Below, in pieces: positions 1-64,000 of a DNA stretch of 64,000 nucleotides; the first letter of the stretch is position 1, and each line of letters opens with the position of its first letter. The stretch comes from Siphonodentalium dalli (lineage: Eukaryota > Mollusca > Scaphopoda > Gadilida > Siphonodentaliidae): positions 130,417,917 to 130,481,916 of the forward strand of contig CP136066.1 of the NCBI GenBank assembly GCA_032622095.1, given 5' to 3'. The position numbers and the translations under genes were made by a program. The notes under the pieces were generated by a model. It was not told where the DNA came from and searched no databases. It saw only the letters and a list, made by a program, of their open reading frames with translations.

Positions 1-395
1 TAGCCTCAAGCCTTCCTAGAGTTGGAAATTTCAAACCCCACTTAGGTTGGAAAATTTCCAACTGATGACAATTCCAATGACAATGTTGACCAAATGTATG
101 ACAATATTGGTTTAAAAAAAAATTAACTAACAGTTTTTGACTGGCCACGGGGGAGGGACCATGACACAAGCTTTCCAAGTGTAGGAAATGTCCAACCTGT
201 CAACCCCCCTAAGGTTGGAAAATTTGCAACTGATGACCATTTCAGTCCAAAATTTTGACAAAAAATAGGAAAATATGCAAATATTGGTCCAAAAACAATT
301 AATTCCCCCAATAAATTGTTTGAAATTCAAACTACAAGAACATTTTCAACCTATCGTTGGTATGAAATTTCCAACTAATGTTTTGGCCGGTGCGT
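1..395. repeat. degenerate ~168-bp tandem repeat, flank of the composite insertion
   Basis: A block containing aggttggaaaatttccaact near 45-64 recurs with one change near 212-231, an offset of about 168 bp. A third, weaker version (ggtatgaaatttccaact) lies near 359-376. The last piece reappears beyond the large insertion at 8519-8536, so the insertion appears to have landed inside this repeat family. No coding sequence is convincing here; the short open frames have no recognisable domain. Confidence 0.6.
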
Positions 396-668
396 ATAAA
401 AGCCGAACACAACCGAACACAACCGAACATAACCGAACACAAGTCCAAATAATGGGAAATATAACGAATAAAGTTCATAGGCGTGTGTATTCATGTTCAC
501 ACTATTAATATACGAAGTTTGGTGGAGTTCGGGCCAATAATAAGTGTTTTATTCGATATTTTGTAAAACGCGTTCAGTGTTCGGCATAGAAAAGCCGAAC
601 ACAAGCTTCTCTCGTGGATTAGTCTATAACGGCTGTCTAGCTAGGTGAATGATAATTAATATCAGATA
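396..668 (+). repeat. inverted-repeat copy A (left terminus of composite insertion)
   Basis: The copy opens with four tandem decamers of the type cgaacacaac (about 402-441) and its main homology ends near 606 with aaaagccgaacacaag. Reverse-complement homology to bases 8291-8501 covers about 396-606. Homology to bases 2035-2222 starts further in (about 470) but runs on to about 668, through gataattaatatc. The decamer-rich outer 70 bp are shared with copy C only. Confidence 0.8.
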
Positions 669-975
669 TATGGTCACTAAGCCGAAAGGCTTTAATTGTT
701 GTTGGTGGCGGTCTCTCACCTATTGTAGTTCAGTGTTTTGACAGTTAGTTGCAATCAGTATTTGATGGCGCCTACTATTATAGAAACAACATGCTTTTGG
801 TGGGCCCCGCCATGAAAGACAACGTACGATTGTAAAAACAATATTTGAGTGACAAGAAAGTGAGTTCATGGTGCAATATCCGAGAAGTTCTATATAAGAA
901 TGTGGTATGATATTATTTGGCAAATCACAATCTCAGCAGTATTTGGCATTCTGATCACAGGCCTAAAATTCTACA
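669..975. other. no gene recognised; upstream of PHD-finger fragment
   Basis: Unique-looking sequence between inverted-repeat copy A and the PHD-finger reading frame. By position it could be the 5' untranslated part of the broken element. I see no promoter motif, RNA gene or repeat I can name. Confidence 0.4.
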
Positions 976-1320
976 ATGCCTAATTCCAAATTGATTTACC
1001 CATGTGGTGTTTGTTCCCAGGAATGTCACGAGATACGCAGCATCGGCTGCGATATGTGTGACCGATGGTTTCATGTAGAGTGCCAGCAATTGAAAATCAA
1101 TGACTTTTTACTAAGTCATCGCTTGGTGACCAATTTAATTTATGCCAGAATCTTCGGCAAATTTCGACTGACGGACGTTTGACGATACCGCAAACCGCGG
1201 CTATTGCCAAGAAGCCATGTCAGACTAAAAGAGTAAAGGCATGCAAAACTAGATCAATCAATCCTAGCAAGCGTCAAAAGGTATATTGGCGCAAAATAAT
1301 TATTCCTTTCATATCACATT
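976..1320 (+). pseudogene. broken PHD-finger ORF1-like fragment
   Basis: The reading frame from 976 gives a short protein with a zinc-binding start. Ligands lie at residues C10, C13, C25, C28, H33 and C36, with W31 and F32 before the histidine, which is the spacing of the first six ligands of a PHD finger. The final Cys pair is not present in frame. From about 1179 a second frame, shifted relative to the first, continues with a Lys/Arg-rich stretch (residues 1-35 of that frame). A frameshift therefore separates the zinc finger from the basic region, and the whole has decayed. PHD fingers are established in ORF1 of CR1-like non-LTR retrotransposons, often with an esterase domain. I infer the same origin here, partly because an esterase tail lies in the minus-strand element next door. 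A domesticated or host PHD gene is less likely given the breaks. Confidence 0.6.
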
Positions 1321-2034
1321 CCTGTCATATCAGGCACATTTTTGAAAACGATCTTAAATTCCTGCATATCAGACTTTTAAAAAGATACAATACGAAACGC
1401 TCTTTATTCGTATTCAGACAATTCATTTCAATTCAATCGGTATTCGATGCATGTGTTTCTACGATAAGTTGAACACTGGCTTTATATCGGCTTCCACCAT
1501 ACAGCATGATATATACACAAAAGTTAGGCACGCATCAGAGCCATTTCCATCCACTGACTTCAAGGAGAACAAACTCTGCCCAAATCCGTTCCGCCGAGGA
1601 CAGAATTTGCATATAAGTATATTGTATAGTATATTGTATAGTACTTTGAACATATACTATGATTGACATCAATTCCACCAGAATTCCATGCACCATCACC
1701 AAGAGATGTTATGTCGCCAACAAGAAAACTATTATATATAATTTTACAATGTTTACTTATGATTGCAATAAACTATTTGTGGTTAGTATTATATTCTCCG
1801 AACCATTTCCGCATGAGTATCTTAACTCGACAACCGATTTACTACTTCTTAGAAGTCCGGGGCGTGCTGATATGTTCGCATTTGTCCAGTATGATCCATC
1901 TAAACTACCACATTGTACGAAATGACTTGTAATAATAACGGGGGGGGGGGGGGTAACATTTTAGTGAGAATGCAGACGAAAATGGACAACAAAACACGTT
2001 TTTTCTCGCGAATTAAACCTGCCAAATCCCTTCT
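1321..2034. other. no intact gene; decayed element interior with 14-G tract
   Basis: The interval holds only short overlapping open frames without recognisable domains and a homopolymer of 14 G at 1940-1953. Its position between inverted repeats A and B suggests it is the degenerate interior of the same element. Confidence 0.4.
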
Positions 2035-2222
2035 GGCAGATATTAATTATCACCTATCAGCGGATAGTCTAATCCATGAGACAGAAGTTTGTGTTCGGCT
2101 TTTCTATGCCAAACACAAACGCGTTATACAAAACACCCAACAAAACACTCATTATTGAACCAAACTCCACCAAACTTCGTATAGTAATAGTATGAACGTG
2201 AATACATATGCCTATGAACTTT
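2035..2222 (-). repeat. inverted-repeat copy B (internal, diverged)
   Basis: Read on the minus strand it matches copy A from the motif aaagttcatagg inward to gataattaatatc. Substitutions are scattered through it (for example caaacacaaacg where C has cgaacactaaacg). It is more diverged than copy C, so it is older or belongs to a different subfamily. Confidence 0.7.
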
Positions 2223-3133
2223 ACAAGGTGGTCTTATATTTAGTAGACTGTATATAGAGTTATATATCTCAAACGCCAGCTATATATATAACGCCACATC
2301 TATGCATACATATGTGTTAATTAATTACTGGTGATGATGATTTATTCTCATAATTCGCATGAACATCGAGAAGTACAGAGAAAGAAGTATTTACAAAAGA
2401 ACATAAGGATATATACATTATATACATGTATCCGGTGCTATGGGGATATCTATATTCTAATATGTGAATATAATAATGTATGTTATCGTGTTTCATTTGG
2501 CTCTGTGGTATGAAATTGTTAGTACTGCTTCCTGAAAACAGATGACCCCATGTGTCATCTTTTACATCTCTGTTTAACGGTAAATAGTCAGTAATATAAC
2601 ATTAGTAATTTGACAGAGTCTTTCTGATGACAGATATAGTTACATGGTGTGTTTGTCATAGCTAATTAGGAATTTAAGAGTGACAATATTAAGATAATTT
2701 GACAAATTCAGATATTTAGTTGATTGATGAATTCGGATCAGGACCGTGTCCCAGTGTGAGTGTTGCACGACACGAATGCATGCCTGCTTGTGTTGTTTAT
2801 ACGTGGTTCAGAACTTGTGTCTGTCTTCATGTTCAGTTATGGATTGGAAGGGGGGGGGTCAATACACAAACAATGGGCTGGTATAAATTCGTCCCTAAAA
2901 GGGGACAGTCCTCCGTTAAATTACCGTTTAAATGAGCACCTTCAGCAATATATAATGTGTATATGTATACATGTACAATATACGCATTTAACAATAAAGT
3001 CTATATTAGTATATATCATACAGCAATGGATTGGGTAATACATATAATGGATATGAATATATTAAATATATTTGAAGAGACAACTCATATCTAATATACA
3101 AAAGTTGAAGTGGAATTTTAGCACAAAGTGTTA
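2223..3133. other. AT-rich interval, possible 3' untranslated part of the minus-strand LINE
   Basis: This is TA-rich sequence with short tatata tracts and a 9-G run at 2850-2858. The part nearest 3133 follows the ORF2 stop codon and should include the LINE 3' untranslated region. I cannot place its end, and I see no clear poly(A) tail or terminal microsatellite. No other gene is supported. Confidence 0.35.
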
Positions 3134-6100
3134 TCATGATGTGCTTATGTTTGAGAGCTCTGTGTGGACTGTTCGGATCAGCATGCATATTCTGTTTAGA
3201 ATTATGGGGTCATATGAGTTCAGGATTTCATCCATAATCAAAATATTTATTTTATCACCATATTTTTGGGGGATAATTTTCTTCCTTATGTGCGCAAATT
3301 TTTTGCATTCCAATAAATAGTGGAATTCGTCTGCTATCATGTTATGGTTACATAAGCGACATGTTCTATCCTTGTGGGGTGTTCCGTTCCATCTCCCAGT
3401 TTCTATTGGGAGGTTGTGGTTCGCTGTTCTGAATCTGCAGAATTCAATTCGGTTTTTACTTTGTAAGATATCAAGATATTTTTCAAAGGAGAAATTGTGT
3501 TTAAATATGCGATATATTTGGCCTCTACTTGATTTGTTCATTTCAGAGTCCCACTTTATTTTAAAGTCTCTTAGAAGACTGTTTTTCACGCAATCAAGGA
3601 ATTGATTGGCACACTTTAGTTCACCAGATGTCAGTAAATCTGCCTGGCCACAGCTACGCAAGATCTCTCGGATTTCTCTTGTCCACTTAAAAAGCTTTTT
3701 ATCGGCATCTCCCATAAGTTTCACTGACAAATCATAAAGCACTTTCCCATACCGTGTGTATGTCATATTTTTTATTTTCAACCAATACTTTAACAATCTT
3801 AACTTTATTGTGATGTCCAATGGATATCTTCCTGATTCGCCATAAATCATATAGTTGGGTGTTGATGGTTTCAAATTTAGGATATGTTTTAAAAATTTTC
3901 GGTGTACATTTTCGAGTACCTGGTTATCTCCATAACCCCATATCTCACAGCCGTACAATAATATTGGCAGCACCTGTGAATCGAATAGGTCCAATTGATT
4001 AGCTACTGAGAGGCAGTTTTCTCTGGATCGTTTTATCACAGAGTACATTGCATGACTGCCTTTTGTTGCAAGAATTTGTTTTGTTTCTGTGTATGATCCC
4101 GATTTTGTATGCATAATTCCTAAATAATTGAACTTTTTCACTACTTCAAGATTAGTGCTATCAAATGTGAATTGTATGTTTCTTGGTAAGCTACGTTTTG
4201 AAATGAGTAAAATTTTCGTTTTATTTATATTTACTTTTAGTTTCCATTTATTGCAGTACAAGCTGAAAACGTTAAGTTCTTTTTGCAGTTTTTTTGGGGT
4301 TTCAGCCATAAGCACTGTATCATCTGCATATAGTATGAGAAGTAATTTCGTGTAAACATTTAATTCTTGTTCAGTCTGGTTTGAGATTTTGGTGAGGCCG
4401 ACAATACCCTCCTTTATCATAAAAGTCTCCAGGTCATTCAGAAATAGGGAAAACAATATTGGTGATAAGTTTTCACCTTGCCTAACCCCTGATAGACATG
4501 GGAAAAGAGATGAATAATTGTTTCCTAACTTGACCGATGATTTGACGTTTTGATAAATATTTTTAATAACTCGAAAAATTTTCCCATTTATATTACTTGC
4601 CAATAGTTTTTTCCAAAGTCCCGGTCTCCAGACTTTGTCAAATGCCTTCTCAAAGTCAATAAATGCACAATAGAGGTTGCAGTTTAAATTCTTTGTGAGG
4701 TCAGTTAACATGTGTATTATAAACATATTATCAGTAGTTGAGTAACCCTTACGGAACCCGGCTTGATTTTCTTTGAGAATATTATTATTTTCTACATATT
4801 CATATATTCTGTTTGAAAGTATTTTTGTAAATAACTTTCCAAAGCAGCTCAGGATTGTGATGGGCCTATAGTTGCTTGGATCGCAAGGGTCGCCTTTATT
4901 TTTGTAAATAGGGACAATGGTGCCTATACCCCATGAATCTGGTATGCAGCCCGAGTCAAGAATACAGTTAAATATTCTGCAATATATATTCAACATTTTT
5001 TCAGATGCTGCTTTAAGATGTTCATTGAGTATCATATCCTGACCACAGGCTTTATTGTTCTTCAGGCTACGTAGCGCCATTTTTATTTCATCAATACTAA
5101 TTGCTTGGTTTAAAGTTTCGTTGTCATCTGATTTATCATTTGTGATATCAGGATCATGATTTGCGTCTTGCGCACTATTTAACTCGCGGAAATACTTTTC
5201 AAGGTTACTTATGTTGATAGGCGGTGTTTTGGTTTTTGAACGGTTATTTAGTGCAGCCCAAAATTTCTTCGGATTTTTATATTTCAAGCATGCTAATTCC
5301 TTAGAGGCTTTCTCGTTATGTTCACTGATGGCCGTATTCATTTTTCGTTTGTACTCATGGGTTTTTTCGCGCATATGTTGTTTAGTATTTAATCTGGGAT
5401 TTTTCTTGTATTGTCTGGTTGCTTTTCTGTATTCTTTTCTAGCCGACCAACATGATTTCGTAAACCAAGGTTTATTCTTGCGTTTGGTTCTTCGACTTAA
5501 TTTTTTGGTCGGTATGCTAAAAGTATTATCCGCTGCATTTACCAGTGTATCAGATATCATTTCCACCGCTTTATTTATCACTAGAGGTGTTGCTTTTTCG
5601 CATTCGATTTGGTCCAAGAATAATTCAATGTTATTGATACTCATTTGCTTGAGGTTCCATTTGAAATCATTTTCCCTCCCTTCTTCCCATTTTCTGTTGG
5701 GTTTTTCGTCATTTTGAATTGATTGGTCCTCTAGAGTGGTCATACCCGATTGTTCAACAGTGGGCATGGTGATTTCGGTCATAATGGGGCAGTGTTCGTC
5801 GGAATATAATTCACAGAAATTTCCGACAGAGAATTGTTTTAGCAGCCGGAGGGCATCGGCAGAACAAACCATATAGTCTACAGTAGAGGCATCACGACAT
5901 GTAAGTTTACCAATGCCTAAATCATTTCCGACCCGCCCATTTACAATAAAAAATTCATTACCATTACAAAATTGTAGGAGCTTCTTCCCTTGTGTGTTTT
6001 TATTATTATCCTGGTTAAATCTTTCTTTTGGTAAACCAGCTATATCAAGGTATACTGATGTATCTACTAATGTAGGTTCAATTTCTGGTATATCGGAATT

Positions 6101-8029
6101 CCTTTCATCTGTTTTTATAAAGTCGTCGTCGACGGATGTGCGGGCATTAAAATCCCCAGTTAAAAAAATCTTATCTGTGTTTTCTCTTAATTTCAAATAG
6201 TCATTCAAGATTAGTGTAAATGCTTCATCGGAAGCATAGCGACTATTCTCGGGTGGGATGTAGACAGCACCAATAACTATCATGCCATCCCTATAAATGA
6301 GGGGGTTAGTTTGGATCTCAGCCCAATGTACATATGGGCACTGTGTTTCAATGATTCGGGATGTGCTCACCAGCTCATTTCTAATCCCAATACAAATTCC
6401 TCCTGATCTTACCCTTGCTAGGCTTGTTCTATTTTTCATATAAAAAGAGTACCCAGGTAAATTTAGATGGTCACAGTTATCTGTTTTAGTTTCAGGGAAG
6501 CATAATATGTCGTGATCATTGCATAATTCTATAAATTCTGGATATAGGAGCTTTCGTCGCAGTCCGCAAACATTGAGTGCCAAAACTTTCAGCATTTTAG
6601 AAGATGCGTGACTTTGAGGGTTTGTGTCCTTGTGTGTACATGGGTTACTTTGTGCGGTTTCATTATAAATATGCTTCAAAGTATTCGGGTCTACCGTAGA
6701 ATCTAGATCCGATGTGTATGTTAGAATGCGATTTCTTATAACATCATAATCAAAATCACTTTCAGTGCTTTTACATGGTGACATATTAGTATAACTGGTA
6801 GATGGTTTGCCTGAAACAAAATTATCATTATATTCAATCATAAATTCATCACAAAAATCAACATCTTCCTCAAAATGAGAACATGTCAAATTTGCCGTAT
6901 AGTTTTCCGAGCTAAATTCATGACACATATCCACAGCTTGAAAATTGTTCTCGTTAAATTCAGATCTATTTTCAACAGTCAGATCAAAGTAATTATTTTC
7001 ATATGGGGTAAATTCATTCTGATGTAAAATTTGTCTTGTTTCACCGAGAATCTGAGATAAATTCGGCGAGTTTCCATTAAAATACAGATATGGAGTTATT
7101 CCGCTTAGTTCTACTTCGCGTTTGTCATTTACTATATTTACAATTGTATTTATTAATGGTCGGTGGGGTGTGAAGTGACCCACCTGATTACCTGTTAGAG
7201 TGTGGCTATCGATATGCCGAAATTCACTCGATGACAATCCATTGTTATCGTTTGGGAATAGACAGGAATCAATATCAACACCTGCATGGTTCAATTGTTT
7301 ACAAACAATGTTATGTGACCTACTTTCTTCGGTTATGGACTGCGGGGAATTCCCTGTGTTGGGTTTCCCACTAAGGTATATTGGCTTGTGCGCTGTTTCG
7401 AGTGAATGATTGATTTCATCATTTACCACAGTTCGACTTGGATTCAGAATGTCATACTTCCTAGGATTATTCGATTCTGATTTAAACTGAATATTTGCTT
7501 GAGTTTCAAGATCACACGTGTCTGACATTTCAGTATCAAATACTGGTTTCCGTGGCTGTACGCCGAGTGAATCATGGGCACTGATATGTATACATGTACT
7601 TGTATACTCATGTTGGGTATCTACACAATTACAGGTTGGTCCGGGATAAATTGGATTATATAGGTCATTGTTTAACTCATAATTTAAAGCGACCTTCTGT
7701 TTCTGGTCGGTTGATTTAGTTTCAGAGTAAAACGGAAGTGTATTACCATATAATGTTTCTCGGGATTCAGTGAGTATCCGAGACAGAGGTGTATCATTTT
7801 TCATGATTTCCAGATTATGTGAAATATGTTCAGTTTTTTCTGGGCTAGGCAGGGGGCAAATGTTTATAGTTTGGTCATGTGTGATCTTCTGCTTCAAGGT
7901 TTCAGTTTGATATTTAGCTGCCAAAATATAATTTTGGCTTGTGTTCATTGTACATATACATAAATCATTTTTAGGTGAATTGAAAACATTCAACAAGGGG
8001 TCTTTTGCATTAATTTCCCCATCAGTCAC
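3134..8029 (-). CDS. LINE ORF2: endonuclease-reverse transcriptase polyprotein
   Basis: The frame is open for 1631 codons. It begins at a GTG after an in-frame TGA; the first ATG is at 7948 (residue 28), which may be the true start. Residues 1 to about 478 are an Asn/Ser/Thr-rich region I do not recognise. An AP-endonuclease-like domain follows from about 479: LNVCGL near the start, an ETK motif, GDFNAR with D626 and N628, and a terminal SDEHCP motif. It would nick the target DNA. The reverse transcriptase covers about 980-1290, with D1125 in the FIDFEKAFD motif and catalytic YADD at 1234-1237. It would copy the RNA by target-primed reverse transcription. A C-terminal Cys/His cluster starts at C1557 and C1560 (CRLCNHN, then H and C), as in many LINE ORF2 proteins. 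All visible catalytic residues are kept and there is no frameshift, so this copy is young. The roughly 480-residue N-terminal extension is unusual. Confidence 0.9.
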   Translation of the reverse strand: MTDGEINAKDPLLNVFNSPKNDLCICTMNTSQNYILAAKYQTETLKQKITHDQTINICPLPSPEKTEHISHNLEIMKNDTPLSRILTESRETLYGNTLPFYSETKSTDQKQKVALNYELNNDLYNPIYPGPTCNCVDTQHEYTSTCIHISAHDSLGVQPRKPVFDTEMSDTCDLETQANIQFKSESNNPRKYDILNPSRTVVNDEINHSLETAHKPIYLSGKPNTGNSPQSITEESRSHNIVCKQLNHAGVDIDSCLFPNDNNGLSSSEFRHIDSHTLTGNQVGHFTPHRPLINTIVNIVNDKREVELSGITPYLYFNGNSPNLSQILGETRQILHQNEFTPYENNYFDLTVENRSEFNENNFQAVDMCHEFSSENYTANLTCSHFEEDVDFCDEFMIEYNDNFVSGKPSTSYTNMSPCKSTESDFDYDVIRNRILTYTSDLDSTVDPNTLKHIYNETAQSNPCTHKDTNPQSHASSKMLKVLALNVCGLRRKLLYPEFIELCNDHDILCFPETKTDNCDHLNLPGYSFYMKNRTSLARVRSGGICIGIRNELVSTSRIIETQCPYVHWAEIQTNPLIYRDGMIVIGAVYIPPENSRYASDEAFTLILNDYLKLRENTDKIFLTGDFNARTSVDDDFIKTDERNSDIPEIEPTLVDTSVYLDIAGLPKERFNQDNNKNTQGKKLLQFCNGNEFFIVNGRVGNDLGIGKLTCRDASTVDYMVCSADALRLLKQFSVGNFCELYSDEHCPIMTEITMPTVEQSGMTTLEDQSIQNDEKPNRKWEEGRENDFKWNLKQMSINNIELFLDQIECEKATPLVINKAVEMISDTLVNAADNTFSIPTKKLSRRTKRKNKPWFTKSCWSARKEYRKATRQYKKNPRLNTKQHMREKTHEYKRKMNTAISEHNEKASKELACLKYKNPKKFWAALNNRSKTKTPPINISNLEKYFRELNSAQDANHDPDITNDKSDDNETLNQAISIDEIKMALRSLKNNKACGQDMILNEHLKAASEKMLNIYCRIFNCILDSGCIPDSWGIGTIVPIYKNKGDPCDPSNYRPITILSCFGKLFTKILSNRIYEYVENNNILKENQAGFRKGYSTTDNMFIIHMLTDLTKNLNCNLYCAFIDFEKAFDKVWRPGLWKKLLASNINGKIFRVIKNIYQNVKSSVKLGNNYSSLFPCLSGVRQGENLSPILFSLFLNDLETFMIKEGIVGLTKISNQTEQELNVYTKLLLILYADDTVLMAETPKKLQKELNVFSLYCNKWKLKVNINKTKILLISKRSLPRNIQFTFDSTNLEVVKKFNYLGIMHTKSGSYTETKQILATKGSHAMYSVIKRSRENCLSVANQLDLFDSQVLPILLYGCEIWGYGDNQVLENVHRKFLKHILNLKPSTPNYMIYGESGRYPLDITIKLRLLKYWLKIKNMTYTRYGKVLYDLSVKLMGDADKKLFKWTREIREILRSCGQADLLTSGELKCANQFLDCVKNSLLRDFKIKWDSEMNKSSRGQIYRIFKHNFSFEKYLDILQSKNRIEFCRFRTANHNLPIETGRWNGTPHKDRTCRLCNHNMIADEFHYLLECKKFAHIRKKIIPQKYGDKINILIMDEILNSYDPIILNRICMLIRTVHTELSNISTS

Positions 8030-8290
8030 ATATCAGGCGTTCACCTTTGCCTGTTTGTTTTGCTCCTTTGGTGTAGTCGAAAGGGCCCTTTTCCTTCCAC
8101 CCACAACACTGGCCGTTGATGCCTGTATGAAGGACTCGGTGAGCTTATCCCTGCCAATTGGGCTCAGATGAATGCCTCGTTTATCTTTCTCGCTGAACAG
8201 TTCTTTTCTCACCCCATCGCTGCTAGAGAATTTGGCATAAGTGTCTATGAATTCAAAGTTTTCCTTCTTGTGACTGAGTGTCGAACATAA
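3134..8290 (-). mobile_element. non-LTR retrotransposon (LINE), 5'-truncated, ORF2 intact
   Basis: On the minus strand the order is the esterase tail of ORF1 (8290-8033), then ORF2 with an AP-type endonuclease and a reverse transcriptase (ending at 3134), then an AT-rich 3' region. The PHD and most of the esterase expected in a complete ORF1 are missing, because the sequence switches to inverted repeat C at 8291. The ORF1 esterase plus EN-RT ORF2 architecture points to the CR1/L2-like group of LINEs. The exact clade needs a tree. Confidence 0.85.
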
Positions 8291-8353
8291 ACTTGTGTTC
8301 GGCTTTTCTATGCCGAACACTAAACGCGTTTTACAAAATATCGAATAAAACAC
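8033..8353 (-). pseudogene. tail of LINE ORF1 (SGNH-esterase C-terminus), fused to repeat C
   Basis: The open frame starts inside inverted repeat C. Its first ~20 residues are encoded by the repeat and are probably not original. From about residue 26 it resembles the last block of retrotransposon SGNH esterases: FIDTYAKF, then ELFSEKDKRGIHLSPIG with the Asp and His of the catalytic dyad, then a Lys/Arg-rich tail. The Ser nucleophile block and the PHD finger are absent. The frame ends at TGA (8035-8033) and is in exactly the same frame as ORF2, one sense codon separating that TGA from the GTG at which the ORF2 frame is drawn. So it is either a relic of a fused ORF1-ORF2 protein or a normal ORF1 stop followed by reinitiation. 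Confidence 0.7.
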
Positions 8354-8501
8354 TTATTATTGGCCCGAACTCCACCAAAGTTCGTATAGTAATAGTGTGA
8401 ACATGAATACATGTGCCTATGAACTTTATTCGTGAAATTTCCCATTATTTGGACTTGTGTTCGGTTATGTTCGGTTGTGTTCGGTTGTGTTCGGCTTTTA
8501 T
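8291..8501 (-). repeat. inverted-repeat copy C (right terminus of composite insertion)
   Basis: Reverse complement of copy A (396-606). It is close to A over its whole length, including the decamer repeats at the outer end. On the minus strand it stands immediately upstream of the esterase fragment, as A stands upstream of the PHD fragment on the plus strand. The repeat may therefore be a leader/promoter module of the LINE family rather than a transposon terminus. Confidence 0.8.
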
Positions 8502-9267
8502 GAACTCCCGTTTTGGCAGGTATGAAATTTCCAACTGTTGAAAATTTTGACCAAAGTTGGGGGGTGAGACACCCCCGGGCCCCCCTCTCTCTCGCCACGT
8601 CTCTGATATTATGCTAAAACATTCAATTACATATGGGACTCGTTTATCAGCTTATTTGAATAATATAATTTGTCGAATGTGTCAGTTCAGCACGAGCCGA
8701 GACGAATTTGAGTACATCTCGTTTAGGAAACGAAATAGTTTCCTCTAGACATCGATTCGGACAAATATACACGTGATATTTACTTTAGTTATAATCAGAC
8801 GGGAATTAGGCAACATAGATGGTTGGTTGTTGGTCACTAAGAAGCATTGTCGTATATTTTTCGATATACCCACTTCCGAAATCGACTCATTTTATGGAAA
8901 TTGGCTAAATCATGAACACAAATTTCAACGCAAGGTAATTGTAGGAAGATTTGACTATAGTCACGGGTTGGCAACACAGATGCGCGTTTTCGAATGGTCG
9001 GTGTGAATGCATGTATATCTTGAAATCCATCGTGACGGAATTACAAAACAAGACAGTCAATGACTGTGGGGTCGCTCACCAGACTGCAAATACTGATAAG
9101 ACTGGGACCACAACAGTCAGAACTTTTCATAATCACTTTAAAAGAAATAGCTCTAAACAGGATATGTGGCTAGAGAGACTTCACGTATGTAGATTGGTGA
9201 AAATCCACCTTGAAATTACCAACTGTACACTACTGATCACCCCCTCCTCCTCCAGCTCAACAAGTCC
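8502..9267. other. no gene recognised; junction between composite insertion and satellite
   Basis: The first ~70 bp repeat the flank seen at 1-395 (ggtatgaaatttccaact at 8519). The rest holds open frames of up to ~135 codons, one of which runs into the satellite, without any domain I recognise. The last 30 bp become C-rich and grade into the first satellite copy. Confidence 0.4.
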
Positions 9268-12200
9268 ACATAGAAACACACCACCCCCACCCATCACCCC
9301 CGGGGGTGCCACCCCGAGGGGGTGGAAATGGGGTATGGACCATTTTCGAGAACAGTAAGGATTTCGACAGATTTGACGGCATGGGTGGGTGGCCCGCCCC
9401 AAATACCACCTAGAAACACCCCACACCCACCCATCACCCCCCGGGGGTGCCACCCCGAGGGGGTGAAAATGGGGTATGGACCATTTTCGAGAACGGTAAG
9501 GATTTCGACCGATTTGACGGCATGGGTGGGTGGCCCGCCCCAAATACCACCTAGAAACACCCCACCGCCCACCCATCACCCCCGGGGGGGTGCCACCCCG
9601 AGGGGGTGAAAATGGGGTATGGACCATTTTCGAGAACGGTAAGGATTTCGACCGATTTGACGGCATGGGTGGGTGGCCCGCCCAAATACCACATAGAAAC
9701 ACCCCCACCCCACCCATCACCCCCGGGGGGTGCCACCCCGAGGGGGTGAAAATGGGGTATGGACCAGTTTCGAGAACGGAAAGGATTTCGACCGATTTGA
9801 CGGCATGGGTGGGTGGCCCGCCCCAAATACCACCTAGAAACACCCCCACCCCCACCCTTCACCCCCGGGGGGTGCCACCCAGAGGGGGTGAAAATGGGGT
9901 ATGGACCATTTTCGAGAACGGTAAGGATTTCGACCGATTTGACGGCATGAGTGGGTGGCCCGCCCCAAATACCACCTAGAAACACCCCCATCACCCCCGG
10001 GGGGTGCCACCCCGAGGGGGTGAAAATGGGGTATGGACCATTTTCGAGAACGGTAAGGATTTCGACCGATTTGACGGCATCCATGGGTGGGTGGCCCGCC
10101 CCAAATACCACCTAGAAACACCCCCACCCCCCACCCATCACCCCCGGGGGGTGCCACCCCGAGGGGGTGAAAATGGGGTATGGACCATTTTCGAGAACGG
10201 TAAGGATTTCGACCGATTTGACGGCATGGGTGGGTGGCCCGCCCCAAATACCACCTAGAAACACCCCCACCCATCACCCCGGGGGGTGCCACCCCGAGGG
10301 GGTGGAAATGGGGTATGGACCATTTTCGAGAACGGTAAGGATTTCGACAGATTTGACGGCATGGGTGGGTGGCCCGCCCCAAATACCACCTAGAAACACA
10401 CCACCATCACCCCCGGGGGTGCCACCCCGAGGGGGTGAAAATGGGGTATGGACCATTTTCGAGAACGGTAAGGATTTCGACCGATTTGACGGCATGGGTG
10501 GGTGGCCCGCCCCAAATACCACCTAGAAACACCCCACCCATCACCCCGGGGGTGCCACCCCGAGGGGGGTGAAAATGGGGTATGGACCATTTTCGAGAAC
10601 GGTAAGGATTTCGACCGATTTGACGGCGATGGGTGGGTGGCCCGCCCAAATACCACATAGAAACACCCCCACCCCACCCATCACCCCCGGGGGGTGCCAC
10701 CCCGAGGGGGTGAAAATGGGGTATGGACCAGTTTCGAGAACGGTAAGGATTTCGACCGATTTGACGGCATGGGTGGGTGGCCCGCCCCAAATACCACCTA
10801 GAAACACCCCCACCCTTCACCCCCGGGGGGTGCCACCCCGAGGGGGTGAAAATGGGGTATGGACCATTTTCGAGAACGGTAAGGATTTCGACCGATTTGA
10901 CGGCATGAGTGGGTGGCCCGCCCCAAATACCACCTAGAAACACCCCCATCACCCCCGGGGGGTGCCACCCCGAGGGGGTGAACATGGGGTATGGACCATT
11001 TTCGAGAACGGTAAGGATTTCGACCGATTTGACGGCATCCATGGGTGGGTGGCCCCGCCCCAAATACCACCTAGAAACACCCCCACCCCCACCCATCACC
11101 CCGGGGGGTGCCACCCCGAGGGGGTGCCACCCCCGAGGGGGTGAAAATGGGGTATGGACCATTTTCGAGAACGGTAAGGATTTCGACCGATTTGACGGCA
11201 TGGGTGGGTGGCCCGCCCCAAATACCACCTAGAAACACCCCCACCCATCACCCCGGGGGGTGCCACCCCGAGGGGGTGGAAATGGGGTATGGACCATTTT
11301 CGAGAACGGTAAGGATTTCGACAGATTTGACGGCATGGGTGGGTGGCCCGCCCCAAATACCACCTAGAAACACCCCATCACCCCGGGGGGGTGCCACCCC
11401 GAGGGGGTGAAAATGGGGTATGGACCATTTTCGAGAACGGTAAGGATTTTCGACCGATTTGACGGCATGGGTGGGTGGCCGCCCAAATACCACATAGAAA
11501 CACCCCCACCCCACCCATCACCCCCGGGGGTGCCACCCCGAGGGGTGAAAATGGGGTATGGACCATTTTCGAGAACGGTAAGGATATCGACCGATTTGAC
11601 GGCATGGGTGGGTGGCCCGCCCCAAATACCACATAGAAACACCCCCACCCCCACCCTTCACCCCCGGGGGGTGCCACCCCGAGGGGGGTGAAAATGGGGT
11701 ATGGACCATTTTCGAGAACGGTAAGGATTTCGACCGATTTGACGGCATGGGTGGGTGGCCCGCCCCAAATACCACCAAGAAACACCCCCACCCTTCACCC
11801 CCGGGGGGTGCCACCCCGAGGGGGTGAAAATGGGGTATGGACCATTTTCGAGAACGGTAAGGATTTCGACCGATTTGACGGCATGAGTGGGTGGCCCGCC
11901 CAAATACCACCTAGAAACACCCCCATCACCCCCGGGGGGTGCCACCCCGAGGGGGTGAAAATGGGGTATGGACCATTTTCGAGAACGGTAAGGATTTCGA
12001 CCGATTTGACGGCATCCATGGGTGGGTGGCCCGCCCCAAATACCACCTAGAAACACCCCCACCCCCCACCCATCACCCCCCGGGGGGTGCCACCCCGAGG
12101 GGGTGAAAATGGGGTATGGACCATTTCGAGAACGGTAAGGATTTCGACCGATTTGACGGCATGGGTGGGTGGCCCGCCCCAAATACCACCTAGAAACACC

Positions 12201-13439
12201 CCCCACCCATCACCCCGGGGGGTGCCACCCCGATGGGGTGGAAATGGGGTATGGACCAATTTTCGAGAACGGTAAGGATTTCGACAGATTTGACGGCATG
12301 GGTGGGTGGCCCGCCCCAAATACCACCTAGAAACACACCACCCCCACCCATCACCCCCGGGGGTGCCACCCCGAGGGGGGTGAAAATGGGGTATGGACCA
12401 TTTTCGAGAACGGTAAGGATTTCGACCGATTTGACGGCATGGGTGGGTGGCCCGCCCCAAATACCACCTAGAAACACCCCACCCATCACCCCCGGGGGGT
12501 GCCACCCCGAGGGGTGTGAAAATGGGGTATGGACCATTTTCGAGAACGGTAAGGATTTCGACCGATTTGACGGCATGGGTGGGTGGCCCGCCCAGGTGGC
12601 CCGCCCAAATACCACATAGAAACACCCCCACCCCACCCATCACCCCCGGGGGTGCCACCCCGAGGGGGTGAAAATGGGGTATGGACCAGTTTCGAGAACT
12701 GTAAGGATTTCGACCGATTTGACGGCATGGGTGGGTGGCCCGCCCCAAATACCACCTAGAAACACCCCCACCCCCACCCTTCACCCCCGGGGGGTGCCAC
12801 CCCGAGGGGGTGAAAATGGGGTATGGACCATTTTCGAGAACGGTAAGGATTTCGACCGATTTGACGGCATGAGTGGGTGGCCCGCCCCAAATACCACCTA
12901 GAAACACCCCCATCACCCCCGGGGGTGCCACCCCGAGGGGGTGAAAATGGGGTATGGACCATTTTCGAGAACGGTAAGGATTTCGACCGATTTGACGGCA
13001 TCCATGGGTGGGTGGCCCGCCCCAAATACCACCTAGAAACACCCCCACCCCCACCCATCACCCCCGGGGGGTGCCACCCCGAGGGGGTGAAAATGGGGTA
13101 TGGACCATTTTCGAGTACGGTAAGGATTTCGACCGATTTGACGGCATGGGTGGGTGGCCCGCCCCAAATACCACCTAGAAACACCCCCACCCATCACCCC
13201 GGGGGGTGCCACCCCGAGGGGGTGGAAATGGGGTATGGACCATTTTCGAGAACGGTAAGGATTTCGACAGATTTGACGGCATGGGTGGGTGGCCCGCCCC
13301 AAATACCACCTAGAAACACACCACCCCCACCCATCACCCCCGGGGGTGCCACCCCGAGGGGGTGAAAATGGGGTATGGACCATTTTCGAGAACGGTAAGG
13401 ATTTCGACCGATTTGACGGCATGGGTGGGTGGCCCGCCC

Positions 13440-13490
13440 CAAATACCACCTAGAAACACCCCACCCCCACCCATTTTCGAGAACGGTAAG
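13440..13490 (+). repeat. unequal-exchange scar between monomers
   Basis: A class-4 monomer jumps from its C-rich tail straight into ttttcgagaacgg of the next monomer (around 13472). The gccacc...gtatgg part is missing. Classes 2-4 then repeat. The motif ccat is present on both sides of the jump, which suggests a short-homology join. Confidence 0.7.
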
Positions 13491-15212
13491 GATTTCGACC
13501 GATTTGACGGCATGGGTGGGTGGCCCGCCCCAAATACCACCTAGAAACACCCCCACCCATCACCCCGGGGGGTGCCACCCCGAGGGGGTGGAAATGGGGT
13601 ATGGACCATTTTCGAGAACGGTAAGGATTTCGACAGATTTGACGGCATGGGTGGGTGGCCCGCCCCAAATACCACCTAGAAACACACCACCCCCACCCAT
13701 CACCCCCGGGGGTGCCACCCCGAGGGGGTGAAAATGGGGTATGGACCATTTTCGAGAACGGTAAGGATTTCGACCGATTTGACGGCATGGGTGGGTGGCC
13801 CGCCCCAAATACCACCTAGAAACACCCCACCCATCACCCCGGGGGTGCCACCCCGAGGGGGTGAAAATGGGGTATGGACCATTTTCGAGAACGGTAAGGA
13901 TTTCGACCGATTTGACGGCATGGGTGGGTGGCCCGCCCAAATACCGCATAGAAACACCCCCACCCCACCCATCACCCCCGGGGGGTGCCACCCCGAGGGG
14001 GTGAAAATGGGGTATGGACCAGTTTCGAGAACGGTAAGGATTTCGACCGATTTGACGGCATGGGTGGGTGGCCCGCCCCAAATACCACATAGAAACACCC
14101 CCACCCTTCACCCCCGGGGGGTGCCACCCCGAGGGGGTGAAAATGGGGTATGGACCATTTTCGAGAACGGTAAGGATTTCGACCGATTTGACGGCATGAG
14201 TGGGTGGCCCGCCCCAAATACCACCTAAGAAACACCCCCATCACCCCCGGGGGGTGCCACCCCGAGGGGGTGAACATGGGGTATGGACCATTTTCGAGAA
14301 CGGTAAGGATTTCGACCGATTTGACGGCATCCATGGGTGGGTGGCCCGCCCCAAATACCACCTAGAAACACCCCCACCCCCACCCATCACCCCCGGGGGG
14401 TGCCACCCCGAGGGGGTGAAAATGGGGTATGGACCATTTTCGAGAACGGTAAGGATTTCGACCGATTTGACGGCATGGGTGGGTGGCCCGCCCCAAATAC
14501 CACCTAGAAACACCCCCACCCATCACCCCGGGGGGTGCCACCCCGAGGGGGTGGAAATGGGGTATGGACCATTTTCGAGAACGGTAAGGATTTCGACAGA
14601 TTTGACGGCATGGGTGGGTGGCCCGCCCCAAATACCACCTAGAAACACCCCATCACCCCGGGGGGTGCCACCCCGAGGGGGTGAAAATGGGGTATGGACC
14701 ATTTTCGAGAACGGTAAGGATTTCGACCGATTTGACGGCATGGGTGGGTGGCCCGCCCAAATACCACATAGAAACACCCCCACCCCACCCATCACCCCCG
14801 GGGGTGCCACCCCGAGGGGTGAAAATGGGGTATGGACCATTTTCGAGAACGGTAAGGATATCGACCGATTTGACGGCATGGGTGGGTGGCCCGCCCCAAA
14901 TACCACATAGAAACACCCCCACCCCCACCCTTCACCCCCGGGGGGTGCCACCCCGAGGGGGTGAAAATGGGGTATGGACCATTTTCGAGAACGGTAAGGA
15001 TTTCGACCGATTTGACGGCATGGGTGGGTGGCCCGCCCCAAATACCACCAAGAAACACCCCCACCCTTCACCCCCGGGGGGTGCCACCCCGAGGGGGTGA
15101 AAATGGGGTATGGACCATTTTCGAGAACGGTAAGGATTTCGGCCGATTTGACGGCATGAGTGGGTGGCCCGCCCCAAATACCACCTAGAAACACCCCCAT
15201 CACCCCCGGGGG

Positions 15213-15352
15213 TGCCACCCCGAGGGGGTGAAAATGGGGTATGGACCATTTTCGAGAACGGTAAGGATTTCGACCAATTTGACGGCATCCATGGGTGGGT
15301 GGCCCGCCCCAAATACCACCTAGAACCACCCCCACCCATCACCCCCGGGGGG
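15213..15352 (+). repeat. HOR monomer class 1 (catccatgg class)
   Basis: 140 bp. It is recognised by an extra catc before the catgggtgggtgg segment (gcatccatgggtgg at 15285). This copy also has cgaccaattt in place of cgaccgattt. Confidence 0.85.
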
Positions 15353-15486
15353 TGCCACCCGAGGGGGTGAAAATGGGGTATGGACCATTTTCGAGAACGG
15401 TAAGGATTTCGACCGATTTGACGGCATGGGTGGGTGGCCCGCCCCAAATACCACCTAGAAACACCCCCACCCATCACCCCGGGGGG
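15353..15486 (+). repeat. HOR monomer class 2
   Basis: 134 bp. In several sister copies this class carries cgagtacgg instead of cgagaacgg (13114, 16355, 18427). It ends with acacccccacccatc. Confidence 0.75.
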
Positions 15487-15626
15487 TGCCACCCCGATGG
15501 GGTGGAAATGGGGTATGGACCATTTTCGAGAACGGTAAGGATTTCGACAGATTTGACGGCATGGGTGGGTGGCCCGCCACAAATACCACCTAGAAACACA
15601 CCACCCCCACCCATCACCCCCGGGGG
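15487..15626 (+). repeat. HOR monomer class 3 (ggaaatgg / cgacag class)
   Basis: 140 bp. It carries ggaaatgg in place of gaaaatgg, cgacagattt in place of cgaccgattt, and an acacaccaccccc tail. The first change breaks the gaaaatgg/ccattttc dyad present in the other classes. Confidence 0.85.
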
Positions 15627-15760
15627 TGCCACCCCGAGGGGGTGAAAATGGGGTATGGACCATTTTCGAGAACGGTAAGGATTTCGACCGATTTGACGGC
15701 ATGGGTGGGTGGCCCGCCCCAAATACCACCTAGAAACACCCCACCCATCACCCCGGGGGG
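15627..15760 (+). repeat. HOR monomer class 4
   Basis: 134 bp. It has the consensus core with a short acaccccaccc tail after acctagaaac. Confidence 0.75.
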
Positions 15761-15899
15761 TGCCACCCCGAGGGGGTGAAAATGGGGTATGGACCATTTT
15801 CGAGAACGGTAAGAATTTCGACCGATTTGACGGCATGGGTGGGTGGCCCGCCCAAATACCACATAGAAACACCCCCACCCCACCCATCACCCCCGGGGG
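15761..15899 (+). repeat. HOR monomer class 5 (cccgcccaaatac / acatag class)
   Basis: 139 bp. It is marked by cccgcccaaatacc, shorter than cccgccccaaatacc by one C, and by acatagaaac in place of acctagaaac. Confidence 0.85.
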
Positions 15900-16035
15900 T
15901 GCCACCCCGAGGGGGTGAAAATGGGGTATGGACCAGTTTCGAGAACTGTAAGGATTTCGACCGATTTGACGGCATGGGTGGGTGGCCCGCCCCAAATACC
16001 ACCTAGAAACACCCCCACCCTTCACCCCCGGGGGG
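15900..16035 (+). repeat. HOR monomer class 6 (ccagtttcg class)
   Basis: 136 bp. It is marked by ggaccagtttcgag in place of ggaccattttcgag and a cacccttcaccc tail. Confidence 0.85.
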
Positions 16036-16166
16036 TGCCACCCCGAGGGGGTGAAAATGGGGTATGGACCATTTTCGAGAACGGTAAGGATTTCGACCGA
16101 TTTGACGGCATGAGTGGGTGGCCCGCCCCAAATACCACCTAGAAACACCCCCATCACCCCCGGGGG
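16036..16166 (+). repeat. HOR monomer class 7 (catgagtgg class)
   Basis: 131 bp, the shortest class. It is marked by gcatgagtgggtgg and an abbreviated acacccccatcaccc tail. Confidence 0.85.
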
Positions 16167-16238
16167 TGCCACCCCGAGGGGGTGAAAATGGGGTATGGAC
16201 CATTTTCGAGAACGGTAAGGATTTCGACCGATTTGACG

Positions 16239-19200
16239 GCATCCATGGGTGGGTGGCCCGCCCCAAATACCACCTAGAAACACCCCCACCCCCCACCCAT
16301 CACCCCCGGGGGGTGCCACCCCGAGGGGGTGAAAATGGGGTATGGACCATTTTCGAGTACGGTAAGGATTTCGACCGATTTGACGGCATGGGTGGGTGGC
16401 CCGCCCCAAATACCACCTAGAAACACCCCCACCCATCACCCCGGGGGGTGCCACCCCGAGGGGGTGGAAATGGGGTATGGACCATTTTCGAGAACGGTAA
16501 GGATTTCGACAGATTTGACGGCATGGGTGGGTGGCCCGCCCCAAATACCACCTAGAAACACACCACCCCCACCCATCACCCCCGGGGGTGCCACCCCGAG
16601 GGGGTGAAAATGGGGTATGGACCATTTTCGAGAACGGTAAGGATTTCGACCGATTTGACGGCATGGGTGGGTGGCCCGCCCCAAATACCACCTAGAAACA
16701 CCCCACCCCCACCCATCACCCCGGGGGTGCCACCCCGAGGGGGTGAAAATGGGGTATGGACCATTTTCGAGAACGGTAAGGATTTCGACCGATTTGACGG
16801 CATGGGTGGGTGGCCCGCCCAAATACCACATAGAAACACCCCCACCCCACCCATCACCCCCGGGGGTGCCACCCCGAGGGGTGAAAATGGGGTATGGACC
16901 ATTTTCGAGAACGGTAAGGATTTCGACCGATTTGACGGCATGGGTGGGTGGCCCGCCCCAAATACCACATAGAAACACCCCCACCCCCACCCTTCACCCC
17001 CGGGGGGTGCCACCCGAGGGGTGAAAATGGGGTATGGACCATTTTCGAGAACGGTAAGGATTTCGACCGATTTGACGGCATGGGTGGGTGGCCCGCCCAA
17101 ATACCACCTAGAAACACCCCCATCACCCCCGGGGGGTGCCACCCCGAGGGGGTGAAAATGGGGTATGGTCCATTTTCGAGAACGGTAAGGATTTCGACCG
17201 ATTTGACGGCATCCATGGGTGGGTGGCCCGCCCCAAATACCACCTAGAAACACCCCCACCCCCCACCCATCACCCCCGGGGGGTGCCAACCCGAGGGGGT
17301 GAAAATGGGGTATGGACCATTTTCGAGAACGGTAAGGATTTCGACCGATTTGACGGCATGGGTGGGTGGCCCGCCCAAATACCACCTAGAAACACCCCCA
17401 CCCATCACCCCCGGGGGGTGCCACCCCGAGGGGGTGAAAATGGGGTATGGACCATTTTCGAGAACGGTAAGGATTTCGACCGATTTGACGGCATGGGTGG
17501 GTGGCCCGCCCCAAATACCACCTAGAAACACCCCACCCCCCACCCATCACCCCGGGGGGTGCCACCCGAGGGGGTGAAAATGGGGTATGGACCATTTTCG
17601 AGAACGGTAAGGATTTCGACCGATTTGACGGCATGGGTGGGTGGCCCGCCCAAATACCACATAGAAACACCCCCACCCCACCCATCACCCCCGGGGGGTG
17701 CCAACCCGAGGGGGTGAAAATGGGGTATGGACCATTTACGAGAACGGTAAGGATTTCGACCGATTTGACGGCATGGGTGGGTGGCCCGCCCCAAATACCA
17801 CATAGAAACACCCCACCCCCACCCTTCACCCCCGGGGGGTGCCACTCCGAGGGGGTGAAAATGGGGTGTGGACCATTTTCGAGAACGGTAAGGATTTCGA
17901 CCGATTTGACGGCATGGGTGGGTGGCCGGCCCCAAATACCACCTAGAAACACCCCCATCACCCCCGGGGGTGCCACCCCGAGGGGGTGAAAATGGGGTAT
18001 GGACCATTTTCGAGAACTGTAAGGATTTCGACCGATTTGACGGCATGGGTGGGTGGCCCGCCCCAAATACCACCTAGAAACACCCCCCACCCTTCACCCC
18101 CGGGGGGTGCCACCCCGAGGGGGTGAAAATGGGGTATGGACCATTTTCGAGAACGGTAAGGATTTCGACCGATTTGACGGCATGAGTGGGTGGCCCGCCC
18201 CAAATACCACCTAGAAACACCCCCATCACCCCCGGGGGTGCCACCCCGAGGGGGTGAAAATGGGGTATGGACCATTTTCGAGAACGGTAAGGATTTCGAC
18301 CGATTTGACGGCATCCATGGGTGGGTGGCCCGCCCCAAATACCACCTAGAAACACCCCCACCCCCCACCCATCACCCCCGGGGGGTGCCACCCCGAGGGG
18401 GTGAAAATGGGGTATGGACCATTTTCGAGTACGGTAAGGATTTCGACCGATTTGACGGCATGGGTGGGTGGCCCGCCCCAAATACCACCTAGAAACACCC
18501 CCACCCATCACCCCGGGGGGTGCCACCCCGAGGGGGTGGAAATGGGGTATGGACCATTTTCGAGAACGGTAAGTATTTCGACAGATTTGACGGCATGGGT
18601 GGGTGGCCCGCCCCAAATACCACCTAGAAACACACCACCCCCACCCATCACCCCCGGGGGTGCCACCCCGAGGGGGTGAAAATGGGGTATGGACCATTTT
18701 CGAGAACGGTAAGGATTTCGACCGATTTGACGGCATGGGTGGGTGGCCCGCCCCAAATACCACCTAGAAACACCCCACCCCCACCCATCACCCCGGGGGT
18801 GCCACCCCGAGGGGGTGAAAATGGGGTATGGACCATTTTCGAGAACGGTAAGGATTTCGACCGATTTGACGGCATGGGTGGGTGGCCCGCCCAAATACCA
18901 CATAGAAACACCCCCACCCCACCCATCACCCCCGGGGGTGCCACCCCGAGGGGTGAAAATGGGGTATGGACCATTTTCGAGAACGGTAAGGATTTCGACC
19001 GATTTGACGGCATGGGTGGGTGGCCCGCCCCAAATACCACATAGAAACACCCCCACCCCCACCCTTCACCCCCGGGGGGTGCCACCCGAGGGGGTGAAAA
19101 TGGGGTATGGACCATTTTCGAGAACGGTAAGGATTTCGACCGATTTGACGGCATGGGTGGGTGGCCCGCCCAAATACCACCTAGAAACACCCCCATCACC

Positions 19201-20250
19201 CCCGGGGGGTGCCACCCCGAGGGGGTGAAAATGGGGTATGGACCATTTTCGAGAACGGTAAGGATTTCGACCGATTTGACGGCATCCATGGGTGGGTGGC
19301 CCGCCCCAAATACCACCTAGAAACACCCCCACCCCCCACCCATCACCCCCGGGGGGTGCCAACCCGAGGGGGTGAAAATGGGGTATGGACCATTTTCGAG
19401 AACGGTAAGGATTTCGACCGATTTGACGGCATGGGTGGGTGGCCCGCCCAAATACCACCTAGAAACACCCCCACCCATCACCCCCGGGGGGTGCCACCCC
19501 GAGGGGGTGGAAATGGGGTATGGACCATTTTCGAGAACGGTAAGGATTTCGACAGATTTGACGGCATGGGTGGGTGGCCCGTCCCAAATACCACCTAGAA
19601 ACACCCACCCCCACCCATCACCCCCGGGGGTGCCACCCCGAGGGGGTGAAAATGGGGTATGGACCATTTTCGAGAACGGTAAGGATTTCGACCGATTTGA
19701 CGGCATGGGTGGGTGGCCCGCCCCAAATACCACCTAGAAACACCCCACCCCCCACCCATCACCCCGGGGGGTGCCACCCCGAGGGGGTGAAAATGGGGTA
19801 TGGACCATTTTCGAGAACGGTAAGGATTTCGACCGATTTGACGGCATGGGTGGGTGGCCCGCCCAAATACCACATAGAAACACCCCCACCCCACCCATCA
19901 CCCCCGGGGGGTGCCAACCCGAGGGGGTGAAAATGGGGTATGGACCATTTACGAGAACGGTAAGGATTTCGACCGATTTGACGGCATGGGTGGGTGGCCC
20001 GCCCCAAATACCACATAGAAACACCCCACCCCCACCCTTCACCCCCGGGGGGTGCCACTCCGAGGGGGTGAAAATGGGGTGTGGACCATTTTCGAGAACG
20101 GTAAGGATTTCGACCGATTTGACGGCATGGGTGGGTGGCCGGCCCCAAATACCACCTAGAAACACCCCCATCACCCCCGGGGGTGCCACCCCGAGGGGGG
20201 TGAAAATGGGGTATGGACCATTTTCGAGAACGGTAAGGATTTCGACCGAT
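16239..20250 (+). repeat. ~2.1-2.2-kb tandem duplication within array 1
   Basis: Rare variants recur in the same order. The catccatgg landmark at 16239 and 17209 is repeated at 18311 and 19282 (about 2072 bp apart). The gccaaccc variants at 17285 and 17700 are repeated at 19368 and 19913. The gccactccg variant at 17841 is repeated at 20053 (2212 bp). The offset grows by one monomer inside the second copy. Confidence 0.8.
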
Positions 20251-23200
20251 TTGATGGCATCCATGGGTGGGTGGCCCGCCCCAAATACCACCTAGAAACA
20301 CACCCACCCCCCACCCATCACCCCCGGGGGGTGCCACCCCGAGGGGGTGAAAATGGGGTATGGACCATTTTCGAGAACGGTAAGGATTTCGACCGATTTG
20401 ACGGCATGGGTTGGTGGCCCGCCCCAAATACCACTTAGAAACACCCCCACCCATCACCCCCGGGGGGTGCCACCCCGAGGGGGTGGAAATGGGGTATGGA
20501 CCATTTTCGAGAACGGTAAGGATTTCGACAGATTTGACGGCATGGGTGGGTGGCCCGCCCCAAATACCACCTAGAAACACACCACCCCCACACATCACCC
20601 CCGGGGGTGCCACCCCGAGGGGGTGAAAATGGGGTATGGACCATTTTCGAGAACGGTAAGGATTTCGACCGATTTGACGGCATGGGTGGGTGGCCCGCCC
20701 CAAATACCACCTAGAAACACCCCACCCCCCACCATCACCCCCGGGGGGTGCCACCCCGAGGGGGTGAAAATGGGGTATGGACCATTTTCGAGAACGGTAA
20801 GGATTTCGACCGATTTGACGGCATGGGTGGGTGGCCCGCCCAAATACCACATAGAAACACCCCCACCCCACCCATCACCCCCGGGGGTGCCACCCCGAGG
20901 GGTGAAAATGGGGTATGGACCATTTTCGAGAACGGTAAGGATTTCGACAGATTTGACGGACTGGGTGGGTGGCCCGCCCCAAATACCACATAGAAACACC
21001 CCCACCCTTCACCCCCGGGGGGGGTCCCACCCCGAGGGGGTGAAAATGGGGTATGGACCATTTTCGAGAACGGTAAGGATTTCGACCGATTTGACGGCAT
21101 GGGTGGGTGGCCCGCCCCAAATACCACCTAGAAACACCCCCCATCACCCCCGAGGGGTGCCACCCCGAGGGGGGTGAAAATGGGGTATGGACCATTTTCG
21201 AGAACGGTAAGGATTTCGACCGATTTGACGGCATCCATGGGTGGGTGGCCCGCCCCAAATACCACCTAGAAACACCCCCACCCCCCACCCATCACCCCCG
21301 GGGGGTGCCACCCCGAGGGGGTGAAAATGGGGTATGGACCATTTTCGAGAACGGTAAGGATTTCGACCGATTTGACGGCATGGGTGGGTGGCCCGCCCCA
21401 AATACCACCTAGAAACACCCCAACCCATCACCCCCCGGGGGGTGCCACCCCGAGGGGTGGAAATGGGGTATGGACCATTTTTCGAGAACGGTAAGGATTT
21501 CGACAGATTTGACGGCATGGGTGGGTGGCCCGCCCCAAATACCACCTAGAAACACCCCACACCCACCCATCACCCCCGGGGGTGCCACCCCGAGGGGGTG
21601 AAAATGGGGTATGGACCATTTTCGAGAACGGTAAGGATTTCGACCGATTTGACGGCATGGGTGGGTGGCCCGCCCCAAATACCACCTAGAAACACCCCAC
21701 CCCACCCATCACCCCCGGGGGGTGCCACCCCCGAGGGGGTGAAAATTGGGTATGGACCATTTTCGAGAACGGTAAGGATTTCGACCGATTTGACGGCATG
21801 GGTGGGTGGCCCGCCCCAAATACCACATAGAAACACCCCCACCCTTCACCCCCGGGGGATGCCACCCCGAGGGGTGAAAATGGGGTATGGACCATTTTCG
21901 AGAACGGTAAGGATTTCGACCGATTTGACGGCATGGGTGGGTGGCCCGCCCCAAATACCACCTAGAAACACCCCCATCACCCCCGGGGGGTGCCACCCCG
22001 AGGGGGTGAAAATGGGGTATGGACCATTTTCGAGAACGGTAAGGATTTCGACCGATTTGACGGCATCCATGGGTGGGTGGCCCGCCCCAAATACCACCTA
22101 GAAACACCCCCACCCCCACCCATCACCCCCGGGGGGTGCCACCCCGAGGGGGTGAAAATGGGGTATGGACCATTTTCGAGAACGGTAAGGATTTCGACCG
22201 ATTTGACGGCATGGGTGGGTGGCCCGCCCCAAATACCACCTAGAAACACCCCCACCCATCACCCCCGGGGGTGCCACCCCGAGGGGGTGGAAATGGGGTA
22301 TGGACCATTTTCGAGAACGGTAAGGATTTCGACAGATTTGACGGCATGGGTGGGTGGCCCGCCCCAAATACCACCTAGAAACACACCACCCCCACCCATC
22401 ACCCCCGGGGGTGCCACCCCGAGGGGGTGAAAATGGGGTATGGACCATTTTCGAGTACGGTAAGGATTTCGACCGATTTGACGGCATGGGTGGGTGGCCC
22501 GCCCCAAATACCACCTAGAAACACCCCACCCCCCACCCATCACCCCCGGGGGGTGCCACCCCGATGGGGTGAAAATGGGGTATGGGACCATTTTCGAGAA
22601 CGGTAAGGATTTCGACCGATTTGACGGCATGGGTGGGTGGCCCGCCCAAATACCACATAGAAACACCCCCCACCCCACCCATCACCCTCGGGGGTGCCAC
22701 CCCGAGGGGTGAAAATGGGGTATGGACCATTTTCGAGAACGGTAAGGATTTCGACCGATTTGACGGCATCCATGGGTGGGTGGCCCGCCCCAAATACCAC
22801 CTAGAAACACCCCCACCCCGCACCCATCACCCCCGGGGTGTGCCACCCCCGAGGGGGTGAAAATGGGGTATGGACCATTTTCGAGAACGGTAAGGATTTC
22901 GACCGATTTGACGGCATGGGTGGGTGGCCCCGCCCCAAATACCACCTAGAAACACCCCACCCCCACCCATCACCCCCGGGGGTGCCACCCCGAGGGGGTG
23001 AAAATGGGGTGTGGACCATTTTCGAGAACGGTAAGGATTTCGACCGATTTGACGACATGGGTGGGTGGCCCGCCCCCAAATACCACCTAGAAATACCCCC
23101 ACCCCCCACCCATCACCCCCGGGGGGTGCCACCCCGAGGGGGTGAAAATGGGATATGGACCATTTTCGAGAACGGTAAGGATTTCGACCAATTTGACGGC

Positions 23201-26200
23201 ATGGGTGGGTGGCCCGCCCAAATACCACATAGAAACACCCCCACCCCACCCATCACCCCCGGGGGGTGCCACCCCCGAGGGGGGTGGAAATGGGGTATGG
23301 ACCATTTTCGAGAACGGTAAGGATTTCGACAGATTTGACGGCATGGTGGGTGGCCCGCCCCAAATACCACCTAGAAACACACCACCCCCCACCCATCTCT
23401 CCCGGGGGTGCCACCCCGAGGGGGTGAAAATGGGGTATGGACCATTTTCGAGAACGGTAAGGATTTCGACCGATTTGACGGCATGGGGTGGGTGGCCCGC
23501 CCCAAATACCACCTAGAAACACCCCACCCCCCCACCCATCACCCCCGGGGGGTGCCACCCCGAGGGGTGAAAATGGGGTATGGACCATTTTCGAGAACGG
23601 TAAGGATTTCGACCGATTTGACGGCATGGGTGGGTGGCCCGCCCAAATACCACATAGAAACACCCCCACCCCACCCATCACCCTCGGGGGGTGACACACC
23701 GAGGGGTGAAAATGGGGTATGGACCATTTTCGAGAACGGTAAGGATTTCGACCGATTTGACGGCATGGGTGGGTGGCCCGCCCCAAATACCACATAGAAA
23801 CACCCCCCACCCTTCACCCCCGGGGGGTGCCACCCCCGAGGGGGTGAAAATGGGGTATGGACCATTTTCGAGAACGGTAAGGATTTCGACCGATTTGACG
23901 GCATGGGTGGGTGGCCCGCCCCAAATACCACCTAGAAACACCCCCATCACCCCCGGGGGGTGCCACCCCGAGGGGGTGAAAATGGGGTATGGACCATTTT
24001 CGAGAACGGTAAGGATTTCGACCGATTTGACGGCATCCATGGGTGGGTGGCCCGCCCCAAATACCACCTAGAAACACCCCCACCCCCCACCCATCACCCC
24101 CGGGGGGTGCCACCCCGAGGGGGTGAAAATGGGGTATGGACCATTTTCGAGAACGGTAAGGATTTCGACCGATTTGACGGCATGGGTGGGTGGCCCGCCC
24201 CAAATACCACCTAGAAACACCCCCACCCATCACCCCCGGGGGGTGCCACCCCGAGGGGGTGGAAATGGGGTATGGACCATTTTCGAGAACGGTAAGAATT
24301 TCGACAGATTTGACGGCATGGGTGGGTGGCCCGCCCCAAATACCACCTAGAAACACCCCACCCCACCCATCACCCCCGGGGGTGCCACCCCGAGGGGGTG
24401 AAAATGGGGTATGGACCATTTTCGAGAACGGTAAGGATTTCGACCGATTTGACGGCATGGGTGGGTGGCCCGCCCCAAATATCACATAGAAACACCCCCA
24501 CCCCCACCCCTTCACCCCGGGGGGTGCCACCCCCGAGGGGTGAAAATGGGGTATGGACCATTTTCGAGAACGGTAAGGATTTCGACCGATTTGACGGCAT
24601 GGGTGGGTGCCCGCCCCAAATACCACCTAGAAACACCCCCACCCCATCACCCCCGGGGGGTGCCACCCCGAGGGGGTGGAAATGGGGTATGGACCATTTT
24701 CGAGAACGGTAAGGATTTCGACCGATTTGACGGCATGGTTGGGTGGCCCGCCCCAAATACCACCTAGAAACACCCCACCCCATCACCCCCGGGGGGTGCC
24801 ACCCCCGAGGGGTGAAAATGGGGTATGGTCCATTTTCGAGAACGGTAAGGATTTCGACCGATTTGACGGCATGGGTGGGTGGCCCGCCCCAAATACCACA
24901 TAGAAACACCCCCACCCTTCACCCCCGGGGGGTGCCACCCCGAGGTGGTGAAAATGGGGTATGGACCATTTTCGAGAACGGTAAGGATTTCGACCGATTT
25001 GACGGCATGGGTGGGTGGCCCGCCCCAAATACCACATAGAAACACCCCATCATACCCGGGGGGTGCCACCCCGAGGGGGTGAACATGGGGTATGGACCAT
25101 TTTCGAGAACGGTAAGGATTTCGACCGATTTGACGGCATCCATGGGTGGGTGGCCCGCCCCCAAATACCACCTAGAAATACCCCCACCCCCCCACCCATC
25201 ACCCCCCGGGGGGTGCCACCCCGAGGGGGTGAAAATGGGGTATGGACCATTTTCGAGAACGGTAAGGATTTCGACCGATTTGACGGCATGGGTGGATGGC
25301 CCGCCCCCAAATACCACCTAGAAACACCCCCACCCCATCACCCCCGGGGGGGTGCCACCCGAGGGGTGAAAATGGGGTATGGACCATTTTCGAGAACGGT
25401 AAGGATTTCGACAGATTTGACGGCATGGGTGGGTGGCCCGCCCCAAATACCACCTAGAAAACACCCCACCCCACCCATCACCCCCGGGGGTGCCACCCCG
25501 AGGGGGGTGAAAATGGGGTATGGACCATTTTCGAGAACGGTAAGGATTTCGACCGATTTGACGGCATGGGTGGGTGGCCCGCCCCAAATACCACCTAGAA
25601 ACACCCCACCCCCCACCCATCACCCCCCGGGGGTGCCACCCAGAGGGGGTGAAAATTGGGTATGGACCATTTTCGAGAACGGTAAGGATTTCGACCGATT
25701 TGACGGCATGGATGGGTGGCCCGCCCAAATACCACATAGAAACACCCCCACCCCACCCATCACCCCCCGGGGGTGCCACCCCGAGGGGGTGAAAATGGGG
25801 TATGGACCATTTTCGAGAACGGTAAGGATTTCGACCGATTTGACGGCATGGGTGGGTGGCCCCGCCCCAAATACCACATAGAAACACCCCCACCCTTCAC
25901 CCCCGGGGGTGCCACCCCGAGGGGGTGAAAATGGGGTATGGACCATTTTCGAGAACGGTAAGGATTTCGACCGATTTGACGGCATGGGTGGGTGGCCCGC
26001 CCCAAATACCACATAGAAACACCCCCACCCCACCCTTCACTCCCGGGGGGTGCCACCCCGAGGGGGTGAAATGGGGTATAGACCATTTTCGATAACGGTA
26101 AGGATTTCGACAGATTTGACGGCATGGGTGGGTGGCCCGCCCCAAATACCACCTAGAAACTCCCCACCCCCACCCATCACCCCCCGGGGGGTGCCACCCC

Positions 26201-29200
26201 GAGGGGGTGAAAATGGGGTATGGACCATTTTCGAGAACGGTAAGGATTTCGACCGATTTGACGGCATGGGTGGGTGGCCCGCCCCAAATACCACCTAGAA
26301 ACACCCCACCCCCCACCCATCACCCCCCGGGGGTGCCACCCCGAGGGGGGTGAAAATGGGGTATGGACCATTTTCGAGAACGGTAAGGATTTCGACCGAT
26401 TTGACGGCATGGGTGGGTGGCCCGCCCAAATACCACATAGAAACACCCCCACCCCACCCATCACCCCCGGGGGGTGCCACCCCGAGGGGGTGAAAATGGG
26501 GGTATGGACCATTTTCGAGAACGGTAAGGATTTCGACCGATTTGACGGCATGGGTGGGTGGCCCGCCCCAAATACCACATAGAAACACCCCCACCCTTCA
26601 CCCCCGGGGGGTGCCACCCGAGGGGGGTGAAAATGGGGTATGGACCATTTTCGAGAACGGTAAGGATTTCGACCGATTTGACGGCATGGGTGGGTGGCCC
26701 GCCCCAAATACCACCTAGAAACACCCCCATCACCCCCGGGGGGTGCCACCCCGAGGGGGTGAAAATGGGGTATGGACCATTTTCGAGAACGGTAAGGATT
26801 TCGACCGATTTGACGGCATGGGTGGGTGGCCCGCCCCAAATACCACCTAGAAACACCCCACCCATCACCCCGGGGGGTGCCACCCCGAGGGGGTGAAAAT
26901 GGGGTATGGACCATTTTCGAGAACGGTAAGGATTTCGACCGATTTGACGGCATGGGTGGGTGGCCCGCCCAAATACCACATAGAAACACCCCCACCCCAC
27001 CATCACCCCCGGGGGTGCCACCCCCGAGGGGGTGAAAATGGGGTATGGACCAGTTTCGAGAACGGTAAGGATTTCGACCGATTGACGGCATGGGTGGGTG
27101 GCCCGCCCCCAAATACCACCTAGAAACACCCCCACCCCCGCCCTTCACCCCCGGGGGGGTGCCACCCCGAGGAGGTGAAAATGGGGTATGGACCATTTTC
27201 GAGAACGGTAAGAATTTCGACCGATTTGACGGCATGGGTGGGTGGCCCGCCCCAAATACCACCTAGAAACACCCCCCATCACCCCCGGGGGTGCCACCCG
27301 AGGGGTGTGAAAATGGGGTATGGACCATTTTCGAGAACGGTAAGGATTTCGACCGATTTGACGGCATCCATGGTGTGGGTGGCCCGCCCCCAAATACCAC
27401 ATAGAAACACCCCCACCCCCCACCCATCACCCCCGGGGGGTGCCACCCCGAGGGGGTGAAAATGGGGTATGGACCATTTTCGAGTACGGTAAGGATTTCG
27501 ACCGATTTGACGGCATGGGTGGGGTGGCCCGCCCCAAATACCACCTAGAAACACCCCCCACCCATCACCCCGGGGGGTGCCACCCCGAGGGGGTGGAAAT
27601 GGGGTATGGACCATTTTCGAGAACGGTAAGGATTTCGACAGATTTGACGGCATGGGTGGGTGGCCCCGCCCCAAATACCACCTAGAAACACACCACCCCC
27701 ACCCATCACCCCGGGGGGTGCCACCCCGAGGGGGTGAAAAATGGGGTATGGACCATTTTCGAGAACGGTAAGGATTTCGACCGATTTGACGGCATGGGTG
27801 GGTGGCCCGCCCAAATACCACATAGAAACACCCCCACCCTTCACCCCCGGGGGATGCCACCCCCGAGGGGGGTGAAAATGGGGTATGGACCATTTTCGAG
27901 AACGGTAAGGATTTCGACCGATTTGACGGCATGGGTGGGTGGCCCGCCAAATACCACATAGAAACACCCCCATCACCCCCGGGGGGTGTCACCCCCGAGG
28001 GGGTGAAAATGGGGTATGGGACCATTTTTCGAGAACGGGTAAGGATTTCGACCGATTTGACGGCATCCATGGGTGGGTGGCCCGCCCCAAATACCACCTA
28101 GAAACACCCCCACCCCCCACCCATCACCCCCGGGGGGGTGCCAACCCCGAGGGGGGTGAAAATGGGGTATGGACCATTTTCGAGAACGGTAAGGATTTCG
28201 ACCGATTTGACGGCATGGGTGGGTGGCCCGCCCAAATACCACCTAGAAACACCCCCACCCATCACCCCCGGGGGGTGCCACCCCCGAGGGGGGTGGAAAT
28301 GGGGTATGGACCATTTTCGAGAACGGTAAGGATTTCGACAGATTTGACGGCATGGGTGGGTGGCCCGTCCCAAATACCACCTAGAAACACCCACCCCCAC
28401 CCATCACCCCCTGGGGTGCCACCCCGAGGGGTGAAAATGGGGTATGGACCATTTTCGAGAACGGTAAGGATTTCGACCGATTTGACGGCATCCATGGGTG
28501 GGTGGCCCGCCCCAAATACCACATAGAAACACCCCCACCCCATCACCCCGGGGGGTGCCACCCCGAGGGGGTGAAAATGGGGTATGGACCATTTTCGAGT
28601 ACGGTAAGGATTTCGACCGATTTGACGGCATGGGTGGGTGGCCCGCCCCAAATACCACCTAGAAACACCCCACCCATCACCCCGGGGGGTGCCACCCCGA
28701 GGGGGTGTGAAATGGGGTATGGACCATTTTCGAGAACGGTAAGGATTTCGACAGATTTGACGGCATGGGTGGGTGGCCCGCCCCAAACACACCACCCCCA
28801 CCATCACCCCCCCGGGGGTGCCACCCCGAGGGGGTGAAAATGGGGTATGGACCATTTTCGAGAACGGTAAGGATTTCGACCGATTTGACGGCATGGGTGG
28901 GTGGCCCGCCCCAAATACCACCTAGAAACACCCCACCCCCCACCCCATCACCCCGGGGGTGCCACCCCCCGAGGGGGTGAAAATGGGGTATGGACCATTT
29001 TCGAGAACGGTAAGGATTTCGACCGATTTGACGGCATGGGTGGGTGGCCCGCCCCAAATACCACATAGAAACACCCCCCACCCCACCCATCACCCCCGGG
29101 GGGTGCCACCCCCGAGGGGGTGAAAATGGGGTATGGACCATTTTCGAGAACGGTAAGGATTTCGACCGATTTGACGGCATGGGTGGGTGGCCCGCCCCAA

Positions 29201-30950
29201 ATACCACATAGAAACACCCCACCCCTTCACCCCCCGGGGGGGTGCCACTCCGAGGGGGTGAAAATGGGGTGTGGACCATTTTCGAGAACGGTAAGGATTT
29301 CGACCGATTTGACGGCATGGGTGGGTGGCCGTCCCCAAATACCACCTAGAAACACCCCCATCACCCCCGGGGGTGCCACCCCGAGGGGGGTGAAAATGGG
29401 GTATGGACCATTTTCGAGAACGGTAAGGATTTCGACCGATTTGACGGCATGGGTTGGTGGCCCGCCCCAAATACCACCTAGAAACACCCCCACCCATCAC
29501 CCCCCGGGGGGTGCCACCCCGAGGGGGGTGGAAATGGGGTATGGACCATTTTCGAGAACGGTAAGGATTTCGACAGATTTGACGGCATGGGTGGGTGGCC
29601 CGCCCCAAATACCACCTAGAAACACACACCACCCCCACACCACCCCCGGGGGTGCCACCCCGAGGGGTGAAAATGGGGTATGGGACCATTTTCGAGAACG
29701 GTAAGGATTTCGACCGATTTGACGGCATGGGTGGGTGGCCCGCCCCAAATACCACATAGAAACACCCCCACCCCCCCACCCTTCACCCCCGGGGGGTGCC
29801 ACCCCGAGGGGGTGAAAATGGGGTATGGACCATTTTCGAGAACGGTAAGGATTTCGACCGATTTGACGGCATGGGTGGGTGGCCCGCCCCAAATACCACC
29901 TAGAAACACCCCCACCCCCCCACCATCACCCCCGGGGGGTGCCCACCCCGAGGGGGTGAAAATGGGGTATGGACCATTTTCGAGAACGGTAAGGATTTCG
30001 ACCGATTTGACGGCATGGTGGGTGGCCCCGCCCAAATACCACATAGAAACACCCCCACCCCACCCATCACCCCCGGGGGTGCCACCCCGAGGGGTGAAAA
30101 TGGGGTATGGACCATTTTCGGGAACGGTAAGGATTTCGACCGATTTGACGGCATGGGTGGGTGGCCCGCCCCCAAATACCACATAGAAACACCCCCACCC
30201 CCACCCTTCACCCCCGGGGGGGTGCCACCCCGAGGGGGTGAAAATGGGGTATGGACCATTTTCGAGAACGGTAAGGATTTCGACCGATTTGACGGCATGG
30301 GTGTGTGGCCCCGCCCCAAATACCACCTAGAAACACCCCCATCACCCCCGAGGGGTGCCACCCCGAGGGGGGTGAAAATGGGGTATGGACCATTTTCGAG
30401 CACGGTAAGGATTTCGACCGATTTGACGGCATCCATGGGTGGGTGGCCCGCCCCAAATACCACCTAGAAACACCCCCCCCCACCCCCACCCATCACCCCC
30501 CGGGGGGTGCCACCCCGAGGGGGTGAAAAATGGGGTATGGACCATTTTCGAGAACGGTAAGGATTTCGACCGATTTGACGGCATGGGTGGGTGGCCCGCC
30601 CCAAATACCACCTAGAAACACCCCCACCATCACCCCCGGGGGGTGCCACCCCCGAGGGGGTGGAAATGGGGTATGGGACCATTTTCGAGAACGGTAAGGA
30701 TTTCGACAGATTTGACGGCATGGGTGGGTGGCCCGCCCCAAATACCACATAGAAACACCCCCACCCCCACCCTTCACCCCCGGGGGGGGTGCCACCCCGA
30801 GGGGGTGAAAATGGGGTATGGACCATTTTCGAGAACGGTAAGGATTTCGACCGATTTGACGGCATGGGTGGTGGCCCGCCCCAAATACCACCTAGAAACA
30901 CCCCCATCACCCCCGAGGGGTGCCACCCCGAGGGGGTGAAAATGGGGTAT

Positions 30951-31050
30951 NNNNNNNNNNNNNNNNNNNNNNNNNNNNNNNNNNNNNNNNNNNNNNNNNN
31001 NNNNNNNNNNNNNNNNNNNNNNNNNNNNNNNNNNNNNNNNNNNNNNNNNN
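30951..31050. other. assembly gap of 100 N
   Basis: Exactly 100 N in the middle of the satellite. The round number suggests a gap of unknown size, so the true array length is not known from this sequence. Confidence 0.99.
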
Positions 31051-31339
31051 CGCCCCAAATACCACCTAGAAACACCCCCCACCCCCACCCATCACCCCCG
31101 GGGGGTGCCACCCCGAGGGGGTGAAAATGGGGTATGGACCATTTTCGAGAACGGTAAGGATTTCGACCGATTTGACGGCATGGGTGGGTGCCCGCCCCAA
31201 ATACCACCTAGAAACACCCCCACCCATCACCCCCGGGGGGTGCCACCCCGAGGGGGTGGAAATGGGGTATGGACCATTTTCGAGAACGGTAAGAATTTCG
31301 ACAGATTTGACGGCATGGGTGGGTGGCCCGCCCCAAATA

Positions 31340-31400
31340 CCACCTAGAAACACACCACCCCCACCCATCACCCCCGGATTTCGACCGATTTGACGGCATG
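31340..31400 (+). repeat. deleted monomer in array 1
   Basis: The C-rich tail acccccgg passes directly into atttcgaccgatttgacgg near 31377. About 70 bp of core are missing, the same kind of internal deletion as at 13472. Confidence 0.7.
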
Positions 31401-34400
31401 GTTGGGTGGCCCGCCCCAAATACCAACCTAGAAACACCCCACCCCCACCCCATCACCCCCGGTGGGTGCCACCCCGAGGGGTGAAAATGGGGTATGGTCC
31501 CATTTTCGAGAACGGTAAGGATTTCGACCGATTTGACGGCATGGGTGGTGGCCCGCCCAAATACCACATAGAAACAACCCCCACCCTTCACCCCCGGGGG
31601 TGCCACCCCGAGGGGGTGAAAATGGGGTATGGACCCATTTTCGAGAACGGTAAGGATTTCGACCGATTTGACGGCATGGGTGGGTGGCCCGCCCCAAATA
31701 CCACATAGAACCACCCCATCACACCCGGGGGGTGCCACCCCGAGGGGGTGAAAATGGGGTATGGACCATTTTCGAGAACGGTAAGGATTTCGACCGATTT
31801 GACGGCATGGGTGGATGGCCCGCCCCAAATACCACCTAGAAACACCCCACCCATCACCCCCGGGGGGGTGCCACCCGAGGGGTGGTAATGGGTATGGACC
31901 CATTTTCGAGAACGGTAAGGATTTCGACAGATTTTGACGGCATGGGTGGGTGGCCCGACCCAAATACCACCTAGAAACACCCCACCCCACCCATCACCCC
32001 CGGGAGTGCCACCCCGAGGGGGTGAAAATGGGGTATGGACCATTTTCGAGAACGGTAAGGATTTCGACCGATTTGACGGCATGGGTGGTGGCCCGCCCCA
32101 AATACCACCTAGAAACACCCCACCCCCCACCCATCACCCCCGGGGGGTGCCACCCAGAGGGGTGAAAATTGGGTATGGACCATTTTCGAGAACGGTAAGG
32201 ATTTCGACCGATTTGACGGCATGGATGGGTGGCCCGCCCAAATACCACATAGAAAACACCCCCACCCCACCATCACCCCCGGGGGTGCCACCCCGAGGGG
32301 GTTGAAAATGGGGTATGGACCATTTTCGAGAACGGTAAGAATTTCGACCGATTTGACGGCATGGGTGGGTGGCCCGCCCCAAATACCACATAGAAACACC
32401 CCCACCCTTCACCCCCGGGGGTGCCAACCCCGAGGGGGTGAAAATGGGGTATGGACCATTTTCGAGAACGGCAAGGATTTCGACCGATTTGACGGCATGG
32501 GTGGGGTGGCCCGCCCCAAATACCACATAGAAACACCCCCACCCCACACTTCACCCCCGGGGGGTGCCGCCCCGTGGGGGTGGAAATGGGGTATAGACCA
32601 TTTTCGATAACGGTAAGGATTTCGACAGATTTGACGGCATGGGTGGGTGGCCCGCCCCAAATACCACCTAGAAACACCCCACCCCCACCCATCACCCCGG
32701 GGGTGCCACCCCGAGGGGGGTGAAAATGGGGTATGGACCATTTTCGAGAACGGTAAGGATTTCGACCGATTTGACGGCATGGGTGGGTGGCCCGCCCCAA
32801 ATACCACCTAGAAACACCCCACCCCCCACCCATCACCCCCGGGGGGTGCCACTCCGAGGGGGTGAAAATGGGGTATGGACCATTTTCGAGAACGGTAAGG
32901 ATTTCGACCGATTTGACGGCATGGGTGGGTGGCCCGCCCCCAAATACCACCTAGAAACACCAACACCCCCCACCCATCACCCCGGGGGTGCCACCCCGAG
33001 GGGGTGAAAATGGGGTATGGACCATTTTCGAGAACGGTAAGGATTTCGACCGATTTGACGGCATGGGTGGGTGGCCCGCCCCAAATACCACCTAGAAACA
33101 CCCCCACCCATTCACCCCCGGGGGGTGCCACCCCGAGGGGGTGGAAATGGGGTATGGACCATTTTCGAGAACGGTAAGGATTTCGACAGATTTGACGGCA
33201 TGGGTGGATGGCCCGCCCCAAATACCACCTAGAAACACCCCACCCCCACCCATCACCCCCGGGGTGTCCACCCCGAGGGGGTGAAAATGGGGTATGGACC
33301 ATTTTCGAGAACGGTAAGGATTTCGACCGATTTGACGGCATGGGTGGGTGGCCCGCCCCAAATACCACCTAGAAACACCCCACCCCCCACCCATCACCCC
33401 CGGGGGGTGCCACACCCCGAGGGGGTGAAAATGGGGTATGGACCATTTTCGAGAACGGTAAGGATTTCGACCGATTTTGACGGCATGGGTGGGTGGCCCG
33501 CCCCAAATACCACATAGAAACACCCCCACCCCCACCCTTCACCCCCGGGGGGTGCCACCCCCGAGGGGGTGAAAATGGGGTATGGACCATTTTCGAGAAC
33601 GGTAAGGATTTCGACCGATTTGACGGCATGGGTGGGTGGCCCGCCCCAAATACCACCTAGAAACACCCCCATCATCCCCGGGGGGGTGCCACCCCCGAGG
33701 GGGTGAAAATGGGGTATGGACCATTTTCGAGAACGGTAAGGATTTCGACCGATTGACGGCATCCATGGGTGGGTGGCCCGCCCCAAATACCACATAGAAA
33801 CACCCCCCACCCCGCACCCATCACCCCCCGGGGTGTGCCACCCCGAGGGGGTGAAAATGGGGTATGGACCATTTTCGAGAACGGTAAGGATTTCGACCGA
33901 TTTGACGGCATGGGTGGGTGGCCCGCCCCAAATACCACCTATAAAACACCCCACCCCCACACCACCACCCACCCGGGGTGCCACCCCGAGGGGGTAAAAA
34001 TGGGGTGTGGACCATTTTCGAGACCGGTAAGGATTTCGACCGATTTGACGCATGGGTGGGGTGGCCCGCCCCAAATACCACGTAGAAACACCCCACCCCC
34101 CACCCATCACCCCGGTGGGTGCCACCCCGAGGGGGTGAAAATGGGGTAGGGACCTTTCGAGAACGGTAAGGATTTCGACCGATTTGACGGCATGGGTGGG
34201 TGGCCCGCCCAAATACCACATAGAAACACCCCCACCCCACCCATCACCCCCGGGGGGTGCCACCCCGAGGGGGTGGTAATGGGGTATGGACCATTTTCGA
34301 GAACGGTAAGGATTTCGACAGATTTGACGGCATGGGTGGGTGGCCCGCCCCAAATACCACCTAGAAACACACCACCCCCACCCATCACCCCCGGGGGTGC

Positions 34401-37400
34401 CACCCCGAGGGGGTGAAAATGGGTATGTGACCATTTTCGAGAACGGTAAGGATTTCGACCGATTTGACGGCATGGTTGGGTGGCCCCGCCCCAAATACCA
34501 CCTAGAAACACCCCACCCCCCACCCATCACCCCCGGGGGGTGCCACCCCCGAGGGGGTGAAAATGGGGTATGGACCATTTTCGAGAACGGTAAGGATTTC
34601 GACCGATTTGACGGCATGGGTGGGTGGCCCGCCCAAATACCACATAGAAACACCCCCACCCCACCCATCACCCTCGGGGGGTGCCACACCGAGGGGTGAA
34701 AATGGGTATGGACCATTTTCGAGAACGGTAAGGATTTCGACCGATTTGACGGCATGGGTGGGTGGCCCGCCCCAAATACCCACATAGGAAACACCCCCCA
34801 CCCTTCACCCCCGGGGGGTGCCACCCCGAGGGGGGTGAAAATGGGGTATGGGACCATTTTCGAGAACGGTAAGGATTTCGGACCGATTTGACGGCATGGG
34901 TGGGTGGCCCGCCCAAATACCACCTAGAAACACCCCCATCACCCCCGGGGGGTGCCACCCCGAGGGGTGAAAATGGGGTAATGGACCATTTTCGAGAACG
35001 GTAAGGATTTCGACCGATTTGACGGGCATCCATGGGTGGGTGGCCCGCCCCAAATACCACATAGAAACACCCCCACCCCCCACCCATCACCCCCGGGGGG
35101 TGCCACCCGAGGGGGTGAAAATGGGGTATGGACCATTTTCGAGAACGGTAAGGATTTCGACCGATTTGACGGCATGGGTGGGTGGCCCGCCCCAAATACC
35201 ACCTAGAAACACCCCCACCCATCACCCCCGGGGGGTGGCCACCCCGAGGGGGTGGAAATGGGGTATGGACCATTTTCGAGAACGGTAAGAATTTCGACAG
35301 ATTTGACGGCATGGGTGGGTGGCCCGCACCAAATACCACCTAGAAACACCCCACCCCCACCCATCACCCCCGGGGGTGCCACCCCGAGGGGGTGAAAATG
35401 GGGTATGGACCATTTTCGAGAACGGTAAGGATTTCGACCGATTTGACGGCATGGGTGGGTGGCCCCGCCCCAAATACCCACATAGAAACACCCCACCCCC
35501 CCACCCATCACCCCCGGGGGGTGCCACCCCGAGGGGGTGAACATGGGGTATGGACCATTTTCGAGAACGGTAAGGATTTCGACCGATTTGACGGCATGGG
35601 TGGGTGGCCCGCCCAAATACCACATAGAAACCACCCCCACCCCACCCATCACCCCGGGGGTGCCAACCCCGAGGGGGTGAAAATTGGGGTATGGACCGTT
35701 TTCGAGAACGGTAAAGATTTCGACCGATTTGACGGCATGGGTGGGTGGCCCGCCCCAAATATCACATAGAAACACCCCCACCCCCCACCCTTCACCCCGG
35801 GGGGTGCCACCCCGAGGGGGTGAAAATGGGTATGGACCATTTCGAGAACGGTAAGGATTTCGACCGATTTGACGGCATGGGTGGGTGGCCCGCCCCAAAT
35901 ACCACCTAGAAACACCCCCATCACCCCCGGGGGTGCCACCCCGAGGGGGTGAAAATGGGGTATGGACCATTTTCGAGAACGGTAAGGATTTCGACCGATT
36001 TGACGGCATCCATGGGTGGGTGGCCCGCCCCAAATACCACCTAGAAACACCCCCACCCCACCCATCACCCCCGGGGGGTGCCACCCCGAGGGGGTGAAAA
36101 TGGGGTATGGACCATTTTCGAGAACGGTAAGGATTTCGACCGATTTGACGGCATGGGTGGGTGCCCGCCCCAAATACCACCTAAGAAACACCCCCACCCA
36201 TCACCCCCGGGGGGTGCCACCCCGAGGGGGTGGAAATGGGGGTATGGACCATTTTCGAGAACGGTAAGAATTTCGACAGATTTGACGCATGGGTGGGTGG
36301 CCCGCCCCAAATACCACCTAGAAACACACCACCCCCACCCATCACCCCCGGGGGTGCCACCCCGAGGGGGTGAAAATGGGGTATGGACCATTTTCGAGAA
36401 CGGTAAGGATTTCGACCGATTTGACGGCATGGTGGGTGGCCCGCCCCAAATACCACCTAGAAACACCCCACCCCCACACCCATCACCCCCGGGGGTGCCA
36501 CCCCGAGGGGTGAAAATGGGGTATGGTCCATTTTCGAGAACGGTAAGGATTTCGACCGATTTGGACGGCATGGGTGGGTGGCCCGCCCCAAATACCACAT
36601 AGAAACACCCCCACCCTTCACCCCCGGGGGGTGCCACCCCGAGGGGGTGAAAATGGGGTATGGACCATTTTCGAGAACGTAAGGATTTCGACCGATTTGA
36701 CGGCATGGGTGGTGGCCCGCCCCAAATACCACATAGAAACACCCCATCACACCCGGGGGGTGCCACCCCGAGGGGGTGAAAATGGGGTATGGACCATTTT
36801 TCGAGAACGGTAAGGATTTCGACCGATTTGACGGCATGGGTGGGATGGCCCGCCCCAAATACCCACCTAGAAACACCCCCACCCATCACCCCCGGGGGGT
36901 TGCCACCCGAGGGGTGGTAATGGGGTATGGACCATTTCGAGAACGGTAAGGATTTCGACAGATTTGACGGCATGGGTGGGTGGCCCGACCAAATACCACC
37001 TAGAAACACCCCACCCCACCCATCACCCCCGGGAGTGCCACCCCGAGGGGGTGAAAATGGGGTATGGACCATTTTCGAGAACGGTAAGATTTCGACCGAT
37101 TTGACGGCATGGGTGGGTGGCCCGCCCCAAATACCACCTAGAAACACCCACCCCCCCACCCATCACCCCCGGGGGGTGCCACCCAGAGGGGGTGAAAATT
37201 GGGTATGGACCATTTTCGAGAACGGTAAGGATTTCGACCGATTTGACGGCATGGATGGGTGGCCCGCCCCAAATACCACATAGAAACATCCCCACCCCAC
37301 CATCACCCCCGGGGTGCCCACCCCCGAGGGGGTGAAAATGGGGTATGGACCATTTTCGAGAACGGTAAGAATTTCGACCGATTTGACGGCATGGGTGGGT

Positions 37401-39261
37401 GGCCCGCCCCAAATACCACATAGAAACACCCCCACCCTTCCACCCCCGGGGGTGCCACCCCGAGGGGGTGAAAATGGGGTATGGACCCATTTTCGAGAAC
37501 GGTAAGGATTTCGACCGATTTGACGGCATGGGTGGGTGGCCCGCCCCAAATACCACATAGAAACACCCCCACCCCACCCTTCACCCCCGGGGGGTGCCGC
37601 CCCGTGGGGGTGGAAATGGGGTATAGACCATTTTCGATAACGGTAAAGATTTCGACAGATTTGACGGCATGGGTGGGTGGCCCGCCCCAAATACCACCTA
37701 GAAACACCCCCACCCCACCCCATCACCCCGGGGGTGCCACCCCGAGGGGGTGAAAATGGGGTATGGACCATTTTCGAGAACGGTAAGGATTTCGACCGAT
37801 TTGACGGCATGGGTGGGTGGCCCGCCCCAAATACCACCTAGAAACACCCCACCCCCCACCCATCACCCCCGGGGGGGTGCCACTCCCGAGGGGGTGAAAA
37901 TGGGGTATGGACCATTTTCGAGAACGGTAAGGATTTCGACCGATTTGACGGCATGGGTGGGTGGCCCGCCCCAAATACCACCTAGAAACACCAACACCCC
38001 CCACCCATCACCCCCGGGGGTGCCACCCCGAGGGGGTGAAAATGGGGTATGGACCATTTTCGAGAACGGTAAGATTTCGACCGATTTGACGGCATGGGTG
38101 GGGTGGCCCGCCCCAAATACCACCTAGAAACACCCCCACCCATCACCCCCGGGGGGTGCCACCCCGAGGGGGTGGAAATGGGGTATGGACCATTTTCGAG
38201 AACGGTAAGGATTTCGACAGATTTGACGGCATGGGTGGATGGCCCGCCCCAAATACCACCTAGAAACACCCCACCCCCCACCCATCACCCCCGGGGTGCC
38301 ACCCCGAGGGGGTGAAAATGGGGTATGGACCATTTTCGAGAACGGTAAGGATTTCGACCGATTTGACGGCATGGGTGGGTGGCCCGCCCCAAATACCACC
38401 TAGAAACACCCCACCCCCCACCCATCACCCCCGGGGGGTGCCACCCCGAGGGGGTGAAAATGGGGTATGGACCATTTTCGAGAACGGTAAGGATTTCGAC
38501 CGATTTGACGGCAGGGTGGGTGGCCCGCCCAAAATACCACATAGAAACACCCCCACCCCACCCATCACCCCCGGGGGGTGCCACCCCGAGGGGGTGAAAA
38601 TGGGGTATGGACCATTTTCGAGAACGGTAAGGATTTCGACCGATTTGACGGCATGGGTGGGTGGCCCGCCCCAAATACCACATAGAAACACCCCCATCCC
38701 CCACCCTTCACCGCCGGGGGGTGCCACCCCGAGGGGGTGAAAATGGGGTATGGACCATTTTCGAGAACGGTAAGGATTTCGACCGATTTGACGGCATGGG
38801 TGGGTGGCCCGCCCCAAATACCACCTAGAAACACCCACATCACCCCCTGGGGTGCCACCCCGAGGGGGTGAAAATGGGGTATGGACCATTTCGAGAACGG
38901 GTAAGGATTTCGACCGATTTGACGGCATCCATGGGTGGGTGGCCCGCCCTAAATACCACCTAGAAACACCCCCACCCCCCACCCATCACCCCCGGGGGTG
39001 CCACCCCCGAGGGGGTGAAAATGGGGTATGGACCATTTTCGAGAACGGTAAGGATTTCGACCGATTTGACGGCATGGGTGGGTGGCCCGCCCCAAATACC
39101 ACCTAGAAACACCCCCACCCATCACCCCCGGGGGGTGCCACCCCGAGGGGGTGGAAATGGGGTATGGACCATTTTCGAGAACGGTAAGGATTTCGACAGA
39201 TTTGACGGCATGGGTGGGTGGCCCGCCCCAAAATACCACCTAGAAACACACCACCCCCCAC

Positions 39262-39305
39262 CCATCAACCCCGGGGGTGCCACCCCCGGGGGTGATGGGT
39301 GGGGT
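39262..39305 (+). repeat. snap-back (palindromic) monomer variant, copy 1
   Basis: After gggggtgcca the sequence reads cccccgggggtgatgggtgg, the reverse complement of the normal tail ccacccatcacccccggggg. A near-perfect hairpin results, with the stem arms separated by about 5 nt. Confidence 0.75.
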
Positions 39306-41486
39306 ATGGACCATTTTCGAGAACGGTAAGGATTTCGACCGATTTGACGGCATGGGTGGGTGGCCCGCCCAAATACCACCTAGAAACACCCCACCCCCCC
39401 ACCCATCACCCCCGGGGGTGCCACCCCGAGGGGGTGAAAATGGGGGTATGGACCATTTTCGAGAACGGTAAGGATTTCGAACCGATTTGACGGCATGGGT
39501 GGGTGGCCCGCCCAAATACCACATAGAAACACCCCCACCCCACCAATCACCCCCGGGGGTGCCACCCCGAGGGGGTGAAAATGGGGTATGGACCATTTTC
39601 GAGAACGGTAAGAATTTCGACCGATTTGACGGCATGGGTGGGTGGCCCGCCCCAAATACCACATAGAAACACCCCACCCTTCACCCCCCGGGGGTGCCAC
39701 CCCGAGGGGGTGAAAATGGGGTATGGACCATTTTCGAGAACGGTAAGGATTTCGACCGATTTGACGGCATGGGTGGGTGGCCCGCCCCAAATACCACATA
39801 GAAACACCCCCACCCCACCCTTCACCCCCGGGGGGTGCCGCCCCGTGGGGGTGGAAATGGGGTATAGACCATTTTCGATAACGGTAAGGATTTCGACAGA
39901 TTTGACGGCATGGGTGGGTGGCCCGCCCCAAATACCACCTAGAAACACCCCACCCCCACCCATCACCCCGGGGGTGCCACCCCGAGGGGGTGAAAATGGG
40001 GTATGAACCATTTTCGAGAACGGTAAGGATTTCGACCGATTTGACGGCATGGGTGGGTGGCCCGCCCCAAATACCACCTAGAAACACCCCACCCCCCACC
40101 CATCACCCCCGGGGGGTGCCACTCCGAGGGGGTGAAAATGGGGTATGGACCATTTTCGAGAACGGTAAGGATTTCGACCGATTTGACGGCATGGGTGGGT
40201 GGCCCGCCCCAAATACCACCTAGAAACACCAACACCCCCCACCCATCACCCCCGGGGGTGCCACCCCGAGGGGGTGAAAATGGGGTATGGACCATTTTCG
40301 AGAACGGTAAGGATTTCGACCGATTTGACGGCATGGGTGGGTGGCCCGCCCCAAATACCACCTAGAAACACCCCCACCCCATCACCCCGGGGGGTGCCAC
40401 CCCGAGGGGGTGGAAATGGGGTATGGACCATTTTCGAGAACGGTAAGGATTTCGACAGATTTGACGGCATGGGTGGATGGCCCGCCCCAAATACCACCTA
40501 GAAACACCCCACCCCCACCCATCACCCCCGGGGGTGCCACCCCGAGGGGGTGAAAATGGGGTATGGACCATTTTCGAGAACGGTAAGGATTTCGACCGAT
40601 TTGACGGCATGGGTGGGTGGCCCGCCCCAAATACCACCTAGAAACACCCCACCCCCCACCCATCACCCCCGGGGGGTGCCACCCCGAGGGGGTGAAAATG
40701 GGGTATGGACCATTTTCTGAGAACGGTAAGGATTTCGACCGATTTGACGGCATGGGTGGGTGGCCCGCCCAAAATACCACATAGAAACACCCCCACCCCA
40801 CCCATCACCCCCGGGGGGTGCCACCCCGAGGGGGTGAAAATGGGGTATGGACCATTTTCGAGAACGGTAAGGATTTCGACCGATTTGACGGCATGGGTGG
40901 GTGGCCCGCCCCAAATACCACATAGAAACACCCCATCCCCACCCTTCACCGCCGGGGGGTGCCACCCCGAGGGGGTGAAAATGGGGTATGGACCATTTTC
41001 GAGAACGGTAAGGATTTCGACCGATTTGACGGCATGGGTGGGTGGCCCGCCCCAAATACCACCTAGAAACACCCACATCACCCCCGGGGGTGCCACCCCG
41101 AGGGGGTGAAAATGGGGTATGGACCATTTTCGAGAACGGTAAGGATTTCGACCGATTTGACGGCATCCATGGGTGGGTGGCCCGCCCTAAATACCACCTA
41201 GAAACACCCCCACCCCCCCACCCATCACCCCCGGGGGTGCCACCCCGAGGGGGTGAAAATGGGGTATGGACCATTTTCGAGAACGGTAAGGATTTCGACC
41301 GATTTGACGGCATGGGTGGGTGGCCGCCCCAAATACCACCTAGAAACACCCCCACCCATCACCCCCGGGGGGTGCCACCCCGAGGGGGTGGAAATGGGGT
41401 ATGGACCATTTTCGAGAACGGTAAGGATTTCGACAGATTTGACGCATGGGTGGGTGGCCCGCCCCAAATACCACCTAGAAACACAC

Positions 41487-41540
41487 CACCCCCACCCATC
41501 AACCCCCGGGGGTGCCACCCCCGGGGGGTGATGGGTGGGG
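41487..41540 (+). repeat. snap-back (palindromic) monomer variant, copy 2
   Basis: Same inverted tail as at 39262, about 2225 bp downstream. It arose once and was copied with the 2.24-kb unit. Confidence 0.75.
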
Positions 41541-42049
41541 TATGGACCATTTTCGAGAACGGTAAGGATTTCGACCGATTTGACGGCATGGGTGGGTGGC
41601 CCGCCCCAAATACCACCTAGAAACACCCCACCCCCACCATCACCCCCGGGGGTGCCACCCCGAGGGGGTGAAAATGGGGGTATGGACCATTTTCGAGAAC
41701 GGTAAGGATTTCGACCGATTTGACGGCATGGGTGGGTGGCCCGCCCAAATACCACATAGAAACACCCCCACCCCACCCATCACCCTCGGGAGGTGCCACA
41801 CCGAGGGGTGAAAATGGGGTATGGACCATTTCGAGAACGGTAAGGATTTCGACCGATTTGACGGCATGGGTGGGTGGCCCGCCCCAAATACCACATAGAA
41901 AACACCCCCACCCCACCCTTCACCCCCGGGGGGTGCCACCCCGAGGGGGTGAAAATGGGGTATGGACCATTTTCGAGAACGGTAAGGATTTCGACCGATT
42001 TGACGGCATGGGTGGGTGGCCCGCCCCAAATACCACATAGAAACACCCC

Positions 42050-45000
42050 CATCACCCCCCGGGGGGTGCCACCCCGAGGGGGTATAAATGGGGTATGGAC
42101 CAATTTCGAGAACGGTAAGGATTTCGACCGATTTGACGGCATCCATGGGTGGGTGGCCCGCCCCAAATACCACCTAGAAATACCCCCACCCCCCACCCAT
42201 CACCGAGGGGTGAAAATGGGGTATGGACCATTTTCGAGAACGGTAAGGATTTCGACCGATTTGACGGCATGTGTGGGTGGCCCGCACCAAATACCACATA
42301 GAAACACTCCCACCCTTCACCCCCGGGGGTGCCACCCCGAGGGGGGTGAAAATGGGGTATGGACCATTTTCGAGAACGGTAAGGATTTCGACCGATTTGA
42401 CGGCATGGGTGGGTGGCCCGCCCCAAATACCACCTAGAAACACCCCCATCACCCCGGGGGGTGCCACCCCCGAGGGGGTGAAAATGGGGTATGGACCATT
42501 TTCGAGAACGGTAAGGATTTCGACCGATTTGACGGCATCCATGGGTGGGTGGCCCGCCCCAAATACCACCTAGAAACACCCCCCACCCCCACCCATCACC
42601 CCCGGGGGGTGCCACCCCGAGGGGGTGAAAATGGGGTATGGACCATTTTCGAGAACGGTAAGGATTTCGACAGATTTGACGGCATGGGTGGGTGGCCCGC
42701 CCCAAATACCACATAGAAACACCCCGATCACCCCCGGGGGTGCCACCCCGAGGGGGTGAAAATGGGGTATGGACCATTTTCGAGAACGGTAAGGATTTCG
42801 ACCGATTTGACGGCATCCATGGGTGGGTGGCCCGCCCCAAATACCACCTAGAAACACCCCCACCCCCCACCCATCACCCCCGGGGGGTGCCACCCCGAGG
42901 GGGTGAAAATGGGGTATGGACCATTTTCGAGAACGGTAAGGATTTCGACAGATTTGACGGCATGGGTGGGTGGCCCGCCCCAAATACCACATAGAAACAC
43001 CCCGATCACCCCCGGGGGTGCCACCCAGAAAGGGTGAAAATGGGGTATGGACCATTTTCGAGAACGGTAAGGATTTCGACCGATTTGACGGCATGGGTGG
43101 GTGGCCCGCCCAAATACCACATAGAAACACCCCCACCCCACCCATCACCCCCGGGGGGTGCCACCGAGGGGATGAAAATGGGGTATGGACCATTTTCGAG
43201 AACGGTAAGGATTTCGACCGATTTGACGGCATGGGTGGGTGGCCCGCCCCAAATACCACATAGAAACACCCCCACCCTTCACCCCCGGGGTGCCACCCCC
43301 GAGGGGGTGAAAATGGGGTATGGACCATTTTCGAGAACGGTAAGGATTTCGACCGATTTGACGGCATGGGTGGGTGGCCCGCCCCAAATACCACATAGAA
43401 ACACCCGACACCCCCACCCTTCACCCCCCGGGGGGTGCCACACCGAGGGGGTGGAAATGGGGTATGGACCATTTTCGAGAACGGTAAGGATTTCGACAGA
43501 TTTGACGGCATGGGTGGGTGGCCGCCCCAAATACCACCTAGGAACACCCCACCCCACCCATCACCCCCGGGGGTGCCACCCCGAGGGGGTGAAAATGGGG
43601 TATGGACCATTTTCGAGAACGGTAAGGATTTCGACCGATTTGACGGCATGGGTGGGTGGCCCGCCCCAAATACCACATAAAAACACCCCACCCCCCACCC
43701 ATCACCCCCGGGGGTGCCACCCCGAGGGGGTGAAAATGGGGTATGGACCATTTTCGAGAACGGTAAGGATTTCGACCGATTTGACGGCATGGGTGGGTGG
43801 CCCGCCCCAAATACCACATAGAAACACCCCCATCACCCCCGGGGGGTGCCACCCCGAGGGGGTATAAATGGGGTATGGACCATTTTCGAGAACGGTAAGG
43901 ATTTCGACCGATTTGACGGCATCCATGGTGGGTGGCCCGCCCCAAATACCACCTAGAAATACCCCCACCCCCACCCATCACCGAGGGGTGAAAATGGGGT
44001 ATGGACCATTTTCGAGAACGGTAAGGATTTCGACCGACCGATTTGACGGCATGTGTGGGTGGCCCGCACCAAATACCACATAGAAACACTCCCACCCTTC
44101 ACCCCCGGGGGGTGCCACCCCGAGGGGGTGAAAATGGGGTATGGACCATTTTCGAGAACGGTAAGGATTTCGACCGATTTGACGGCATGGGTGGGTGGCC
44201 CGCCCCAAATACCACCTAGAAACACCCCCATCACCCCGGGGGGTGCCACCCCGAGGGGGTGAAAATGGGGTATGGACCATTTTCGAGAACGGTAAGGATT
44301 TCGACCGATTTGACGGCATCCATGGGTGGGTGGCCCGCCCCAAATACCACCTAGAAACACCCCCACCCCCACCCATCACCCCCGGGGGGTGCCACCCCGA
44401 GGGGGTGAAAATGGGGTATGGACCATTTTCGAGAACGGTAAGGATTTCGACAGATTTGACGGCATGGGTGGGTGGCCCGCCCCAAATACCACATAGAAAC
44501 ACCCCGATCACCCCCGGGGGTGCCACCCCGAGGGGGTGAAAATGGGGTATGGACCATTTTCGAGAACGGTAAGGATTTCGACCGATTTGACGGCATCCAT
44601 GGGTGGGTGGCCCGCCCCAAATACCACCTAGAAACACCCCCACCCCCCACCCATCACCCCCGGGGGGTGCCACCCCGAGGGGGTGAAAATGGGGTATGGA
44701 CCATTTTCGAGAACGGTAAGGATTTCGACAGATTTGACGGCATGGGTGGGTGGCCCCGCCCCAAATACCACATAGAAAACACCCCGATCACCCCCGGGGG
44801 TGCCACCCAGAAAGGGTGAAAATGGGGTATGGACCATTTTCGAGAACGGTAAGGATTTCGACCGATTTGACGGCATGGGTGGGTGGCCCGCCCAAATACC
44901 ACATAGAAACACCCCACCCCACCCATCACCCCCGGGTGTGCCACCCCGAGGGATGAAAATGGGGTATGGACCATTTTCGAGAACGGTAAGGATTTCGACC

Positions 45001-45600
45001 GATTTGACGGCATGGGTGGGTGGCCCGCCCCAAATACCACATAGAAACACCCCCACCCTTCACCCCCGGGGTGCCACCCCGAGGGGGGTGAAAATGGGGT
45101 ATGGACCATTTTCGAGAACGGTAAGGATTTCGACCGATTTGACGGCATGGGTGGGTGGCCCGCCCCAAATACCACATAGAAACACCCGACACCCCCACCC
45201 TTCACCCCCGGGGGGTGCCACACCGAGGGGGGTGGAAATGGGGTATGGACCATTTTCGAGAACGGTAAGGATTTCGACAGATTTGACGGCATGGGTGGGT
45301 GGCCCGCCCCAAATACCACCTAGGAACACCCCACCCCACCCATCACCCCCGGGGGTGCCACCCCGAGGGGGTGAAAATGGGGTATGGACCATTTTCGAGA
45401 ACGGTAAGGATTTCGACCGATTTGACGGCATGGGTGGGTGGCCCGCCCCAAATACCACATAAAAACACCCCACCCCCATCCTTCACCCCCGGGGGGGTGC
45501 CACCCCGAGGGGGTGAAAATGGGGTATGGACCATTTTCGAGAACGGTAAGGATTTCGACCGATTTGACGGCATGGGTGGGTGGCCCGCCCCAAATACCAC
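42050..45600 (+). repeat. 1.78-kb tandem duplication within array 1
   Basis: Paired rare variants occur at a fixed offset: ggtataaatgggg near 42082 and 43862, the deleted monomer catcaccgaggggtg near 42199 and 43977, gcccgcaccaaatacc near 42282 and 44068, cacccagaaagggtg near 43023 and 44813, and aaacacccgacaccc near 43400 and 45180. Offsets are 1780-1790 bp. Confidence 0.8.
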
Positions 45601-47979
45601 TTAGAAACACCCCATCACCCCCGGGGGGTGCCACCCCGAGGGGGTGAAAATGGGGTATAAACCATTTTCGAGAACGGTAAGGATTTCGACCGATTTGACG
45701 GCATCCATGGGTGGGGGGCCCGCCCCAAATACCACCTAGAAACACCCCCACCCATCACCCCCGGGGGGTGCCACCCCGAGGGGGTGAAAATGGGGTATGG
45801 ACCATTTTCGAGAACGGTAAGGATTTCGACCGATTTGACGGCATGGGTGGATGGCCCGCCCCAAATACCACCTAGAAACACCCCCACCCATCACCCCCGG
45901 GGGGTGCCACCCGAGGGGTGGAAATGGGGTATGGACCATTTTCGAGAACGGTAAGGATTTCGACAGATTTGACGGCATGGGTGGGTGGCCCGCCCCAAAT
46001 ACCACCTAGAAACACCCCACCCCCACCCATCACCCCCGGGGGTGCCACCCCGAGGGGGTGAAAATGGGGTATGGACCATTTTCGAGAACGGTAAGGATTT
46101 CGACTGATTTGACGACATGGGTGGGTGGCCCGCCCCAAATACCACATAGAAACACCCCACCCCCACCCATCACCCCGGGGGGTGCCACCCAGAAAGGGTG
46201 AAAATGGGGTATGGACCATTTTCGAGAACGGTAAGGATTTCGACCGATTTGACGGCATGGGTGGGTGGCCCGCCCAAATACCACATAGAAACACCCCCAC
46301 CCCACCCATCACCCCCGGGGGTGCCACCCCGAGGGGATGAAAATGGGGTATGGACCATTTTCGAGAACGGTAAGGATTTCGAACGATTTGACGTCATGGG
46401 TGGGTAGCCCGCCCCAAATACCACATAGAAAACACCCCCACCCTTCACCCCCGGGGGTGCCACCCCGAGGGGGTGAAAATGGGGTATGGACCATTTTCGA
46501 GAACGGTAAGGATTTCGACCGATTTGACGGCATGGGTGGGTGGTCCGCCCCAAATACCGCATAGAAAACACCCCCACCCCCCACCCTTCACCCCCGGGGG
46601 GTGCCACCCCGAGGGGGTGGAAATGGGGTATGGACCATTTTCGAGTACGGTAAGGATTTCGACAGATTTGACGGCATGGGTGGGTGGCCCGCCCCAAATA
46701 CCACCTAGGAACACCCCACCCCACCCATCACCCCCGGGGGTGCCACCCCGAGGGGGTGAAAATGGGGTATGGACCATTTTCGAGAACGGTAAGGATTTCG
46801 ACCGATTTGACGGCATGGGTGGGTGGCCCGCCCCAAATACCACCTAGAAACACCCCACCCCCCCACCCATCACCCCCGGGGGGTGCCACCCCGAGGGGGG
46901 TGAAAATGGGGTATGGACCATTTTCGAGAACGGTAAGGATTTCGACCGATTTGACGGCATGGGTGGGTGGCCCCGCCCAAATACCACATAGAAACACCCC
47001 CACCCCACCCATCACCTCCGGGGGGTGCCACCCCGAGGGGGTGAAAATGGGGTATGGACCATTTTCGAGAACGGTAAGGATTTCGACCGATTTGACGGCA
47101 TGGGTGGGTGGCCCGCCCCAAATACCACATAGAAACACCCCCACCCTTCACCCCCGGGGGGTGCCATCCCGAGGGGGTGAAAATGGGGTATGGACCATTA
47201 TCGAGAACGGTAAGGATTTCGACCGATTTGACGGCATGGGTGGGTGGCCCGCCCCAAATACCACCTAGAAACACCCCCATCACCCCCGGGGGGTGCCACC
47301 CCGAGGGGGTGAAAATGGGGTATGGACCATTTTCGAGAACGGTAAGGATTTCGACCGATTTGACGGCATCCATGGGTGGGTGGCCCGCCCCAAATACCAC
47401 CTAGAAACACCCCCACCCCCACCCATCACCCCCGGGGGGGGGGTGAAAATGGGGTATGGACCATTTTCGAGAACGGTAAGGATTTCGACCGATTTGACGG
47501 CATGGGTGGGTGGCCCGCCCCAAATACCACCTAGAAACACCCCCACCTCCCACCCATCACCCCCGGGGGGTGCCACCCCGAGGGGGTGGAAATGGGGTAT
47601 GGACCATTTTCGAGAACGGTAAGGATTTCGACCGATTTGACGGCATGGGTGGGTGGCCCGCCCCAAATACCACCTAGAAACACCCCACCCATCACCCCGG
47701 GGGTGCCACCCCGAGGGGGTGAAAATGGAGTATGGACCATTTTCGAGAACGGTAAGGATTTCGACCGATTTGACGGAATGGGTGGGTGGCCCGCCCCAAA
47801 TACCACCTAGAAACACCCCACCCCCCACCCATCACCCCGGGGGTGCCACCCCGAGGGGGTGAAAATGGGGTATGGACCATTTTCGAGAACGGTACGGATT
47901 TCGACCGATTTGACGGCATCCATGGGTGGGTGGCCCGCCCCAAATACCACCTAGAAACACCCCGACCCCCCACCCATGT

Positions 47980-50763
47980 GGAATATCAACGGCGTCATTG
48001 ACACATTTTGGGCCATCGGAATATCTCGCTGACAATTCTATCTGATTTAGCGCACCGAGAAGCCCCTAAATACCAAATTTCAGTTCGATAACTTGAAACA
48101 TGTAAGAGAAATCCATCGACAATGTTTCCTACTGTAAAGTCTCATTGCAATTTGGCGAACCCCTTGAGGAACATGGTTTGATTGACGTATGTTCACGTTG
48201 TCTACATCATAGTTCCTCGGTTGTTTGGCGTCAAACCAAGTGTACGGTGGACCAGGGCATGCCCGACTTGATAGGAATCGCCCTGTATGCGACCAAAATC
48301 TGTTTCCAATTATGATATCTGTACGGTGTATTCGTTGACCTCTTAGAGAGTTTGAACTCTAAGTCACGCCCACAAAGTACATCAATTTCCACCACGTATA
48401 TTCAAATGGCTGTATCTCATAGACGTCTCAACGTGCGGAGCTGAGCGATACGTCGTTTGGACGGATACATCATCGGCTACTCCACGGTGTACAATTTGAA
48501 TATATACTCATAACGATAATTCAACTATTAAAGGGCACAAGTCAACAAAGTGGCTCAATTTTGTTTGGTTTCCATTAATCATGATATTCGAATTAAATAC
48601 AAGTTTTGGAGAAAGAGCGAATATGAGGGTATCACCCTCCCTTTTTGGTACGCGGAATTCAGGGTGTTTTGAAGCTGTACGCGGGATTCATACCCCCAAA
48701 ATAACTGGTATTCGGGTTCGAGCAAATCATCTTGAACGCAGGTTTTGATGGCGCAAAATAATATTTTGTGCTAATTATCTGTATGAATGAATGGGTAGAA
48801 TAGCTTATTGTGCATATTCGACCACCATGTCATTATAGAGTACCATTAATCATATCATAACGGCCTCATAACGCCCATAACGCGACCGGCACTTCTGCTT
48901 GTATCTGTCTGATATAAAAAACAGACAATTTGCATGTCATTTATCGCATATTATTTCTTAACATGTATTCAGGATTCACCCCCCCCCAAATAAACTGGTA
49001 TTCAGGATTCACCCCCACCCCCCCCCAAAATTAACTGGTATTCGGGATTCAGGGGGAAGGGGTGATACCATCGAATATGACAATGACGTCGCCCTGAGTC
49101 AACCAAAAAAAACATCATTGGCACAATTTCATGCTGTCATGAACGACCTTGACCTTGCCATATAATTTTGGCAAATGCCATTTGTGTGGTCACCAATATA
49201 TGTGCTACATACTCACAAAAAAGGGCTATATAACCAACTATTTTTGACAATAATTTGCCCATATGTTTGCAATAGGCTGATTCACCCCCCCCCCAAACGT
49301 GGTCACAAATAAGATAAATCTCCCAGAATCAGAAATTGAATGACAGTAATTTGCCCATTGTCCGGGAGCCAGTAGGGGTACCCTTGCATCCCCTGGGACC
49401 CCACTCACTTTGTTCCTTATTATGTCCTTAAACTTTTAAGCAATGTTAACAAGAAAAAAAGTGGCATTTTATATATAGACTCCAGACAGGATGGCGTCCA
49501 TCATGGCCGCCGTTTTTTAGACCAGACCCTAAGTCAGTTTTATGCAAATTATAGCAGGAAAATCTGGTAAAATGTATACAACTGTATGTATTTTCGTGAA
49601 GCTAGGACATAATGACACTTTTTTGGGACAAAATTGAAACTCAACATCCAACATCCAAAATGGCCGCCGAAAGTTGAAAATATGACATTTTTTCACAAAT
49701 ATCTTCTAGATCAATTCATGCTGTTTGGAACTGGTTGAGTAATTTGACTTTATTTTGTGTTTTGCATATTAACTGATCATGGGACCAATTACATATGCAA
49801 TTAATGGGGTCCTAGCCCCTTCCGATCCATCAACAATTCGATTTTACAGAACGCGGTACAAAATTTTACAAAAAATCAGAATTGGGATTCTAGTCACATT
49901 TCAACATGAAGTAAAAAGAACATTGTAATGTAAGTGGGGCATGTCATTACCTATTAATATTCCAACTCTCTGGAACCAAAATGGCTGCGAAAATGGCCGC
50001 CAAAATATGGAAAATGGTAAATATTGCCCAGGGTGTCCTGCAATCGCTTACATGTTGTGGTTGATGTATACAATCGGCTAATCTGTATTCTATGCATTGC
50101 ATACCAACATGTCTGATGCACCATGGATCATTTTTACTATTGTCACCATTGACATCACCAGAAATATTGGATTAGAAATATTGGATTTTTCTCTCACAAA
50201 CTTGACATAAATATCGGCAAAAATTCACTTTTCAGGGTTCGATCATTTGTTCAAGTAGAATGCAACTATCTTTGGTATCAAAGGTGTTTATTGTTTTTGT
50301 CTATCTTAAATGTGTCACACTACGGTGTTTATAGACTAAATTGCTCAAGATGGCTTCCAAAATGGCAGCCAAATTTGTAAAAAGTTTAAAGTTAACATAT
50401 CCCGAACATTATTCTCTGCGTTATCCAAAAAAAAGGTAGCAAGCAAATTGTGACTCACTTGGTTATTGTACGTGTTAGTTAATCAACTGACAACTACGTT
50501 CTATTATGTTTGTCCCAGTTCCGTATGGGGCATGACAAATTCATTTTAAAGTTGTAGTATGGGCTTGCGGAGAACCTCTTTTGTGATTATGGCCATATTA
50601 TTGAAAGGAAATGGGCAGAACTTTGAGACGGAACTGAGATGAACAATGATATGTCAGTACTCTGGCCCATTGTGATAAAAAAATATCAATTGGATACAGG
50701 GTGGAAGCCAAGATGGCAGCCAGGGAGTTACTCTATGATCATAGATGAGGACACTAGGTATAC
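47980..50763. repeat. non-satellite spacer, copy 1
   Basis: AT-rich sequence without a convincing gene. It contains several motifs of the type aaaatggccgcc (near 49499, 49659, 49988, 50348 and 50711) and a small series of ctggtattcgggattcac repeats with C-tracts near 48.65-49.06 kb. It is nearly identical to 53675-56458. By eye I find about five substitutions, two single-base indels and C-tract length changes in 2.8 kb. Confidence 0.9.
48640..49065 (+). repeat. short repeats of ctggtattcgggattcac with variable C-tracts (spacer copy 1)
   Basis: The words aattcagg, gggattcat, ctggtattcggg, tattcaggattcac and ctggtattcaggattcac occur in close succession, followed by 8-10-base C runs. The matching interval in spacer copy 2 (about 54.33-54.76 kb) has different C-tract lengths. 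Confidence 0.6.
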
Positions 50764-53674
50764 AGGGGGTGCCATCCCGAGGGGGTGAAAATGGGGTATG
50801 GACCATTATCGAGAACGGTAAGGATTTCGACCGATTTGACGGCATGGGTGGGTGCCCGCCCCAAATACCACCTAGAAACACCCCCCACCCATCACCCCCG
50901 GGGGTGCCACCCCGAGGGGGTGGAAATGGGGTATGGACCATTTTCGAGAACGGTAGGGATTTCGACCGATTTGACGGCATGGGTGGGTGGCCCGCCCCAA
51001 ATACCACCTAGAAACACCCCACCCCCCACCCATCACCCCCCGGGGGTGCCACCCCGAGGGGTGAAAATGGGGTATGGACCATTTTCGAGAACGGTAAGGA
51101 TTTCGACCGATTTGACGGCATGGGTGGGTGGCCCGCCCCAAATACCACATAAAAACACCCCACCCCCACCCTTCACCCCCGGGGGGTGCCACCCCGAGGG
51201 GGTGAAAATGGGGTATGGACCATTTTCGAGAACGGTAAGGATTTCGACCGATTTGACGGCATGGGTGGGTGGCCCGCCCCAAATACCACTTAGAAACACC
51301 CCATCACCCCCGGGGGGTGCCACCCCGAGGGGGTGAAAATGGGGTATAAACCATTTTCGAGAACGGTAAGGATTTCGACCGATTTGACGGCATCCATGGG
51401 TGGGTGGCCCGCCCCAAATACCACCTAGAAACACCCCACCCATCACCCCCGGGGGGTGCCACCCCGAGGGGGTGAAAATGGGGTATGGACCATTTTCGAG
51501 AACGGTAAGGATTTCGACCGATTTGACGGCATGGGTGGATGGCCCGCCCCAAATACCACCTAGAAACACCCCCACCCATCACCCCCGGGGGGTGCCAACC
51601 CGAGGGGTGGAAATGGGGTATGGACCATTTTCGAGAACGGTAAGGATTTCGACAGATTTGACGGCATGGGTGGGTGGCCCGCCCCAAATACCACCTAGAA
51701 ACACCCCACCCCCACCCATCACCCCCGGGGGTGCCACCCCGAGGGGGTGAAAATGGGGTATGGACCATTTTCGAGAACGGTAAGGATTTCGACTGATTTG
51801 ACGGCATGGGTGGGTGGCCCGCCCCAAATACCACATAGAAACACCCCACCCCCACCCATCACCCCGGGGGGTGCCACCCAGAAAGGGTGAAAATGGGGTA
51901 TGGACCATTTTCGAGAACGGTAAGGATTTCGACCGATTTGACGGCATGGGTGGGTGGCCCGCCCAAATACCACATAGAAACACCCCCACCCCACCATCAC
52001 CCCCGGGGGTGCCACCCCGAGGGGATGAAAATGGGGTATGGACCATTTTCGAGAACGGTAAGGATTTCGACCGATTTGACGGCATGGGTGGGTGGCCCGC
52101 CCCAAATACCACATAGAAACACCCCCACCCTTCACCCCCGGGGGTGCCACCCCGAGGGGGGTGAAAATGGGGTATGGACCATTTTCGAGAACGTAAGGAT
52201 TTCGACCGATTTGACGGCATGGGTGGGTGGCCCGCCCCAAATACCACATAGAAACACCCCCACCCCCACCCTTCACCCCCGGGGGGTGCCACCCCGAGGG
52301 GGTGGAAATGGGGTATGGACCATTTCGAGAACGGTAAGGATTTCGACAGATTTGACGGCATGGGTGGGTGGCCCGCCCCAAATACCACCTAGGAACACCC
52401 CACCCCACCCATCACCCCCCGGGGGTGCCACCCCGAGGGGGTGAAAATGGGGTATGGACCATTTTCGAGAACGGTAAGGATTTCGACCGATTTGACGGCA
52501 TGGGTGGGTGGCCCGCCCCAAATACCACATAGAAACACCCCACCCCCCACCCATCACCCCCGGGGGGTGCCACCCCCGAGGGGGTGAAAATGGGGTATGG
52601 ACCATTTTCGAGAACGGTAAGGATTTCGACCGATTTGACGGCATGGGTGGGTGGCCCGCCCAAATACCACATAGAAACACCCCCACCCCACCCATCACCC
52701 CCGGGGGGTGCCACCCCGAGGGGGTGAAAATGGGGTATGGACCATTTTCGAGAACGGTAAGGATTTCGACCGATTTGACGGCATGGGTGGGGTGGCCCGC
52801 CCCAAATACCACATAGAAACACCCCCACCCTTCACCCCCGGGGGGTGCCATCCCGAGGGGGTGAAAATGGGGTATGGACCATTATCGAGAACGGTAAGGA
52901 TTTCGACCGATTTGACGGCATGGGTGGGTGGCCCGCCCCAAATACCACCTAGAAACACCCCCATCACCCCCGGGGGGTGCCACCCCGAGGGGGTGAAAAT
53001 GGGGTATGGACCATTTTCGAGAACGGTAAGGATTTCGACCGATTTGACGGCATCCATGGGTGGGTGGCCCGCCCCAAATACCACCTAGAAACACCCCCAC
53101 CCCCACCCATCACCCCCGGGGGGTGCCACCCCGAGGGTTGAAAATGGGGTATGGACCATTTTCGAGAACGGTAACGATTTCGACCGATTTGACGGCATGG
53201 GTGGGTGGCCCGCCCCAAATACCACCTAGAAACACCCCCACCTCCCACCCATCACCCCCGGGGGGTGCCACCCCGAGGGGGTGGAAATGGGGTATGGACC
53301 ATTTTCGAGAACGGTAAGGATTTCGACCGATTTGACGGCATGGGTGGGTGGCCCGCCCCAAATACCACCTAGAAACACCCCACCCATCACCCCGGGGGTG
53401 CCACCCCGAGGGGGTGAAAATGGAGTATGGACCATTTTCGAGAACGGTAAGGATTTCGACCGATTTGACGGAATGGGTGGGTGGCCCGCCCCAAATACCA
53501 CCTAGAAACACCCCACCCCCCACCCATCACCCCGGGGGTGCCACCCCGAGGGGGTGAAAATGGGGTATGGACCATTTTCGAGAACGGTACGGATTTCGAC
53601 CGATTTGACGGCATCCATGGGTGGGTGGCCCGCCCCAAATACCACCTAGAAACACCCCGACCCCCCACCCATGT
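50764..53674 (+). repeat. satellite array 2 (~21 monomers)
   Basis: Same monomer family and orientation as array 1. From about 51.03 kb it follows 45.34-47.98 kb monomer for monomer, including ggtataaaccatttt, catggatgg-type and gccatcccg variants. The first monomer starts abruptly at ggtgccatcccg. Confidence 0.95.
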
Positions 53675-56458
53675 GGAATATCAACGGCGTCATTGACACA
53701 TTTTGGGCCATCGGAATATCTCGCTGACAATTCTATCTGATTTAGCGCACCGAGAAGCCCCTAAATACCAAATTTCAGTTCGATAACTTGAAACATGTAA
53801 GAGAAATCCATCGACAATGTTTCCTACTGTAAAGTCTCATTGCAATTTGGCGAACCCCTTGAGGAACATGGTTTGATTGACGTATGTTCACGTTGTCTAC
53901 ATCATAGTTCCTCGGTTGTTTGGCGTCAAACCAAGTGTACGGTGGACCAGGGCATGCCCGACTTGATAGGAATCGCCCTGTATGCGACCAAAATCTGTTT
54001 CCAATTATGATATATGTACGGTGTATTCGTTGACCTCTTAGAGAGTTTGAACTCTAAGTCACGCCCACAAAGTACATCAATTTCCACCACGTATATTCAA
54101 ATGGCTGTATCTCATAGACGTCTCAACGTGCGGAGCTGAGCGATACGTCGTTTGGACGGATACATCATCGGCTACTCCACGGTGTACAATTTGAATATAT
54201 ACTCATAACGATAATTCAACTATTAAAGGGCACAAGTCAACAAAGTGGCTCAATTTTGTTTGGTTTCCATTAATCATGATATTCGAATTAAATACAAGTT
54301 TTGGAGAAAGAGCGAATATGAGGGTATCACCCTCCCTTTTTGGTACGCGGAATTCAGGGTGTTTTGAAGCTGTACGCGGGATTCATACCCCCAAAATAAC
54401 TGGTATTCGGGTTCGAGCAAATCATCTTGAACGCAGGTTTTGATGGCGCAAAATAATATTTTGTGCTAATTATCTGTATGAATGAATGGGTAGAATAGCT
54501 TATTGTGCATATTCGACCACCATGTCATTATAGAGTACCATTAATCATATCATAACGGCCTCATAACGCCCATAACGCGACCGGCACTTCTGCTTGTATC
54601 TGTCTGATATAAAAAACAGACAATTTGCATGTCATTTATCGCATATTATTTCTTAACATGTATTCAGGATTCACCCCCCCCAAAATAAACTGGTATTCAG
54701 GATTCACCCCCACCCCCCCCCCCCCCAAAATTAACTGGTATTCGGGATTCAGGGGGAAGGGGTGATACCATCGAATATGACAATGACGTCGCCCTGAGTC
54801 AACCAAAAAAAACATCATTGGCACAATTTCATGCTGTCATGAACGACCTTGACCTTGCCATATAATTTTGGCAAATGCCATTTGTGTGGTCACCAATATA
54901 TGTGCTACATACTCACAAAAAAGGGCTATATAACCAACTATTTTTGACAATAATTTGCCCATATGTTTGCAATAGGCTGATTCACCCCCCCCCCCAAACG
55001 TGGTCACAAATAAGATAAATCTCCCAGAATCAGAAATTGAATGACAGTAATTTGCCCATTGTCCGGGAGCCAGTAGGGGTACCCTTGCACCCCCTGGGAC
55101 CCCACTCACTTTGTTCCTTATTATGTCCTTAAACTTTTAAGCAATGTTAACAAGAAAAAAAGTGGCCTTTTATATATAGACTCCAGACAGGATGGCGTCC
55201 ATCATGGCCGCCGTTTTTTAGACCAGACCCTAAGTCAGTTTTATGCAAATTATAGCAGGAAAATCTGGTAAAATGTATACAACTGTATGTATTTTCGTGA
55301 AGCTAGGACATAATGACACTTTTTTGGGACAAAATTGAAACTCAACATCCAACATCCAAAATGGCCGCCGAAAGTTGAAAATATGACATTTTTTCACAAA
55401 TATCTTCTAGATCAATTCATGCTGTTTGGAACTGGTTGAGTAATTTGACTTTATTTTGTGTTTTGCATATTAACTGATCATGGGACCAATTACATATGCA
55501 ATTAATGGGGTCCTAGCCCCTTCCGATCCATCAACAATTCGATTTTACAGAACGCGGTACAAAATTTTACAAAAAATCAGAATTGGGATTCTAGTCACAT
55601 TTCAACATGAAGTAAAAAGAACATTGTAATGTAAGTGGGGCATCTCATTACCTATTAATATTCCAACTCTCTGGAACCAAAATGGCTGCGAAAATGGCCG
55701 CCAAAATATGGAAAATGGTAAATATTGCCCAGGGTGTCCTGCAATCGCTTACATGTTGTGGTTGATGTATACAATCGGCTAATCTGTATTCTATGCATTG
55801 CATACCAACATGTCTGATGCACCATGGACCATTTTTACTATTGTCACCATTGACATCACCAGAAATATTGGATTTAGAAATATTGGATTTTTCTCTCACA
55901 AACTTGACATAAATATCGGCAAAAATTCACTTTTCAGGGTTCGATCATTTGTTCAAGTAGAATGCAACTATCTTTGGTATCAAAGGTGTTTATTGTTTTT
56001 GTCTATCTTAAATGTGTCACACTACGGTGTTTATAGACTAAATTGCTCAAGATGGCTTCCAAAATGGCAGCCAAATTTGTAAAAAGTTTAAAGTTAACAT
56101 ATCCCGAACATTATTCTCTGCGTTATCCAAAAAAAAGGTAGCAAGCAAATTGTGACTCACTTGGTTATTGTACGTGTTAGTTAATCAACTGACAACTACG
56201 TTCTATTATGTTTGTCCCAGTTCCGTATGGGGCATGACAAATTCATTTTAAAGTTGTAGTATGGGCTTGCGGAGAACCTCTTTTGTGATTATGGCCATAT
56301 TATTGAAAGGAAATGGGCAGAACTTTGAGACGGAACTGAGATGAACAATGATATGTCAGTACTCTGGCCCATTGTGATAAAAAATTATCAATTGGATACA
56401 GGGTGGAAGCCAAGATGGCAGCCAGGGAGTTACTCTATGATCATAGATGAGGACACTA
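53675..56458. repeat. non-satellite spacer, copy 2
   Basis: Second copy of the 2.8-kb spacer. After ggtatacaggg at 56458 it runs on into unique sequence (agttattgtatgg), whereas copy 1 joins satellite there. This side therefore shows the ancestral right flank. No gene is supported; the short frames across it have no domain. Confidence 0.9.
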
Positions 56459-57160
56459 GGTATACAGGGAGTTATTGTATGGTCATGAATGATGTGTGGG
56501 TATATATGGAGTGCCCTGTTGGAAACGGTGGAACGTATATTTATATATGTTGTGGAAGTGGTATCATTGCTGATATATGGGGAGTAGACGTATTATCATG
56601 GATGGCGTGTATGAGTATGGCAAGTATGGAACTTATGCGTGGTCATATGTGCGGATATTGGTATATCTGGAAGGGCTCACCATTGGTGATGTGCATATAT
56701 ATACCTGCATTGACACTATGGTCATGGGTATGGCGCATATGTATATATGTAGTGGCTGTATGGTCCATTGTGAGGTGAATATGTATACACTGAGTGACTG
56801 TATGGTCGTGAATGTAGTGAATATGTATACATATAGTGACCAGCCCTCTTAATTCAGATTTTTTGGCTTCGGCAATCCGCTACGGCAACAGTATACAGTG
56901 GCCCAGTTTGCTTCAGCAATGCTGATTGCCGTAGCCAATTATGAAGGCTGAGTGACTATATGGTCATGTGTCGGGTATTGGTGTGTACCTGGTGTTCATG
57001 CATGGTGACTCGTGGCTGTATCGTCATTTGTGGTATGTACGGGTATAACCAAGTACGACCAGGTGTACGTGTATAAACTGGGTGACTATGTTGTCATTTG
57101 TGTGGTGCTTATGTACATATGGAGTGACTGGGGTAATGTGTGGGTTCCACAATAATTCAA
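56459..57160 (+). repeat. degenerate minisatellite, forward orientation
   Basis: Loosely repeated words of the type gagtgactgtatggtcatg followed by gaatatgtatacac, at irregular spacing. Clear examples lie near 56466, 56708, 56752, 56791, 56950, 57010 and 57080. Small overlapping open frames here are by-products of the repeat. Confidence 0.65.
56841..56949. mobile_element. small inverted-repeat element (MITE-like), ~109 bp
   Basis: The ends match as imperfect inverted repeats: cagccctcttaatt on the left and aattatgaaggctg on the right. An inner pair is ttggcttcggcaatc / gattgccgtagccaa. The hexamer agtgac lies directly outside both ends and may be a target-site duplication. It is also part of the surrounding minisatellite, so that is not decisive. 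Confidence 0.6.
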
Positions 57161-57300
57161 GGATATGTTAATCAATAGAGAGGTCATGTCAGATAGTTCT
57201 CCATATTGATGGTGTTTATGTAGATGGGGGATGTTAAGCGTGGAAAGCGATAGCCACCCATTATCACACAGTCATTACATATATGCATAGACTTAATAAT
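57161..57300. other. turn-round zone of the minisatellite
   Basis: Unique-looking sequence between the forward and reverse halves of the minisatellite. No hairpin or gene is recognised. Confidence 0.4.
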
Positions 57301-58620
57301 ATAGTGACCCACTGTATACACCTGACCCATGACCACGGATGACAATACAGCCACGCATCACAATACAGGCACACCGGGTATACTCCTAAACATGACCCAT
57401 AACCATATATTCACTCCTTGTATACCCATTCATCTCACCATTGGCCATAAGGTAATCCAACGTATACATATTCTCCAAACACATAATCAAATAGACAATC
57501 AATATATACATCAACAACACAACAATGACCATACGGTCACTCCGGTATACATATGCACCTTACCACTGGCCATATAGCCACTCGCTTCATACACATACCC
57601 TCACCCATGTCACCAGGTATACTCTTTCATCTTACCTATGGTCATATAGTCACCCCGTTCAAAACATTCATACATGATCATGGTCAATCCTTGTATACAT
57701 ATTCATCTCAACATTGGCCATGTCACTCCATGTATCCCTAACTGTCACACCGTAACCGAATAGCCACTCAAGATATACTAATACACCCCAGCCATGTCAG
57801 TATAGTCACTCCATGTATCCATGTGTACCTCATCCATGGACATACGGCCACTCGCTATATACATATATCCCTAGCCCATGACAATAAAGCATCACGTGTG
57901 TACCGTATACTGGTATAACTTAAACATGACCATACCGCCACAAGTCACCAAACAGGAACACCAGGTACATGTATACTCATACGCCTGACACATGACCATT
58001 TAGTCACCCCATGTATAGATGTTCATTACATTTATAATCATACATTCACTACTTGTATACCTACATGTACGCATCTCACCGTTAACCATACAGTCACTGC
58101 CTGTATACATATTCGACACACATACCCATATAACCACTCGATATACATATGCAGCCCACCCAAGACCATAGATTCACTCCAGGTATACATGTAATACTCA
58201 CTAATGGCCATTCAGCCCTTCCAGATATACCCATAAAACCCACACACACGGCCACTCAAACAATCTATATTTGCATATACACCTCACACATGACAATTAA
58301 GCAATTTACTGTATAATCATACACGCCGTCCACGATAAGCTAAGCTGTATACACCCACCAATGATAATACAATTCATGAGATATATAAATATACATCCCA
58401 CCCGTTACCACAAGGATACTCCCTATATACCCACACGCTCGATAATGTCCACCCAGATTACTCCAAAAGTTCAATCATGACCGTACAGTCATTCCATGTA
58501 TACATATACACATTACCCGTAACCATAAAATCACTTCCTATTTATCCACACACCCCATCCATGATCATACAGCCAACATATGTACATCCCACTCACGACC
58601 TTACAGTCACTCCATATATA
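57301..58620 (-). repeat. degenerate minisatellite, reverse orientation
   Basis: The same words as in 56459-57160 occur here as their reverse complement, of the type gaccatacagtcactcc followed by tgtatacatattc. Examples lie near 57526, 57640, 57800, 57985, 58083, 58478 and 58598. Spacing is irregular and often about 55-65 bp. There is no gene. Confidence 0.65.
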
Positions 58621-58622
58621 TG

Positions 58623-58778
58623 AGGATTAACTGTCATGTGGACTGTTTTTATGGATATGTAACCGTGAGGTAAGTGGTTATAACTTGTGTAAAACCCGAA
58701 GGGTTTTAAATACAAGTTATGACCACTTACCTCCCGGTTAAATCTCGATAAAAAACAGTCCACATGACAGTTAATCCT
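58623..58778. mobile_element. fold-back element (MITE-like hairpin), 156 bp
   Basis: The two halves are almost complete reverse complements. The arm aggattaactgtcatgtgg at 58623 pairs with ccacatgacagttaatcct at 58760-58778, the pairing goes on through aggtaagtggt/accacttacct, and the centre is aaaacccgaagggtttt. Few mismatches separate the arms, so it is young or conserved. No target-site duplication is clear in the TA-rich flanks. Confidence 0.8.
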
Positions 58779-60034
58779 TATTTTTATATACATTTAGCGA
58801 AAAGCCACTTTTGTAAATGTATTTAAATCGAAAAGTGTATCGTGACAAAACCAGCCCAAAATATCCCATAGCACCCTTGGCAAAAGTCAACAGGAACAAT
58901 ATCTTTATATTGAAACCTGATGATTTATTAAGTCAATCCCGCGCGAGTCCAAATGCGCCCAAAACATTACGCGTTTTTCTTTCCGAAATCGATGACGCGT
59001 CGATGTAATAATGGGGTTGCAGTTATGAGCTGTTGCGCGTTCACCGAGAAATAATTGCAACTGGTCGATCACGTCTAAAATGATATAAAATGACGATGAT
59101 CGACGATCTGTTTGTCAAACCGTGAATTTATCATTTATTGTGACAAAAAATCGCATTTATACTATTATTATGATCATTTTTTGGAAGGTCGGCGTACGAT
59201 TATCGGCATTTTTTGGAATACCGAATACCTCCTAACAGAGGGGCCGGAATACGGCGTGCCCCATAACAGGGCATGGAATATGGCGTACGAAAAGGGGGTG
59301 GGGGCCTCATATATAGCAACATTTTACGGTCCGTTTTGACGCCATACTGTACCTACGCCCAATTTGTGGCCGGGTATAATGGGCTACCCGGGTACTCTTA
59401 TTGTGGTGATTTGCCCCTATAATAGGGTGTATATGTACGAATTCACTCCAAAATTGGCCATAAATAGGATTGACCCCCCCCCCCCCCCCCCTAGTGTGGC
59501 TATGACGAATTTATCACAAGAGTTGGTCACAAGTGGAGCAGATCTCCCACAATCGGCAATCTAACAATTTCGGGGTTAGTTTTGACTCTACTTGCGCCCA
59601 ATTCGTGGCCTGGTATAATGAGCTACTTGCTGCCGATCCTGGCCAATCCCGCAAATATTTCGAATCGGTGGCTGAAGAAATACTAGCTACAAAAAACAAA
59701 TTAGAATTAGAAACTGGGAACAGGGAACCATAATATTTTAATTGGAGGCTGAATAAGGAACATGGAGCAAGGAACTAAATGCATGGACTTCCCACACACG
59801 AGAACAAAGCCACGTCCCTGGTCACGACAAAATACTCCCTAATCTCAGTCAGACACGGAGTCATCAAGTACATTTCTATTCACAAGAATTACGTCGATCG
59901 TCGAAATTGATACATTGTCTGTGAACGTTGCAATGACGTCAAATACAAGAATCTATTTTTGCTACATCAAAGGACACCGGCCGCCCTTTGATCAGAACTT
60001 GATACCGGCTGCATCAGAATGCATGACCCCAGTG
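58779..60034. other. no gene recognised; contains a duplicated coding-like segment and 18-C tract
   Basis: An 18-base C run lies at 59474-59491. A segment near 59352-59390 is repeated with changes near 59591-59630 (both contain gcccaatt and gtggcc, then tataat). In the second copy a 66-codon frame (59533-59733) reads CAQFVAWYNELL followed by an acidic helix-like stretch. It has no match I recognise and may be a fragment of a mobile element. The rest shows nothing. Confidence 0.35.
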
Positions 60035-60216
60035 GATGTGGGTGTGGTGTTACTATGGGGTATTTGGTGTGAGCGTTTGGGGGGGGGGGGGGGGCGTTCT
60101 ATGTGGTACTTGTGGCGGGCCAGAAGAGACATTTTTGCGGATAAGGAATCAGGAATAAAATGGCTCAAACCCGAGGTATTATCCGGGGTGAGAGGTGATG
60201 CGTTTCTAGGTGGTAT
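60035..60216 (-). repeat. decayed edge of inverted satellite array, with 16-G tract
   Basis: Words such as ggggtatttggtg (60058), tgtggtacttgtggcggg (60101) and gcgtttctaggtggtatt (60201) are worn forms of the minus-strand monomer. A 16-base G run lies at 60079-60094. Divergence is far higher than inside the array. Confidence 0.65.
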
Positions 60217-63200
60217 TTGAGGCCGGCCCCATATTCACCACCTCGGGGTGGCACCCCCGGGGGTGATGGGTGGGGGGGGGGGGTCGGGGTGTTTCTAGGT
60301 GGTATTTGGGGCGGGCCACCCACCCATACCGTCAAATCGGTCAAAATCCTTACCGTTCTCGAAAATGGTCCATACCCCATTTTCACCCCCTCGGGGTGGC
60401 ACCCCCGGGGGTGATGGTGGGGGGTCGGGGTGTTTCTAGGTGGTATTTGGGGCGGGCCACCCACCCATTCCGTCAAATCGGTCGAAATCCTTACCGTTCT
60501 CGAAAATGGTCCATACCCCATTTTCACCCCCTCGGGGTGGCACCCCCGGGGGTGATGGGTGGGGGTCGGGGTGTTTCTAGATGGTATTTGGGGCGGGCCA
60601 CCCACCCATGCCGTCAAATCGGTCGAAATCCTTACCGTTCTCGAAAATGGTCCATACCCCATTTTCACCCCCTCGGGGTGGCACCCCCCGGGGGTGATGG
60701 TGGGGGTCGGGGTGTTTATATGTGGTATTTGGGCGGGCCACCCACCCATGCCGTCAAATCGGTCGAAATCTTTACCGTTCTCGAAAATGGTCCATACCCC
60801 ATTTTCACCCCTCGGGGTGGCACCCCCCGGGGGTGATGGGTGGGGGGTCGGGGTTTTTCTAGGTGGTATTTGGGGCGGGCCACCCACCATGCCGTCAAAT
60901 CGGTCGAAATCTTTACCGTTCTCGAAAATGGTCCATACCCCATTTTCACCCCCTCGGGGTGGCACCCCCGGGGGTGATGGGTGGGGGGTCGGTAGATTCT
61001 AGGTGGTATTTGGGGCGGGCCACCCACCCATGCCGTCAAATCGGTCGAAATCTTTACCGTTCTCGAAAATGGTCCATACCCCATTTTCACCCCCTCGGGG
61101 TGGCACCCCCGGGGGTGATGGGTGGGGGGTCGGGGTGTTTCTAGGTGGTATTTGGGGCGGGCCACCCACCCATGCCGTCAAATCGGTCGAAATCTTTACC
61201 GTTCTCGAAAATGGTCCATACCCCATTTTCACCCCCTCGGGGTGGCACCCCCGGGGGTGATGGGCGGGGGGTCGGTGTGTTTCTAGGTGGTATTTGGGGC
61301 GGGCCACCCACCCATGCCGTCAAATCGGTCGAAATCCTTACCGTTCTCGAAAATGGTCCATACCCCATTTTCACCCCATCGGGGTGGCACCCCCGGGGGT
61401 GATGGGTGGGGGTCGGGGTGTTTCTAGGTGGTATTTGGGGCGGGCCACCCACCCATGCCGTCAAATCGGTCGAAATCTTTACCGTTCTCGAAAATGGTCC
61501 ATACCCCATTTTCACCCCCCTCGGGGTGGCACCCCCGGGGGTGATGGGTGGGGGGTCGGGGTGTTTCTAGGTGGTATTTGGGGCGGGCCACCCACCCATG
61601 CCGTCAAATCGGTCGAAATCTTTACCGTTCTCGAAAATGGTCCATACCCCAGTTTCACCCCCTCGGGGTGGCACCCCCGGGGGTGATGGGTGGGGGTCGG
61701 GGAGATTCTAGGTGGTATTTGGGGCGGGCCACCCACCCATGCCGTCAAATCGGTCGTAATCTTTACCGTTCTCGAAAATGGTCCATACCCCATTTTCACC
61801 CCCTCGCGGTGGCACCCCCCGGGGGTGATGGGTGGGGGGTCGGGGTGTTTCTAGGTGGTATTTGGGGCGGGCCACCCACCCATGCCGTCAAATCGGTCGA
61901 AATCCTTACCGTTCTCGAAAATGGTCCATACCCCACTTTCACCCCCTCGGGGTGGCACCCCCGGGGGTGATGGGTGGGGGTCGGGGAAATTCTAGGTGGT
62001 ATTTGGGGCGGACCACCCACCCATGCCGTCAAATCGGTCGAAATCCTTACCGTTCTCGAAAATGGTCCATACCCCATTTTCACCCCCTCGGGGTGGCACC
62101 CCCCGGGGGTGATGGGTGGGGGTCGGGGTGTTTCTAGGTGGTATTTGGGGCGGGCCACCCACCCATGCCGTCAAATCGGTCGAAATCCTTACCGTTCTCG
62201 AAAATCGTCCATACCCCATTTTCACCCCCTCGGGGTGGCACACCCCGGGGGTGATGGGGTGGGGTGTTTCTAGGTGGTATTTGGGGCGGGCCACCCACCC
62301 ATGCCGTCAAATCGGTCGAAATCCTTACCGTTCTCTAAAATGGTCCATACCCCATTTTCACCCCCTCGGGGGTGATGGGTGGGGGTGTGGGTGTTTCTAG
62401 GTGGTATTAGGGGCGGGCCACCAACCCATGCCGTCAAATCGGTCGAAATCCTTACCGTTCTCGAAAATGGTCCATACCCCATTTTCACCCCCTAGGGGTG
62501 GCACCCCCGGGGGTGACGGGTGGGGGGTGGGGTGTTTCTAGGTGGTATTTGGGGCGGGCCACCCACCCATGCCGTCAAATCGGTCGAAATTCTTACCGTT
62601 CTCGAAAATGGTCCATACCCCATTTTCACCCCCTCGGGGTGGCACCCCCCGGGGTGATGGGTGGGGGTGGGGGTGTTTCTAGATGGTATTTGGGGCGGGC
62701 CACCCACCCATGCCGTCAAATCGGTCGAAATCCTTACCGTTCTCGAAAATGGTCCATACCCCATTTTCACCCCCCTCGGGGTGGCACCCCCGGGGGTGAT
62801 GGTGGGGGGTCGGGGTGTTTCTAGGTGGTATTTGGGGCGGGCCACCCACCCATTCCGTCAAATCGGTCGAAATCCTTACCGTTCTCGAAAATGGTCCATA
62901 CCCCATTTTCACCCCCTCGGGGTGGCACCCCCCGGGGTGATGGGTGGGGGTGGGGGTGTTTCTAGATGGTATTTGGGGCGGGCCACCCACCCATGCCGTC
63001 AAATCGGTCGAAATCCTTACCATTCTCGAAAATGGTCCATACCCCCATTTTCACCCCCTCGGGGTGGCACCCCCGGGGGTGATGGTGGGGGGTCGGGGTG
63101 TTTCTAGGTGGTATTTGGGGCGGGCCACCCACCCATGCCGTCAAATCGGTCGAAATTCTTACCGTTCTCGAAAATGGTCCATACCCCATTTTCACCCCCT

Positions 63201-64000
63201 CGGGGTGGCACCCCCCGGGGTGATGGGTAGGGGTGGGGGTGTTTCTAGATGGTATTTGGGGCGGGCCACCCACCCATGCCGTCAAATCGGTCGAAATCCT
63301 TACCGTTCTCGAAAATGGTCCATACCCCATTTTCACCCCCTCGGGGTGGCACCCCCGGGGGTGATGGTGGGGGGTCGGGGTGTTTCTAGGTGGTATTTGG
63401 GGCGGGCCACCCACCCATTCCGTCAAATCGGTCGAAATCCTTACCGTTCTCGAAAATGGTCCATACCCCATTTTCACCCCCTCGGGGTGGCACCCCCCGG
63501 GGGTGATGGTGGGGGTCGGGGTGTTTATATGTGGTATTTGGGCGGGCCACCCACCCATGCCGTCAAATCGGTCGAGATCTTAACCGTTCTCGAAAATGGT
63601 CCATACCCCATTTTCACCCCTCGGGGTGGCACCCCCCGGGGGTGATGGGTGGGGGGTCGGGGTGTTTATATGTGGTATTTGGGCGGGCCACCCACCCATG
63701 CCGTCAAATCGGTCGAAATCTTTACCGTTCTCGAAAATGGTCCATACCCCATTTTCACCCCCTCGGGGTGGCACCCCCGGGGGTGATGGGTGGGGGGTCG
63801 GGGTGTTTCTAGGTGGTATTTGGGCGGGCCACCCACCCATGCCGTCAAATCGGTCGAAATCTTTACCGTTCTCGAAAATGGTCCATACCCCATTTTCACC
63901 CCCCTCGGGGTGGCACCCCCGGGGGTGATGGGTGGGGGGTCGGGTGTTTCTAGGTGGTATTTGGGGCGGGCCACCCACCCATGCCGTCAAATCGGTCGAA
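60217..64000 (-). repeat. satellite array 3, inverted orientation (~27 monomers, reaches window end)
   Basis: Same family as arrays 1 and 2 but on the minus strand, with monomers of about 141-142 bp. Most have ggtcggggtgtttctaggtg, the complement of an aaacaccccgacccccc tail. That tail is also found in the last monomer before each spacer (47960 and 53655) but is rare inside array 1. The array continues beyond the window. Confidence 0.95.
62660..63400 (-). repeat. dimeric substructure in array 3
   Basis: The tctagatgg variant recurs at about 62677, 62962 and 63245, every second monomer (about 284 bp), alternating with tctaggtgg monomers. A larger duplication also links about 60.46-60.84 kb with about 63.41-63.66 kb: ccattccg at 60465 and 63415, and tttatatgtgg at 60715 and 63524. 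One monomer differs between the two. Confidence 0.65.

What the first reader, a model, noticed from the sequence alone, without database searches (positions are those of the whole stretch)
9268..64000. A 137-bp GC-rich, dyad-containing satellite fills about 45 kb of the window
Three arrays of one family, about 330 monomers in all, form two direct arrays and one inverted array around a non-satellite core. I do not recognise the monomer as a named satellite. Its size, homogeneity and nested structure resemble centromeric or other heterochromatic satellites, but nothing in the sequence proves such a role.
Basis: partly seen in the sequence, partly recalled or inferred. Interest (0 to 1): 0.75.

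Follow-up and report, generated by a model that had tools for sequence, protein, structure and literature searches.

The report
Transposon arms grown into satellite DNA
The 137-bp "satellite" is the repeated part of the mirror-image ends of a jumping element scattered through this genome, and in this one copy those ends have grown into tens of kilobases of ordered repeats; this is a new family of a known but rarely described kind.

Summary
In detail: about 330 monomers (median spacing 139 bp) in three arrays at 9282-47957 (+), 50765-53652 (+) and 60227-64000 (-), about 45 kb in all. The interpretation changes. The monomer is the tandem domain inside the long terminal inverted repeats of a dispersed, apparently non-autonomous, foldback-type DNA transposon. 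A 29-mer of the monomer occurs 6,082 times genome-wide and a terminal tag 845 times. Of 44 neighbouring listed termini within 30 kb, 40 face each other and none are back to back. Of 37 two-ended copies, 23 have exact 8-9 bp target-site duplications, against 0 of 1,332 swapped flanks. The window is one roughly 65-kb copy. Its minus arm ends in the canonical terminus 10.5 kb outside the window, and its core matches another copy at about 91-96%. Its plus arm lost its terminus and grew to about 273 monomers, partly in a 7-monomer higher-order order. Closest precedent: Tetris of Drosophila virilis. No transposase was found, so the superfamily (probably Mutator) is inferred. A centromeric role is unsupported: listed copies are dispersed and the family makes up an estimated 0.06-0.08% of the genome.

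The parts
9268..9281 (.). left edge of the plus arm: the array starts abruptly inside a monomer; the canonical element terminus seen in other copies is missing (truncated left end)
   Evidence: sequence; termini of other copies
9282..47957 (+). plus arm: about 273 monomers of about 139 bp; 7-monomer (about 970 bp) higher-order repeat clearest in the first part; 0 of 259 scored linkers have the GACC motif; contains a 100-N gap
30951..31050 (.). assembly gap (100 N) inside the plus arm
47958..50764 (+). core, first copy of its left 2.8 kb, cut at 50764 where the second plus array begins; its first bases are the core-proximal linker, which does carry GACC
50765..53652 (+). second plus array, 21 monomer hits: the tail of the plus arm duplicated together with the left part of the core (G-run shared at the junction)
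53653..60226 (+). core, full copy (type A): collinear with the core of L031 (element C2:103819959-103830020) at about 91-96% over the larger pieces; longest stop-to-stop frame 149 codons; contains degenerate 42-bp repeats in opposite orientations (about 56.5-57.1 kb versus 57.3-58.6 kb)
60227..64000 (-). minus arm, first 28 monomer hits; continues outside the window with 58 (L017) + 18 (L038) more hits to the canonical terminus at C6:130492371; 64 of 85 scored linkers have GACC

Best explanation
The window holds one overgrown copy (about 65 kb, of which 54.7 kb lies in the window) of an apparently non-autonomous foldback-type DNA transposon. The element consists of a short terminal sequence of about 70-80 bp, a tandem array of 137-142 bp monomers, an optional core, and the same array and terminus in inverted orientation. 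SHOWN: this layout recurs across the genome, usually flanked by 8-9 bp target-site duplications. SHOWN: arm lengths differ widely between copies and between the two arms of one copy. SHOWN: in this copy the plus arm consists of variant monomers, in its first part in an ordered 7-mer pattern, while the minus arm mostly keeps the common form. INFERRED: a transposase made elsewhere recognises the ends and moves the element, with the monomers perhaps serving as repeated binding sites as reported for Galileo. INFERRED: once inserted, unequal exchange or replication slippage within one arm adds and removes blocks of monomers, so that a short arm becomes a satellite array with higher-order repeats. 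The missing left terminus would make this copy immobile (inference).
For: Dispersed: 3,158 + 2,924 exact matches of a 29-mer, control 0. Terminal tag 417 + 428 matches at <=1 mismatch; outermost 24-mer 411 + 448 at <=2 mismatches. Each search lists only 100 places; merged, the two lists give 163 termini, and of 44 adjacent pairs <30 kb apart 40 are +/-, 0 are -/+, 3 --, 1 ++. Target-site duplications: 16 exact 9-bp and 7 exact 8-bp among 37 copies, plus two 8-of-9 and one 7-of-8; 1,332 swapped flanks gave 0 exact and three 7-of-8. In most copies with a terminus the array starts at one phase (position 81 of my consensus) and ends symmetrically. The window's minus arm ends in that terminus and its core is collinear with L031, whose flanks match at 8 of 9 bases. 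Arms evolve separately: GACC linker 0 of 278 scored in the two plus arrays, 64 of 85 in the minus arm, 507 of 692 in the other 85 loci. One variant 27-mer has 26 of its 43 genome copies at this locus. Lag-7 order of one variant: 15 coincidences versus mean 6.4, 0 of 2,000 shuffles as high (lag 7 was chosen after seeing the spacings).
Against: No transposase was found in any copy looked into. Eleven of 37 copies have no recognisable duplication. The window copy itself cannot be tested for a duplication because its left end is gone. Mean identity among plus-arm monomers (0.917) is hardly above that to other loci (median 0.909), so local homogenisation is weak by that measure; the expansion claim rests on variant distribution and order. 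The variant 27-mer also occurs at 17 places elsewhere, so the variants predate or were exchanged beyond this locus. The core-proximal linker of the plus arm has GACC and was not among the scored ones. A 100-N gap and possible assembly collapse or expansion leave the array length uncertain.
Confidence: 0.92

Rival explanations
1. A conventional heterochromatic or centromeric satellite that spread by its own tandem amplification, with transposon-like copies being secondary captures.
For: Long array with a 7-mer higher-order repeat in part; monomers about as similar across loci as within this one; the locus lies at 130.4 Mb of a 233.5-Mb contig; in L007 monomers lie inside a different inverted-repeat unit, and L019/L023/L029, near-identical copies, have one end without the usual terminus.
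Against: Short arrays bounded by one specific terminus, in inverted pairs with target-site duplications, are the common form among the places listed and fetched. 68 listed termini are spread along C1 with no single peak (25-Mb bins). Estimated total is about 1.3-1.8 Mb, 0.06-0.08% of 2.23 Gb, which I would judge low for a main centromere satellite. Only 100 places are listed per search, so an unlisted large block is not excluded.
Confidence: 0.05
2. The foldback element belongs to a superfamily other than Mutator (for example P/Galileo-like or hAT), the foldback form having arisen by convergence.
For: No transposase in hand; Galileo shows that foldback form arises in the P superfamily (PMC3688188 abstract; PMC3169594 passages). 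7 of 23 exact duplications are 8 bp, which I recall as the hAT and P length.
Against: 16 of 23 exact duplications are 9 bp, the usual length in Tm1 and within the 8-10 bp of Tetris, which their authors relate to Mutator. Mutator-type transposase matches exist in this genome (150 scored hits of PF10551), though of 58 on C1-C3 the nearest lies 31.9 kb from a listed terminus.
Confidence: 0.25
3. The large arrays are an assembly artefact (false expansion or mis-join of many short elements).
For: A 100-N gap lies in the plus arm and exact 120-mers recur at offsets such as 2072 and 3242 bp; part of the core and the adjacent array are tandemly duplicated at 99.5%.
Against: Core-arm order is collinear with another copy on another contig; the plus-arm variants are concentrated here rather than sampled from the genome mix; other long arms exist (for example 32 monomer hits in L030).
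Confidence: 0.06

Closest known systems
Tetris / TIR-220, Drosophila virilis foldback transposon and emerging satellite (PMC4079207; abstract and the first part each of Results and Discussion read)
   Same: Non-autonomous; inverted ends with a flanking domain, tandem repeats and inner part; variable non-coding middle; 8-10 bp target-site duplications; tandem repeats amplified in place into satellite-like arrays; 0.08% of the assembled genome; no transposase found.
   Different: Monomer about 220 bp and about 70% AT there, 137-142 bp and about 60% GC here; longest Tetris array 66 copies versus about 273 in one arm here; no higher-order repeat in the parts I read; about 850 tagged termini here versus three structurally complete copies there. 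Sequence relatedness not tested.
Tm1 Mutator/Foldback family of root-knot nematodes (PMC3169594; passages seen)
   Same: Composite inverted ends with variable numbers of tandem units, asymmetric arms, mostly 9-bp target-site duplications, non-autonomous derivatives.
   Different: Tandem unit 13-15 bp; an autonomous copy with a Phantom-like transposase is known; no satellite-sized arrays in the passages seen.
Galileo, Drosophila (PMC3688188; abstract read)
   Same: Foldback-like element whose long inverted ends carry tandem repeats; those repeats hold binding sites of the transposase THAP domain, a possible reason for keeping repeats here.
   Different: Carries a P-superfamily transposase; its target duplication is 7 bp (recalled), unlike 8-9 bp here.
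Helitron-associated satellites of the oyster Crassostrea gigas (PMC8268682; passages seen)
   Same: Short satellite arrays scattered genome-wide because they ride in mobile elements.
   Different: Those elements hold an array between different left and right end boxes; here two inverted arrays lie between inverted termini with target-site duplications.

Membership tests
Foldback-type (FB-like) DNA transposon | long terminal inverted repeats | tested here: met
   40 of 44 adjacent listed termini <30 kb apart converge, 0 diverge; mirror-image arms
Foldback-type (FB-like) DNA transposon | tandem sub-repeats within the inverted repeats, number varying between arms and copies | tested here: met
   plus/minus monomer hits e.g. 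L001 7/28, L003 8/5, L030 32/4, L032 10/10, L021 7/1
Foldback-type (FB-like) DNA transposon | target-site duplication flanking the element | tested here: met
   23 of 37 exact 8-9 bp versus 0 of 1,332 controls; 11 of 37 none
Mutator superfamily | 8-10 bp (mostly 9 bp) target-site duplication | tested here: met
   16 exact 9 bp, 7 exact 8 bp of 37
Mutator superfamily | MULE-type DDE transposase in an autonomous copy with the same ends | tested here: inconclusive
   frames seen in the cores examined are repeats, a LINE piece and short ones incl. a 203-codon frame without Pfam match; 150 scored PF10551 hits in the genome; 58 of them, on C1-C3, were compared with 163 listed termini and the nearest is 31.9 kb away; the remaining hits and termini were not compared
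Tetris (D. virilis) | same tandem-repeat sequence (about 220 bp, about 70% AT) | tested here: not met
   here 137-142 bp and about 60% GC; direct sequence comparison was not possible
Galileo / P superfamily | P-type transposase with THAP domain | not tested
   no P or THAP model was run against the genome; no transposase frame recognised in cores
Centromeric satellite | CENP-A occupancy | not testable with these tools
   needs chromatin profiling
Centromeric satellite | dominant, megabase-scale array concentrated at one site per chromosome | tested here: inconclusive
   6,082 tags in both orientations and 68 termini spread over C1 speak against it, but only the first 100 places are listed per search
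rDNA/IGS or other RNA-gene repeat | Rfam RNA family in or beside the array | tested here: not met
   0 Rfam matches at gathering score in 64 kb; 0 tRNAs by ARAGORN with the bacterial code

The most novel reading that the evidence does not exclude
A single foldback arm can act as a closed satellite nursery: after insertion, one arm alone, independent of its mirror partner, turned minority monomer variants into an array of about 273 monomers with a 7-monomer higher-order repeat, the organisation otherwise regarded as a hallmark of centromeric satellites. If so, higher-order satellites can be seeded anywhere a foldback lands, and this locus catches one in the act.
Probability: 0.4. Interest if true: 0.7.

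Novelty: new member of a known kind. Interest (0 to 1): 0.52.

Why it matters
How new satellite DNAs start is an open question; a transposon whose ends are already tandem repeats supplies both dispersal and a seed array. This genome offers many copies of one family with arms from about one monomer (L021) to about 273 (the window), with higher-order structure in at least one, so the growth of a satellite could be followed copy by copy. It also warns that satellite-looking loci in assemblies may be transposon arms rather than centromeres.

Tried and rejected
Centromere or heterochromatin satellite as primary identity: set aside as above, not excluded for some unlisted block. RNA-gene repeat: nothing found. 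Strong hairpin as the defining feature: not clearly better than shuffles. G-quadruplex motifs: 134 in the plus arm on the complementary strand, but no shuffle control was run, so no claim is made. Strong local homogenisation from mean identity: not seen; a first attempt to show the 7-mer order by mean identity was weak, with a segmentation that found only 214 monomers, and the variant-order test replaced it. Search for an autonomous partner: ORFs in cores and Pfam on three translations gave only an RVT_1 LINE fragment and degenerate zinc-finger repeats, and no match for a 203-aa frame. DNA similarity search of the genome with a 135-bp consensus returned nothing (the tool says very common words are skipped); pattern searches replaced it. 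Text searches listed no paper that I could tie to this family; they search words, not sequence, I opened only four of the listed papers, and the species is not known to me, so absence from print is not shown.

Rows left out of the target-site count: duplicates of counted insertions (L004, L009, L028); loci without two recognised termini (L002, L019, L023, L024, L029, L047/L048); one-sided or terminus-free loci (L007, L010-L013, L015, L016). The 37 pairs came from the places listed, i.e. mostly C1, C2 and part of C3. An earlier count on 31 of them gave 18 exact and 0 of 930 controls; six pairs were added afterwards. The GACC count was redone with one criterion for all loci because one search had used a slightly stricter one for the window arms; the window figures did not change, and the figure for other loci grew with the loci fetched since.
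Full report
OBSERVATION. The three arrays are real and at the stated places: 9282-47957 (+), 50765-53652 (+) and 60227-64000 (-), with 279, 21 and 28 monomer hits, median spacing 139 bp in the first, GC about 60% against about 35-41% in windows free of the array. A 100-N gap lies at 30951-31050.

THE MONOMER IS DISPERSED. The window is C6:130417917-130481916 of a 2.227-Gb assembly in 9 contigs. A 29-mer of the monomer has 3,158 forward and 2,924 reverse exact matches, with 0 for the pattern read backwards. In fetched sequence there are 215 exact 29-mers per 330 monomer hits of the window and 255 per 534 in loci L001-L048; scaling gives roughly 9,300-12,700 monomers, 1.3-1.8 Mb, 0.06-0.08% of the genome (my estimate). 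Variant monomers listed lie on all nine contigs between them.

TERMINI. Most of the fetched small arrays with a terminus start at the same phase of the monomer, preceded by one conserved sequence beginning ACAGACATGACAATTGGAACTTATTCC or ACGAACATGACAWTTGG. A 24-base tag from its inner part occurs 417 + 428 times (<=1 mismatch) and one from its outer part 411 + 448 times (<=2 mismatches). Each call lists 100 places. One search's list alone has 22 neighbours within 30 kb (20 +/-, 1 ++, 1 --); one search's has 35 (33 +/-, 2 --); merged, 163 termini give 44 (40 +/-, 3 --, 1 ++, no -/+). So the arrays are arms of inverted repeats.

TARGET-SITE DUPLICATIONS. Of 37 two-ended copies examined, 16 have exact 9-bp and 7 exact 8-bp duplications, 2 match at 8 of 9, 1 at 7 of 8, and 11 have none; 1,332 swapped-flank controls gave no exact match and three at 7 of 8. 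The family is or was mobile.

KINDS OF COPY. Several copies have no core: the two arrays abut (L005, L006, L022, L032, L059, L062, L065-L067). Type A copies share the window's core (L031, L056, part of it in L030 and in the 27-kb copy below). Type B copies carry an 84-bp array, often inverted, whose translation resembles C2H2 fingers (zf-H2C2_2, E 9.7e-22 for one 240-residue stretch), but only 2 of 127 finger-like units found by my pattern keep all four metal ligands (near-duplicate loci not removed). One copy, C1:152894993-152922402, is about 27 kb, has an exact 9-bp duplication, and has inner arms 99.8% identical over 4,010 bp. No transposase was found in the cores looked at.

THE WINDOW COPY. 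The core is collinear with L031 from W 47958 = L031 1122 to W 60200 = L031 8072, at about 91-96% over the larger pieces, with an insertion in L031. L031 has 8 and 14 monomer hits in its arms; the window copy has about 273 + 21 in the plus arm and 28 + 58 + 18 hits in the minus arm, which ends in the canonical terminus at C6:130492371. The left terminus is missing. The roughly 2.9-kb tail of the plus arm plus 2.8 kb of core is tandemly duplicated (core copies 99.5% identical), with a shared G run at the junction.

LOCAL GROWTH. The linker motif GACC is absent from 259 + 19 scored plus-arm linkers, present in 64 of 85 in the minus arm and in 507 of 692 in the other 85 loci; the unscored linker next to the core in both plus arrays has it. 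A variant 27-mer has 43 exact genome copies, 26 of them in this locus and 17 elsewhere. A second variant, TTTCGACAGATTTGACGGCATGGGTGG, has 122 genome copies; of the 100 listed, 42 lie in the window. Variant monomers recur in the order AB.. Dd FE G. about every 970 bp in the first part of the arm, and less regularly later; lag-7 coincidences of one variant are 15 against a random mean of 6.4, 0 of 2,000 as high, with lag 7 chosen after inspection. Mean identity alone does not separate this locus (0.917 within, median 0.909 to others). Two copies that share flanks and target duplication, L001 and L004, have 7/28 and 10/6 monomer hits, so arms change length after insertion.

MECHANISM. Shown: mobility signature, inverted repeated arms, differing arms, ordered expansion. 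Inferred: transposase supplied in trans; monomers as multiple binding sites, by analogy with Galileo (abstract); growth by unequal exchange or slippage. Superfamily Mutator is likely from the duplication length and from Tetris and Tm1, but not shown.

COMPARISON. Tetris in D. virilis (abstract; first part of Results and of Discussion) is the closest match in structure and in fate; there arrays reach 66 copies. The repeat here differs in length and base composition, the array is larger and part of it is a higher-order repeat. I file it as a foldback-type element, new family as far as I could see; the Mutator membership is left open.

Noticed in passing
window 396-8501: A 213-bp inverted repeat (396-608 versus 8289-8501, 95.8%) with a 10-bp tandem CCGAACACAA end and a further diverged copy at about 2039-2223 surrounds an open 1,632-codon frame (8032-3134, minus) with RVT_1 and Exo_endo_phos matches: an intact-looking LINE inside what may be another inverted-repeat unit.
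   Followed up: partly
G000 C7:18.66-24.45 Mb and C3:55.10-56.37 Mb: Clusters of type A core-related tags: 34 of the 100 listed hits (106 in all) lie in the C7 stretch at about 60-340 kb spacing, mostly minus strand; sample L057 there holds diverged core pieces (about 71-89% to the type A core) and 3 monomer hits. It may be a large tandem segmental amplification carrying one old insertion.
   Followed up: partly
L001, L002, L003, L018, L021, L024 cores: 84-bp tandem repeats, often inverted, that look derived from C2H2 zinc-finger coding sequence; second Cys mostly Tyr and second His mostly Asn (2 of 127 units keep all ligands).
   Followed up: partly
L007 about 380-1770: Monomers lie inside a different inverted-repeat unit built of short AGCTAATTAGC-type repeats, so arrays can be captured by another palindromic element.
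   Followed up: no
L008, L009, L013: In L008 and L009 the outer flanks are the same sequence on both sides of the element, and L013 shares it on the side seen: the element seems to sit inside a larger palindrome present in several copies.
   Followed up: no
L019, L023, L029: Three near-identical copies in which one end has the usual terminus and the other a different outer sequence (TCCAAAATAAATTGG...).
   Followed up: no
L031 about 6091-7671: An insertion in the type A core with ends TTAACACGTTGGGTGCC / GGCACTCAACGTGTTAA, absent from the window core.
   Followed up: no
window 56.5-58.6 kb: Degenerate 42-bp repeats in two opposite orientations within the core: perhaps a foldback nested in the foldback.
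   Followed up: no
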